From: Williamsia sp. 1138 | GTDB taxonomy: Bacteria > Actinomycetota > Actinomycetes > Mycobacteriales > Mycobacteriaceae | Length of the DNA: 49,962 nt | Direction of reading: 5' to 3' | NCBI RefSeq assembly: GCF_002095435.2 | Contig: NZ_MJEJ02000020.1 | Location: 1 to 49,962, forward strand | Shown here: positions 1-49,962 of the stretch, in pieces | Layout: every line of letters starts with the position of its first letter | Numbering within the stretch: position 1 is the first letter of the stretch | The notes under the pieces: model-generated | Seen by the model: only the letters and a program-made list of their open reading frames with translations | What the model was told of the DNA's origin: nothing | Database searches by the model: none | Position numbers and translations under genes: made by a program

Positions 1-33
1 AGGCCGAACAGGCCGAACAATCGAAAAACCCAC

Positions 34-50
34 ACCTGTCTCAGACAGGT
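34..50. repeat. Short perfect hairpin, 7-bp arms
   Basis: ACCTGTC and GACAGGT are separated by TCA, giving a 17-base palindrome just after a tandem 9-mer (AGGCCGAAC twice, bases 1-18). It could be an operator or the terminator of a gene left of the window. It has no T-run, so its function is undecided. Confidence 0.4.
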
Positions 51-140
51 TGACAACTTCCGTCGAACGTGTGCAAATGACTGAACGGTGTGCATTTGTC
101 GGCCGTCTGGGACGTGACAGGAGGAAAACGGACAGTCTCT

Positions 141-146
141 TAGACT
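141..146 (+). promoter_or_regulatory. -10 box TAGACT of a probably leaderless promoter
   Basis: TAGACT ends six bases before the ATG at 153, the spacing expected of a leaderless actinobacterial mRNA. The box also lies in a small inverted repeat (CAGTCT, CTT, AGACTG). A GGAGG-like stretch at 120-125 is too far upstream to serve as a ribosome binding site. No clear -35 is visible. Confidence 0.45.
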
Positions 147-152
147 GGCCGC

Positions 153-776
153 ATGGCACCGGATCACGCTGACGACCACATTCGGGTGGGAAATTCAGAA
201 CGCGAGCGCGCGATTGCTCTGCTCAATGACGCGTTTTCTGGCGGCTATCTAGAGATCGTCGAGTTCGAAGATCGCTCCGAGGCGGTGTACGCAGCGAAGA
301 CGCGAGGTGATCTGCGCGTGGTGCTCGAGCACTTGCCTGTGGCTGGGCACCTGTTCCCAGATTCGCCGGTGGTCGCAGCAGCATTGCCCGCCCAAGCGCC
401 TGTCGTACCGGCGGGACCGGTCCAGTTCAACGCAGAGTGGGAGACGGTCCGACGCAAAGGTGTCTGGTCGGTGCCACCCAACATTCTGGTCACGGGGTCG
501 ATGGGCACCATAGACCTCGATTTCACCAACGCGACCCTGCCCGGGCCATTGGTCAACGTGCAGCTGCAGGTGTCGACGAGCACGGTGAAGCTGCGTGTCG
601 GTGCCGATCAAGAGATCCGGTACTCGGAACTCGACAAGTCGGGGTGGTCGAGCATCAAGGACAAGGGTGGACCGCCGGTTCGGCCGGGTGGGTCGGTCAT
701 CAACGTGAGCGGGTCCATCTCGGCGATGACCGGCGTGACGATCAAACGATCCGCAGCGCCGGCATCGCAGTTCTGA
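153..776 (+). CDS. DUF1707 (SHOCT-like) domain protein
   Basis: This 207-residue protein starts with the short DUF1707 module (about residues 10-60: a conserved RERA-LLNDAF-GY-E--EF-DR pattern ending DLRVVLEHLP). The module is common in actinobacteria, often at the N-terminus of otherwise unrelated proteins, and its biochemical role is unknown. The remaining 140 residues are beta-rich (for example GTIDLDFTNA and LVNVQLQVSTST) and resemble the beta-roll tail seen behind many DUF1707 modules. No membrane segment or signal peptide is visible. The ATG at 153 is chosen because a -10-like TAGACT lies six bases upstream. The gene is convergent with the sigma factor gene, 16 bases away. The domain call is firm; the function is unknown. 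Confidence 0.8.
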   Translation: MAPDHADDHIRVGNSERERAIALLNDAFSGGYLEIVEFEDRSEAVYAAKTRGDLRVVLEHLPVAGHLFPDSPVVAAALPAQAPVVPAGPVQFNAEWETVRRKGVWSVPPNILVTGSMGTIDLDFTNATLPGPLVNVQLQVSTSTVKLRVGADQEIRYSELDKSGWSSIKDKGGPPVRPGGSVINVSGSISAMTGVTIKRSAAPASQF

Positions 777-792
777 CGGGCCGTGGCCGGGG

Positions 793-1371
793 TCAGACCT
801 CGGAGCGCATCTGCGTCCGCAACCGCAGGACCCCGTCGCGCAGCCGCGTCTTGAGGGCCGGGACGAGAATGTTCAGATGCTTGGCGGCCTCGCGCTGGGT
901 GAGGTCGGCGAAGTAGACGAGGTTGATGCTCTGGCGCTGCCGATGTGTGAGGGCGCTGAGATGGCGCATGAGTCGCTGATATTCATCGCGCAGCAGGACC
1001 GGTTCGTCGGCACTCGCGGCGTCGACATCGCAGGAGATCATCGCCAGCAGAGCGGTCTTGCGGCGCAGTCTTTCTTCGGACCGGACGCGGTCGACCGCGC
1101 GACGATGACAGAGCATCATCAGCCAGGAGAGCGGCTTGCCCAATTCGGGCCGATAGGTATCGGCTTTCATCCAGATTTCGAGGTAAACCTCTTGAAGAGT
1201 TTCCTCGGCGTAGCCGACGTCGCGAACGACTTTGTATATCAACGCGAATAGTCTCGAGCGCGTTGCGTCATGGAGTTCGCGGAACGCCTCGGCGTCCTTA
1301 TCTGCCACTCGCGCAAGCAAATTTGCGAAGTCGACTGGCGTGTCCCGGTCATGGTCTGACTCCGCGGTCAT
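793..1371 (-). CDS. sigK: ECF RNA polymerase sigma factor, SigK-like
   Basis: This 192-residue protein has the standard two-domain ECF layout. Region 2 (about residues 15-95) includes the RDVGYAEETLQEVYLEIW and HRRAVDRVRSEER motifs. Region 4 (about 130-190) carries the helix-turn-helix DLTQREAAKHLNILVPALKTR. Length and motifs match the SigK group of mycobacteria, which is normally held inactive by the membrane anti-sigma factor RskA. No anti-sigma gene is next to it here: the neighbours are a DUF1707 protein and a tiny zinc-ribbon protein. A TATAGT box five bases before the ATG suggests a leaderless transcript. Assignment to the ECF family is firm; the SigK subgroup is by resemblance only. 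Confidence 0.85.
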   Translation of the reverse strand: MTAESDHDRDTPVDFANLLARVADKDAEAFRELHDATRSRLFALIYKVVRDVGYAEETLQEVYLEIWMKADTYRPELGKPLSWLMMLCHRRAVDRVRSEERLRRKTALLAMISCDVDAASADEPVLLRDEYQRLMRHLSALTHRQRQSINLVYFADLTQREAAKHLNILVPALKTRLRDGVLRLRTQMRSEV

Positions 1372-1452
1372 ACTCCACTATAGGATGCTGCGCGACATTT
1401 GTTACACGTCGCCGGGAATTGCCGAACGTAAGTTCACTTATATTATTGTTGC

Positions 1453-1617
1453 TTAGTTTTGGTAACTTCTGCATTGGGGATTGACGCAGTGGGGTTGGGA
1501 CTTGGTCTTGTGGATTTCCCCGCCGAAGGTGCGGAATTCTTTGACCTCGACCTCCATGGATCGGCCGCAGTCCTCGCAGTGATGAATGACGTGCTTGCTG
1601 TATGTCTTGGTAGCCAT
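1453..1617 (-). CDS. Small zinc-ribbon-like protein, 54 residues
   Basis: An intact reading frame on the minus strand encodes 54 residues beginning MATKTYSKHVIHHCEDCG. Two Cys pairs are present, C14/C17 (HCEDCG) and C44/C49 (HCVNPQC), as in a small treble-clef or zinc-ribbon fold. Third codon positions are rich in G/C, as in its neighbours. Upstream, a TGGACG box, 18 bases, and TATCGT five bases before the ATG form a plausible leaderless promoter, and a CRP-like palindrome lies on it. I do not recognise the family. It could be an RNA-, DNA- or protein-binding regulator. It stands alone between the sigma factor gene and the divergent PfpI-like gene. Confidence 0.6.
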   Translation of the reverse strand: MATKTYSKHVIHHCEDCGRSMEVEVKEFRTFGGEIHKTKSQPHCVNPQCRSYQN

Positions 1618-1632
1618 ATCTCACGATAGGTC

Positions 1633-1648
1633 TGTGACCCAGGTCACG
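1633..1648. promoter_or_regulatory. CRP/GlxR-type palindrome
   Basis: TGTGACCCAGGTCACG matches the CRP/GlxR consensus TGTGA-N6-TCACA at nine of ten positions and contains a perfect GTGACC/GGTCAC palindrome. It lies in the divergent gap between the zinc-ribbon gene (start 1617) and the PfpI-like gene (start 1748) and overlaps the presumed -35 of the former. A cAMP-dependent regulator of the Mycobacteriales Crp/GlxR type could bind here. Confidence 0.55.
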
Positions 1649-1747
1649 TCCAGGGTTCCGGTCCGGCTGCCGCCGAATCGTGCCACGTGGTCCGGCGCCG
1701 CCCCCGCGAGGCGTTTCGTGAGCATCGGGGGCGGGTATTCGCGCCGC

Positions 1748-2308
1748 ATGGCAAATGAACTCCAAGGGCAGCGGATTGCGTTTCTCGTCGCGACCGAAGG
1801 TGTCGAGCAGATCGAGCTCACCGATCCGTGGGCAGCGATCGAAAAAGCAGGGGGGACACCGACGCTGGTGTCGACCGAGACCGGCGAAATACAGGCGTTC
1901 GATCACCTCGACAAGGCCGACACCTTTCCGGTCGATGCGGTGGTCGCTGATGTGCCCGCCGCAGACTTCGACGCTCTGGTCCTTCCCGGTGGCGTGGCGA
2001 ACCCGGACAATCTGCGGACCGACCAGGCAGCGGTCAAGTTCATCGCGGACTTCTTCACGGAGGGCAAACCGGTGGCGGCCATCTGCCACGCGCCCTGGAC
2101 ACTCGTCGAGGCCGACGTGGTGTCAGGTCGTACCCTGACGTCGTTCCCGAGTGTGCGAACCGACATCACCAACGCCGGTGGCACGTGGACCGATCATGAA
2201 GTGGTGGTGTGTGCAGACGGCCCCAACACGCTGATCACGAGCCGCAACCCCGGGGATCTGCCGGCATTCTGCTCGACATTGGTCACGCAGTTCGCCGCCG
2301 AGAAGTAG
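1748..2308 (+). CDS. PfpI/DJ-1 family (type 1 glutamine amidotransferase-like) protein
   Basis: The protein has 186 residues from ATG 1748; the reading frame is open further upstream but MANELQGQRIAFLVATEG is the typical N-terminus of the family. The flavodoxin-like PfpI domain spans almost the whole chain, with the LVLPGG strand-turn (DALVLPGGVANPDNLR) and the nucleophile elbow AICHAPW, whose Cys is the conserved reactive residue. Members include intracellular proteases, deglycases and chaperones, so the exact activity cannot be read. It is transcribed away from the zinc-ribbon gene, with a CRP-like site in the gap, and precedes a short-chain dehydrogenase gene in the same direction. Confidence 0.88.
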   Translation: MANELQGQRIAFLVATEGVEQIELTDPWAAIEKAGGTPTLVSTETGEIQAFDHLDKADTFPVDAVVADVPAADFDALVLPGGVANPDNLRTDQAAVKFIADFFTEGKPVAAICHAPWTLVEADVVSGRTLTSFPSVRTDITNAGGTWTDHEVVVCADGPNTLITSRNPGDLPAFCSTLVTQFAAEK

Positions 2309-2363
2309 CGCCTGCCTACGGGTAGGCCACCACGGTAGAAGGCGTGTGCCAAGGTGGTCACTC

Positions 2364-3224
2364 ATGACGACCGCCCGCCGCCTCACAGCTCGCATTGCGC
2401 ACTTCGGCCTCGACCGGCCGATCTCGCTGAACGATCTGCCGTTTTCTGCGACGCCCGAAAGGATCGACGCCAAGAAGATTCTCTTGACGGGTGCGTCCTC
2501 CGGGGTCGGGGAGGCCGCTGCGCTGGCGCTCGCCGCGCAGGGGGCAGAGCTGATCCTCGTCGCGCGAGGTGCCGAGGAATTGACGCGGGTTCGCGACACC
2601 ATCGTCGCCCGGGGAGGCGCGGCCACCGCGCATACTGCCGACTTGGCCGATGAGGGCGACGTCGAACGGCTGGTCGCGACGGTGCTGGAGAACCACGGGA
2701 CGCCGGATGTGCTCATCAACAACGCCGGCCGCTCGATCCGGCGATCCGCGATCGATTCCGTCGACAGGCTGCACGACTACCGCCGGACGATGGCCGTCAA
2801 CTACTTCGGCCCGGTTGGACTCATGCTCGGCTTCTTACCGGGTATGAAGCTGCGTGGCAGTGGGCACATCGTCAACGTCTCCACCTGGGGTGTGCCTGCA
2901 GGCACCATGCCGAAATTCTCGGCGTACGCCGGGTCGAAGGCGGCGCTGAGCATCGTCGGTCGCAGCATCGGCCTCGAACTCGGTGCTGCGGGCATAGCGG
3001 TGAGCACGATCTACTTCCCGTTGATCCGGACCCCGATGATCGCGCCGACCGCCGAGTACAACACGCTGCCCGCGCTCACCGCCGAGCAAGCCGCGCGCTG
3101 GATCACGCACGCCGTCCACCATCGCCCCGAGGAACTGATGCCCCGGTACGCACGAATATTGCAGCGGGTGGCGGCGATCCGTGCGGCGGGCGCCGGAGTC
3201 GTGCTCGGTCGGCTCCCGACCTGA
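2364..3224 (+). CDS. Short-chain dehydrogenase/reductase
   Basis: This is a classical SDR of 286 residues from ATG 2364; a GTG six codons upstream is possible but less likely. It shows the Rossmann glycine motif TGASSGVG, the NNAG motif, and the active-site Tyr-Lys pair in SAYAGSKAA with an upstream Ser (VNVSTWG). The chain extends about 40 residues before the nucleotide-binding motif, as in actinobacterial SDRs linked to lipid metabolism. The C-terminal tail is helical and basic, which could allow membrane contact. Substrate is unknown. The Lon-N domain gene follows 50 bases downstream. Confidence 0.85.
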   Translation: MTTARRLTARIAHFGLDRPISLNDLPFSATPERIDAKKILLTGASSGVGEAAALALAAQGAELILVARGAEELTRVRDTIVARGGAATAHTADLADEGDVERLVATVLENHGTPDVLINNAGRSIRRSAIDSVDRLHDYRRTMAVNYFGPVGLMLGFLPGMKLRGSGHIVNVSTWGVPAGTMPKFSAYAGSKAALSIVGRSIGLELGAAGIAVSTIYFPLIRTPMIAPTAEYNTLPALTAEQAARWITHAVHHRPEELMPRYARILQRVAAIRAAGAGVVLGRLPT

Positions 3225-3274
3225 CCCTGCCGGGCGGGTGGTTGGGTTCGGACCCGGACGGGCATGCTGGAGCC

Positions 3275-3910
3275 ATGAGCGCACATCCGATGTTTCCGCT
3301 CGGGATGACGTTGCTTCCCGGCGAACCGCTGAGCCTGCAGATCTTCGAGCCCAGGTATGTTCAGATGCTCGCGGACTGCACCGCCGACACCGGTCACAAC
3401 TCGTTCGGAGTCGTGCTGATCTCCCGCGGCCGGGAAACGGGTGGCGGCGAGGAACGGGTCGACGTCGGCACGCTCGCGCAGATCGAAGAATGCAGTCCGA
3501 GTCCGGACGGCAGGTTCCACCTGACCTGTGTGGGGACCGACAGATTCCGCGTCCGATCCTGGCTACCCGACGATCCATATCCGCAGGCCGAGATCGAGCT
3601 GTGGCCCAGCACCGATCCGATCACTGTGCCCGGTGCGCTCAACCCGGTCGTCGCACGGCTCGGGCAACTCGCCGCCACCCTGGACAGGGTGCGCGGCATC
3701 GAGGTTGGCGATCGGCTCACCGAACCGCTGGAAGCCGACGAACCGCTGGACGCAAAGGTGTACGGCACCGCGGTGCGACTGGGTCTCGGACCCGCCGACC
3801 GCCAGAAGATCCTCTCTGCCCCGGGCACCCGTGCCCGTATCGACGCACTGGCACAGGCTCTCGACGACTTGATAGCCGTCATCGAATTCTCGGGGCTGCC
3901 GAGCGATTAG
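3275..3910 (+). CDS. LON peptidase N-terminal (substrate-binding) domain protein
   Basis: The 211 residues begin MSAHPMFPLGMTLLPGEPLSL and continue with FEPRYVQML, the signature of the Lon N-terminal (PUA-like) domain. The AAA+ and Ser-Lys protease parts of Lon are absent, so this is a stand-alone substrate-recognition domain, as found in many actinobacteria. The role is uncertain, possibly protein quality control or an adaptor. Start 3275 is preferred because the homologous sequence begins there; the frame is open 33 bases further upstream. It is convergent with the DUF4190-like gene. Confidence 0.85.
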   Translation: MSAHPMFPLGMTLLPGEPLSLQIFEPRYVQMLADCTADTGHNSFGVVLISRGRETGGGEERVDVGTLAQIEECSPSPDGRFHLTCVGTDRFRVRSWLPDDPYPQAEIELWPSTDPITVPGALNPVVARLGQLAATLDRVRGIEVGDRLTEPLEADEPLDAKVYGTAVRLGLGPADRQKILSAPGTRARIDALAQALDDLIAVIEFSGLPSD

Positions 3911-3986
3911 AAGGTTCCGAGATGTTGTGAGGGGAACACGGAGGGACCGGACGCAGCATCGGCGCACGATCGCCCCGGCCCGCTGA

Positions 3987-4487
3987 TCAGGTAGAAGACG
4001 ACGCGGCTGCGGCGACGAAGATGATCGCGAACAGGACGATTCCGATGACCCACATCGCAACGGCGACCCAGCCGATGATCTTGCCTGCCTGCGCCATCCC
4101 TCGACCGTCCTGCCGGCCGCCGGACGCATCGATCTCCGCAATCGCCTTGTTGCCGAAGATGATCGCGGGAATCGCGCCGAGACCGCAGATCACGAACGCG
4201 CCGATACCGCACACCAGCGCGATGATGGCGTTCGAGTTGGTCTCGGAGACGGGTGCGCCGTACGCCCCGTAGGCGGGCTGCTGGTATCCGCCGGGTTGCC
4301 CGTACGCGGGTGGCTGGTACCCGGGTTGATAGCCGCCCTGTTGGTTGCCGTAGTCGTAGTTGGTGGGCGCGAACCCGGGGTCGGCCGGCGGCGGGCCGGA
4401 CGCACTCTGGTCATCGCCGCTCGAATCGCGCTTGCGCAGCGGGTCGTTTGACGGTGGATCGTACGGCGGAGGGTAAGTCACGGCCAT
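3987..4487 (-). CDS. DUF4190-like membrane protein with Pro/Tyr/Gln-rich N-terminus
   Basis: The protein has 166 residues. The first 80 are a low-complexity cytoplasmic tail of Pro, Tyr, Gly and Gln repeats (PGYQPPAYGQPGGYQQPAYG). Two hydrophobic segments follow, NAIIALVCGIGAFVICGLGA and IIGWVAVAMWVIGIVLFAI, with the short loop FGNKAIAEIDASGGR typical of DUF4190. A GAAAGGTG ribosome binding site precedes ATG 4487. The family is common in actinobacteria, often near division or secretion genes, and its function is not known. It follows the lipoprotein gene on the same strand, 83 bases downstream. Confidence 0.8.
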   Translation of the reverse strand: MAVTYPPPYDPPSNDPLRKRDSSGDDQSASGPPPADPGFAPTNYDYGNQQGGYQPGYQPPAYGQPGGYQQPAYGAYGAPVSETNSNAIIALVCGIGAFVICGLGAIPAIIFGNKAIAEIDASGGRQDGRGMAQAGKIIGWVAVAMWVIGIVLFAIIFVAAAASSST

Positions 4488-4570
4488 CACCTTTCGAGAG
4501 TGCAGATACCGGACAGGTGGTGGGAAACAATGCCCTGTGGCCGGCTCGTCTGCCGAGCAGTCTATCGGCC

Positions 4571-5251
4571 CTACCGACCCGACGTGGTGATCGTCGGCTC
4601 CGCGCCGTCGATGAGTGCGGCAGGAGCGGGGTCGGCACCGGATATCGCGCGATACTTGCCGTCCCGCAGCGCAAAACCGTTGTCCGAACGCGTGTTGAGG
4701 CAGTAGAGACCGGAGAAGTCGCTCAGGCACTGGAATGTGCCCACCGAGATGGTCGAGCCGAACGGCAATACTGATCCGCGGGTCCACACCCACGGGGTGT
4801 CCGCACAGGTTCCCTGAGAGGCCGTGTCGGTCAGCACCACGTAACCGGCCTCCCATGTGCAGTAGTCGCGGGTCTGCGCCGGCGTGCCCGCCACATCGCA
4901 CGCCAGCGTCGGGACGTCGCGCTGCACCGTCGAACAGTTCACGGCCGCGTCCGGGGTGGAGAAGTGGAACTCAGAGGTGTCCTCGAGGCGGCCGCCCTCG
5001 AGCGCGGCCTCGTGGAAGTCGCTGTTGTTGACCCGGGCGGCGGTACTGATCGCGGTTGCAAGCGTCAGTCCGTCCGATCGGTTCGCCGTCGTGCTCCGCG
5101 TGGTGGTCGTGGTGGTCACCGATGTTTCGGTCGACAACTCGTCGACGGGAGGGATGTCTCTGGTGCTCGGTCCGTCCTGGGGGAAGCAGCCCGCGAGCAC
5201 CGCTGCGGCCGCCCCCGCCGCAGCCACCATGCCGATCGTTCTTGTCCACAT
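4571..5251 (-). CDS. Secreted lipoprotein of unknown function
   Basis: The 226 residues start with a type II signal sequence, [13 protein letters not shown] followed by AAAAVLAGC, in which the lipobox Cys would be acylated. A Thr/Ser-rich linker ([10 protein letters not shown]) comes next. The exported domain has about eight Cys residues (for example VNCSTV, LACDV, DYCTW, GTCADT, FQCLSD, LYCLN), suggesting several disulfides. I do not recognise the fold; Cys-rich actinobacterial lipoproteins of this kind are usually annotated as hypothetical. The start at 5251 puts the lipobox at a normal distance. It is divergent from trhO with only 19 bases between the start codons. Confidence 0.75.
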
Positions 5252-5270
5252 GTTCAGTACCCTTACCCCT

Positions 5271-6128
5271 GTGTCGACACCCAAGATTGTGCTTTTCTAT
5301 GTCTTCACGCCGCTGGCCGACCCCGAAGCAATCCGGCTATGGCAGCAAACATTATGCGAAGCGGCCGGGGTCACGGGTCGGATCATCATCTCCGAGCACG
5401 GAATCAACAGCACCGTCGGCGGCGACATCAAGGCCGTCAAACGATATGTACGGGGGACACGCGCGTATGCCGCGTTCTCCGGCGCCGACATCAAGTGGTC
5501 AGACGGCGTGGGTGATGACTTCCCGCGTCTGAGCGTCAAGGTTCGATCTGAGATCGTCACATTCGGTGCGCCCGACGAGCTGCATGTGGATTCAGGTGGT
5601 GTGGTCGGGGGCGGAACCCACCTGAGCCCGGAGTCGCTGCATGAACTGGTGGCCGACCGCGGCGATGACGTCGTCTTCTTCGACGGGCGCAACGCCATCG
5701 AGGCTCAGATCGGACGGTTCCGTGACGCCGTTGTCCCACCGACCGAGACCACCCGCGACTTCGTGGAGCTGATCGATCGCGGCGACTACGACCATCTCAA
5801 AGACAAGCCCGTGGTCACCTACTGCACCGGTGGAGTGCGGTGCGAGGTGCTCTCGGTTCTGATGCGCAATCGCGGCTTCACCGAGGTCTACCAACTCGAC
5901 GGCGGCATCGTTCGGTACGGCGAGCAGTACGGCGACGACGGGTTGTGGGACGGTTCGCTCTACGTCTTCGACAAACGGATGAGCGTCGACTTCACCGACC
6001 ACGCCAAGGTTGTCGGCACGTGCACCAGGTGCGGGAACCCGACGAAGAACGTGGCGAACTACCCGGACGCAAACGGTCGCGAACTGGTGGTGGTCTGCCC
6101 CGATTGCCTCGCGGATCAGGTGTCGTGA
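5271..6128 (+). CDS. trhO: tRNA uridine(34) hydroxylase, rhodanese family
   Basis: The family hydroxylates U34 of certain tRNAs with O2, the first step of 5-methoxyuridine or cmo5U synthesis in bacteria. The 285-residue protein has the N-terminal acylphosphatase-like part (about 5-95), then a rhodanese domain (about 115-220) with the catalytic loop [12 protein letters not shown] (Cys185). A C-terminal zinc ribbon follows (C251, C254, C276, C279: CTRCGNP and VCPDC). GTG 5271 is chosen because homologues begin close to [16 protein letters not shown] box seven bases upstream would give a leaderless message. The stop overlaps the start of the CobW-like gene by four bases (GTGA), so the two are coupled. 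Confidence 0.9.
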
Positions 6129-7138
6129 AGCGAATACCTGTTGTGATCGTGGCCGGCTTCCTCGGTGCCGGCAAGACGACGATGCTGAATCATCTGCTGC
6201 GAACACGGTCTGGTCTGCGGATCGGAGTGGTGGTCAACGACTTCGGGGCGGTCAACATCGACGCCATGCTCGTCGCCGGCCAGGTGGACGGCGCGGTGTC
6301 GCTCGGCAACGGGTGCATGTGCTGCACCGTCGACGACGACGGTCTCGACGCCACCTTCGCCTCCCTCGTCACACCCCGCGCCGGTCTCGACCTCATCGTC
6401 GTCGAGGCCAGCGGTCTCGCCGAGCCGCGCAATTTGATCCGCATGGTCGCCGGCAGCGACAACCCGCGCATCGAGTACGGAGGGTTGCTCTACCTGGTCG
6501 ACGCGCGCAACTACGCCGAGACGAGAGAGCAGCATCCACGGATCGATCAGCACATCGCACTCGCCGACCTCGTCGTCCTGAACAAGACCGACCTCACCGG
6601 CGCCGACGAGGTGGAGCACGCGCGAATGCTGATCCGAGAGGCCAACGCCGGCGCGCCGATCATCACCACACGAGATGCGGTGGTCGACCTCGCGCTGCTC
6701 GCCGACCTGGAGTCCGCACAACGCGACGACGACGGCGCGCCGCGACAGCTCGGCCTCGACGAACTCCTCGCCGACGACGACCACTGCGGGCACCTGCACC
6801 ACGACTACCAATCAGTCAGCTTCGTCGAACCCGGAGCGATGAATCCCAGAGCGTTGGCAGCGTTCCTCGAGCAGCCGCCGACCGGAGTGTTCCGGGTCAA
6901 GGGATTCGTCCACTTCGAGGTGGCCCGGCACCGTCGCAAGTACGTGGTGCACTCCGTCGGGAGTTACGTCAGCGTGCACACCCGGCCCTGGGACCCGCAG
7001 GAATCCCGCCGCACCGAACTGGTCGTCATCGGCGCCGGGATCGACGAAGCGCAGGTGCGAGCCGCCCTCGAAAAAGCTCGCGCCGACGATGCCGTGGACG
7101 CCCAGTCGATGCTGAGTATCACGAGGTACGTGCGGTAG
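6125..7138 (+). CDS. CobW/COG0523 family metal-chaperone GTPase
   Basis: The protein has 337 residues starting GTG 6125, overlapping trhO by four bases. The G3E GTPase domain shows Walker [10 protein letters not shown] (11-19), the metal-binding CMCC (64-67, in GNGCMCCTV), a Walker B region [12 protein letters not shown] and the base-specificity motif NKTD. A His-rich stretch ([11 protein letters not shown]) separates it from the C-terminal CobW_C domain (residues 235-335). COG0523 proteins insert Zn, Co or Fe into client enzymes or act in zinc starvation. The coupling to trhO, which carries a zinc-ribbon-like site, invites the idea that TrhO is a client, but that is inference. No Zur site was identified upstream. 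Confidence 0.87.
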
Positions 7139-7205
7139 GGGGTCTCGGCTCGCTGTGCCGAAACTGTCAGAGGGTACCGACGTCTGAGGGGCCCGTCATC
7201 GTCGT

Positions 7206-7230
7206 GGGACGCACGATTGTGCATCGTCCC
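7206..7230. terminator. Hairpin after the trhO-cobW unit
   Basis: GGGACG and CGTCCC enclose an inner GCAC-GATT-GTGC hairpin. GTCGT and ACGAC outside them could extend the stem. The position, 68 bases after the CobW stop and before the amidase gene, fits an actinobacterial terminator without a U-tract. Confidence 0.5.
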
Positions 7231-7330
7231 GATCACGACCCCACAACGGTTTGTCGACCGCAGGCCCAGCATTTCCCAAAAGTCTCAACTACTGCTTCAC
7301 TGTTACTGAAGTGAATATTGTGACTGATGT

Positions 7331-7346
7331 TGCGCCTGTTGGCGCA
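7331..7346 (+). promoter_or_regulatory. Hairpin in the amidase 5' leader
   Basis: TGCGCC, TGTT and GGCGCA form a strong six-pair hairpin ending six bases before the ribosome binding site GAAAGGA (about 7350-7356). A -10-like TATTGT at 7316-7321 would start the mRNA just upstream, leaving the hairpin near the 5' end, where it could affect mRNA stability or translation. The rest of the 223-base gap before the start holds the terminator above and no recognisable riboswitch. Confidence 0.4.
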
Positions 7347-7361
7347 CCCGAAAGGAACACC

Positions 7362-8720
7362 GTGACCAAGAAGGACCTCCGCGTTGCCGGGCTCACCTGC
7401 CTGGCTCTGGCGGCCTCGCTGATCGCGATGCCCACCACGGCCTCAGCCGATCCTGCTCCTGCACAGGGGAATTCGCTGGCAGGCAAGACCGTCTTCCTCG
7501 ACCCCGGGCACCAGGGGTCGGCCGCGGGCAATGACTTGAACAAGCCGGTACCCGACGGTCGGGGCGGCACCAAGCCGTGCCAGACCACCGGGGCGACCAG
7601 CCCGGACGGTATCGCCGAGCACACGGTCAACTGGGACATCACCCAGCTGGTCAAGGCCGGTTTGGAGAGCCAGGGCGCGAAGGTGGTCCTCAGTCGCCAG
7701 GACGACACCGGATGGGGCGGCTGCATCGACGAGCGGGCCAACGCGGCCAACGCCTCCAGTGCCGACATCGCCGTCAACATCCACGCCGACTCGACCTCCC
7801 CCGGGACGGACGCGGACAAGAGTGGCTTCCACATCATCGTCCCCGAGCTGCCGATTCCGGATGCCACCGTCAACGAGGTCCAGTCGGGCCCCGGTCGCAA
7901 GGCCGCAGAGCAGATGCGCGACGCGTTCAAGGCGGCCGGTCTCGTACCCGCGAACTATGCCGGAGCCCAGGACGGCCTGCAGACCCGCGCCGACGTCGCC
8001 GCCGTGAACCTGACGAAGGTCCCGGACGTGTTCGCCGAGCTCGGCAACCTGTCCAACCCCACCGACGCTGCAACGCTGTCCAGCAAAGACGGGCAGCTCA
8101 AGTACGCCGTCGGACTCGTCGACGGCATCCTGCGTTTTCTGCTGACAGGCTCGACCCCGGCGGCCCCGACCACCGCACCGTCGACGACAGGCGCGCCGGC
8201 CACCACCGCTGCGCCGGTAACCCCGTCGCCCGCAAACACGGCGCCGAGCGCCCCGGCGAGCCCGTCGGCACCCGCTGCGTCAGGACAGAACAAAGCCCCG
8301 GCGAGTAGTTCCTACGCCACCACCTCGGCGCCTGCCACCACGCCGTCGACAGCACCGCCCTCGGCAACGACGCCGCGCACCACCTCGCCCTCGGCGCCGT
8401 CGACATCAGGCCGAACGACCACCACGACGCCGACCACGCCGACCACGACGACCACGCCGATCGTTCCCGGACTGGGTCTGCCGAGCTTGCCGCTCGAAGG
8501 CCAGGACTCCGCAACCCCGGATGCCACCGGTGGTGAATCGGGACTCGACCTCTCCGGTTTGCAGTCGATCCTGCCGCTGCTGAGCGAGCTCTCGGACACC
8601 AAGGATCCCAAGGTGATCGAGGGGCTCCTGTCGAGTGAGGGCAGCGATGCCTCGTCGCAGGTTCTCAAGGCGATGCTCTCGGTCATCTATGAGATGTTTG
8701 GCGGCAAACTACCCATCTGA
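7362..8720 (+). CDS. Exported N-acetylmuramoyl-L-alanine amidase with Pro/Thr-rich linker
   Basis: The enzyme cleaves the amide bond between MurNAc and L-Ala in peptidoglycan. The 452 residues start with a Sec signal peptide (cut near ASA-DP, residue 29). The Amidase_3 zinc hydrolase domain (about 40-265) has ligands H50 (LDPGHQG), E86 (AEHTVNW) and H141 (NIHADS) and a catalytic Glu in VFAELGNLSN. C73 and C121 could form a disulfide. The catalytic part resembles mycobacterial Rv3717/Ami1, but here a linker of about 110 residues rich in Thr, Pro, Ser and Ala follows, then a Leu/Ser-rich C-terminal segment of about 85 residues that I do not recognise. The GTG start is supported by GAAAGGA upstream. 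Confidence 0.88.
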   Translation: MTKKDLRVAGLTCLALAASLIAMPTTASADPAPAQGNSLAGKTVFLDPGHQGSAAGNDLNKPVPDGRGGTKPCQTTGATSPDGIAEHTVNWDITQLVKAGLESQGAKVVLSRQDDTGWGGCIDERANAANASSADIAVNIHADSTSPGTDADKSGFHIIVPELPIPDATVNEVQSGPGRKAAEQMRDAFKAAGLVPANYAGAQDGLQTRADVAAVNLTKVPDVFAELGNLSNPTDAATLSSKDGQLKYAVGLVDGILRFLLTGSTPAAPTTAPSTTGAPATTAAPVTPSPANTAPSAPASPSAPAASGQNKAPASSSYATTSAPATTPSTAPPSATTPRTTSPSAPSTSGRTTTTTPTTPTTTTTPIVPGLGLPSLPLEGQDSATPDATGGESGLDLSGLQSILPLLSELSDTKDPKVIEGLLSSEGSDASSQVLKAMLSVIYEMFGGKLPI

Positions 8721-8748
8721 GTACTGATGTGACCCGTAGGGTTGAGTC

Positions 8749-9699
8749 ATGAGCATCAAAGATCTCCTGGTGATGAGCGTGCCCGTGAAGAACCTTCAAG
8801 GTAAACGGGTCCTCATCACCGGCGCGGGGAGCGGGATCGGTAAGGCGACGGCGTTGGCGGCGGCGCGTGATGGCGCGGCCCTGGTGCTGACCGACATAGC
8901 GGCGGAGAACCTCGACGAGACCGTGGCCGAGGTCAAGAGGGCCGACGGGAAGATCCTGTTCCATCGCGCAGGCGATGTGTCCGACTACGAGTGGGTCCGT
9001 CGGTTCGCTCAGCAGGTCGATGCCGAGGTGGGCGTGATGGACGTCGTCATGAACATCGCCGGTGTGTCAGCTTGGGGCACAGTGGAAAACCTCGAGCACA
9101 GGCACTGGAAGAAGATGGTCGACGTCAATCTGATGGGGCCGATCCACATCATCGAGTGCTTTGTCCCGCAGATCGTGCGACGCGGCCGCGGCGGTCATCT
9201 CGTGAACGTCTCGTCGGCGGCCGGGTTGCTGGCACTGCCGTGGCACGCTGCCTACAGCGCGAGCAAGTTCGGGATCCGGGGCGTATCGGAGGTCCTCCGC
9301 ATGGACCTGCGCCGGCACAAGATCGGCGTGTCGCTGGTCTGCCCCGGTGGTGTTGACACCCCTCTCGTCGGCACCGTCGACATCGCGGGTCTCGACCGCG
9401 ATAACCCGGTGATCCAGCGTGAGATCGGGCACTTCCACAAGGTCGCGGTCTCCCCGGAGAAGGCGGCCGAGGCGATCCTGACGGGGATTCGCAAGAACCA
9501 GTTCATGGTCTACACGTCGTTCGACATCCGGTTCGGCTACTTCGTGGCGCGCAAATTCGCACTGCCCTATGAAATCGTCATGCGGATCGCGAACAACCGT
9601 TTCGACCAACTGGCCCGTATCAGCGGCCGCAATCTCGAAGATCTTGCGGCGCCCTCTGATTCGAACTCTAGCTCTTCCACCACTCGTCAAAAGGGGTGA
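8749..9699 (+). CDS. Short-chain dehydrogenase/reductase
   Basis: This 316-residue SDR has the NADP(H)-binding TGAGSGIG motif, the NIAGVS motif, and the catalytic Ser (VNVSSAAG) and Tyr-Lys (YSASKFG). The C-terminal 60 residues ([20 protein letters not shown]) are typical of actinobacterial SDRs acting on lipids. A TAGGGT box six bases before ATG 8749 suggests a leaderless start; the ATG at 8773 is a weaker alternative. The end overlaps the end of nadE on the other strand by 32 bases. Substrate is unknown. Confidence 0.83.
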
Positions 9700-10492
9700 C
9701 CGGCACAGTCCGCTTGTGCCTGGTCCGGACGAACAATAATTCGATCCGTTCGGCGACGGCGTCGTCGACCTGGCCGCCTTCGAGGTAGTCGTCGATCTGG
9801 CTGTAGGTGACTCCGAGAACCTCTTCGTCGGGCAGCGCCGGGCGGTCGTCCTCGAGGTCGGCGGTCGGCACCTTGGACGTCACCGATGTGGGTGCACCGA
9901 GATGCCAGAGTATCTGTGCACCTTGTCGTTTGGTCAGACCGGTCAGTGGTGTGACATCGACTCCACCGTCCCCGAACTTGGTGAAGAACCCGGTGACCGC
10001 TTCTGCGGCATGGTCGGTACCGACCACCAGGAGATTCTCCTGGCCGGCCACCGCGTACTGCAGCACCATGCGTTCACGGGCCTTGATGTTGCCGCGGACC
10101 AGATCGAGCAGCGGCTCACCCAGGGTCTGCACCACTTCTTCCGCGGTGGAGTCGGAACCCGGCTTGACGTTGTAGACCGCGCTGCGATCGGGCTTGATGA
10201 ACTGCAGAGCGATCTGCGCGTCGTCTTCATCGGCCTGCTCACCGTAGGGGAGACGGACAGCGAGGAAGGTCGCCTCGCCACCGTCGGCGCGCACGGCCTC
10301 GACCGCCAGCTGGCACAGACGCCCGGCCAGGGCCGAGTCCTGTCCACCGCTGATACCGAGGATGAATCCCTTCATCCCGGTCGACGTCAGGTACCCCTTG
10401 AGAAAGTCGACGCGTCGGTCCACCTCCGACTGGGGGTCGATGGTCGCGGACACCTCGAGTTCGGCGATGATGCTCTTCTGCAGGCTGGCCAT
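9668..10492 (-). CDS. nadE: Ammonia-dependent NAD+ synthetase
   Basis: The enzyme converts deamido-NAD+ to NAD+ using ATP and ammonia, the last step of NAD synthesis. The 274 residues match the length of E. coli-type NadE without a glutaminase domain. The ATP pyrophosphatase loop SGGQDS (48-53) and the motifs [20 protein letters not shown] and [10 protein letters not shown] are intact. Many mycobacterial relatives use the long glutamine-dependent NadE, so this short form is worth noting. The start at 10492 gives [14 protein letters not shown], the expected N-terminus. It is divergent from the fructosamine-kinase-like gene with 45 bases between the start codons. Confidence 0.93.
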
Positions 10493-10537
10493 GAGCCGAT
10501 GGTAGTGCGACCGACGGTGATCCGGCACGCTGGAAGG

Positions 10538-11305
10538 GTGACCACCGCAGAATTCGTCAAACGACGCCCCGGCGCCCACCCCGACTTCTTCGCCGCAGAA
10601 GCGGCCGGATTGCGCTGGCTCGGCGACGCCGGGGCGCCAGTAGTGCAGGTGCTCGAGGTCTCGGCCGAACACATCACGCTGGAGAGGGTGGCCTCCGCTG
10701 CGCCGACGCCGGTCGCCGCCGAGGAGTTCGGTGCTGCGTTGGCCAGGATGCATGATGCCGGTGCCGCTGAGTTCGGCAGCCCACCAGCCGGTTTCGACGG
10801 CCAGCTGTTCATCGGGAGCAGGGCGATGCCGTCCGAGCCGAAGCCCACCTGGGGCGAGTTCTACGCCGTGCAACGAGTGCTGGCCTTCGTCGACATCGCC
10901 GTCTCTGCGGGCAATCTGACGCACTCCGACGCCGAGGACACCCGGGCCGCCTGCGAGCTCATCGCGTCCGGGCTCTTCGACGACGACGAGCCGGCAGCGC
11001 GGATCCATGGTGATCTGTGGAGTGGAAACGTGATGTGGACGCCGAAAGGGGTGGTGATGATCGATCCGGCCGCCCACGGCGGACACCGGGAGACCGACCT
11101 CGCGATGCTGGCGCTCTTCGGCTGTCCCGAGTTCGAGGCCGTGATCGACGGGTATCAGCGCGCCCATCGGCTGCGCGCGGGATGGCAGGACCGCATCCCG
11201 CTGCATCAGTTACATCCTCTGGCCGTCCACGCCGCCGGGCACGGTCCCGGCTACGGCACCGAATTGGGCAGAGCCGCCCGGCGCACCCTGGAACTCGCCG
11301 CGTGA
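10538..11305 (+). CDS. Fructosamine kinase family protein
   Basis: The family (FN3K/Fructosamine_kin) phosphorylates sugar moieties of glycated amines, leading to deglycation. The 255 residues have the aminoglycoside-phosphotransferase fold: [16 protein letters not shown] at the N-terminus, the catalytic loop [12 protein letters not shown] and the metal-binding [18 protein letters not shown]. The GTG start is preferred because GGAAG precedes it and homologues begin there, although the frame is open upstream into nadE. The stop overlaps the next gene's GTG by four bases, so the two are translationally coupled. Confidence 0.87.
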
Positions 11306-11856
11306 ACGAGGTGCTGATCGTCTCGGCCACCCGCTCCGAGGCTGCCTACGTGCCTTCCCGGCTACCGCTGCTGATCTGCGGGATCGGGAAGGTTTCGGCG
11401 GCCATCGCGATGACCCAGACCTTGGCGAACCATGCGAACACGACTGGTCTCACGGTGCTGAACGTCGGCACCGCCGGAGCGTTGCGTCCCGCGACTGCGG
11501 GCCTGTTCGTCCCGTCGGTGGTCCATCAGCACGACATCAGCAGCGCGGCCCTGCGCTCGATGGGCTACCCGGTGATCGACCGGTACGACCTGCCGGGAGG
11601 CGACGGCAGCGAGGTGGCCACCGGGGACACCTTCGTCGCTGATCCGGCGCACCGCGACGTGCTCGCCGCCAGGGCAGGGCTGGTCGACATGGAAGCCTTT
11701 GCCATCGCCCAGGCGTGCCGTCATTTCGGTGTGGCGTGCCGGCTCGTGAAGGTCATCAGCGACGACGCAGACGAAGGTGCCATGGATTGGCCTGCCCGCG
11801 TGGATACGGCGGCCAGGTTGATCGGAGAGTGGTTGGAGCGCAACGTTCCCGCGTGA
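11302..11856 (+). CDS. Nucleoside phosphorylase/nucleosidase family protein
   Basis: The 184-residue protein has the PNP/UDP fold: GIGKVSAAIAMTQTL, the strand VLNVGTAGALRP, and the nucleoside-binding GLVDMEAFAIAQACRHFG followed by VISDDADEG, where the Asp is the usual purine-protonating residue. Size and motifs fit MTA/SAH nucleosidase or futalosine hydrolase-like enzymes, and the precise substrate is not readable. It starts at GTG 11302 overlapping the fructosamine-kinase stop (GTGA). The pair could salvage modified or glycated metabolites, which is inference. Confidence 0.8.
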   Translation: MNEVLIVSATRSEAAYVPSRLPLLICGIGKVSAAIAMTQTLANHANTTGLTVLNVGTAGALRPATAGLFVPSVVHQHDISSAALRSMGYPVIDRYDLPGGDGSEVATGDTFVADPAHRDVLAARAGLVDMEAFAIAQACRHFGVACRLVKVISDDADEGAMDWPARVDTAARLIGEWLERNVPA

Positions 11857-11879
11857 CCTGAACGGCGGTCGTCAGGTCA
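11854..11879. terminator. Bidirectional hairpin covering both stop codons
   Basis: TGACCTGA and TCAGGTCA are perfect 8-base arms with a 10-base loop. The first arm begins with the stop codon of the phosphorylase gene and the second contains the stop codon of the convergent membrane-protein gene. A symmetric terminator shared by two convergent genes is the simplest reading. Confidence 0.55.
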
Positions 11880-12695
11880 GCGCAGGTCGCGGTGGCGCAG
11901 ACGTGGCGTCGGCTCGTAACCGTCAGGGCTGCGGTAGGCGCGTGCACCGGGCTGGGGCGGAGTGTCGAATGACTCTGCGTGCCGGCGTCGCGGTTCCGGA
12001 GCGTCCGGGGCCGCTCGACGGCGGCGCGGTATCTCGTCACCGAGCTCGGGGTTCCGGAGCCGGGGCTCGGGCGGTCGCGGAGTCCGCGGGGTCTGGCCTG
12101 CCCGCGAACGCGGCGGGATCGCGGTGCTCGAGGCGTCCTCTTTGACCATCGATGGTTTGGGTGAACTCGCGCGTCTGGGCCGGGCGGTGGACTCGGACTT
12201 CGTCGCAGTCGCCTTCTTCGCCGTTGATCGGCGGCTCGACGCCGGCTTACCGGCGTTCTTCGGGTGCGTGAACCAGTAACGGGCCGCCCCGATGGCGAAC
12301 ACGACAACGAAGGTCCATCCCATCAGCGGAAACAGCTTCGCCACGGGCAGTGCTACATCGAACACGAGTTTCTTGAGGCCGGCTCCGGAGTCGGAGACCA
12401 GGAAGTACAACGCGATCACCGCCACACCGAAGAGCACCAGAGGCGGCTGGGCGACGGCGGTGAAGAGCGCTCGGCGGCGGACCGCGAGGACCGCGGCGAC
12501 GCAGCCCACGACGTAGAGGGCATTGAACGAGAACCCGAGATTGGTCTCATCGCCGGAGACGGCGATGACCGCACCGACCGTGGTCAGACCTACGGCGATG
12601 AGAACCGCACCCCACCACGGCACGCCAGGTGCGGTGGGAAGTGCGGATTGCTCGTCGAGGGGTACCCCCGAGCGCGAGCGCGGGCCAGAAATCAC
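11877..12695 (-). CDS. Conserved four-helix membrane protein (DUF6542-like) with basic C-terminal tail
   Basis: The 272 residues begin with a short soluble stretch, then four predicted membrane helices (WWGAVLIAVGLTTVGAVIAV; FNALYVVGCVAAVLAV; LVLFGVAVIALYFLV; LMGWTFVVVFAIGAA), within residues 25-135. The last 130 residues are a low-complexity tail of Arg, Pro, Lys and Ser. The layout fits the DUF6542 family of Mycobacteriales, whose function is unknown; the family name is by resemblance only. It is convergent with the phosphorylase gene. Confidence 0.7.
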   Translation of the reverse strand: MISGPRSRSGVPLDEQSALPTAPGVPWWGAVLIAVGLTTVGAVIAVSGDETNLGFSFNALYVVGCVAAVLAVRRRALFTAVAQPPLVLFGVAVIALYFLVSDSGAGLKKLVFDVALPVAKLFPLMGWTFVVVFAIGAARYWFTHPKNAGKPASSRRSTAKKATATKSESTARPRRASSPKPSMVKEDASSTAIPPRSRAGQTPRTPRPPEPRLRNPELGDEIPRRRRAAPDAPEPRRRHAESFDTPPQPGARAYRSPDGYEPTPRLRHRDLR

Positions 12696-12902
12696 ATGTT
12701 GACCGTACCGGTAAATGCTGAGAATCCGGGTAACGAACGCCGCGCAGACGCCAGACGTATCGGAACGCGGAGCGGTCGCGGCGGTGACAGGATCCGCGGG
12801 TCAGCAGCCAGATGGGGGTGAACGGCGGGCACCCCGTGGCGAAGATCTCACCGAGTTCGACCTCCGACCCTCTCGGTCGCCCGCGCCAGGTCACAACTCA
12901 GA

Positions 12903-13403
12903 TCAGTGGCCCGACACCCCGGCGGCGGCCTTGATCGCGGGCTTGGCAGGGGATGCTTGCGTGGCGGCGAGTCGGCACGCCGTGGCACTGACCCGGGACA
13001 CACTCGCCGGTCCGCGACGGTTCGACGAGTGGGCCGCCCGATCGGGAGCGTGCACCCGGGTGATGGCGAGTCCGGTTCGCTGGTTCAGGCCGCAGGCGAT
13101 GTCCGCAGGGAGGGACTGCACCGGTGCGGGTGTGGTGACGGCGGCGACGACGCGACCGTCCGAGAGCGCTCCGGCGCGAATGGGTAGATACACGGCGAGG
13201 GCGGATCCTTGTGGAGCGATCGGCGCCTCGGTGGCCGCGACCGTGGGCATGGGAATCGGCGTATCGACGGTGCTCTGAAGGTTGTCACCTGCGGCGAAGG
13301 CAACTCCGCCGACCACCGCCATGGCGAGGAGCCAGCCTCCGACGACGCATCCGGACGGGCTGGTGCGGGCGGTGGCGGCGGCTGCTGAGCGGCTGACAGA
13401 CAT
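12903..13403 (-). CDS. Hypothetical exported or membrane-anchored protein
   Basis: The 166 residues start with a Ser/Ala-rich stretch and one hydrophobic segment (VVGGWLLAMAVVGGVAFAAG), then a region carrying PIPMPTVAATEAPIAP, likely outside the membrane. Third codon positions are strongly G/C and a GGAG box precedes ATG 13403, so it looks like a real gene. No family is recognised; a secreted or divisome accessory protein would fit. The 207 bases between it and the membrane-protein gene hold no convincing gene. Confidence 0.6.
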   Translation of the reverse strand: MSVSRSAAAATARTSPSGCVVGGWLLAMAVVGGVAFAAGDNLQSTVDTPIPMPTVAATEAPIAPQGSALAVYLPIRAGALSDGRVVAAVTTPAPVQSLPADIACGLNQRTGLAITRVHAPDRAAHSSNRRGPASVSRVSATACRLAATQASPAKPAIKAAAGVSGH

Positions 13404-13552
13404 GTGACTGACTCCAGGGGTGAAGGGCGACTGGGATCAGGTTGTCGTGCACCGCTTGGAATGGGCTTGAAGTTCGCATGGAACCCGAGCAACAGCGCTT
13501 CCAAGTTGCTTGGCTCAGAGGCCTGAACGCGACTGAATCCGCACGATGTGCG

Positions 13553-14704
13553 TCAGTTGACGCGTGATTCCGTACGCCTGGGGGCGACGTCGATGGCCAC
13601 CGGCGGGTCCAGATCGTCCAGGTCGGAGAACGCGTCCAGCTCGGAGAGCTTGCGGGCGGTGACGGTGACCCGGGAATCGATGGTGCCGATCGCCGAGTTG
13701 TACGACTCGACGGCCTTGCCCAGCGATCCGCCCAGCTTGTCGAGGTGCCGGGTGACCACACCGATCCGCTGGTAGAGCTCTTTGCCGAGCTGGTGGATCT
13801 GCTGGGCGTCCCTGGTGAGTGCTTCGTGCCGCCAGCCGAGCGCGATCGTGCGCAGCAGCGCGACCAGATTGGTCGGTGTCGCGATCACCACGTCGTGAGT
13901 GAAGCCGTATTCGATCAGATCGGGGTCGGCCCGGCACGCCATCTCCAGGATCGCCTCACCCGGGACGAACAGGACGACGAACTCCGGTGACTGCCGCAGT
14001 GCTTCCCAGTAAGCCTTGGAGGACAACTGCAGCACGTGGCCGCGCAACGCCCGGGCGTGGGCCCGGTACGCCTGTGCGCGGATGGTGGGGTCGGTGCTGT
14101 CGGAGGCGTCCAGGTAGGCAGACAGGGGCACCTTCGCGTCGATCACCACGTCGCGGCCGCCTGCCAGATGCACCACGAGGTCGGGGCGAACCTTGGACGA
14201 GTCGTTGGTGGTCCCGCTGACCTGGCTGGTGAAATCGCAGTGGCGTTGCAGGCCGGCCGCTTCGATGACGCGCTCGAGGTGCAGCTCACCCCACCTGCCC
14301 CGAGCCTGCGGCGACCGCAGGGCTCCGGCCAGCTGCTCGGCCTGCGACCCCAGATGAGCGGAGGTCTCGCGCATCCCCGACACCTGTTCGGACAGGCCGG
14401 CATAGGCCGCGATGCGGTGGCGCTCGGTGCGACGCAGTTCCCCCGCCAGGGTGTCCAGCGTCTCCCGCAGTGGGGTGACGATGTGGGAGACCTGCTGGCC
14501 GATGGCACCGGACTGCCGGCGGGCCGCGTCCTCACTCGCCGCCGACAGCGACCGGACCAGCAGGTCGTGGTTGGCGTGGGCCGCATCGGCCTCGGCGCGC
14601 GCCACGGCGAGCTCGGTGCCCGACCGACCGGCGTGGAGCAGCCAGCCGAGCACGAATCCGATGGCCAGGCCGACTGCCAGCAGGACGACCGCGGTGATAC
14701 TCAT
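13553..14704 (-). CDS. rmuC: DNA recombination protein RmuC homologue
   Basis: The protein has 383 residues from ATG 14704. An N-terminal membrane helix (TAVVLLAVGLAIGFVLGWLL) is followed by an alpha-helical region of about 80 residues, then the RmuC domain (about 110-350) with RGRWGELHLERVIEAAG, PDLVVHLAGGRDVVIDAKVP and the FVPGEAIL motif. RmuC proteins limit DNA inversions and have a PD-(D/E)XK nuclease-like core; here the Asp and Lys of VVIDAKVPL fit it. The gene lies downstream of ogt and ada-alkA on the same strand, with 30 bases between ogt and rmuC, suggesting a common repair transcript. Confidence 0.88.
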   Translation of the reverse strand: MSITAVVLLAVGLAIGFVLGWLLHAGRSGTELAVARAEADAAHANHDLLVRSLSAASEDAARRQSGAIGQQVSHIVTPLRETLDTLAGELRRTERHRIAAYAGLSEQVSGMRETSAHLGSQAEQLAGALRSPQARGRWGELHLERVIEAAGLQRHCDFTSQVSGTTNDSSKVRPDLVVHLAGGRDVVIDAKVPLSAYLDASDSTDPTIRAQAYRAHARALRGHVLQLSSKAYWEALRQSPEFVVLFVPGEAILEMACRADPDLIEYGFTHDVVIATPTNLVALLRTIALGWRHEALTRDAQQIHQLGKELYQRIGVVTRHLDKLGGSLGKAVESYNSAIGTIDSRVTVTARKLSELDAFSDLDDLDPPVAIDVAPRRTESRVN

Positions 14705-14734
14705 GCGAGTGATGGTGCACGAGAGGTCTGACAC

Positions 14735-15259
14735 TCACGCGGAGGTGAACAGCGTTTCCTCCGGGTTCTCGTGGGCGAGCAGCCAGGACTTGACGTCCAG
14801 GCCGTAGCGGAAGCCCCCGAGTGTCCGGTCGGAACGCAGGACCCGGTGGCACGGTACGAACAGGGCTGCCGCGTTGCGTGCACAGGCGCTGGCGGCGCCC
14901 CGGATGGCTGCGGGTCGGCCGCTGAGGCGGGCGTATTCGGTATAGCTGACCGGGTCGCCCGCGGGCACCTGGCGCAACACGTCCCAGGCGTGTTCGAGGA
15001 AGGCACCTGACCGTTGCTTCACCGCGACGTCGTCGATGGCCGTGACGTCGCCGCGGTGATAGGCCTCCGCGGCGGCGCTCACCGTTCCCAGATCCGGCTT
15101 GTTGACGAGAACGTCCGGTCGAATCGATTTGTGCACCAACGCATTGAGGTAATCGGCGTCGGCAGACCATCCGGACGCCAGCACCTGACCGTCGTTGTCG
15201 ACGACCATGGTGAACGGACCGGTCGGGGTGGTGATCGTGGTCCAGGCGGCGGTACTCAT
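14735..15259 (-). CDS. ogt: Methylated-DNA-protein-cysteine methyltransferase
   Basis: This suicide repair protein transfers the methyl group from O6-methylguanine or O4-methylthymine to its own Cys. The 174 residues have the DNA-binding motif GDPVSYTEYARLSGRP, an Arg finger in IRGAASACARN and the acceptor site VPCHRV, all intact. ATG 15259 overlaps the stop of ada-alkA (bases 15256-15259), so the two are coupled. The same order, alkA then ogt, occurs at Rv1317c-Rv1316c in M. tuberculosis. Confidence 0.95.
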   Translation of the reverse strand: MSTAAWTTITTPTGPFTMVVDNDGQVLASGWSADADYLNALVHKSIRPDVLVNKPDLGTVSAAAEAYHRGDVTAIDDVAVKQRSGAFLEHAWDVLRQVPAGDPVSYTEYARLSGRPAAIRGAASACARNAAALFVPCHRVLRSDRTLGGFRYGLDVKSWLLAHENPEETLFTSA

Positions 15260-16782
15260 GAGACCTTCTTTCGGCTTCGGGTGGTGTTCGGAGGTGCCGG
15301 CGCGACGGCAAGGGTGGGCTCGACGCGAGCAACTGCGCTGCGCCACAGGTGCATCGAGGCGTAGGACCGCCAGGGTGACCAGCTACTCGTGTCGGTGAGG
15401 TCGATGTCGAGGTCGGCCGCGGACTTGCGTAGGACCAGATCGGTGTTCAGCAGGATGTCCGGGTCACCCAGCAGTCGCATGATGACGTAGTCGGCGGTCC
15501 AGGCCCCGATGCCGCGTTGGGCGATCAGCTGGGTCCGCAGTTCGGCCGCCGGCTGGCCAGGGTGCATTGTCAGGTGGCCCTCGGCGATGGCCCGGCTGAC
15601 GTCCACGATCGCCGTGGTGCGGGCCGCAGGCCCGGTGAGCACCTCGTGCCCGCGTTCGGCGATGGCCGCGGCCGTCGGGAACAGGTGGGTGATCGCTCCG
15701 TCCGGGTTGTCGAGCGGAACACCTAGTGCGGCGACGAGTTTGGCAGCGTGCGTGCGGGCGGCGGGTAGCGAGATCTGCTGACCGATCATTGTTCGCAGGA
15801 GTAGTTCAGTCGGATCGATGCTGCCGGGCGCCCGGATTCCGGGCATCGCCTCGACCAGGGGCGACAGGGCCGGCACCCGCTGCAAGACGTCGTTGGCAGC
15901 GGAGACATCCGCGTCGAGATCGAGCAGTTTGCGGACTCGGTGCACCGCGACGCCGAGGTCGCGCATGTCGTGCAGCCGAAGTTCGGCGCGCACATGGTCG
16001 GTGTCGATCTGCAGGCCGACGATGGCGGGTCCGTGGGGCAGATCGAGTGAGCGACGGTAGGTCTGTCCGTCCCAGCTCTCGATCCCGGTCACCGCGTGTG
16101 CGGACAGGAACCAGTGCAGCCAGGGCGGCGAGAATGGTTGCCGGACGGCGAGTTTGAGCGTGACAGCGGCTCCGGCCACCCCGGGTCCGCGCGGCGCGCC
16201 CTTGGCGCGAAGTTCTGTCGGTGTCTGCGCGAACACCTCGCGCACCGTGTCGTTGAACTGCCGGATGCTGGCGAACCCGGCAGCGAACGCAATATCGGAC
16301 ATGGACATGTCCGTGCACTGGATGAGCATGCGCGCAGTGGTCGCGCGGTAGGCACGCGCCAGGGCCAGCGGCCCTGCCCCGATCTGATCTCCGAGGACCC
16401 GATTGAGCTGGCGGGGCGAATATCCGAGTTGACCGGCCAGTCCGCTCACCCCGGTTCGATCCACCAGCCCGTCTTCGATCAGACGCATCGCCCGGGACGC
16501 CAGATCGGAGTTGACGTTCCAGCGCGGGGATCCGGGCACCGCGTCGGGCAGGCAGCGGCGGCACGCGCGGTAGCCCTCCTGTTGGGCGACGGCGGCGGTC
16601 AGCACGAACGACACGTTGTGTGGCTTGGGGGTGACGGCGGGGCACGACGGACGGCAGTAGATGCCCGTCGTACGCACTGCGACGAAGAACTGACCGTCGA
16701 AGCGCGCATCCCGGGACTGGACGGCTCGGTAGCAGCTGTCGAAGTCGAGCTGACGTGCGCTCGCTGCGGGACCTGGGCTCAT
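15256..16782 (-). CDS. alkA: AdaA-AlkA fusion: alkylation-response regulator and 3-methyladenine DNA glycosylase
   Basis: The protein has 508 residues. The N-terminal Ada zinc domain has C43, C47 (YCRPSCPAV) and C74, C77 (ACRRCLPD); the first Cys would accept a methyl group from DNA phosphotriesters and switch on transcription. An AraC-type helix-turn-helix follows (about 95-190: MSMSDIAFAAGFASIRQFN). The C-terminal half (from about 200) is an AlkA glycosylase with the HhH segment QRGIGAWTADYVIMRLLGDPD and a downstream catalytic Asp in LLNTDLVL. Regulator and glycosylase are therefore one polypeptide, as in M. tuberculosis Rv1317c. It probably activates its own promoter in the 195-base gap upstream and the coupled ogt. 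Confidence 0.93.
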   Translation of the reverse strand: MSPGPAASARQLDFDSCYRAVQSRDARFDGQFFVAVRTTGIYCRPSCPAVTPKPHNVSFVLTAAVAQQEGYRACRRCLPDAVPGSPRWNVNSDLASRAMRLIEDGLVDRTGVSGLAGQLGYSPRQLNRVLGDQIGAGPLALARAYRATTARMLIQCTDMSMSDIAFAAGFASIRQFNDTVREVFAQTPTELRAKGAPRGPGVAGAAVTLKLAVRQPFSPPWLHWFLSAHAVTGIESWDGQTYRRSLDLPHGPAIVGLQIDTDHVRAELRLHDMRDLGVAVHRVRKLLDLDADVSAANDVLQRVPALSPLVEAMPGIRAPGSIDPTELLLRTMIGQQISLPAARTHAAKLVAALGVPLDNPDGAITHLFPTAAAIAERGHEVLTGPAARTTAIVDVSRAIAEGHLTMHPGQPAAELRTQLIAQRGIGAWTADYVIMRLLGDPDILLNTDLVLRKSAADLDIDLTDTSSWSPWRSYASMHLWRSAVARVEPTLAVAPAPPNTTRSRKKVS

Positions 16783-16977
16783 GTCACCACTCTGGCAGTG
16801 TTCACGGGACTTCACTAGCGGAAATCGGACGTCGCGGTGGAGGGCAGTCCGAAACGCGTCGACGCTGTGGTCCACATCACTTGTGGTCTACGGGCGAGGG
16901 CTGCCCTCGTGGTGGCCTTATGCCCTCTACGCAGCAAAAGGGGGACAAAACTGCCGATGCGTGCCAGAGTGTGAAAT

Positions 16978-17217
16978 ATGTACGTAACACGATGGGGACG
17001 CAAAGAAGCGCCGTTGTCGCAGTTTCCGGGCTGGGGCATCGAGATCATGATGGGTCTGTACGGCGAACAGTCTGTGAAGTCGGCGATCGAGGCCGAGAAG
17101 CCGGCAGCGGCCGCGCCGGACGTGCCGGTGGAGCCGGCCCCGCAGGTCGATCCCGTGCAGCAGGACCTCGACGCGGTCAGCGGCATGTTCCGCTGGCTAC
17201 AGCGTCGACGCGCCTGA
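16978..17217 (+). CDS. Hypothetical protein, 79 residues
   Basis: The frame starts MYVTRWGRKEAPLSQFPGWG and ends RWLQRRRA. Third positions are G/C-rich in the second half and there is no better frame in the stretch. The central part is rich in Ala, Pro and Glu, as in short actinobacterial proteins of unknown role. It ends three bases before the stop of the convergent AlkZ-like gene. Upstream, between it and ada-alkA, are 195 bases that probably hold two divergent promoters. Family and function are not recognised. Confidence 0.5.
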   Translation: MYVTRWGRKEAPLSQFPGWGIEIMMGLYGEQSVKSAIEAEKPAAAAPDVPVEPAPQVDPVQQDLDAVSGMFRWLQRRRA

Positions 17218-17220
17218 ACG

Positions 17221-18324
17221 TCACTTGATTTTCACGGCTCCGGGGTCGAGGCCCCGGAACTGAGCCAGTTCCGCTGCCTGCTCGTCGATGGCGGCGGTGG
17301 TTTTCGCGGTGGTCTTGGACCACAGTTCCACGGTGATGTTGAGTTTCTTGCCTGCTTTCGCCGGCCGCCAGGTGCCAATCGGTTCGGCTGCTGAGAAGAT
17401 CACGCCAGGGCGACCGAGGGCGGGCCAGGTGGCCTTACGGAGTGTCGCGTCCGGTACCAGCAACTCGCGGTCGCGGGTCTGCAGCAATGGGTCGTACGGA
17501 CCGACCAGCCGGAGGCCGGCGGCCTTCGGGGGGTCGACCAGCACAGGAACGGTATCGGTCAGCGCAGACCTCGTCTGACCGTCCACCGATACGTCTGTGA
17601 CATCAGAAGGCCAGTGGGCCTTGACGTCCCGAACGGGCGCGTCGAGGAACTCCGCGACCTGTTTCGGGGTGGCGGCACCGTAGAAGCGTAGGTGGTTGCG
17701 GACGACGTCGAACCGCTCGGCGGCGTCGGTTCCCAGCCGCCGAAAATTGTTCGGACGCAAGCCCTTGATCCGCTGGAGAACCGGGGGACTGGTGTCCGGC
17801 TGCAACTCGAGCCCGGCCTGGATTGCAGCGAGCCGAAACGAGTTCTCGTAGGGATGAATGGCGTCGCACGGCTTGCAGTAGCGCAGAAAGTGATCCGGCA
17901 GCACCGACGTCAGCTGCCTCGACATCTCGCCCTTGACCGTCGGAGTGGTGACGATCTTGCGCATCTCGGCCGCGAGCTCGGCCATCGCCTCGAGGGGATC
18001 GGTGCCCGCATCTCTGAACTTCTTGCTCGCGTCGTAGATCCGCTTACCCGCGTCCTCGGATGACAGGGGGCTCACGGCCACCGAGACCTCCGCGAGGTCG
18101 GCGCGCCGGTAGTAGTGCGGTGCGCCCCGAATCGTCCAGGCGACGGCCAGACTGTCGTCGGATTGATCGAATCCGCGGATGTGAAGTGCCCAGGGGGCGC
18201 CGTCGGGTCCGGTGTCCTGGACGCCGTAGTCGAGGAGGTCGCACTCCTTCGCGCCGGGCTCGCGGCCGACTTGCTGGACGTGCCAGCGCGCCGCAAGGAG
18301 TTGAGTACGGCTGATGGTGTCCAT
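17221..18324 (-). CDS. Winged-helix DNA-binding (AlkZ-like, HTH_42) protein
   Basis: The 367 residues match the HTH_42 superfamily: MDTISRTQLLAARWHVQQV at the N-terminus, winged-helix units in the middle (HPYENSFRLAAIQAGL; NHLRFYGAATPKQVAEFLD) and a C-terminal segment LVGPYDPLLQTRDRELLVPD with the conserved DPLLQ motif. AlkZ of this superfamily is a DNA glycosylase that unhooks interstrand crosslinks; its QxQ-type catalytic motif is not clear here, so the activity is uncertain. The ATG at 18324 is preferred over an upstream start. The nearby alkylation-repair genes make a repair role plausible. Confidence 0.75.
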   Translation of the reverse strand: MDTISRTQLLAARWHVQQVGREPGAKECDLLDYGVQDTGPDGAPWALHIRGFDQSDDSLAVAWTIRGAPHYYRRADLAEVSVAVSPLSSEDAGKRIYDASKKFRDAGTDPLEAMAELAAEMRKIVTTPTVKGEMSRQLTSVLPDHFLRYCKPCDAIHPYENSFRLAAIQAGLELQPDTSPPVLQRIKGLRPNNFRRLGTDAAERFDVVRNHLRFYGAATPKQVAEFLDAPVRDVKAHWPSDVTDVSVDGQTRSALTDTVPVLVDPPKAAGLRLVGPYDPLLQTRDRELLVPDATLRKATWPALGRPGVIFSAAEPIGTWRPAKAGKKLNITVELWSKTTAKTTAAIDEQAAELAQFRGLDPGAVKIK

Positions 18325-18442
18325 ACGGCCTCCCGACGCCAGATGTCTCTTCGGTGACGACCGTACGCACAAAGGCCGACATTCTGCAGGGCCGATGACG
18401 TCCGGGGCGTCGAACGTCCTCCGGGTGTGTGAACATCAACCA

Positions 18443-19669
18443 ATGGCAAAAACATCGTCGGGGGAACCACTCAAGGGTGCGGCGGGGGCGGACGACAAGG
18501 ACGTGGTGTCGAGTTCGCCCGCCACGCTGACCCCGAACCGGGGTTTCGTGATCGGGCAAGGCACCCAGTGGCTCGCCAAGCACAGCCTGCGCCTGATCCT
18601 CATCGCCGGCGGTGCCTGGGTGCTGGCGTGGATCATCGGCAAGACCTGGGTCGTCTTGCTGCCCATCCTCCTCGCCATCATCGTGTGCACGGTGCTGTGG
18701 CCGCCGGTGGGCTGGCTCCGGCGCAAAGGCATGAACGCTGCGGCAGCGTCTGCCGTGGTCTTGCTGCTCGCAGTCGGGGTGGTCGCCGGGATCATGGGTG
18801 CGATCGCACCGTCGGTGGTCGACCAGTCAGGGGATCTGGCCTCTCAGGCCACCGACGGTGTCGTGAAGATCCAGGACTGGCTGCACGGCCCGCCGTTCAA
18901 CTTCAGCGACGATCAACTCGACAATGCGGTCAACGCGATCACCAGCCGGATCCAGGATTCCAGCGCCACCATCGCATCGGGAGTGTTCACCGGTGTCACG
19001 GCTGCGACCTCCGTGCTGATCACGCTCTTCACCGTCTTGTTCCTGACGTTCTTCTTCCTCAAAGACGGCCCGAGGTTCGTCCCGTGGTTGCGTCGCACCA
19101 GCGGGGCGCCTGCCGCCGAGCACCTGGCCGAGGTGCTCACCAGGATCTGGTCGACTCTCGGTGGCTTCATCCGCACCCAGGCACTGGTGAGCGCCATCGA
19201 TGCAGTGCTCATCGGGCTCGGACTCGTGATACTCGGTGTGCCCCTTGCCTATGCGCTCGCCATCATCACGTTCTTCGGCGGTTTCATCCCGATCGTGGGC
19301 GCGTTCGTCGCCGGAGCCCTCGCCGTTCTGGTGGCGCTCGTGGGCAACGGTCCCTGGACGGCGCTGATCGTGCTCGGCATCATCGTCGCGGTGCAACAGC
19401 TCGAGGGCAACGTGCTGCAGCCATGGCTCCAGTCGCGGTCGATGAACCTGCACGCAGCGATCGTGTTGCTCGCGGTGACCGGCGGCGGCACTCTGTTCGG
19501 CATCATCGGCGCATTCCTCGCAGTGCCGGTGGCCGCCGTGGTCGCGGTGATCCTGCGGTATCTGAACGAACAGATCGCGATCAGGGCGGGGGAGAAGGTG
19601 GTGGCCGACGACGAGGACGACGACCTCGTCGTCCCCGACGACGGCGTCGCCAGACCCGAGCAGGCCTGA
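18443..19669 (+). CDS. AI-2E family transporter (PerM/YdiK-like permease)
   Basis: The 408-residue protein has about eight hydrophobic segments in the family pattern: two near the start (LILIAGGAWVLAWII; VLLPILLAIIVCTVLW), one at about 100, a soluble region, then a cluster of helices with the conserved GGFIPIVGAFVAGALAVLVAL. A long acidic tail (DDEDDDLVVPDDG) ends it. The family name comes from a proposed autoinducer-2 exporter, but many members are Na+/H+ antiporters or unknown. It is divergent from the AlkZ-like gene with 118 bases between the start codons. Confidence 0.88.
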   Translation: MAKTSSGEPLKGAAGADDKDVVSSSPATLTPNRGFVIGQGTQWLAKHSLRLILIAGGAWVLAWIIGKTWVVLLPILLAIIVCTVLWPPVGWLRRKGMNAAAASAVVLLLAVGVVAGIMGAIAPSVVDQSGDLASQATDGVVKIQDWLHGPPFNFSDDQLDNAVNAITSRIQDSSATIASGVFTGVTAATSVLITLFTVLFLTFFFLKDGPRFVPWLRRTSGAPAAEHLAEVLTRIWSTLGGFIRTQALVSAIDAVLIGLGLVILGVPLAYALAIITFFGGFIPIVGAFVAGALAVLVALVGNGPWTALIVLGIIVAVQQLEGNVLQPWLQSRSMNLHAAIVLLAVTGGGTLFGIIGAFLAVPVAAVVAVILRYLNEQIAIRAGEKVVADDEDDDLVVPDDGVARPEQA

Positions 19670-19734
19670 CCCGAACAAAAGCACTTGGTGCATCTGTTCC
19701 GGCGGCGGCGCGCGAAGAGACTTCGACCGGCAAC

Positions 19735-19740
19735 TAGACT
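19735..19740 (+). promoter_or_regulatory. -10 box TAGACT of ychF
   Basis: TAGACT ends eight bases before the GTG at 19749, without a Shine-Dalgarno sequence in between. This implies a leaderless or nearly leaderless message. It is the same hexamer as at 141. Confidence 0.5.
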
Positions 19741-19748
19741 GGTCACCC

Positions 19749-20828
19749 GTGAGTCTTACCCTCGGAATCGTCGGATTGCCCAACGTTGGCAAATCCACCC
19801 TGTTCAATGCGCTGACCCGCAACGATGTGCTGGCTGCGAACTACCCGTTCGCCACCATCGAGCCCAACGTCGGTGTGGTGGAGCTGCCCGATTCCCGGTT
19901 GGCGAGACTGGCTGAAATCCACTCCAGCGAGCGCATCCTGCCCGCCACGGTCTCGTTCGTCGACATCGCTGGCATCGTCAAGGGCGCCTCCGAGGGGGAG
20001 GGGATGGGCAACCAGTTCCTCGCCAACATCCGCGAGGCCGAGGCCATCTGTCAGGTTGTGCGGGTGTTCGCCGACGATGACGTGGTGCACGTCGACGGTC
20101 GCGTCGATCCGGTCTCCGACATCGAGGTGATCGAGACCGAGTTGATTCTCGCCGATATGCAGACCATCGAGAAGGCGCTGCCGCGGCTCGAGAAGGATGC
20201 GCGCAAGGACAAGGGCCTCGTCGAGGTCGTGGCCGCTGTTCAAGAAGCGCAGAAGATCCTCAACGAGGGCAAGACGCTGTTCTCGCAGAAGGACAAGCTG
20301 GACTTCGGGAAACTGCGCGAGCTGCACCTGATGACCACCAAGCCGTTCCTCTACGTGTTCAACGCCGACGAGTCGGTGCTGACCGACCCCGAGCGGATCG
20401 CAAAGCTCAAAGAACTGGTGGCTCCGGCAGATGCGGTGTTCCTCGATGCCAAGGTCGAGAGCGAACTTCTCGAACTCGATGCGGAGGACGCCCAGGAATT
20501 GCTCGACTCGATCGGTCAGGACGAGCCCGGTCTGCATTCGCTGGCCCGCGCCGGTTTTCACACCCTGGGTCTGCAGACATACTTGACCGCTGGACCAAAA
20601 GAGTCGCGCGCCTGGACGATTCACAAGGGCGACACCGCTCCCAAGGCCGCCGGCGTCATCCACACCGACTTCGAAAAGGGCTTCATCAAAGCCGAGATCG
20701 TGTCATTCGCCGACCTCGACGCCGCCGGTTCGATGGCCGCCGCGAAAGCTGCAGGCAAAGTGCGGATGGAAGGTAAGGACTACGTCATGGCTGACGGAGA
20801 TGTCGTGGAGTTCCGCTTCAACGTGTAA
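19749..20828 (+). CDS. ychF: Redox-regulated ATPase YchF/EngD
   Basis: This ribosome-associated P-loop NTPase of the Obg family takes part in translation and stress responses. The 359 residues match the family length. G1 is GIVGLPNVGKST (6-17), followed by NYPFATIEPNVG and FVDIAGIVKGASEGEGMGNQFL. The G4 motif is FNADES rather than NKxD, which is the YchF feature linked to ATP preference. The C-terminal TGS domain carries VIHTDFEKGFIKAEI. The start codon is GTG. A DUF1801 gene with its own promoter follows after 55 bases. Confidence 0.95.
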   Translation: MSLTLGIVGLPNVGKSTLFNALTRNDVLAANYPFATIEPNVGVVELPDSRLARLAEIHSSERILPATVSFVDIAGIVKGASEGEGMGNQFLANIREAEAICQVVRVFADDDVVHVDGRVDPVSDIEVIETELILADMQTIEKALPRLEKDARKDKGLVEVVAAVQEAQKILNEGKTLFSQKDKLDFGKLRELHLMTTKPFLYVFNADESVLTDPERIAKLKELVAPADAVFLDAKVESELLELDAEDAQELLDSIGQDEPGLHSLARAGFHTLGLQTYLTAGPKESRAWTIHKGDTAPKAAGVIHTDFEKGFIKAEIVSFADLDAAGSMAAAKAAGKVRMEGKDYVMADGDVVEFRFNV

Positions 20829-20883
20829 ACGACGGTTTGAAGCAACCGGGTTCACCCAACCTGACATCCGTTATTGTGATCGC

Positions 20884-21225
20884 ATGGGTAACGATTGGCG
20901 GGAATCCAGGGTCGGTGAAGTGCGGTCACTGATCATGCGGGCTGAGCCCGACGTCGTCGAAGAAGTGAAGTGGCGTAAGCCCTCCAACCCCGATGGCGTG
21001 CCGACGTTTTCACTCGACGGTCTCGTCTGCACAGTCGAGACGTACAGAGACAAGATCAAGGTGACATTTGCCAAGGGCGCGTCCCTCCCGGACCCGGCGA
21101 AGCTGTTCAACGCCAGTCTCGGTGCCGGTGTTCGGCGTGCGATCGACATCAACGAGACAGATGCGCTCGACGCCGATGCTTTCGTCGCGTTGGTGCAGAG
21201 CGCGGTGGCACTGAATCGGGGATAG
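20884..21225 (+). CDS. DUF1801 (YdhG-like) protein
   Basis: The 113-residue protein has the DUF1801 pattern: LIMRAEPDVVEEVKWRKPS near the start, a central WRKP-to-PTF stretch, and GAGVRRAIDINETDALDADAFVALVQSAVAL at the end. The family is related to the iron-chaperone frataxin fold (YdhG), but many members are uncharacterised. TATTGT six bases before ATG 20884 suggests a leaderless start. An unusually strong inverted repeat follows downstream. Confidence 0.8.
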   Translation: MGNDWRESRVGEVRSLIMRAEPDVVEEVKWRKPSNPDGVPTFSLDGLVCTVETYRDKIKVTFAKGASLPDPAKLFNASLGAGVRRAIDINETDALDADAFVALVQSAVALNRG

Positions 21226-21257
21226 CCGGTCTCGACCGCACCAGTTCAATCCAGCAC

Positions 21258-21320
21258 ACCCACCAGTTCTGGTCAAACCCACGGGGCATAGACCCTTGAT
21301 TTTGACCAGAACTGGTGGGT
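21258..21320. terminator. Perfect 20-bp inverted repeat, likely terminator or boundary element
   Basis: The arms, 21258-21277 (starting ACCCACCAGTTC) and 21301-21320 (ending GAACTGGTGGGT), are exact reverse complements separated by 23 bases. It lies after the DUF1801 stop and 41 bases before the first operator of the accessory locus. Each arm also contains the short palindrome ACCAG-TT-CTGGT or its complement. A rho-independent-like terminator insulating the locus is the simplest reading; it lacks a T-run, so a protein-binding role or an excised-element scar is possible. Confidence 0.55.
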
Positions 21321-21360
21321 TTGCGCTGCCGGGTCAACGTCACCCGAGGTTTCGATCACG

Positions 21361-21393
21361 GTCTATACACAGTGTATAGACGAAGAGTATGGT
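21361..21393 (+). promoter_or_regulatory. Palindromic operator and promoter of the acyl-CoA dehydrogenase pair
   Basis: The operator (21361-21381) is GTCTATAC, ACAGT, GTATAGAC, extended by inner bases to a perfect palindrome around a central A. It covers the -35 (TATACA, 21364-21369). Eighteen bases later the -10 is TATGGT (21388-21393), and the ATG follows after six bases. It is the most symmetric of eight related sites and serves best as the reference for the motif. Confidence 0.75.
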
Positions 21394-21399
21394 GTGGCG

Positions 21400-22563
21400 A
21401 TGACCACCATGATCAGCTCTATCCCAGAATCTGTATATGAAGACGAGCACGAGGACTTCCGTGCCAGCTTTCGCTCGTTTCTCGAATCCCGGGTCGTCCC
21501 CGACTACCTGGAGTGGGAGAAGCAAGGCATCCTGCCCCGAACGCTGTTCGAGGAAGCCGGGTCTCACGGCTTCCTCGGTATGGAGATCGGTGAGGAGTTC
21601 GGCGGCGGAGGGGTCGAGGATTTCCGGTTCAATGCGGTGATCGCCGAAGAGATCGCTGCTACCGGAGCCGTGTCCTTCGGTATCAACCTGCACAACGACA
21701 TCTGCATCCCCTATTTCCAGAGGTACGCAAGCGACGACCAGAAGCGGCGCTGGCTGCCGGGTCTGGCCTCGGGGGAACTGATCGCCGCGATAGCGATGAC
21801 CGAGCCCGGCACCGGTTCGGACCTGGCCGGCATCGCGACGACTGCCGTTGCCGACGGTGATCACTTCGTCCTCAACGGCGCGAAGACGTTCATCTCGAAC
21901 GGCGTCAACGCCGATGTGGTGATCGTTGCCGCGCGTACGGAATCCGGCTCGCGACACGGCGGGCTGTCGCTGCTGGTGGTCGAGCGAGACACCCCCGGAT
22001 TCTCTCGCGGCCGCAATCTCGACAAGATCGGGATGCATGGTCAGGACACCGCGGAACTCTTCTTCGACAACGCCCGGGTCCCGGCGACGAATCTGCTGGG
22101 GGAGTTGGGCGGCGGTTTCAAGGCCCTGGTGTCGAATCTGGCCCAGGAGCGGTTGACGATCGCGATCGCGAGTGCGGCGTCGGCTCGACGCGCGGTAGAA
22201 CTCGCCGCGGAGTACGTTCGCGAACGCCAGGCTTTCGGGAAAGCGATCGGGTCTTTTCAGAACACCAGATTCACTCTCGCAGGGGCACTCACCGAAGTGG
22301 AGATGCTCGACACCTTTGTCCGTAGCTGCCTGCGGGCGCACGTGGCCGGTGCGCTCACCGCAGACCGCGCCGCGATGGCGAAGCTTGCAGCGACCGAGAT
22401 CCAAGGACGCGTCACCGATCAGTGTCTGCAGATGTTCGGCGGCTATGGGTTCATGACCGAGTACCCCATCGCTCGCGCCTTCGTCGACGCCCGCGTACAG
22501 CGCATCTACGGCGGAACGAGTGAGATCATGCGCGAGATCATCGGGAAGGGAATGGGCCTGTGA
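21400..22563 (+). CDS. fadE: Acyl-CoA dehydrogenase (first of a pair)
   Basis: This FAD-dependent enzyme introduces the alpha-beta double bond into an acyl-CoA. The 387 residues contain the N-terminal helical domain, the FAD/substrate segment IAMTEPGTGSDLAGI, the ERQAFGK region and the C-terminal RVQRIYGGTSEIMREI. The Glu found in medium-chain enzymes as YEGT is Gly here; instead Glu250 in NLAQERL sits where long-chain and isovaleryl-type enzymes carry their base (inference from remembered alignments). ATG 21400 is chosen because TATGGT lies six bases before it; the GTG at 21394 directly abuts that box. The next dehydrogenase overlaps by four bases. Confidence 0.92.
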   Translation: MTTMISSIPESVYEDEHEDFRASFRSFLESRVVPDYLEWEKQGILPRTLFEEAGSHGFLGMEIGEEFGGGGVEDFRFNAVIAEEIAATGAVSFGINLHNDICIPYFQRYASDDQKRRWLPGLASGELIAAIAMTEPGTGSDLAGIATTAVADGDHFVLNGAKTFISNGVNADVVIVAARTESGSRHGGLSLLVVERDTPGFSRGRNLDKIGMHGQDTAELFFDNARVPATNLLGELGGGFKALVSNLAQERLTIAIASAASARRAVELAAEYVRERQAFGKAIGSFQNTRFTLAGALTEVEMLDTFVRSCLRAHVAGALTADRAAMAKLAATEIQGRVTDQCLQMFGGYGFMTEYPIARAFVDARVQRIYGGTSEIMREIIGKGMGL

Positions 22564-23705
22564 GCTTCGATCGCACCCTCTTCGAGCCCGAACACGAAGC
22601 GTTCCGGGATTCGGTTCGAGGTTTTCTGGAAAAGGAGGCGGTGCCCCACACCGCCCGCTGGGAGGCCGAGGGGATGGTGGATCGGTCGTTCTGGAAGCTG
22701 GCGGCGACCCAGGGTCTCGTCGCCTTCAGCGCACCCGAGGCCTTGGGCGGAGCAGGGTTGCGCGACTTCAGGTTCAACGCGGTGTTGAACGAGGAAGTGG
22801 TCCGGACCGGTACCGTCGGAGATGGCTTCTCACTCACCAACGACATCGTCCTGCCCTACTTTCTCGACATCGCCGACGCCGAGCAGCAGCAGCGGTGGGT
22901 TCCGGGCATCGTGAAGGGCGACAGCGTGATCGCGATCGCCATGAGTGAACCGGGCACCGGATCCGACCTGCGGGCGATCAAGACCACCGCGCGGCGGGTG
23001 GGGGACGGTTGGCGCCTGTCGGGTTCGAAGATCTTCATCACGAGCGGGATCCAGGCAGACCTGGTCATCGTCGCAGCCCGGATCCCGGACGAGGACGGAG
23101 GTGGCTTCGGTCTGTTCGTCGTCGAAGCTGGTCAAGACGGATTCGAACGGGGCCGGAAACTGGACAAAGTAGGCCGCAAGGCCCAGGACACCGCCGAGCT
23201 GTTCTTCAACGATGTGCACGTCAGCAGCGGCAATGTTCTCGGCACGCCCGGCGAGGGACTGCATTACATGATGAAGAACCTTGCCCAGGAGCGACTGTCC
23301 ATGTCGGTGGTCGCGGTCGCCAGCGCAGAGTACGCCGTCGATCTCGCGGTCGAATACGGCAAGGAGCGAACGGCTTTCGGAAAACCGATCGGAAGCTTCC
23401 AGGCAAACAAGTTCGCACTGGCTGAGTTGTCGACCAAGGTGTCGATCGCGCGGGTCTTCGTCGACCGGTGCATCGAGGTTCACAACGCGGGTGACTTGTC
23501 GCCGGCGGACGCGGCGGGCGCGAAGTTCTGGACCACGGAGTTGGAATTCGAGGCACTCGACCGCTGCCTGCAGCTGTTCGGTGGCTACGGCTACATGGAC
23601 GAGTTCGAGGTGTCGCGGCGTTGGCGCGATGCCAGGGTGCAACGCATCTACGGCGGCACCAACGAGATCATGCGTGAGATCGTCGGACGGTCCCTCGGTC
23701 TCTGA
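22560..23705 (+). CDS. fadE: Acyl-CoA dehydrogenase (second of a pair)
   Basis: The protein has 381 residues starting at GTG 22560, overlapping the previous stop (GTGA). It shares the domain order and motifs of its neighbour: IAMSEPGTGSDLRAIK, the NLAQERLSMS site with the proposed catalytic Glu, ERTAFGKPIGSFQ and RVQRIYGGTNEIMREI. Adjacent pairs of unequal dehydrogenases often form heterotetramers in actinobacterial steroid side-chain degradation (FadE26-27 type), so this pair may act as one enzyme; that is inference. A hairpin terminator follows, shared with the convergent acyl-CoA synthetase gene. Confidence 0.92.
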   Translation: MSFDRTLFEPEHEAFRDSVRGFLEKEAVPHTARWEAEGMVDRSFWKLAATQGLVAFSAPEALGGAGLRDFRFNAVLNEEVVRTGTVGDGFSLTNDIVLPYFLDIADAEQQQRWVPGIVKGDSVIAIAMSEPGTGSDLRAIKTTARRVGDGWRLSGSKIFITSGIQADLVIVAARIPDEDGGGFGLFVVEAGQDGFERGRKLDKVGRKAQDTAELFFNDVHVSSGNVLGTPGEGLHYMMKNLAQERLSMSVVAVASAEYAVDLAVEYGKERTAFGKPIGSFQANKFALAELSTKVSIARVFVDRCIEVHNAGDLSPADAAGAKFWTTELEFEALDRCLQLFGGYGYMDEFEVSRRWRDARVQRIYGGTNEIMREIVGRSLGL

Positions 23706-23719
23706 CAGCTCATACGCGA

Positions 23720-23758
23720 AAAGCCCCAGATACCGGAATCCCGGACATCTGGGGCTTT
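23720..23758. terminator. Strong hairpin between convergent fadE and fadD
   Basis: AAAGCCCCAGAT (23720-23731) pairs with ATCTGGGGCTTT (23747-23758). An inner CCGG/CCGG stem closes a four-base loop. A-rich and T-rich ends on the two sides suit termination in both directions, and it sits between two gene ends. Confidence 0.8.
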
Positions 23759-23789
23759 CGCTGTGAATCGGGGATCTAAAGAAGAGGCG

Positions 23790-25640
23790 TCACCTCGATG
23801 AGGATGCGTAAATGTCTTCAATGACATCCTGGTACTTGGTGCCGATGCCCCGGCGTTTGAGTTTCATCGTCGGCGTGAGCTCCTCGGAGTCGGGTAGCCA
23901 TTCCGCGTCGAGCAATCGGTAGGTTTTGATCTGCTCTACGCGGGACAGTTGTGCATTGGCCTGTGCCACAGCAGTATCGACCGCTTCTTTTACACTGGGA
24001 TCATCGACTAGTGCCGCGAGCGAGGCGTCGGGGAGACCGTGCTCGGTGGCGAAAGTGCGCGCGGAATCGGGGTCGAGAACGATCAGCGCGACGTTGTACG
24101 GTCGACCGTCGCCGATGACGCAGACCTGACCGATGAGTGGCGTGGCACTCTTGAGCTTGCTCTCGATGTTGACCGGCGACATGTTCTTGCCCGCCGCGTT
24201 GATGATCAGCTCCTTCTTCCGATCGACGATGCTGACCCAACCGTCGGGGTCGATGGTCGCGATGTCTCCGGTGTAGAGCCATCCCTCAGAATCGATGGCT
24301 TCGGCGGTTCGTTGGGGATCCTTGCGGTAGCCCCGCATCACGTGCGGTCCGCGCAGCAAGAGTTCGCCGTCCGCTGCGAGCTTGGCCTCCGTGCCTGGCT
24401 GGGCCAGACCCACTTTGCCGACTCGGATGTCGGACGGGATGTTGGTGAAGCCCAAAGCCCCGGTCTCCGACATACCGAAACCTTCTTGCAGCGGCATCCC
24501 GAGAGCAAGGAAGAACTCGTGGACGGCCGGCGCGATCGGTGCAGCGCCGGTCATGAGCAGCGAGACGCGGTCCAGGCCCAACTGAGCGCGTAGTGGTCCG
24601 AAGATCGCAGACTCAGCTCGCGTCGCGGCCACCTCCAGGTCAGCAGGGACCACCTCGCGGCGTTGTTGCAGTTGCACTCGTTCGTTCGCCGCGTCGAGCG
24701 CGCCCAGCACGCCTACTCGCTGCGCGTCGGGCATGCCGTTGAACCGTGCAAGGAGCGCCGCCCTGAGCTTTTCCCACACCCGCGGAACTCCGAGGAACCA
24801 CGACGGGCGAGCTTGTGCGACGGCACCGAACACCGAGCCGGCGTCCGCCACCGTGGTGATCGGCCACCCGGTCACGGTCGAGAGGTAGTGCGAGAACACG
24901 CGATCAGCAGCGTGCGCTGTCGGCAGGTAGGAGATCGCCGCGCCATCCTCGTCGAACGGGAACCGTTGGTTGCATGTGTGCATCACGAACATCAGGTTGG
25001 CGTGGGTCAGCTCCACCCCTTTTGGTGCGCCCGTGGTGCCCGAGGTGTAGATCAGGGTGGCCAAGTCCGATGTCCGCACCGACCGCCAGGACTGTTCGAA
25101 GTCGAAGCCGGCACTTCGGCGACCACGCACGTCGTCCAGTGTGAGGATGTTCTGCGCTGCCGCAGGAGTCGTGGTCTGCACCGGCAGCGCGTCCACTACG
25201 ACAACGGTGTCTAGGCCGGGAGTGTCGGTGCGGGAGATGACGTCGAGGAACCGGCTCTCGGCGACCAGCACCTTGTTGTCGGCGTTGTCGAACAGATAGC
25301 TGATCTGTTCGGGTGCCGACGTCAGATAGATCGAGAAGGGTGTGGCGCCCAAGTGCTGCACGGCGGTGTCCACCAGGTGGAACTCTGGGCTGTTCGACAA
25401 CATGAGGGCTACGGTGTCTCCGTGTCGGACTCCGATGTCGTACAGACCCGTGGCGATTTCTTCGACGGCGGCGGCGTACTCGGCCCAGGTCAGCGTGCGG
25501 TCGTCGCCGAACTCGATCAGGGCGATCTGATCACCACGCGCGGCGGCGGTTGCCTGGAACGCCGCGGGCAGCGTGGGTTCCCCGACCCCGGGGGCTGCGG
25601 AAGGTGATGCAGGGATGGGTGTTTCGATGGTGTCTGACAT
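23790..25640 (-). CDS. fadD: Long-chain fatty-acid--CoA ligase
   Basis: This AMP-forming ligase activates carboxylic acids to CoA thioesters. The 616 residues have the P-loop YTSGTTGAPKGVELTH, the A5-type GFGMSETGALGF, YTGDIATIDPDGWVSIVDRKKELI (A7-A8) and a C-terminal NMSPVNIESKLK. The length and the LxxAHAADR loop resemble the long-chain FadD15-like group. It follows the monooxygenase gene by 33 bases on the same strand, so it is probably expressed from the operator-controlled promoter at 27704-27734. The substrate may be the acid set free after ring or ketone oxidation, which is inference. Confidence 0.92.
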   Translation of the reverse strand: MSDTIETPIPASPSAAPGVGEPTLPAAFQATAAARGDQIALIEFGDDRTLTWAEYAAAVEEIATGLYDIGVRHGDTVALMLSNSPEFHLVDTAVQHLGATPFSIYLTSAPEQISYLFDNADNKVLVAESRFLDVISRTDTPGLDTVVVVDALPVQTTTPAAAQNILTLDDVRGRRSAGFDFEQSWRSVRTSDLATLIYTSGTTGAPKGVELTHANLMFVMHTCNQRFPFDEDGAAISYLPTAHAADRVFSHYLSTVTGWPITTVADAGSVFGAVAQARPSWFLGVPRVWEKLRAALLARFNGMPDAQRVGVLGALDAANERVQLQQRREVVPADLEVAATRAESAIFGPLRAQLGLDRVSLLMTGAAPIAPAVHEFFLALGMPLQEGFGMSETGALGFTNIPSDIRVGKVGLAQPGTEAKLAADGELLLRGPHVMRGYRKDPQRTAEAIDSEGWLYTGDIATIDPDGWVSIVDRKKELIINAAGKNMSPVNIESKLKSATPLIGQVCVIGDGRPYNVALIVLDPDSARTFATEHGLPDASLAALVDDPSVKEAVDTAVAQANAQLSRVEQIKTYRLLDAEWLPDSEELTPTMKLKRRGIGTKYQDVIEDIYASSSR

Positions 25641-25673
25641 GAGGACCTCGTCTCTCGGGCGAATGAGCGGTGA

Positions 25674-27698
25674 TCAGATCTGGTCGGCGTGACCGGCCGG
25701 TGCGCTGGAAGTCTGCGCCACCGGGCGCCGACTGGTGAGCCGGAACTCATCGAGCCGTGGTTCGTGTACCCGCTTCCAGTAGTCGATGTACTTCCATGGA
25801 CTGTTGGTGACGATGCGTCCGCGTTTGTTCCGGTAGTAGGTGCTGGTGCCGCCGAAGTCCCAGACAGTGTGCGCAAGAGCCTTGTCCAGCTCGGAGTTGT
25901 ACTGGTCGTGGATGTCAGTGCGTACCTCGATCTCGGCCACGTCGTCGTCGATCATCGCGGCAAGCAGCGCAGATACATGTTGTACCTGCATCTCGGTGCC
26001 GGCGATCACGGTCCCGCCGTGTCCGGTGTTCGTGTTGGGACCGTACAGACAGAAGAAGTTGGGGAAGCCCGGCACCGTGATGCCCAGATAGGCCCGGCCG
26101 TCGCCCTCGCCCCACACCTCTTGAAGTGTCCTGCCTGCGCGGCCCCGGACTTCGAGTGACGCCAGGACATCGACAGCCTTGAACCCGGTTGCCAACACGA
26201 GAACATCGGCGGCGTAGTGGTTTCCGTCAGTCGTTCGCACCCCGTCGGCGGTGATCTGTTCCACTCCGTCGGTGATGAGGTCGACATTCTCACGACGCAG
26301 CGTCTTGAACCAGTCGGCGTCGATCAGCAGGCGCTTGCCGTACGGGGGATAGTCGGGGAGCGCTTTCGCCAGCAGGTCCGGCCGACCGTCGAGTTCGTGC
26401 TCGATGAAGGCGGTGAGCCCGGCGCGGAGGCGGTCGTTGGCCTTGTTCACCGCGCGACCGAGGTGCGGGTACTCGGGATCCACCTGTAGCAGTCGCCACA
26501 CCTTGTCGCCCATCCTCCAGAAGAGTGCTGCGCGGTGCCAGGCGAGGTAGTAGGGGACATGGCTGTTGAGAAAGTGGGTCGAGTCGTCGACGGCCTTGCC
26601 TTTCAACGGATGCGGCATCGACCATTGCGGTGTGCGTTGGAACACCCGGACCTCGTCGGCGATCTCGCTGACCGCGGGGACGAATTGCATGGAACTGGCA
26701 CCCGTCCCGATGACCGCGACACGTTTGCCGGTCAGGTCCAGGTTTTGATCCCACCGGGCGGTGTGCAGCGCAGGCCCCCCGAAATCCGCCAGTCCCGGAA
26801 GGTCTGGGATGCTCGGCTGATTGAGCAAACCGACCGCGCTGACCACAGCGTTGGCGGTGAGAGTCTCTTCGTTCCCCGACCCGTCGGCGGCGCGGACGGT
26901 CACGTTCCACACGAACGCGTCCTCGTCGTACGTGGCCGTACTCACCTCTGTGCCGAACCTGGTGTGTGCCAGCACGTTGTGCTTTCGGGCGAGAGCGTTC
27001 CAGTATTCGGCGAGTTCCGACTGTGGCGCAAAATGACTGGACCAGTCTGGCTTGGGGTCGAAGGACAAGGAGTACAGGTAGCTCGGCGTGTCCACGCCGC
27101 AACCGGGATAGACATTTTCGTGCCAGGTACCACCCGCTGCATCGTTCTTGTCGACGAGCAGATAGTCGATTCCGGATTGTTCGAGGCGCACGGCCATCGC
27201 CAGACCGGAGATGCCGGCTCCGATGATGATCACCCGGAACTCTGGATCCACCGGCGCGGCCGGCGCGGTGTGCCGGGCATAGATGCCCATTTCTTCTCCG
27301 AGCAGCGTTCCGTAGTCGGAGGGGATTCGATCGGAGAGCATCACCGAGAGGATGTGGGTCAGTCGTTCCGGGGTGGGTGGTGCCGCGGGGAAGTCCGTCG
27401 ACCCATCACGCCAGTCCCGCAGGATTGCGCTCGCGGCCAACCGGATCGCCCGGCCGGTCTCCTCGTCGAACCCGCCGGAATCGTTGTTGCCCAGATCTTT
27501 CGGTGCGCTGGGCAGAAAAGGCGCAGAGATCCACCGATCGTTGCCCGTGAGCAGCGCCAGTGAACCCAACAGGTAGGGAAGATTGGCGTCGCTGAGCGCG
27601 CGATCCAGGTCGACGTCGGTGAAGTCTCTGGACGGAACGAAGCTTCCGCGAGGATTGTCGCTCGGCGCAGGTTGTGCTTCAGGATGAGTCGGGGACAT
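25674..27698 (-). CDS. Baeyer-Villiger monooxygenase with N-terminal extension (HAPMO-like)
   Basis: The enzyme uses FAD, NADPH and O2 to turn ketones into esters or lactones. The 674 residues have an extension of about 150 residues, then the FAD Rossmann motif GAGISG (160-165), the family fingerprint FGGPALHTARW (306-316, matching FxGxxxHxxxW), and the NADPH motif GTGASS (331-336). The extension and length fit the 4-hydroxyacetophenone-monooxygenase type. ATG 27698 is chosen because TATGGT ends six bases upstream. fadD follows in the same transcript. With the hydrolase at 31260, the ester product could be cleaved, for example when shortening a methyl ketone; the substrate itself cannot be read. 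Confidence 0.92.
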   Translation of the reverse strand: MSPTHPEAQPAPSDNPRGSFVPSRDFTDVDLDRALSDANLPYLLGSLALLTGNDRWISAPFLPSAPKDLGNNDSGGFDEETGRAIRLAASAILRDWRDGSTDFPAAPPTPERLTHILSVMLSDRIPSDYGTLLGEEMGIYARHTAPAAPVDPEFRVIIIGAGISGLAMAVRLEQSGIDYLLVDKNDAAGGTWHENVYPGCGVDTPSYLYSLSFDPKPDWSSHFAPQSELAEYWNALARKHNVLAHTRFGTEVSTATYDEDAFVWNVTVRAADGSGNEETLTANAVVSAVGLLNQPSIPDLPGLADFGGPALHTARWDQNLDLTGKRVAVIGTGASSMQFVPAVSEIADEVRVFQRTPQWSMPHPLKGKAVDDSTHFLNSHVPYYLAWHRAALFWRMGDKVWRLLQVDPEYPHLGRAVNKANDRLRAGLTAFIEHELDGRPDLLAKALPDYPPYGKRLLIDADWFKTLRRENVDLITDGVEQITADGVRTTDGNHYAADVLVLATGFKAVDVLASLEVRGRAGRTLQEVWGEGDGRAYLGITVPGFPNFFCLYGPNTNTGHGGTVIAGTEMQVQHVSALLAAMIDDDVAEIEVRTDIHDQYNSELDKALAHTVWDFGGTSTYYRNKRGRIVTNSPWKYIDYWKRVHEPRLDEFRLTSRRPVAQTSSAPAGHADQI

Positions 27699-27703
27699 TC
27701 TTT

Positions 27704-27734
27704 GACCATACAGTCTGTCCAGACGTGGCGTCAA
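27704..27734 (-). promoter_or_regulatory. Operator and promoter of the monooxygenase-fadD unit
   Basis: On the minus strand the -35 is TTGACG (27729-27734), the spacer 18 bases, the -10 TATGGT (27705-27710), and the ATG follows after six bases. The operator (27704-27724) reads GTCTGGAC, five bases, GTATGGTC. It covers the spacer and the -10 in the same register as four other sites. Confidence 0.75.
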
Positions 27735-27770
27735 TCACAATATTTTGGAGAATGGTTCCAGCACAACGCA

Positions 27771-27808
27771 AACGGTGGTTGCCCGGCCCAATCCGAGCAA
27801 CCACCGTT
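27771..27808 (-). terminator. Hairpin after the racemase gene
   Basis: AACGGTGGTTGC (27771-27782) pairs exactly with GCAACCACCGTT (27797-27808) around a 14-base loop. It lies 16 bases beyond the racemase stop on the minus strand and before the monooxygenase promoter, which separates the two minus-strand units. Confidence 0.7.
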
Positions 27809-27824
27809 ATGCCACGACGGCTTG

Positions 27825-28976
27825 TCACGTCTCGACGACGCCCTGGCTGACCAACTCGTCGATGTCATCGGCGTCGAAACCGGCCTCGGACAGGATGTTT
27901 CGACTATCGGCGCCCGGGGAGCGTCGCGGCGTCGGCCTGGTGGGAGGTGCGCCGTCGAATCGCGGTGCCGGTGCCGGTTGCACGACCCCCTCGACATCGA
28001 CAAAGGTGCCACGCGCGGTGTGGTGCGGATGCTCGATCGCCTCGGCCATCGTCAGAGCCGGTGCGTAGCAGGTGTTCCGCCCCTCGAACAGCGTGTCCAG
28101 CTCGCTGCGGGTGAACTGGGCGATCCGGGCTGCGACGATGGTTCGGAACTCATCCCACCGGGACTGGTCGAACTGATTGTCCCGCACGTTCTGCGGAAGT
28201 TCGAGCAGGTCGCACAGCTCATGCCAGAAGGCCGTCTCGATGGCACCGATGCTGACCCAGTGTCCGTCTTTCGTCTGATAGACGTCGTAGAAGAACGCGC
28301 CGGTGTCCAGAAGGTGGGTCCCGCGTGCCTCGGTGAAACTGCCTTCGGCACGGAGCGAGTGGAACATCGCCATCAGAGCCGAGACGCCATCGATCATTGC
28401 TGCATCGACGACACGTCCACCGCCGCCACCGCGGACCGACAACAGCCCGGCGAGCATCCCGATTCCGAGAAGCATTCCGCCCCCGCCGAAATCACCCACG
28501 AGATTGAGCGGGGGTGTCGGCGGAGCGCCCTTCCTGCCGATCGCATGCAGCGCCCCCGTGAGTGCGATGTAGTTGATGTCGTGACCTGGCATGGATGCCA
28601 TGGGGCCGTGCTGACCCCACCCGGTCATCCGCCCATAGACCAGATTCGGATTGATGGCGAGGCAGTCATCCGGACCGACACCGAGCCGCTCGGCAACCCC
28701 GGGACGGAACGTCTCGATGATGCCGTCGGATCCGGCGCACAGCCGTCGCACGATCTCGGCGCCCTGCGGTGCCTTCAGGTCCACCGCCAGATGTCGGCGG
28801 CTGCGGAACATGATGCCGTGCCCGCCGACCGCCCAGGGATTCCCTCCGGGGCGATCGACGCAGATCACCTCCGCGCCCAGATCGGCGAGGAGCATGCCCG
28901 CAAACGGTCCGGGGCCGATGCCCGCGAGTTCAACGATCCGGACGCCGGCGAGCGGAGGTGTGGGGGTGCTGGTCAA
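27825..28976 (-). CDS. mcr: Alpha-methylacyl-CoA racemase (CaiB/BaiF family III CoA-transferase fold)
   Basis: The enzyme interconverts 2R- and 2S-methylacyl-CoA so that acyl-CoA dehydrogenases can act on branched chains. The 383 residues align by eye with M. tuberculosis MCR: Arg91 (ETFRPGV), His132 (GHDINYIALTG), Asp162 (NLVGDFGGG) and Glu247 (VSIGAIETAF) stand at a constant offset of six from its H126, D156 and E241. A plain CoA-transferase would have Asp at a different place. The start is TTG 28976, whose TTGA overlaps the stop of the oxygenase gene; an ATG start further upstream would lie inside that gene. It is transcribed with that oxygenase. Confidence 0.88.
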   Translation of the reverse strand: MTSTPTPPLAGVRIVELAGIGPGPFAGMLLADLGAEVICVDRPGGNPWAVGGHGIMFRSRRHLAVDLKAPQGAEIVRRLCAGSDGIIETFRPGVAERLGVGPDDCLAINPNLVYGRMTGWGQHGPMASMPGHDINYIALTGALHAIGRKGAPPTPPLNLVGDFGGGGMLLGIGMLAGLLSVRGGGGGRVVDAAMIDGVSALMAMFHSLRAEGSFTEARGTHLLDTGAFFYDVYQTKDGHWVSIGAIETAFWHELCDLLELPQNVRDNQFDQSRWDEFRTIVAARIAQFTRSELDTLFEGRNTCYAPALTMAEAIEHPHHTARGTFVDVEGVVQPAPAPRFDGAPPTRPTPRRSPGADSRNILSEAGFDADDIDELVSQGVVET

Positions 28977-30292
28977 CGGCGTGCCACCGTCGGCATGCCG
29001 CCCTTGTTCGCGGCGATGTCGGCATGGACTTCGTCGGGTACCGCGACCGCTCGCGCCTTCTCCGACTCCGGAATGGCGATTGCGTCGTTGAACTGGCGCA
29101 ACATGGCGAATGCCTTCTTCTCGTCGTCGTGCGGCAGAAGGCGGCCGATGCGATCGGTCGCGGCCAGGAGTGGCCGGATCGTGGGAAGGACTGCCCGCCA
29201 CGGCGTGCGCTCGGCCTCGAGTGCCTCCATGACATCAGCCGGAATCCAAGAATGCAGCATGCCGTAAGCGAGTGACAGTCGACGTTCGGTGGTCATGAAC
29301 TTGGCTATGGGGGCGGGCAGCACCTCGACGTCGCCGGGAGGGTTCTCGACGCTGTACTTGATGACCGAGTGCACCACGTCACGGCAGAGCTGGTCTGGTG
29401 GCTGCTCGATGAGGGTGTGCAGGTCGGACTTCTTTCTGGCATCGTCCGGATCCGTGTGCAGGATTTCCTCCGGGACCCCGATGACATAACCGACGTAGCG
29501 GCTGAGTGCGAAGATGTCTTCGAGCTCCCGGTCGGAGAAGCGGACGCCCGAGCTCTGTACGGCATCGACGAACTTCACGCCGAATTGCCCGGCCTGCGTC
29601 TCCATGCTGTCGAGATTGTTGATGGGGATGCCCCAGTTCTCCCAGTCCCAGGCATCGGACTGATTGAGGCTGTGCCGCACCGCAGCGTGGATCATCCGCA
29701 CTTTGGCGGTGAGGCGGAAGCCTTCTTCGAAACGATTCATCCCACCGGGCGTATACGCGGCGACGACGTACCGAAAACTCTCGATGAGGCGGGTGCCGAC
29801 CTTGTCGGGTTTACGCAGGCGGCCGCTGAACAAGACGGGTCGAGTTGCGCTGAACATCGAGAAACCGCCCGCGATCGTCGCCCAGGCCAGGATCGGCGGA
29901 ACAATCGGTCCTGCGCGCCAGAACGCAACTGCACCTCGATAGAGCTGATCGTGATCAACCCATTCCGGAACACGATCGAGTTGCCTGAAGAAGTCGACCA
30001 TCGCAGGTCCCGGTTCGTCGACCGCGTCGATACCCTGCTCGAGCGCGACGTCGAAGGTGCGCCAATTGGAGGCATTCGACTTGTCCTTGAACTCGAGCAT
30101 GGCGCGGTATGCGTAGTCGTCGGCGAGTAGTGCGTGGTCGGTCAGTGTGGTGACGAACTCACGTCCGTACATGGCAATTGCTTTGTCGCGATTTGCGATT
30201 CGTCCCAGATCGATTCCCCGGGGAAGTCCGCTGGGTACATCGAGATCTCCGGTGACTGCGGTTCGCCCGATTGTGGGTTCGGTGATGGTCAT
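28973..30292 (-). CDS. DUF2236 heme oxygenase, MpaB/latex-clearing-protein family
   Basis: The 439 residues fall in the DUF2236 family, which includes rubber oxygenase Lcp and fungal MpaB, b-type heme enzymes that cleave C=C bonds of isoprenoid chains with O2 to give aldehyde and ketone ends. The core motif EGFRLTAKVRMIHAAVRH (about 190-207) contains His202, the likely heme ligand, near Lys and Arg residues as in Lcp. Unlike Lcp, no Tat or Sec signal peptide is visible (N-terminus MTITEPTIGRTAVTGDL), so it probably acts inside the cell on an imported substrate. It is cotranscribed with the racemase and divergent from the nitroreductase gene. Family confidence is good; the substrate is unknown. 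Confidence 0.82.
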   Translation of the reverse strand: MTITEPTIGRTAVTGDLDVPSGLPRGIDLGRIANRDKAIAMYGREFVTTLTDHALLADDYAYRAMLEFKDKSNASNWRTFDVALEQGIDAVDEPGPAMVDFFRQLDRVPEWVDHDQLYRGAVAFWRAGPIVPPILAWATIAGGFSMFSATRPVLFSGRLRKPDKVGTRLIESFRYVVAAYTPGGMNRFEEGFRLTAKVRMIHAAVRHSLNQSDAWDWENWGIPINNLDSMETQAGQFGVKFVDAVQSSGVRFSDRELEDIFALSRYVGYVIGVPEEILHTDPDDARKKSDLHTLIEQPPDQLCRDVVHSVIKYSVENPPGDVEVLPAPIAKFMTTERRLSLAYGMLHSWIPADVMEALEAERTPWRAVLPTIRPLLAATDRIGRLLPHDDEKKAFAMLRQFNDAIAIPESEKARAVAVPDEVHADIAANKGGMPTVARR

Positions 30293-30345
30293 GGGGCACT
30301 CCCTCTGCGGGCCTCTGCCTGCATTGTGTGATGGCCGTTACAGCG

Positions 30346-30391
30346 ATGGTAGACCGCGACTGAACACTATGTCTACACTCTGTGTATAGAA
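30346..30391. promoter_or_regulatory. Divergent promoters with shared operator (oxygenase/nitroreductase)
   Basis: The operator at 30371-30391 reads GTCTACAC, TCTGT, GTATAGAA and matches the reference site at 17 of 21 bases. Rightward: TGAACA (30361-30366), 18 bases, TATAGA (30385-30390), then a leader with the AAAGAAGG ribosome site before ATG 30452. Leftward: TAGACA (30370-30375 on the minus strand), 18 bases, TACCAT (30346-30351). One bound repressor would cover the rightward -10 and the leftward -35 together. Confidence 0.7.
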
Positions 30392-30451
30392 CATCGGGAG
30401 GGCTGTGTACGGGGAGGCGGCCACGCCCGCTCAAAGGGAAAGAAGGTTGAG

Positions 30452-31183
30452 ATGTCACGGAGTTCGGGAATCGACGCCCGCGTCGCAGATATGGACCGGT
30501 CGGAAGCGGGTGACTCGACGGCAGTTCTGCGCGACCTGGTCGAAGGGCGATGGAGTTGCCGGTCCTTTGATCGGAAGCAGGTGCCCCGCTCCGACATCGA
30601 AGACATCCTGCAGATCGCCCGACGAACGCCATCCTGGTGCAACACACAACCATGGCACGTGCACATCACCGAGGGATTCGCCACCGAACAGCTCAGACAA
30701 GCCATCGCCGAGCGTATTTCACAGCAGCTGACCCAGGAACCCGACATCGACTTCCCGGTCGAGTACGAGGGCGTCTACCAAGACAGGCGTCGGGAGAGTG
30801 GATGGCAGCTGTACGAGAGTCTGGGGATCGCCAAAGGTGACCGCGTGGCATCGGGCAAGCAGATGCTGAAGAACTTTGATTTCTTCGGTGCTCCACACGT
30901 CGCGATGATCACGACGGAGAAGAATCTCGGACCGTACGGCGCGGTGGATTGTGGGTTGTTCGTGAGCAACTTCTTGCTGGCGGCGCACAGCATGGGTATC
31001 GCCACGGTGCCCCAGGCTGCTCTCGCCGCGCAGGCGCCAACGATCCGTGAGTTCTTCGACATCCCCGCGGAGCGCCAGGTCCTGCTGGGGATCTCGTTCG
31101 GCTACCCGGACCTCGGCGATCCGGTCAATTCTTATCGCACCGGGCGCCAGAGCACCGCCGAGGTGGCCACCTTCATCCGCTGA
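30452..31183 (+). CDS. Nitroreductase family flavoprotein
   Basis: The 243-residue protein has the FMN-binding N-terminal motif RWSCRSFDRKQVP, ARRTPSWCNTQPWHVHI, and the C-terminal AAHSMGIATVPQAALAAQA and LLGISFGYPDLGDPVNSYRT. The family reduces nitro groups, quinones or enones with NAD(P)H. In a catabolic operon it more likely reduces a conjugated double bond or supplies reduced flavin, but that is inference. A clear ribosome binding site (AAAGAAGG) precedes the ATG. The hydrolase gene follows after 76 bases. Confidence 0.87.
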   Translation: MSRSSGIDARVADMDRSEAGDSTAVLRDLVEGRWSCRSFDRKQVPRSDIEDILQIARRTPSWCNTQPWHVHITEGFATEQLRQAIAERISQQLTQEPDIDFPVEYEGVYQDRRRESGWQLYESLGIAKGDRVASGKQMLKNFDFFGAPHVAMITTEKNLGPYGAVDCGLFVSNFLLAAHSMGIATVPQAALAAQAPTIREFFDIPAERQVLLGISFGYPDLGDPVNSYRTGRQSTAEVATFIR

Positions 31184-31259
31184 CCGTCGGTCGGCTGCTT
31201 GTTTCGCACGTTCATACGGGACGCACCTGCGGTGCGCCGGCTCGGAAACGGAGATCGAC

Positions 31260-32078
31260 ATGTCCGAACATCTGGTGGATATTCCTGGGGGACTGCGCGT
31301 CAACGTGCAGATCGTGGGGGACGGGGATCCGGTTCTGCTGATCCACGGGTGGAGTCTGAGTTCTGAGGTCTGGGATCGGCAGATCAGGGTTCTTGCCGAG
31401 TCGAACCGCCGCGTGCTGGCCATGGACATGCGGGGGCACGGAAAATCAGACGCGCCACTCGATGGTTATGGCATCGAGCAGCTGAGTCGAGATGCATTCG
31501 CGGTGTTGGATGCATTCGATGTCGAACGTGCCGATCTCGTCGGGTGGTCTCTCGGCGGAATGGTGGCACTTCGGATGGCGTCCATGTCGCCGGATCGGGT
31601 CAGCTCGGTGGTCCTGGTCGCGTCCAACGGTGTGTCTGCATCACGTACCGAGAGCTTTCCCTTCGGGATGCCGGCCGACGTCCCGCTCCCGCGGATCATC
31701 AACGGCGAGAAAGGCGACCGGATCAACTCGCGGCGCAGCGCGGTTGCAGACCCGTTCAAATCACCACCGGCACCGGAGATTCTCGACTGGCTCCATCGTA
31801 TCTCGCTGCAGACCCCCAGCTGGGCGGGAATTGCCGCCATGCAGACTTTGCTGTGCACAGATCAGGTTCATGTGCTGAACGGTTTGGCGACAACGGTGAG
31901 TCAGATCATCGGGGTGGCCGATCCGGCCTTGTCGGTGCGAGGAGCACGCTGGCTCAGCGCTGAGATCGGCAGCCAGTTGACCGAATTGGATTGTGGCCAT
32001 TACCCGATGCTCGAGATGGCGGATCAGTTCGACGACGCCCTACTGCGAGCACTTGGTGCGACGGGGTCTGCGCGCTAA
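31260..32078 (+). CDS. Alpha/beta hydrolase
   Basis: The 272-residue hydrolase fold has the oxyanion HGW (29-31), the nucleophile elbow GWSLGG (Ser97), an acid in GVADPALS and the His in DCGHYPM. The N-terminus MSEHLVDIPGGLRVNVQI places it with esterase/lactonase-like hydrolases rather than epoxide hydrolases. It could cleave the ester made by the monooxygenase, as such pairs do in ketone degradation; this is inference. It is cotranscribed with the nitroreductase gene. The start at 31260 follows a GGAGA-type ribosome site. Confidence 0.88.
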   Translation: MSEHLVDIPGGLRVNVQIVGDGDPVLLIHGWSLSSEVWDRQIRVLAESNRRVLAMDMRGHGKSDAPLDGYGIEQLSRDAFAVLDAFDVERADLVGWSLGGMVALRMASMSPDRVSSVVLVASNGVSASRTESFPFGMPADVPLPRIINGEKGDRINSRRSAVADPFKSPPAPEILDWLHRISLQTPSWAGIAAMQTLLCTDQVHVLNGLATTVSQIIGVADPALSVRGARWLSAEIGSQLTELDCGHYPMLEMADQFDDALLRALGATGSAR

Positions 32079-32081
32079 CCC

Positions 32082-32112
32082 TGGACATGGTGTTCAGACA
32101 GCGCGTAGGGTG
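32082..32112 (+). promoter_or_regulatory. Operator and promoter of the internal tandem-TetR gene
   Basis: TGGACA (32082-32087), an 18-base spacer and TAGGGT (32106-32111) are followed six bases later by ATG 32118. The operator (32092-32112) reads GTTCAGAC, five bases, GTAGGGTG, in the same register as at the other genes. Autoregulation or control by the second regulator is implied. Confidence 0.65.
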
Positions 32113-32117
32113 GCCTG

Positions 32118-33404
32118 ATGAGCGAGGGGGCCTTCACGAGGCAACGGCCTCGTGACTTCGATGGCACGACTGCCGCGGAATTGGCGGTGTTCGAAGCGAC
32201 AGAGGAACTACTGAGCGAGACGACGCTACAGGACCTGACGGTCGCTCAGATCCTCGAGCGCGGGGGGTTGTCCCGCGCGAATTTCTACCACTACTTCGCC
32301 AACAAACATCAGGTTCTCGTCGCGATGACATCGAGGCTGTTCGACCAGGTGTACGGGCAAGATGCACCGTGGGACAGATCGCCGGGCCGGGGGCGCGCCA
32401 GAACGATGGGCGCGAGCCTCGAGCAGACCCTCCGGCTCTGGTCGGTGCATGGTCCGGTCATCTGCGCCGTGGTAGAGCACATGCACGGCGAGCCCGCCGT
32501 CGCGAGGGCGTGGCAACCCACCTACCAGCGGTTCCAGGCGGCGGTGAGTGAACAGATCGAGCACGAGCGGGTCGCCGGACGCGCGTCGGCCGGCCCGCCT
32601 GCAGACATGGTGGCGGCCATGCTGATCGGTGGCGTCGAGCGGGCCCTCTATGTGGGTTCGCGTGGCCTCGATCCCAGACTTCCGACCGTCGGTGACGCGG
32701 TCGAATCGCTCGTGGCACTCAACGACATCGCCATCTACGGAGGCCGCCCAGCCCCGCCGGCCGTGCTGATCGGTACTCGTGAGGTGAACGAGCGGGTCAG
32801 GACCGCGGTTCTCCAGCGTGAGTCTCGATCCGAGACGGCGCAGGCGATCCTGGATGCGATGCGAGAGCTGCTACTGGTCCACCCGTTGGCGGACCTCAGC
32901 GTCGCGAAGATCATCGAGTGCGCTTCGGTGTCGCGCGCATCGTTCTACTTCTATTTCCGAAACCGCGATGACGCCTTTACGGCCCTCTTCCGAGAAGCTG
33001 CCGAACGGATGGTGGCGAGCATGTCCGAGATCGCGCACGCCAGACGAGGCGATGTTGCGCTGGTGTCGACGGCATTGCGGGGTTGGCTGGATCTGGACGA
33101 GATGACCACGTCTGTCATAAGGAATGCCGTGCACGAGTGGCCTCGTCGCCCCGAGTTGCGGGTGCAGTACCTGGCTGCGATGGGAGGTCTCGCCGGACAC
33201 CTGCAGTCGATCATCGAGACCGATCGTGAATGCGGGCTCGCGACCCCCGGACCCCCGGCCCCGCAGTTCGCGGCCACGTTGCTCTGGATGGTCGAACGCA
33301 CGGTCGCGGGGTCGCTGGCGGGAGAGTCGCATCTCGAAGACTTCGCGAAGGTGAAATCCATGCTCGCACAGTTGTTGTCAGCAGCCATATACGGCCGACC
33401 CTGA
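32118..33404 (+). CDS. Tandem-TetR transcriptional regulator (Mce3R-like)
   Basis: The 428 residues consist of two full TetR units in one chain. Helix-turn-helix 1 spans about 40-65 (LTVAQILERGGLSRANFYHY), helix-turn-helix 2 about 260-285 (LSVAKIIECASVSRASFYFY), and each is followed by a ligand-binding type domain ending in an A-IYG motif. Such duplication is rare; Mce3R (Rv1963c) of M. tuberculosis is the known example, a repressor of mce3 and of fadE/echA lipid genes. It lies among the operator-controlled genes and has an operator on its own promoter. The protein is paralogous to the one at 46793. Ligand unknown, perhaps an acyl-CoA or sterol-like molecule. Confidence 0.9.
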   Translation: MSEGAFTRQRPRDFDGTTAAELAVFEATEELLSETTLQDLTVAQILERGGLSRANFYHYFANKHQVLVAMTSRLFDQVYGQDAPWDRSPGRGRARTMGASLEQTLRLWSVHGPVICAVVEHMHGEPAVARAWQPTYQRFQAAVSEQIEHERVAGRASAGPPADMVAAMLIGGVERALYVGSRGLDPRLPTVGDAVESLVALNDIAIYGGRPAPPAVLIGTREVNERVRTAVLQRESRSETAQAILDAMRELLLVHPLADLSVAKIIECASVSRASFYFYFRNRDDAFTALFREAAERMVASMSEIAHARRGDVALVSTALRGWLDLDEMTTSVIRNAVHEWPRRPELRVQYLAAMGGLAGHLQSIIETDRECGLATPGPPAPQFAATLLWMVERTVAGSLAGESHLEDFAKVKSMLAQLLSAAIYGRP

Positions 33405-33412
33405 CCGCGGGT

Positions 33413-34228
33413 TCAGCGCCCGGTGAAGCCGGGCTTGCGCCGGCCCGCGAATGCGTCCACACCTTCTCGGAAGTCGGCGGAGTCGACCAGCTGGGTCTGG
33501 GCCCGCACCTCGTACTCGAGGACGGCATCGAAGGTCGGGAGTAGCGCAACGTTCAAACCCTGCTTGATGGCAGCGAACGCACGCGTCGGACCGGCGGCGA
33601 GCACCGTGGCGAGTTCGATGACCCGATGGTCGAGTCGGTCGTCATCGACCACCTCATCGACCATGCCCCATGCCAGCGCGGTGTCCGCGTCCACCGGCTC
33701 GGCCGTGAACGCCATTCGTGCCGCACGTCCGAGTCCGATGCGTGCGCCCAGAAGAAGGGAGGCGCCGGCGTCCAGCGTCAATCCGACTTTCGCGAATCCC
33801 ATCGTGAACGAGGCGGATCGGCTCGCTATGACCTGGTCGCAGGCGAGTGCAAGCGAACAACCGGCACCTACGGCAGGCCCGTTGACAGCTGCGACGACCG
33901 GCTTGGGCATCCGGCGGAGTGCGCCGATGATGGGGTTGTAGCGCATGCGCAACTCTTCCTCGGTCCTCGGAGCGAGTCGGACGTCATCCGCGATGCAGTC
34001 GAGATCGATGTCGGCGCCGGCAGAAAAAGCTCTTCCGGTGCCACCTATTACTACGCAGCGCACCGCCGGGTCAGCCGCTGCGATGTCGATCGCGATCCGT
34101 AGTTCCGTTTGAAGAGCCTCGTCGAACGCGTTCAATGCTGTGGGTCTTGCCAACTGTAACCAGCGTAATGAATCGGACTGCCGAACCTCGAGAACAGCGC
34201 TCACTGAACAGTTTTCCCATTCGCTCAT
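33413..34228 (-). CDS. echA: Enoyl-CoA hydratase/isomerase family protein
   Basis: The 271-residue crotonase-fold protein has the oxyanion-hole motifs AFSAGADI (67-74) and VNGPAVGAGCSLALACD (115-131). The first catalytic Glu of classical hydratases (PEILIG) is not present; the loop reads FAKVGLTLDAGAS with Asp153, more like PaaG-type isomerases, so it may isomerise or hydrate an unusual enoyl-CoA. The gene is convergent with the tandem-TetR gene (8 bases apart) and divergent from the aldehyde dehydrogenase unit. TACGAT six bases before ATG 34228 suggests a leaderless start. Confidence 0.88.
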   Translation of the reverse strand: MSEWENCSVSAVLEVRQSDSLRWLQLARPTALNAFDEALQTELRIAIDIAAADPAVRCVVIGGTGRAFSAGADIDLDCIADDVRLAPRTEEELRMRYNPIIGALRRMPKPVVAAVNGPAVGAGCSLALACDQVIASRSASFTMGFAKVGLTLDAGASLLLGARIGLGRAARMAFTAEPVDADTALAWGMVDEVVDDDRLDHRVIELATVLAAGPTRAFAAIKQGLNVALLPTFDAVLEYEVRAQTQLVDSADFREGVDAFAGRRKPGFTGR

Positions 34229-34234
34229 ATTGAC

Positions 34235-34261
34235 ATCGTAGTCTGTTTAGGCTGTATGAAC
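34235..34261 (-). promoter_or_regulatory. Operator and -10 of the enoyl-CoA hydratase gene
   Basis: On the minus strand the -10 is TACGAT (34235-34240), six bases before the ATG. The operator (34241-34261), read on the plus strand, is GTCTGTTT, five bases, GTATGAAC. It fills the spacer and reaches the weak -35. It is the most divergent of the eight sites, but both outer half-motifs (GTCTG and GTATG) are kept. Confidence 0.55.
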
Positions 34262-34299
34262 ATAATGTCTTTAGGTTTAAGCCGAGTGGCCCGAAGTGA

Positions 34300-34330
34300 T
34301 TGACATCACGTCTGAACACAGCGTATGGTC
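34300..34330 (+). promoter_or_regulatory. Operator and promoter of the aldehyde dehydrogenase-mce unit
   Basis: TTGACA (34300-34305), 18 bases and TATGGT (34324-34329) form a near-consensus promoter. The operator (34310-34330) reads GTCTGAAC, ACAGC, GTATGGTC and covers spacer and -10. Seven bases after the -10 an ATG opens the 27-codon leader ORF, so the mRNA probably begins at or next to that codon. Confidence 0.75.
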
Positions 34331-34336
34331 CACGAC

Positions 34337-34420
34337 ATGCCTGATCCGAATGCGGCGAGCAGGATGCTTGCTGAACGATTCTCGCGCCCCGTCCCGCCTC
34401 TACGAGGAGCAACAGAATGA
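34337..34420 (+). CDS. Leaderless 27-residue upstream ORF coupled to the aldehyde dehydrogenase
   Basis: ATG 34337 opens MPDPNAASRM followed by LAERFSRPVPPLRGATE and a TGA at 34418-34420. That TGA overlaps the aldehyde dehydrogenase ATG (34417) as ATGA, the standard coupling signal in this genome. Spacing from the -10 (seven bases) equals that of the kinase gene, where the ATG is a true start. The segment just before the stop includes GAGGAGC, the ribosome site for the downstream gene. The peptide could be a regulatory leader or simply aid translation of the long operon. No homologue is recognised. Confidence 0.55.
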   Translation: MPDPNAASRMLAERFSRPVPPLRGATE

Positions 34421-35805
34421 CCATCGCGCCATCGGCCCTACAGATCTCACCGTCGGTTCACGATGAGGTGGACTGCGCACGCAACGCCTTCACCACCGGA
34501 CGGACCAAGTCGCTGTCGTGGCGTAGAGCGCAACTCGAGGGCCTGCTGCGCTTCATCGACGAGAACGAAGAGGAGCTCGCAGCCGCGGTGTCGGCGGACC
34601 TGGGACGCAGTGCGATCGCCACGTTCATGGCGGACATCGGTCCGGTTCGGCACGAGGTGCGGCACACCCTGGCATCGCTGCCACGCTGGATCAAGCCGGT
34701 CTCGGTCCGGATGAGCACGTCCACCATGCCAGGAAAGGCCTGGTCTACACCTGAGCCGAAGGGCGTGGTGCTGATCATGGGTGCGTGGAACTTCCCGCTT
34801 CTGCTCACCTTGCAGCCATTGGTCAGCGCGCTGGCCGCCGGCAATGCAGCGGTGATCAAGCCGTCGGAGATCTCGGGTGCCACGGCCGCGGTCCTGGCCG
34901 AACGGCTGTCGGACTACCTAGACCCGGAAGCGGTCCGGGTGATCGTCGGTGATGTCGAGGTGGGCAAGCAACTTCTCGAGATCCCGTTCGACCATGTGTT
35001 CTTCACCGGGTCGACCACCGTCGGGAAACTGGTGATGGGTGCCTGCGCGCAACATCTGACGCCCGTCACGCTCGAACTCGGTGGCAAGAGCCCTGTCATC
35101 GTCGCCCGCGACGCGGATCTCGCTGTCGCGGCCCGCCGCATCGCCTGGGCGAAGGCGATCAATGCAGGACAGACCTGCACGGCGCCCGACTACGTTCTCG
35201 TCGAGGAGTCGGTTCGGCCTCAGCTGGTCGACCGCCTTCTGGAGGAACTGCCGAGGGCAGCCGCCGCCGACACGACACACATCGTGAACCGGCAGCACCT
35301 CGATAGACTGAGCGGTCTGTTGCGCACTCACGGGGGCCACCGGTCAGGCGGTACCGTCGATGTCGACAAGCTCGAGATCAGCCCCGCTCTGGTCACCGAC
35401 CCGGACGTGGACTCCCCGCTCATGCAGGAGGAGATCTTCGGCCCGATACTTCCGGTTGTGTCTGTGGAGAACCTGGCCGCGGCGATCGAGTTCGTCAGTT
35501 CGAGGCCGAAACCGTTGGCCCTGTATCTCTTCACCGAGTCGCAGGATGTCGAACGGCAGGTGCTGGATCAGACATCCTCCGGTTCGGTGGTGGTCAACCA
35601 CCTGCTCTATCAACTTCTGGTGCCGGAACTGCCCTTCGGTGGAGTGGGTCAATCCGGTATCGGCAACTATCACGGCAAACACGGATTCGACACGTTCAGC
35701 CACCAGAAGGCGGTTCTCCGTAAGCCGAGTCGCCCAGACCTGGATGCCACGTACCCACCCTACGGCCGCCTGATGGAGAAGATCCTGCGCCGATCCATGG
35801 GGTGA
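34417..35805 (+). CDS. Aldehyde dehydrogenase (ALDH3/fatty aldehyde type)
   Basis: The enzyme oxidises an aldehyde to the acid with NAD(P)+. The 462 residues match the short ALDH3 class without the N-terminal extension of ALDH1. Motifs: PKGVVLIMGAWNFPLLLTL (115-133), VFFTGSTTVGK (194-204), Glu220 in LELGGKSP, nucleophile Cys254 in NAGQTCTAPDY, and EEIFGPILPVV. The GAGGAG ribosome site lies within the small upstream ORF. It is the first full gene of the likely mce transcript, with yrbEA starting 120 bases after its stop. An aldehyde end made by the DUF2236 oxygenase would be a sensible substrate, by inference. Confidence 0.93.
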   Translation: MTIAPSALQISPSVHDEVDCARNAFTTGRTKSLSWRRAQLEGLLRFIDENEEELAAAVSADLGRSAIATFMADIGPVRHEVRHTLASLPRWIKPVSVRMSTSTMPGKAWSTPEPKGVVLIMGAWNFPLLLTLQPLVSALAAGNAAVIKPSEISGATAAVLAERLSDYLDPEAVRVIVGDVEVGKQLLEIPFDHVFFTGSTTVGKLVMGACAQHLTPVTLELGGKSPVIVARDADLAVAARRIAWAKAINAGQTCTAPDYVLVEESVRPQLVDRLLEELPRAAAADTTHIVNRQHLDRLSGLLRTHGGHRSGGTVDVDKLEISPALVTDPDVDSPLMQEEIFGPILPVVSVENLAAAIEFVSSRPKPLALYLFTESQDVERQVLDQTSSGSVVVNHLLYQLLVPELPFGGVGQSGIGNYHGKHGFDTFSHQKAVLRKPSRPDLDATYPPYGRLMEKILRRSMG

Positions 35806-35925
35806 ATGCGTGGTATCGCATGAATGGGTCGGGGGATCCAATCGTTCGAAACGACCAAAGGGGTGGGAGATCTTCTCGCATCAGATGACCGGTGCCGCAA
35901 CAGGTCCGGATTGGGGACTGCAGCG

Positions 35926-36831
35926 ATGACGCTTTCGACATTGCCAGAAGCGAGGCCGGCGCAGCCTGGTCACGAGGGGACACCTGCGCAGGGGAGTCGC
36001 TCAGGTCAGTGGCCTTCCGCAATCGCCAAGCGAGTGCGTGGGGTGTTCACCGATCGGGTGATCCGGAGTTTCGGGACCATCGGCCGGTCGGCTCGTCTGA
36101 CCGGCGAGATCGTCCGCTTTGCGGTGGTCGACACGGTCCGACTGCGATTGCCCGTACAAGAGGTCCTCGAACAGATGTGGAAGCTGTTCAAGGTGACCGC
36201 TCTGCCGGCCCTGCTCATGGCGGTGCCGATCGGTGCGGAGGTCTCGGTGCAGGTCGGTGGCGTCATGGATCAGGTCGGTGCGAACTCGCTGGCCGGTGCG
36301 GCGAGTGGACTGGGCGTGGTGGGGCAAGGTGCCCCGATGGCTGCCGGACTGCTCATGAGTGGTGCCGCGGCGTCGGCAATCGCTTCCGACCTGGGCGCCC
36401 GGGCGATCCGGGAAGAAATCGAAGCGATGCGGGTGATGGGTATCAATCCTGTCCAACGCCTGGTTGTCCCGCGGTTCATCGCCATGGTGGCCATCTCGCC
36501 GGCCCTGTGCATCATGATCATCGCCGCCGGCGTCGGTGCGGGCCTGACGATTTCCGCGAACGTCAACGGCGTTGTGCCGGCCAGCTTCTGGCAGTCATTC
36601 GGGGCTTTTGCGACACCCGTGGATCTGATTTTCTCGGTGCTCAAGACGCTCATCTTCGCGGTCATCGTCGTCGTGATCGCCAGCTTGCGCGGACTCGAGG
36701 CGAAAGGCGGCCCGAAAGGTGTCGCCAACGCCGTCAATGCGTCCGTGGTCCTCAGTGTGTTCTGCATATTCATGACCAACTTGCTGGTCAGCCAATTGCA
36801 GACCATGTTCTTCCCGGCGCAGCTGGCGTAA
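35926..36831 (+). CDS. yrbEA: YrbE-type permease A of the Mce transporter
   Basis: This MlaE-family integral membrane subunit works with MceG to drive lipid import. The 301 residues hold about five hydrophobic segments after a basic N-terminal stretch. The coupling-helix motif EEIEAMRVMGINPVQRLVVPR is canonical for YrbE-A. ATG 35926 is preferred; the frame is open 102 bases upstream. No operator is visible in the 120-base gap after the aldehyde dehydrogenase, so cotranscription is likely. yrbEB starts five bases after the stop. Confidence 0.92.
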   Translation: MTLSTLPEARPAQPGHEGTPAQGSRSGQWPSAIAKRVRGVFTDRVIRSFGTIGRSARLTGEIVRFAVVDTVRLRLPVQEVLEQMWKLFKVTALPALLMAVPIGAEVSVQVGGVMDQVGANSLAGAASGLGVVGQGAPMAAGLLMSGAAASAIASDLGARAIREEIEAMRVMGINPVQRLVVPRFIAMVAISPALCIMIIAAGVGAGLTISANVNGVVPASFWQSFGAFATPVDLIFSVLKTLIFAVIVVVIASLRGLEAKGGPKGVANAVNASVVLSVFCIFMTNLLVSQLQTMFFPAQLA

Positions 36832-36836
36832 AGGCG

Positions 36837-37700
36837 ATGACAATGACAATGCAGGCTTTCACCCGTGTACCCGGCCGCGCCCTGGGCGCCGCGCAACGCA
36901 GCATCCGAAACGCCACCATGGAGTTCGGCCAAATCGTGATCTTCACCTGGAAGACGCTGACGCTGCTCCCCAAAACAGTCCGGCACTATCGGAAACAGAC
37001 CTCGAAGACCATGAACGACATGGCCTGGGGAAGTGGCTCACTGATCGTCGACGGCGGCGTCATCAGTCTGATGTTCTTCCTGGGCACGGCCGTCGGCGCG
37101 GTGGTCGCGATCCAGGCCTTCATGGCCTTCGACCTGCTCGGCTTCGGTGCCCTGACCGGAATCATCGGCTCGTTCGGCAACATCCGCGTCATAGCGCCGA
37201 TCATCACCGGCATCGGGTTCGCGGCGCAGGCAGGTTGCCGGATGACCGCCGAAATCGGCGCCATGCGGATCTCCGAAGAAATCGACGCCACCGAGGCAAT
37301 GGGCCTACAGGCCATCCCGTTTGTGGTGGGGACCAGGTTGATCGGCGGGATGCTGGTGGTGCTGCCCGGCTATCTGATGGCAATTGTCGTCAGTTTCATA
37401 ACGGGTGGTCTGATCATCAAGCTGTTCCACGATCAGCCCGGCGGGACATACGATCACTACTTTGCCCAGTTCGTCAGCGTGCCAGACCTCTTCGCCTCGG
37501 TGGCAAAGGCATTGGTTTTCTGTGCGGTTGTCACGTTGATCCACTGCTACTACGGCTATTTCGCGAGCGGTGGTCCGGCCGGGGTCGGCGCCGCCTCAGG
37601 ACGGGCGATCCGGGCCAGTCTGGTCGCCATCGTGGTGTTGAACTTCTTGATGACCGTGGCGATCTGGGGTCTCAATCCAGACCTCCCGTTCAAGGGCTGA
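36837..37700 (+). CDS. yrbEB: YrbE-type permease B of the Mce transporter
   Basis: The 287-residue second permease subunit shares the MlaE fold; the coupling motif reads EEIDATEAMGLQAIPFVVGTR, the variant typical of YrbE-B. Several hydrophobic segments (for example VISLMFFLGTAVGAVVAIQA and GGMLVVLPGYLMAIVVSF) span the membrane. The start at the first ATG of ATGACAATGACAATG follows the yrbEA stop by five bases. mceA begins four bases after its stop. Confidence 0.92.
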   Translation: MTMTMQAFTRVPGRALGAAQRSIRNATMEFGQIVIFTWKTLTLLPKTVRHYRKQTSKTMNDMAWGSGSLIVDGGVISLMFFLGTAVGAVVAIQAFMAFDLLGFGALTGIIGSFGNIRVIAPIITGIGFAAQAGCRMTAEIGAMRISEEIDATEAMGLQAIPFVVGTRLIGGMLVVLPGYLMAIVVSFITGGLIIKLFHDQPGGTYDHYFAQFVSVPDLFASVAKALVFCAVVTLIHCYYGYFASGGPAGVGAASGRAIRASLVAIVVLNFLMTVAIWGLNPDLPFKG

Positions 37701-37704
37701 GGAC

Positions 37705-38787
37705 ATGGCTGTTTATTCATTCCAGGATTTTGTCCGCGGAGATTCCCGCCGACAGCAGCATTCGCTCGGCATTGCCGGAGCCATCGCAATAGTGGCGGTG
37801 ATCATCGCAGTGCTGATCGGAGCGTGGGTGTATCCCACCGTGACGGCCCCATCCGGTACGCGGGTCCAGTTCGTGGTGCCTGCACTCGGCCCGGGTGTCG
37901 AGCCCGGAACCAAGGTGCTGCTTCACGGAGCCGAGGTGGGTGAGGTGACCGAGGTGTCGGCAGAGAATGCCGACTCGGTCACGATCGCAGTGGTATTGCA
38001 GAGCGCGAGTGCGTCACTGATCACCGACGACGTCGAGGTCGACTTCCGGCCCGAGAACTATTTCGGAATCACTGCGGTGAATCTCGCCGAGGCCGGCGAC
38101 GGTATTCCTGTGGTTGATGGCCAGGTGATCAGGCGTTCGGCTGCACCCGATTTCACGATGTCGACGATGCTCGAGCAGGGTTCTCTCGTGATCGACGGAA
38201 CGCTGACCGAGTCGATGATCTCCAGTTTGGACAAGGTCGTCCAGTACGCGGACGGACTGGCTCCGCTGATCCGAACCGGCATCGTGGTGGCCGACTCGGT
38301 GGCTCGAGCGCAACGTGAGTTGCCGAGTGTGCTGATGAATCGGATGAACGATGTGCTTGCCGAGTTCCCCGCGTTCAGTCGCGAGGCTGCCGGCGCGTTG
38401 TACTCGATCTACGACAGTGCATACAACCGGCGTCCCGATGGCTCTATCGGTGTCGACGATGCCTTCATGGACGAGACCGATCAGGCTCTCGAGTTGGCAG
38501 CCAGTGACCTGTTCGGCAAGGCGGGTGCACTGCTCGCCTCGCACGATTCCGAGCTGACCCCTCTCACTCAGTTGCTCAAGTCGTTGTCCGACCCACTGCC
38601 GGCCATCATCGGCTCGGGCGCAACCATCGACAAGTTGATTACCGCTGTGACACAGGTGGAATCGGCATTCACCGGGACGCAGGAGCAGAAGACATTGCAG
38701 TTGCGAATCGTATTGGACGATCTGCCGGGGCTGGCCGGCCCACTGACTAGATCAGGTGCGATCACAAGTGGCGGAGGGAATCGATGA
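37705..38787 (+). CDS. mceA: Mce family protein A
   Basis: The 360-residue protein has one N-terminal membrane anchor (IAGAIAIVAVIIAVLIGAWVY, about 23-43). An MCE/MlaD domain follows (about 50-135: GTRVQFVVPALGPGVEPGTKVLLHGAEVGEV), then a helical tail that would join a hexameric tube across the periplasm. It is shorter than M. tuberculosis Mce1A (454 residues) and lacks the Pro-rich end. It is the first of six mce genes linked by short overlaps. Confidence 0.9.
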   Translation: MAVYSFQDFVRGDSRRQQHSLGIAGAIAIVAVIIAVLIGAWVYPTVTAPSGTRVQFVVPALGPGVEPGTKVLLHGAEVGEVTEVSAENADSVTIAVVLQSASASLITDDVEVDFRPENYFGITAVNLAEAGDGIPVVDGQVIRRSAAPDFTMSTMLEQGSLVIDGTLTESMISSLDKVVQYADGLAPLIRTGIVVADSVARAQRELPSVLMNRMNDVLAEFPAFSREAAGALYSIYDSAYNRRPDGSIGVDDAFMDETDQALELAASDLFGKAGALLASHDSELTPLTQLLKSLSDPLPAIIGSGATIDKLITAVTQVESAFTGTQEQKTLQLRIVLDDLPGLAGPLTRSGAITSGGGNR

Positions 38788-39794
38788 TCTCACGTAATGG
38801 CGTTGTGCTCATCGCCGTGAAGCTGGTGGCTGTGGGGGCGGTGACCGTGTTCCTGTTCATCCTGGTCATCAACGCCATGCGCAACCCCGTGGACGCGGAG
38901 ACCCGCGGCTACAGCGCGGACTTCACTGACGCCTCCGGGTTGCGGGAGAACGGTGACGTCCGGATGAACGGGTTGCGGATCGGAAAGGTCTCGGACGTCG
39001 AGCTGGAGCAATCGCCGGAGGGAGCAGTGGCCAAGGTCGAGTTCTCTCTGGAAAACGATCTGCAGCTGACGGATTCGTCCACCTTGTCGATCAAGTATCA
39101 GAATCTCACTGGCGTCCGGTACATCGATGTGGACCTGGGTGAGGCCTCCGGCCCCAGGGTGTCGCACCTGTCGACCCGGTCGACGAACCCGTCCTACGAC
39201 ATCACCGAGCTCTTCAACGGGTTGCAACCGGTGCTCTCGACGATGAACACCAATGAGATCAATGCGTTCACCGAGAATGCGATCTCCCTTTTACAGGGTG
39301 ACGGTGGAGGCCTCGGACCGATGCTCGACAGCACTCAGAAGCTCGCCGAGTTCGCGCAGGATCGTCAGCAGGTGATCTCGACGTTGATCTCGAACATGAG
39401 CCGGATCTCGGACGTGATGGGCGGCCGCTCCGAAGCGGTGGTCGGATTCTTGGAGGCCGTGAACATTCCCATGAGCAATGCGATGACGGTCCTCGACGAG
39501 TTCCCCAAGACGGCGTCGACCGGACCGGCGCTGGTGGAGCCCGTGGAGCGACTGCTCGTCGCCCTCGGCATCTCGGAGGACCTGGACGTCAACGTCTTCC
39601 TGAAGAACGCATTCCACTCGCTCGAAGAGGCCGCCGGGTCGCTACGGCTACTACCCGGCGCCCTCGCCGGATTGAAGCTGCCGGCAGCAACGTCGCGGAC
39701 GCCGACCACATGCAGCAACGGGGTCGCGGCTCTGCCCACCGATGTGGGCGTCCTGCTGGCCGGAAATGAGGTGGTCCTGTGCAACGCCAAGTGA
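38784..39794 (+). CDS. mceB: Mce family protein B
   Basis: The 336 residues contain an N-terminal anchor (LVAVGAVTVFLFILVINAM), the MCE domain (about 40-130, with FTDASGLRENGDVRMNGLRIGKV) and a helical tail (MNTNEINAFTENAISLLQGD). The ATG overlaps the mceA stop as ATGA. The region near the end holds two Cys (TTCSNG, VVLCNAK), as is common at Mce C-termini and possibly disulfide-linked. Confidence 0.9.
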   Translation: MISRNGVVLIAVKLVAVGAVTVFLFILVINAMRNPVDAETRGYSADFTDASGLRENGDVRMNGLRIGKVSDVELEQSPEGAVAKVEFSLENDLQLTDSSTLSIKYQNLTGVRYIDVDLGEASGPRVSHLSTRSTNPSYDITELFNGLQPVLSTMNTNEINAFTENAISLLQGDGGGLGPMLDSTQKLAEFAQDRQQVISTLISNMSRISDVMGGRSEAVVGFLEAVNIPMSNAMTVLDEFPKTASTGPALVEPVERLLVALGISEDLDVNVFLKNAFHSLEEAAGSLRLLPGALAGLKLPAATSRTPTTCSNGVAALPTDVGVLLAGNEVVLCNAK

Positions 39795-40783
39795 ATACAT
39801 CGCGCCGGGGTCTGCGGTCGATCTGGTCCAATGACGTGGTCGTCGGAGTGACGGTCGTGGCTGTCGCGGTGATCGTGCTGATCGCTTTCGGCCTGCTGTA
39901 CATGCGCCCCCCGAATCAGAAGACGATCACCTTCGAGACAACCGACGCCTCGGCCATCACAGTGGGTCAGGATGTGCGCGTAGCGGGTATCAGCATCGGC
40001 ACCGTCTCGGACATCACGATGGAACCGAACACCGTGAGGGTGTCTGCGCGAGTAGACGATACGACCTTCGTGGGGGATCAATCCCGGATCGAGGTGCGGA
40101 TGCTGACGCCGGTGGGTGGGTATGCGATCAGCCTGGTCCCGCGCGGCGCGCAGCAGAAGTCGGATGTTCTCATCCCCACCGAACGCGTCAGCGTCCCCTA
40201 CTCGATCGGTGACGTGCTGCAGAGTGCACCGACCGTGACCGAGGAGGTCGACGCACAGACCGTGCAGGCGAACCTGGACCAGGTAGCCGATGCGCTGAAC
40301 GGCAACTCAACCTCGCTGACGTCCATTGTCGACGGGCTGAACAGCATCACGGGAGTGTTCGAGCGGCAACGCGGTCAGGTCGATCAGATAGCCGCCCTCG
40401 CTCGCGAGTATCTGCACACCTTCGAAGCGAACCGCCAGTTCGTATTCGAGCTGATCACCAAGATCGACACGGTGGTGAACACCTATCTGAACAATGCCGC
40501 GGGGTTCAACTACGCGTATCTGTTGCTCGGAAATGTCCTGTCCAAATTGACGCCGTTCATGAAGTTCTTTCTTGAGAACTCCGACCTCGTCCGGACTCAT
40601 GTCGAGGGCCTGAAGTCAACGGTCGCCGACATCCAGCAGAACCTGGGACCGGCGATCGACAATCTGCAGTCGTTACGCGGACAATTGGCACAGTGGCTCG
40701 GCCCAGACGGGATGAAGCAGTTCGGTGGCGGAAACCTCTGGACATCGCAAGTGTGTGTACCGATTCCGGGGCGGGAGTGCTGA
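39779..40783 (+). CDS. mceC: Mce family protein C
   Basis: The 334 residues have an anchor (VVVGVTVVAVAVIVLIAFGLL), an MCE domain (about 50-125, ITFETTDASAITVGQDVRVAG) and a long helical tail. The Cys pair near the end (QVCVPIPGREC) repeats the pattern of the other subunits. GTG 39779 is chosen because GAGGTGG lies just upstream, giving a 16-base overlap with mceB; GTG 39791, with the usual GTGA overlap, is an alternative. It is shorter than Mce1C of M. tuberculosis (about 515 residues), lacking the Pro-rich tail. Confidence 0.88.
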   Translation: MQRQVNTSRRGLRSIWSNDVVVGVTVVAVAVIVLIAFGLLYMRPPNQKTITFETTDASAITVGQDVRVAGISIGTVSDITMEPNTVRVSARVDDTTFVGDQSRIEVRMLTPVGGYAISLVPRGAQQKSDVLIPTERVSVPYSIGDVLQSAPTVTEEVDAQTVQANLDQVADALNGNSTSLTSIVDGLNSITGVFERQRGQVDQIAALAREYLHTFEANRQFVFELITKIDTVVNTYLNNAAGFNYAYLLLGNVLSKLTPFMKFFLENSDLVRTHVEGLKSTVADIQQNLGPAIDNLQSLRGQLAQWLGPDGMKQFGGGNLWTSQVCVPIPGREC

Positions 40784-40784
40784 G

Positions 40785-41828
40785 GTGAAGAAGTCTGAAC
40801 TGACGAAACGAGTCGTCGCATTGGCCGCGGTGGTTGTGACGGTAGGTGCCGCTGTGACGACGGTGCGCTACATGAACGCTCCGCAGGCATCGGCGGCGAG
40901 CGCACGAGATGGCTCCGGATTCTGTGCCGAGATGGCCGATTCCATCGGGCTGTACGAGGGAAACCCGGTGACGCAGATGGGATATCAACTCGGTACCGTC
41001 ACTTCGATACACCCGCTCGGTGACCACGTGAAAGTAGTCTTCGAACTCGATGCGGGACGTTCATTTCCCGCCGACGTGCAGGTGGTGACCAGATCCAAGT
41101 CACTGCTCGCGGACAGAAGTCTCGAACTCGTCGGCAACTACGCCGGTGGCCCGACGCTGCGATCCGGCACCTGTGTCGAGATGGATCGAACGCACACCCC
41201 GAAGAGCATTTCTGAGATCACCGGGTCTGCGTCCGATTTCATCGAGGCACTCTCGGCCACCGACGAAGACACCGTCGAATCGGCCATCACCGGTCTGGAC
41301 AAGGCGCTCGACGGCACCGGCACCAACGCCAATTCGATGATGCGGCAGGCCGCCGCCGCGGCGCGCAACCCCGAACAGGTCACCGCAGACATCGGCTCCT
41401 CCATCATGAACATGGCGCCGCTGACCGAGGACGCGCTGGCGCACTGGGGCGAGATCACCTCCATCCTCAACCAGATGCCATCGGTTGCCAGGCTCGGAAC
41501 GACGCTGTTCGGCGATGTCGCACGCTTTGACCGAGGGGTGGGGTGGCTGGTGGCGACGATCTACGACATCCAGCGCAACTACGGCGACGATCTGTGGCCG
41601 CTGATGCAGGGAGGTGTGGCCGATGTGATCCATCTCGCCGCCACCCGGGCTCCGGATCTCCAACAGCTCTACGCCACAGTCCCTTCCATCGCGGCGGTGC
41701 TGAATCAGCAGGAGGCGTCAAGTGGTCTCTCCGTTCCTTACCAGGCGCCCACTGTGAGCGTGAAGGGAAACAACGTGCCCGCAACGAGCATTCTCGACGT
41801 GATTCTGCAGACGGCTGGGCAGCGATGA
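40785..41828 (+). CDS. mceD: Mce family protein D
   Basis: The 347 residues start at GTG 40785, one base after the mceC stop. The hydrophobic N-terminus (VVALAAVVVTVGAAVTTVRY) could be an anchor or signal. The MCE domain follows (about 45-125) with a Cys pair (GFCAEM, GTCVEMD) framing it. Helical tail and total length fit a short-type MceD. The gene overlaps mceE by four bases. Confidence 0.88.
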   Translation: MKKSELTKRVVALAAVVVTVGAAVTTVRYMNAPQASAASARDGSGFCAEMADSIGLYEGNPVTQMGYQLGTVTSIHPLGDHVKVVFELDAGRSFPADVQVVTRSKSLLADRSLELVGNYAGGPTLRSGTCVEMDRTHTPKSISEITGSASDFIEALSATDEDTVESAITGLDKALDGTGTNANSMMRQAAAAARNPEQVTADIGSSIMNMAPLTEDALAHWGEITSILNQMPSVARLGTTLFGDVARFDRGVGWLVATIYDIQRNYGDDLWPLMQGGVADVIHLAATRAPDLQQLYATVPSIAAVLNQQEASSGLSVPYQAPTVSVKGNNVPATSILDVILQTAGQR

Positions 41829-42832
41829 CCATGAACAAGATGACAAGAGCTCTGGGGCTGGCTGTCACCGCCGCTGTGGCGATCGTGACGGCAGGGTGCT
41901 CGTTCGGCCCCAATGAGTTGCCCTCGGTGCGCGCGGGAGTCAGCAGCGACTACGAAGCGACGCTCGAGTTCAGCAGCGTGCTGAATCTCCCACCGGGCGC
42001 CGATGTGGTGATGAACGGCCTGCGGGTGGGTCAGGTCCAGGATCAAGAACCCGGCGACAAGGGGATCGACGTCACGGTGGGCCTGACCGATGACATCAAG
42101 ATCCCTGCCGATGTGCGTGCCATCATCAGGCAGAACACCCTGCTGGGCGATACGTATATCGCGCTCACCCCGAATGATGAGCCTGGAGCCGGTGCCCAGT
42201 ACCTCGGCGACGGGGGAGTCGTCCCGGTAGAACGAACCACGTCGCCTCCGCAACTGGAGGACACAATCGCGGTTCTGGCGTACTTCGTCAACGGCGGCAG
42301 TATCCAGAAGGTCCAGGACACGATGGCGACCCTGAACAAGACGATGCCGCCCACGGACGACATCAGAAAGCTGGCTTCGGTGGTCTCGGTCGATCTGAAG
42401 GACCTTGCCGGCAACACCACCGAGATCGACCGGATGCTCGAGGGATTCAACGGTGTATCGCTGTCGGTGACCGACCGGAGCGACCAATTGCGAGCCGTCT
42501 TCGGCGACGAGGGAGTCTACTACTGGAAGCGGGTGGCCAAGTCTCTCGTCGGCCATATCAGTACGCTCCTGCCGTCGGTGGGCAGCATCTTCGAGGGCGG
42601 CCTCTGGCTGATACCGATGCTGAACTCGTTGGCGGACACGGCGGAAGCCGGACGGGGAACATGGGACCGTGCACCTGAGGTGACCACGCAGCTGAGCAAC
42701 TTCTTGCGGACGACGTTGTTGCCGTTCTCCGAGAACCCTTCGGTCAACATCACCTCGGTGCGTACCGACGGCGGAAAGCAGCTGATCGGCGATGCGACCA
42801 CGATCCTGCGAATGCTGGGAGCAGTGCGATGA
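41825..42832 (+). CDS. mceE: Mce family lipoprotein E
   Basis: The 335 residues begin with a lipoprotein signal (LAVTAAVAIVTAGCSFG, lipobox TAGC), the LprK/LprN-type feature that marks MceE. The MCE domain (about 40-125: YEATLEFSSVLNLPPGADVVMNGLRVGQV) is complete. The long helical tail has the LPSVGSIFEGG region. ATG 41825 overlaps the mceD stop (ATGA), and the stop overlaps mceF. Confidence 0.92.
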   Translation: MTMNKMTRALGLAVTAAVAIVTAGCSFGPNELPSVRAGVSSDYEATLEFSSVLNLPPGADVVMNGLRVGQVQDQEPGDKGIDVTVGLTDDIKIPADVRAIIRQNTLLGDTYIALTPNDEPGAGAQYLGDGGVVPVERTTSPPQLEDTIAVLAYFVNGGSIQKVQDTMATLNKTMPPTDDIRKLASVVSVDLKDLAGNTTEIDRMLEGFNGVSLSVTDRSDQLRAVFGDEGVYYWKRVAKSLVGHISTLLPSVGSIFEGGLWLIPMLNSLADTAEAGRGTWDRAPEVTTQLSNFLRTTLLPFSENPSVNITSVRTDGGKQLIGDATTILRMLGAVR

Positions 42833-43788
42833 TCACCCGAACGAAGATCTCTGTGCTGGCCATGGTTCTGCTGGCAGTGTCATCGGTGTTCTACATGACC
42901 CGCGTGGGTCTGCATGTCGATGCGCTCAGCAGCACCAGGAGTGCGTCGATGGTGGTACCCGACACCAATGGGCTGCTGGTCGGGTCGAGGGTGCTGTTGC
43001 GGGGGGTGCCCATAGGTCACGTCACCGACCTCGAACCCGCCGCCGACGGGGTCGATGTGAGGTGGAATTACAGCGACGAGCGGAAAATACCGATCAACAG
43101 CGCATTCCGCGTGGACAATCTCTCGGCCCTGGGTGAGGCCTATGTGTCCGTACTGCCGTCTTCCATCAACGGTCCGTTTCTGGGTGACGGCGATGTCATT
43201 GCCAGGGAACAAGTATCGACGCCTACAACCTTCAAGGAGTTGTCCGAGAAGCTGACCGACATCTTGGGCCAGGTCGACCCTGACCAGGTTCAGGGCATCT
43301 TCTCGACACTGGACGTCGGTCTGCCCGACGATGTGCGGGTGATCGGTGATCTCAATCGTGCCGGTACCTATCTTGCGGACGAGTTCACCCAGCAGCAGGA
43401 CAATTTGGTGACGCTGTTGGCGACGCTGCAGCCCCTGCTGATGCGATCAGGCGACATGCCGGAGAACTTCCGGGCGACGGCGCCACTGATGGCCGACTTC
43501 GGCACGGGGTTCCAGGACCTCTTGAACTCGGTGAGAGATGCAACAATTCGCGGTCCGCTGCTCGCCGGTATCCGAGACGGTGCGAGTCCGCTGTTCACCG
43601 AACTGCAGACGTTCCTTGACCTGACGGCGGCCGACCTCAACGTGATCGGGGTGAACCTGCTTCCGGCGGCGAGTGCCGGTGCAGCTTCGCTCCGCACCGT
43701 GGACATGGGTCGCATGCTCGACAAGGTCCTCGCCGCGACCTCGCCTCCGGGCGCGGTGACCATCACCATCCCCGCCGGCGCGAACTGA
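42829..43788 (+). CDS. mceF: Mce family protein F
   Basis: The 319 residues have an N-terminal anchor (ISVLAMVLLAVSSVFYM) and an MCE domain (about 35-115, with VPDTNGLLVGSRVLLRGVPIGHV), then a helical tail. It is much shorter than Mce1F of M. tuberculosis (about 515 residues). It closes the six-gene set, and a 49-base gap with a strong ribosome site leads to the Mce-associated gene. Confidence 0.9.
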   Translation: MITRTKISVLAMVLLAVSSVFYMTRVGLHVDALSSTRSASMVVPDTNGLLVGSRVLLRGVPIGHVTDLEPAADGVDVRWNYSDERKIPINSAFRVDNLSALGEAYVSVLPSSINGPFLGDGDVIAREQVSTPTTFKELSEKLTDILGQVDPDQVQGIFSTLDVGLPDDVRVIGDLNRAGTYLADEFTQQQDNLVTLLATLQPLLMRSGDMPENFRATAPLMADFGTGFQDLLNSVRDATIRGPLLAGIRDGASPLFTELQTFLDLTAADLNVIGVNLLPAASAGAASLRTVDMGRMLDKVLAATSPPGAVTITIPAGAN

Positions 43789-43837
43789 ACAAGCGGTAAC
43801 CGAAAACTGACGACAGAAGGAAAGGAAGGTGGCGATC

Positions 43838-44497
43838 ATGAGCAAGGGAACATCCGTCGCGGAGATCACCAAGGCCGACGACAATGTGGAGGACCATGAA
43901 TCCACCACGGAGACAAAGGCAGCAGAACCCGTAATCGCCAAGCAGGCGACCGCGGCGAAGTTCGCCGACCGCCCGATTAGGTTGAAGACGATCCTGTCGA
44001 TCGTGCTGGTGGCAGGTTTGGTCGGGCTGAGCGCCTTCTTTGCGTGGCAGTGGCACTCGACATCAGCGGATCTGAACAATATTGAGCAGGGTCAGTCGAA
44101 TGATGCTCGGGCAGAGCAGATTTCTCTCGATTACGCGACGGGCGCGGCCGAGATGAACTTCCAGAGCCCTGACGAGTGGCGCGGACGGCTCACGGCCGGG
44201 ACATCACCCGAGCTGTCGAACCGGCTGGAGCAGGCGGCCACGTCCATGGAGCAGTTGATCCAGCCGTTGCAGTGGACATCCACCGCGACGCCGATCGCAG
44301 CCAAGGTCGAATCCGTCACCGATGGTGTGTACCAGGTCGTGACGTTTGTCGATGTGCTGACGAAGAACACCCAGACGCCGGACGGAACGTCGTCGACCGC
44401 GACCTACAAGATGAGCATCGACAGCAAGAACGGTTGGGTCATCACCGAGATCAGCGGGATGGACCCGGCAATCGACCCGGCAGCGGCGCCCAAGTGA
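43838..44497 (+). CDS. Mce-associated membrane protein
   Basis: The 219-residue protein has a cytoplasmic Glu/Lys-rich N-terminus (about 50 residues), one membrane helix (TILSIVLVAGLVGLSAFFAW), then a SnoaL-like exported domain ending in the conserved WVITEISGMDPA region, as in Mas/OmamA proteins that stabilise Mce complexes. ATG 43838 is preferred because AGGAAAGGAAGG stands about eight bases upstream; the GTG at 43829 overlaps that site. Most mce operons have two or more such genes; only one is present here. Confidence 0.82.
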   Translation: MSKGTSVAEITKADDNVEDHESTTETKAAEPVIAKQATAAKFADRPIRLKTILSIVLVAGLVGLSAFFAWQWHSTSADLNNIEQGQSNDARAEQISLDYATGAAEMNFQSPDEWRGRLTAGTSPELSNRLEQAATSMEQLIQPLQWTSTATPIAAKVESVTDGVYQVVTFVDVLTKNTQTPDGTSSTATYKMSIDSKNGWVITEISGMDPAIDPAAAPK

Positions 44498-44536
44498 CCA
44501 GGCGGAGCGATGGTTCACACCATCTGCGGATTGTGA

Positions 44537-44567
44537 TTGACATCATGTTCATACGCTATGTATGGTC
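44537..44567 (+). promoter_or_regulatory. Operator and promoter of the kinase-mceG unit
   Basis: TTGACA (44537-44542), an 18-base spacer and TATGGT (44561-44566) precede ATG 44574 by seven bases. The operator (44547-44567) reads GTTCATAC, GCTAT, GTATGGTC. Inside it CATAC and GTATG form a perfect palindrome around GCTAT. The layout matches the aldehyde dehydrogenase promoter base for base in spacing. Confidence 0.72.
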
Positions 44568-44573
44568 AATGCT

Positions 44574-45638
44574 ATGAGTGAACTGGTCGGCACAAGCCAA
44601 TTGCCAAGAGCGGTCGAGGATCTGACTCCCGAGTGGCTCAGTGGTGTCCTGTCCACAGGGCGCGGCAGTGTCCAGATCACATCGATGACCGTGGACAGGA
44701 TCATCTGGGGATCGGCGACCAAGGTGTTCGCAACCCTGACATTCGAAGGCGATTCGAAGGGAGTGCCAGAACGCGTCTGCATCAAGGGCGGGTTCGACGA
44801 GCGAAGCCGCGCCTTCGGACTGGGGGCGGCGTACGAGCTCGAGGGCAACTTCTACCGCGACTTGGCGGCAGGATTCGGTGCAGAGGTGCCGGAGTGCTAC
44901 TACGCAGAGGCTGAACCGGAGCAAGGCGTTGTGATCCTCGAAGACCTCACTCTGCGGGGCGCCGAGTTCGGCGACGCGACGAACCTGTGGTCGATCGATG
45001 ACGTCGCGAGTACGCTCGCCGTGCAGGCGGCATGGCATGCGCCACTGTGGGGGAGCAAGAAAGGCGATCACGCGTGGTTGCCGGTCGGATGCCAGGCTGC
45101 GCGGGAGGCCTTCACCGTGATGCTGAGTCCCGAACAATTTCATCCGCTCATCGAACGCGAGGAGATCCCCGCCCTCTCGGTCGGACTCCGCGACGATGCC
45201 CGGGTACGAGCGGGATTCCGGGCGCTCTGGGAACACGACGACAGCTCTGTCCACACCATCAACCACGGCGATGCCCACTTTGCGCAGCTCTATCGGGTGC
45301 CCGGACACGCTCCTGCGTACCTTGATTGGCAGACCGCATGTCTTGCGCCCTGGGCCCACGACGTTTCGTACTTCATGGGATCGGCCTTGAGCGTTGCGGA
45401 CCGGCGAGCGAACGAACGAGAGCTGCTGCAGCACTACGTCGAGGCGTTGCACGCCGCCGGTGGTCCGACGATCGGGCAGGACGACGCGTGGCGTGAGTAC
45501 CGGCTGCATACGCTGCACGGTTTTGCGTGGATGTGTGTTCCGACGGTGATGCAGCCGTCGGAAGTCGTGGCCGCGATGGCCACCCGATACGCCGCTGCCA
45601 TCGAAGATCACGATCCGATCGGTCTACTCCTGGGCTGA
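44574..45638 (+). CDS. Phosphotransferase, ecdysteroid-kinase-like/APH fold
   Basis: The 354 residues have the aminoglycoside-phosphotransferase fold with a catalytic loop HTINHGDAHFAQLYRV (Asp in HGD, but Gln where APH enzymes have Asn) and the metal site YLDWQTACLAPWAHDVSYFM, the pattern of ecdysteroid-kinase-like (EcKL) proteins. Substrates are hydroxylated small molecules. In mammals ACAD10/11 join a related kinase domain with an acyl-CoA dehydrogenase to remove 4-hydroxyl groups from acyl-CoA; by analogy this kinase may work with the fadE pair, which carries the same operator. ATG 44574 follows TATGGT by seven bases, giving a leaderless mRNA. MceG follows after 42 bases. Confidence 0.78.
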   Translation: MSELVGTSQLPRAVEDLTPEWLSGVLSTGRGSVQITSMTVDRIIWGSATKVFATLTFEGDSKGVPERVCIKGGFDERSRAFGLGAAYELEGNFYRDLAAGFGAEVPECYYAEAEPEQGVVILEDLTLRGAEFGDATNLWSIDDVASTLAVQAAWHAPLWGSKKGDHAWLPVGCQAAREAFTVMLSPEQFHPLIEREEIPALSVGLRDDARVRAGFRALWEHDDSSVHTINHGDAHFAQLYRVPGHAPAYLDWQTACLAPWAHDVSYFMGSALSVADRRANERELLQHYVEALHAAGGPTIGQDDAWREYRLHTLHGFAWMCVPTVMQPSEVVAAMATRYAAAIEDHDPIGLLLG

Positions 45639-45680
45639 CCGCCAGGGTAAGTGTCATGACAGAGCGGGAGGAACATTTCA

Positions 45681-46772
45681 GTGGGTGTTGAGGTCAGTGT
45701 TGAGGGGCTTACGAAGTCGTTCGGGTCGCAGAACATCTGGCGGGATGTCTCGCTGACTCTCCCGATGGGTGAGGTGAGTGTGCTGCTGGGCCCGTCGGGT
45801 ACGGGTAAGTCGGTGTTCCTCAAGTCGTTGATCGGTTTGCTGCACCCGGAGCAGGGTTCGGTGATCGTCGATGGCACCGACATCACGAAGTGTTCTTCGC
45901 GTGAGCTGTACGAGATCCGCAAGTTGTTCGGTGTGCTGTTCCAGGACGGTGCGTTGTTCGGGTCGATGAGCCTGTTCGACAACATCGCTTTCCCGCTTCG
46001 TGAGCACACGAAGAAGAAGGAAGACGAAATCCGTCAGATCGTGATGGACAAGATCGAGTTGGTCGGTTTGACCGGTGCGGAGAACAAGCTCCCCGGTGAG
46101 ATCTCCGGCGGTATGCGCAAGCGCGCCGGCCTGGCCCGTGCTCTGGTGCTGGACCCGCAGATCATCTTGTGCGACGAGCCGGACTCGGGTCTGGATCCGG
46201 TGCGTACGGCGTACCTGTCGCAGTTGCTGATCGACATCAACGCGCAGATCGATGCCACGATTTTGATCGTGACCCACAACATTCAGGTCGCTCGTACGGT
46301 TCCGGACAACATCGGCATGCTCTTCCGTAAGGAGCTGGTGATGTTCGGTCCGCGTGAGGTGTTGTTGACCTCGGATGAGCCGGTGGTCGAGCAGTTCCTC
46401 AACGGTCGTCGTATCGGGCCGATCGGTATGTCTGAGGAGAAGGACGACGCGCAGCAGAAGCGTGAGCAGGAGATGGTCGACGCCGGGCATTCTGACGGTG
46501 GTACCGCCGAGGATGTGCGTGGCATCGTTCCGCAGCTGCAGGCCACGCCGGGTCTGCCCGAGCGTCAGGCTGTCGCTCGTCGTCAGGCGCGTGTCCGGGA
46601 GATCCTGCACACCCTGCCCGAGCCTGCGCAGCGTGCGATCGAGGAGAGCTTCGAGGTCGAAGAGGCCGCGCAGGAGAACCAGCGCGAGGCCTACCGCAAG
46701 ACCCACCTGCGGAACGCCGGCTCAGAGGCCGAGACCGAACAGTTTCCGGCGTATCGCGCTGCCCCGGTGTGA
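45681..46772 (+). CDS. mceG: Mce transporter ATPase MceG (Mkl)
   Basis: The 363-residue ABC ATPase energises Mce lipid import. Walker A GPSGTGKS (37-44), ABC signature ISGGMRKRAGLARAL, Walker B IILCDEPDSGLDP and the switch His in IVTHNIQ are intact. The C-terminal extension of about 110 residues (helical, Arg/Glu-rich: ARVREILHTLPEPAQ) is the MceG-specific tail thought to aid stability and subunit contact. GTG 45681 has GGGAGG upstream. Codon use differs from the neighbours: Arg is mostly CGT and Gly often GGT, as in highly expressed genes. In M. tuberculosis mceG is unlinked to mce operons; here it closes the locus. Confidence 0.93.
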   Translation: MGVEVSVEGLTKSFGSQNIWRDVSLTLPMGEVSVLLGPSGTGKSVFLKSLIGLLHPEQGSVIVDGTDITKCSSRELYEIRKLFGVLFQDGALFGSMSLFDNIAFPLREHTKKKEDEIRQIVMDKIELVGLTGAENKLPGEISGGMRKRAGLARALVLDPQIILCDEPDSGLDPVRTAYLSQLLIDINAQIDATILIVTHNIQVARTVPDNIGMLFRKELVMFGPREVLLTSDEPVVEQFLNGRRIGPIGMSEEKDDAQQKREQEMVDAGHSDGGTAEDVRGIVPQLQATPGLPERQAVARRQARVREILHTLPEPAQRAIEESFEVEEAAQENQREAYRKTHLRNAGSEAETEQFPAYRAAPV

Positions 46773-46792
46773 GTGCGCGGCCGATTCCGGTG

Positions 46793-48106
46793 TCAGCGTC
46801 CGTATATCGTTGCCACAAGAAGATTTCCGAGCATGGCGGCAACGGTGGGGGCGTCCTCCAGGTGCTTCTCCCCGGCGAGTGACCCCGCGTAGCTTCTCTC
46901 GATTGTCCAGACGAGTACTGCTGCGAGTTCGCCCGCCGGGGGGCCTTCGAGTGCGAGACCTGAGGCCCGGTCGATATCGATCGCTGATTCGAGGGCGTCG
47001 GCCATCGTTGCTATCGTGCCGAGATAGACGTCCCGCAACTCAGGTCGCCTCGGCCATTCGTGGATTGCATTGCGGACCACGGCGAGGGATCCCGGATCGA
47101 GGTCCAGCCAATTCTGCACCAGCGCACCGGCCTTCGCCGGCTTCGAACGATCCATCGCGGCAAGCGCAGAGAATCCGTCGGCAATCGACACGGCGATCTC
47201 TTGGAAGAGTGCGATGAACGCAGCCTCTTTGCTCCCGAAATAGAAGTAGAAGGTCGCCCGGGAAATGCCGGATCTCTCCAAGATCTTGGCAACGCTCAGG
47301 TCGTCGAGTGATGTCTCCGCGAGCAGGTCTTTGGTCGCCTCCAGGATCACGGATGCTGTTCCGGGGTCGCCTTCCTTCGATGGACTTTCGTATTGAGACG
47401 TGACCGACGGAACGGGGCTCTGAGAGGCCGCTTTTACTCGTTGCGCGCGGGGGCGGCGACGCAGCCGGCTCTTTGGCCGCTGGGTGCCGTAGATGGCGGC
47501 GAAGACGAGTTCGATGATGGAATCGACAGCGGATTCGGGGCCCGGGAGCCGGGGGTCCAGTCCTCTCGTTCCCACGTAGAAGGTGCGCTGGAGGGCACAC
47601 ACCAGTACGGCACCTATGGTGTCCGCGGGAAATCCCTCCGGGGCGTTGCCATTCGCGCGTTCGTAGGTGATCTGCTCGGCGATGGCCGATACGAACTTCT
47701 CCAGGGTGGAGTTCCATGCCGCGGCGAGTGCAGGCTCGCTGTGCATGTGTTCGATCGCTGCGCAGATGACGGCACCGTGCTGCGACCACATCTCGATCGT
47801 CCGACGGAGGGTCGCGTCCATCGCCCGCGCGCGCGACTTACCCAGTTCGGCCTGCCACGGCCCCTCCGAGTAGGTCTCCTCCAAGAACCGGGACAGCATG
47901 GCGATCAGCACGTCGTACTTCGAAGCGAAGTAATGGTAGAAGTTCGCGCGTGACACCCCGGCGCGGGCGATGATCTGCGCCACCGTGATGTCCTGCAGGG
48001 ATGACTCCTTGAGCAGATCTTCGGTTGCTGCGAAAACAGCAACCTCGGCCTTGGTCCGGCCATCGTGGGCACGGGGGCGACGGCGCGCCGCTGGGTTGAC
48101 ACTCAC
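46793..48106 (-). CDS. Tandem-TetR transcriptional regulator (Mce3R-like)
   Basis: The 437 residues have two TetR units: helix-turn-helix 1 about 40-65 (ITVAQIIARAGVSRANFYHY) and 2 about 270-295 (LSVAKILERSGISRATFYFY), joined by a basic linker (KSRLRRRPRAQRVKAA). Both units end in a V/A-xIYG motif, so the protein arose by duplication or fusion of a whole TetR. It is clearly paralogous to the regulator at 32118 (for instance NAIHEWPRRPEL against NAVHEWPRRPEL). GTG 48106 is chosen for its GGAGG ribosome site and for TATCCT seven bases upstream; a frame extending to 48181 would run through its own operator. It is convergent with mceG, 20 bases apart. Confidence 0.9.
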   Translation of the reverse strand: MSVNPAARRRPRAHDGRTKAEVAVFAATEDLLKESSLQDITVAQIIARAGVSRANFYHYFASKYDVLIAMLSRFLEETYSEGPWQAELGKSRARAMDATLRRTIEMWSQHGAVICAAIEHMHSEPALAAAWNSTLEKFVSAIAEQITYERANGNAPEGFPADTIGAVLVCALQRTFYVGTRGLDPRLPGPESAVDSIIELVFAAIYGTQRPKSRLRRRPRAQRVKAASQSPVPSVTSQYESPSKEGDPGTASVILEATKDLLAETSLDDLSVAKILERSGISRATFYFYFGSKEAAFIALFQEIAVSIADGFSALAAMDRSKPAKAGALVQNWLDLDPGSLAVVRNAIHEWPRRPELRDVYLGTIATMADALESAIDIDRASGLALEGPPAGELAAVLVWTIERSYAGSLAGEKHLEDAPTVAAMLGNLLVATIYGR

Positions 48107-48113
48107 GCCTCCG

Positions 48114-48146
48114 AGGATAGCGAATGTCTGAACACAATGACTGGAC
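48114..48146 (-). promoter_or_regulatory. Operator and -10 of the second tandem-TetR gene
   Basis: TATCCT (48114-48119 on the minus strand) is seven bases before GTG 48106. The operator (48126-48146), read on the plus strand, is GTCTGAAC, ACAAT, GACTGGAC. It shares 16 of 21 bases with the aldehyde dehydrogenase site and stands upstream of the -10. No good -35 is seen. Autoregulation is likely. Confidence 0.6.
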
Positions 48147-48233
48147 ACTCGCGCTTCATCGGTGACGACCGCAGTTGACACCGGCGGTAATTATCGGACG
48201 ACGCGTTCCGACGGTGTGTCGGTCGGAGCGCAT

Positions 48234-49962
48234 TTACAGCCAGCGGCGCAGGAGCGCCACGGAATTGTGCGAGGGAAGTCGGTAGTGGTGAGCGGCATTC
48301 GGTGCACAAGAGGCCCGGTCATGACGCACCGCGCAGCAGTGATTGCAGCATCGGAGTGCACCACGCAACCATAGGCTTCGTGGTGCACTCTGGCCGTCTC
48401 GTTGTGAGAGCGGATCCGCGTCCTCCGACGGGGCGCCTGGCGGTGATTCGTCGGGCGATGGGTCGCATGGTGGATCTGGATTGTGGCCGCTGAGTTCTCG
48501 GTTGCGTTGTTCGAGTTGGGCTGTGCGGCGTGCGAGCATGGCCTGGCGGGCCTCGACGAGGGCTTCGTCGGGGTGGTGGGCGCGGTTGACCCTGGGTTGT
48601 CGGTCCGGGTCTAGGAAGGCCGGTGGTATCCAGGCGCAGCGTCCGGCGTCGGGGCCTTCGGTGATCATGATGGTCTGCCACTGATGCTCAGCCGGACCGA
48701 TCAGCTTGTGATGCTGCGGGCATGCCGGGGCCAGGTGCGAAATATCGGTGAGCCCACCGAGCGCCCATTCGACGGTGTGATGAGCCTCGGCCCACATCGC
48801 CGGGTTCGTGCACCCACCGAACGAGCAACCCCGGTGCGCGGCGAACATCGCCAAACGTTGAGCCTCGCTGGCCAACCGCTTCGCCCGGCCCAGGTACAAC
48901 ACTTCGTTGCTGTGGTTGGCGAACACCGCCAATGTCTTGTCGCTACGCGCCAGCAGCTTGATGGCATCGCTGATCGGCAACACCGTGCCCGTCGCGGTAT
49001 AAACAACACCCCTCCCGTACGGACGCATCGGGCCACCGGTCAACGCGGGCAACCACGTCGGGTCCTGCCACTGCGTCCGCGGATCGGGATGCTCCGGCTC
49101 AGGCTCAGATTCCGGTTCCGGCTCGGTCGCTGGCTCAGGCTCCGGATCTAGTACCGGCTCAGGCTCTGGCTCTGGCTCAGGTTCTGGCTCCGGCTCAGGC
49201 TCTGGCGTTGGTTCAGACTCGGACTCTGACTCGGGCTCGGCGGCGGCTTCTTGCTCCCGAAGTGCTTCGTCGAGTTGGTCTTTGGTCATGGTGATGATCA
49301 ACTGCACCGGCAACCCGCGATGAGTCTTGCCGAGCTGTCCGGACTCGAGCAGATACATGAGCATCGCCTTGAGAGCGTCATGATTACGCTGCGACTGCGT
49401 ACGAAGATCATTGTCCGCCGCGGCCTGCAGAACCGCAGGATCCAGTGCCGGGTCATCGGCAGCCCCCGACGGGGACAACTCATCATCGGGATTGTTCATC
49501 CCCGGCGCCGCCCACACCCCCAACATCACTTCCATCAACGCCGTCGTCGTCGGATCCAGATGACCGGCCACCTTCGCCATGAAATCCGTCGCCGGCTTAC
49601 CCAGATCGACACCCCGCTTCTTCGCGCGATCAACATCGTCAGCGAGTTTGCCGTCGGGATCCAAGTAGTCGACGATCCGCTCACCGATCGTCTTGACCTG
49701 CCCCGGCGGATACTTGCGGCACAGATCGGCCAACGCGACCTCGGTGTTCGCGCGCTGCTCGGCATCGATCTTGTGCGGGATATCCGCCATCACCTCGATC
49801 ACCACCCCGACATGATCGAGGTCGATCACACCCGCGGCCAACAACTGCGCTGTTTCCGGGAACCGCGGACCGATCACCTCACCACTCGGAGTCACCGACG
49901 GCGTCAACGCATCCATCGCCTCCACCCGCGCCTTCGCAGCACCCGGGCGCATCCGCGTCATC
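48234..49962 (-). CDS. 13E12-repeat (DUF222) HNH endonuclease domain protein, partial at the window edge
   Basis: The frame runs into the right edge, so the N-terminus is missing or ends within the last codons. The DUF222 domain occupies the first 230 visible residues ([23 protein letters not shown] and ARVEAMDAL). A Glu/Pro repeat linker (about 48 residues) follows. The HNH motif is [25 protein letters not shown] split as CSFGGC and AEAHHTVEW, then [13 protein letters not shown]. Proteins of this kind are multicopy in actinobacteria and perhaps selfish or defence related. The last 85 residues ([17 protein letters not shown] and onward) are Cys/His-rich and unlike family ends, and a perfect hairpin lies inside them, so the natural stop may have been lost. 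Confidence 0.85.
48354..48390. terminator. Perfect 12-bp hairpin within the tail of the HNH reading frame
   Basis: GAGTGCACCACG (48354-48365) and CGTGGTGCACTC (48379-48390) are exact reverse complements around a 13-base loop. Such a stem is usually placed after a gene, but here the HNH reading frame runs through it for another 120 bases. It could be the original terminator of that gene. Confidence 0.5.
49110..49253 (-). repeat. Glu-Pro repeat region in the HNH gene
   Basis: A degenerate 6-base repeat (GGCTCA/GGCTCT type, encoding Pro-Glu alternation) runs for about 140 bases. It makes an acidic, extended linker between the DUF222 and HNH domains. Repeats of this sort change length by slippage. 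Confidence 0.75.

Follow-up and report, generated by a model that had tools for sequence, protein, structure and literature searches.

Does this locus carry a single control circuit written into the repeated 21-bp sites that precede its lipid genes and, if so, which protein reads them? The window, meaning the whole stretch of DNA analysed, is a complete contig (C6, 49,962 bases) of a 6.08-Mb Williamsia genome. An earlier note had described eight such sites and proposed that they tie the cluster genes into one circuit. All eight 21-mers were found at the start positions it gave. Its perfect palindrome is indeed present at 21361, centre base excepted, and its five-base spacer is correct when a site is read as 8+5+8, the ninth base of each half being mostly A. 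The consensus is GTCTGnACA-nnn-TGTATGGwC and variants of it, with a 21-bp palindromic core. Every site on the note's list is real, and the list overlooked two that overlap its members at a distance of 13 bp: 30358, scoring 18.5 bits, and 32079, scoring 12.0 bits. The sites at 30358 and 30371 share 8 bp, and some Gordonia and Nocardia loci have overlapping sites in the same place. The putative operators are as follows.

21361..21381, no strand assigned: 5' of fadE_a-fadE_b; perfect palindrome except for the centre base (sequence check, matrix)
27704..27724, minus strand: bvmo-fadD promoter, where it spans the spacer and −10-like box, a layout shared by 11/11 bvmo sites of relatives
30358..30391, no strand assigned: three half-sites between the divergent mpaB and nitroreductase genes (matrix)
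32079..32112, plus strand: three half-sites 5' of dTetR1, the weakest of the set (matrix)
34241..34261, no strand assigned: between ech (minus) and aldh (plus), 12 bp 5' of ech
34310..34330, plus strand: promoter of the aldh-mce operon, with GTGATTGACATCAC upstream
44547..44567, plus strand: kin-mceG promoter (sequence check, matrix)
48126..48146, minus strand: about 20 bp 5' of dTetR2 (sequence check, matrix)

The genes that these sites accompany are listed below.

21394..23705, plus strand: fadE_a and fadE_b, paired acyl-CoA dehydrogenases
23790..25640, minus strand: fadD, FadD11-like acyl-CoA ligase, below the NCBIfam cut-off
25674..27698, minus strand: bvmo, Baeyer-Villiger-type monooxygenase
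27825..28979, minus strand: CoA-transferase family III protein
28973..30292, minus strand: mpaB, MpaB/Lcp-domain oxygenase, by domain match
30452..31183, plus strand: nitroreductase-family protein
31047..32078, plus strand: alpha/beta hydrolase, longest open frame
32118..33404, plus strand: dTetR1, 428 aa, with two TetR_N and two EthR_C stretches
33413..34228, minus strand: ech, enoyl-CoA hydratase/isomerase
34337..34420, plus strand: leader ORF of 27 codons, overlapping the aldh start
34417..35805, plus strand: aldh, aldehyde dehydrogenase
35806..43788, plus strand: yrbEA, yrbEB and mceA-F, lipid importer; yrbEA starts at 35806 or 35824
43829..44497, plus strand: unk, family unassigned, 3' of mceF; other genera have related genes in this position
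44574..45638, plus strand: kin, EcKL-type kinase
45681..46772, plus strand: mceG, MlaF/MceG-type ATPase
46793..48106, minus strand: dTetR2, double TetR protein of 437 aa that shares 51% identity with dTetR1

We counted 23 protein genes between 21.4 and 48.1 kb where the earlier note had 22, and the gene it named a racemase, which is present, reads as a CoA-transferase family III protein. The hydrolase probably starts further in than 31047, because its longest frame overlaps the end of the nitroreductase gene. The Mce importer consists of two YrbE permeases and six Mce proteins, and a second mceG copy, 97% identical, lies elsewhere in the genome (C17:217016-218056). The claim that the sites cover every transcription unit holds only if aldh-mce-unk and kin-mceG are single operons, as gaps of at most 42 bp suggest, and if the operator at 34241 serves ech. 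The leader ORF, counted earlier as a member of the circuit, does not belong to it as a conserved control element: an ATG 6 nt past the aldh site was seen in 2/11 loci, both Williamsia, the other nine being Gordonia. A rubber or terpene degradation pathway, prompted by the MpaB/Lcp domain, was set aside, as nothing beyond domain names lay behind it.

The specificity of the sites was measured with a matrix built from the eight window sites in both orientations and, for leave-one-out scores, from the other seven. The background was a 400-kb sample of the same genome (20 stretches, 399,600 positions). Six of the eight sites scored above all 399,600 positions in the leave-one-out comparison; 34241 was outscored by 3 background positions and 32092 by 17, so that these two are individually unexceptional against the background. 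The weak site at 32092 is backed by its position, a site of at least 15 bits lying 5-7 nt 5' of the dTetR1 start in 7/9 Gordonia loci. With the full matrix, 8 window positions reached at least 15 bits, compared with 1 of the 399,600 background positions. Within the window, with the other sites set aside, leave-one-out ranked five sites first, 30371 and 34241 second and 32092 fifth. No site had been noticed earlier in the housekeeping part, and this holds at the level of the matrix because window positions outside 21.3-48.2 kb scored 8.5 bits at most. A search of the whole genome for the pattern GTCTRWACANNNTGTATGGWC with up to 3 mismatches returned 7 rows that correspond to 6/8 sites (21361 was counted on both strands; 30371 and 32092 were missed) and 4 rows elsewhere, compared with 6 for the reversed control. 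The covariance model R1, run over the whole genome with E up to 10, returned only 21361 and 27704; it was rejected as a genome scanner for its insensitivity, recovering 3/8 sites even in the window alone. A wealth of equal sites in random DNA, the outcome that the earlier note had set against its own proposal, was not seen in the whole-genome pattern and model searches or in the 400-kb matrix sample. The eight sites are real.

The two regulators in the cluster are candidates for reading these sites. An AlphaFold2 model of dTetR1 (25 sequences) had a mean pLDDT of 85.9 and a pTM of 0.84. The two units of one chain, M1 and M2, are 29-30% identical, and their recognition helices are alike: M1 reads SRANFYHYF in all 25 aligned rows and M2 mostly SRA[S/T]FYFYF. 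Such likeness between the two halves fits a palindromic site. The presence of two regulators raises the possibility that the sites are divided between them, dTetR1 acting on the left units and dTetR2 on kin-mceG and on itself. In the window each regulator does lie near its own part. The relatives also fall into two types in the tree, in which the Gordonia and Tsukamurella proteins group with dTetR1 (support 93/92) and those of Nocardia lie outside that group; the three Nocardia proteins share more identity with dTetR2 (59-60%) than with dTetR1 (49-50%). Two tree rows (L048 and L054) were set aside for wrong reading frames with a branch length of 10, and alignment A2 comprises 23 loci, the 25 named ones less L031 and L038. 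Against a division, the M1 recognition helices of dTetR1 and dTetR2 are identical, and the same motif occurs in Gordonia and Nocardia loci that have one such protein. Because Gordonia, with the dTetR1 type only, and Nocardia, with the dTetR2-like type only, both carry the motif, the same motif serves both types, and we regard divided sites as unlikely.

We then asked how far sites and genes stay together in other genomes. In named genomes, one scan identified relatives of the regulator at 25 loci, in Williamsia, Gordonia, Nocardia, Mycolicibacterium, Tsukamurella, Pseudonocardia and Nocardioides. The closest named relative is Williamsia soli, whose dTetR1 is 89% identical. Its two loci and loci under 10 kb were excluded from the independent test set, which comprised 23 loci and 462,355 bases. 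The window-only matrix gave 90 matches of at least 15 bits in this set, compared with a mean of 1.36 and a maximum of 14 for 100 column-permuted matrices. Of these, 74 fell in the interval -40 to 250 bases ahead of a regulon gene, 1 lay inside a gene and 15 elsewhere. Related species repeat the same promoters, and for this reason neither these counts nor the p-values below are independent. Gene order differs in Gordonia, Nocardia, Mycolicibacterium and Pseudonocardia, and the operators stay with the same genes; in two Gordonia genomes the kin operator is about 57 kb (G304) and 37 kb (G141) from the regulator gene. Operators precede the same genes in genome G265 (genus g23) too, and the regulator gene is itself preceded by a site in most relatives. 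Two named loci out of the 25 are poor fits: the Nocardioides locus (L039) had zero sites, and the Tsukamurella locus (L027) had only two, of 11.6 bits.

Co-occurrence of motif and regulator was quantified across 401 genomes of the family, with four candidates scored per genome and a full-length double-TetR protein defined by E below 1e-100. Such a protein is present in 23/401 genomes, with one full-length copy in 13/15 Gordonia and in all three Nocardia; 30/401 pass E 1e-22, the extra 7 having partial or single-unit proteins. At least two motif matches (up to 2 mismatches) were found in 22/23 carriers compared with 16/378 other genomes (Fisher p about 5e-25, kinship ignored), and at least one match in 22/23 compared with 50/378; one palindromic site may score on both strands in these counts. 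The one carrier without a motif pair is G177, the Tsukamurella genome of the poorly fitting locus. Among the 16 non-carriers with at least two matches, 8 hold another palindrome scored on both strands. In G309 one of the two matches lies on another contig and not in the locus. All zero-mismatch copies among the matches listed are in protein-carrying genomes, and seven Williamsia genomes without a double-TetR protein have 0 or 1 match each. The genome studied here encodes further EthR_C proteins, at C54 and C35, so that some other regulator might read the sites, such as a single-unit EthR-like TetR protein encoded elsewhere; the dTetR genes, which bear operators like any member, would then simply be regulated along with the rest. 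The difference between 22/23 carriers and 16/378 other genomes speaks against this, and the initial 12 kb of C54, where that EthR_C gene lies, contain no site of at least 12 bits. We consider such an outside regulator very improbable. One control circuit for the cluster genes, as proposed earlier, is supported by operators that follow their genes through rearrangement and co-occur with the double-TetR protein. Judged from sequence, the sites are very probably operators of the cluster's double-TetR proteins, in a conserved, autoregulated regulon for lipid import and oxidation under ligand-released repression.

The anatomy of the sites reveals further structure. Sites within 25 bp were merged for the half-site and promoter counts, giving 82 clusters, of which 68 lie upstream of a regulon gene. 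A third half-site in the same orientation, exactly 13 bp off, is present in 21/164 flanks. Every other spacing in that orientation gave 0-2, with a sum of 15 for the 36 values 14-49, and the opposite orientation gave 0-3 further half-sites at any spacing. The window has examples at 30358 and 32079, and the 13-bp-spaced third half-site is a new observation here. Sites with mixed half types, the mark of an intrinsic operator asymmetry fitted to two unlike HTH units, were more frequent than expected only before thinning (37/90 compared with 25.2, p 0.0002); thinned to one per genus and promoter, they numbered 11/30 compared with 8.1 (p 0.095).

Some sites also overlap promoter hexamers. In relatives, all bvmo (11/11) and kin (3/3) sites have TTGAC just upstream, a TAnnn[TC] box at the site end and a start codon at most 12 nt further on. 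The bvmo-fadD promoter of the window has TTGACG upstream of the operator, TATGGT within it and ATG at 27698. The aldh sites of relatives have TTGAC in 8/10 cases and lie near the start codon in 1/10; in the window, TTGACA is on the plus side of the operator at 34241, facing aldh. Overall, TTGAC was just upstream of 22/68 upstream clusters, and a start codon followed the site in 37/68 compared with 46/272 shifted control windows. Because start codons follow the sites so closely, leaderless transcription is likely for some units. That the bvmo and kin operators overlie the promoter spacer and a −10-like box no more than 12 nt from the start codon is likewise new here. This layout could mean that the motif is no operator at all and instead a promoter element shared by the genes of one sigma factor, with −35 and −10 boxes and a conserved spacer; the upstream TTGAC and terminal TAnnn[TC] box at bvmo, kin and 8/10 aldh promoters of relatives would agree with this. 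However, TTGAC was missing just upstream of all 44 other sites of relatives, those of fadE_a, ech, mpaB, nitroreductase, dTetR1 and dTetR2. The dyad symmetry extends to the outer GTC/GAC bases, the motif tracks one regulator family, and the third half-site at 13 bp, for which we know of no promoter role, would go unexplained. The chance that the motif is a sigma-factor element is accordingly slight. Palindromic sites at target promoters, the regulator's own included, appear instead as they would for a TetR-type repressor.

We therefore favour repression by the double-TetR proteins, for which the following mechanism can be proposed. Each dTetR chain, with its two TetR units, is expected to work as a built-in dimer. 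As long as no lipid-derived ligand is bound, dTetR would occupy the 21-bp palindrome, exclude polymerase and block transcription; at several promoters the bound protein would cover the spacer and the −10-like box. Where a third half-site follows 13 bp on, a second dTetR molecule would be expected beside the first, and because some operators have three half-sites, two or more molecules may bind cooperatively. Since both regulator genes carry operators, the circuit is expected to be autoregulated, with dTetR1 and dTetR2 repressing their own genes. Ligand binding would free all units together. The released set would include the Mce importer with its own ATPase, the acyl-CoA ligase, the paired acyl-CoA dehydrogenases, the hydratase, oxygenases and the aldehyde dehydrogenase, a gene set suited to taking up and oxidising a hydrophobic lipid. 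We infer binding, repression and ligand release by taking them over from the regulator's family, and infer likewise the oligomer on three half-sites and the kind of substrate.

Three known systems resemble this one in part. Mce3R of Mycobacterium tuberculosis (Rv1963c) likewise has two TetR units in one chain. In Foldseek the dTetR1 model matched the Mce3R-DNA structure (9b7y_A) weakly to moderately, over 427 columns with TM 0.54 (query) and 0.58 (target), 15% identity and an rmsd of 10.1; at rank 23 it was the only whole-chain match among the best 50 rows. EthR structures matched dTetR1 over the length of one unit at 23-27% identity. Mce3R was not among the sequence matches (two full lists and the best 60 of two more), and may have been absent from the searched file; at 15% identity in the structural alignment, dTetR shows no clear sequence kinship with it. 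The architecture is thus probably Mce3R-like and the sequence EthR-like, given a weak to moderate whole-chain fold match on the one hand and the absence of Mce3R from these sequence matches on the other. A regulator that resembles Mce3R over its whole chain and EthR in sequence, with a palindromic site, would be new here. The Mce3R regulon comprises fadE17/18, echA13 and Rv1936-41, enzyme genes that differ from those of the regulon described here. As far as the available text of the reports goes, Mce3R is autoregulated and controls an mce operon and lipid genes (PMC11667970, PMC2277422); the putative operators here precede both the regulator genes and an mce operon. Its operator, in the part of the report consulted, consists of two 25-bp asymmetric, non-palindromic sites (PMC11667970). 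In contrast, the dTetR sites are 21-bp palindromes with 13-bp phasing, and by this description are set apart from it.

The halves of dTetR match EthR of M. tuberculosis and the EthR_C family, and the EthR_C ligand domain is present. EthA is a Baeyer-Villiger-type monooxygenase, and the regulon here also includes one. EthR is a single-unit protein with chains of 216-256 aa, whereas the dTetR proteins are two fused units of 428 and 437 aa with a large lipid regulon. KstR and KstR2 are single-unit TetR proteins with operator sequences other than those here. Like the regulators proposed here, they repress lipid catabolism genes through palindromic operators, as the accessible text on their lipid and sterol regulons describes (PMC4482099).

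A regulon of double-TetR repressors is, with high likelihood, real; its general kind is known and its palindromic-operator variant is new. A literature search, with most subscription journals outside its coverage, found no description of this regulon. For comparison, the consulted part of one report predicts 204 double-TetR proteins in Actinomycetes, describes the Mce3R structure (PDB 9b7y) as the first solved for such a protein and confines mce3R orthologues to a subset of pathogenic mycobacteria (PMC11667970). A broader reading, somewhat doubtful and offered tentatively, is that single-chain EthR-type repressors form a distinct family whose two-headed molecules stack side by side on extendable arrays of pseudo-palindromic octamers, spaced at exactly 13 bp, and govern a reshuffled Mce regulon for lipid import and oxidation across several Mycobacteriales genera and Pseudonocardia, the asymmetric Mce3R operator being a decayed array. 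With the operator, promoter layout and gene set defined here, the locus would stand for a second double-TetR group, distinct in sequence, and harmless laboratory organisms could be used to test how fused TetR proteins recognise DNA and what an uncharacterised Mce importer carries. The carrier genera are mostly environmental, and Nocardia farcinica is among the carriers of the regulator. The earlier Mce3R footprints, about 33 and 32 bp in the available text of that report (PMC11667970), are close in length to the 34 bp taken up by three half-sites.

The mceG gene, encoding an MlaF/MceG-type ATPase, has a second genomic copy on another contig of the same genome (C17).

45681-46772, mceG; second genomic copy at C17:217016-218056

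The proteins of the two copies share 97% identity over residues 1-347, and their DNA shares 94.9% across 1039 bp. Judged by its sequence, the pair arose recently, either by duplication of an Mce ATPase gene or by gene conversion. Another yrbE-mce operon adjoins the C17 copy, and scanning 14.4 kb around that copy with the operator matrix revealed no site of at least 12 bits.

A second palindrome, GTCGATAC-nnnnn-GTATCGAC, was observed with 8+5+8 spacing, identical to that of the operators. It was detected, at one copy per genome among the matches listed, in genomes of genera g21 and g23 that lack a full-length double-TetR protein (G028, G069, G085, G087, G100, G123, G154 and G244). A related regulator may use this palindrome as its operator.

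A short leader ORF precedes the aldehyde dehydrogenase gene, aldh.

34337-34420, 27-codon ORF; starts 6 nt past the aldh operator and overlaps the aldh start

The ORF is present in both Williamsia and was not found in the nine Gordonia examined.

The locus is bordered by the following genes.

19749-21225, ychF and a DUF1801 gene, flanking the start of the locus
48234-49961, DUF222 gene, extending to the contig end

In Gordonia liuliyuniae, the operator-bearing kinase gene, kin, is bordered by ychF, and in W. soli (L025) DUF222 relatives likewise adjoin the double-TetR gene dTetR2. W. soli also has a third double-TetR gene close to an additional relative of the oxygenase gene mpaB (region L025 2682-5055, and L015). 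A 22-bit operator lies between the two, ~0.9 kb upstream of the regulator match.
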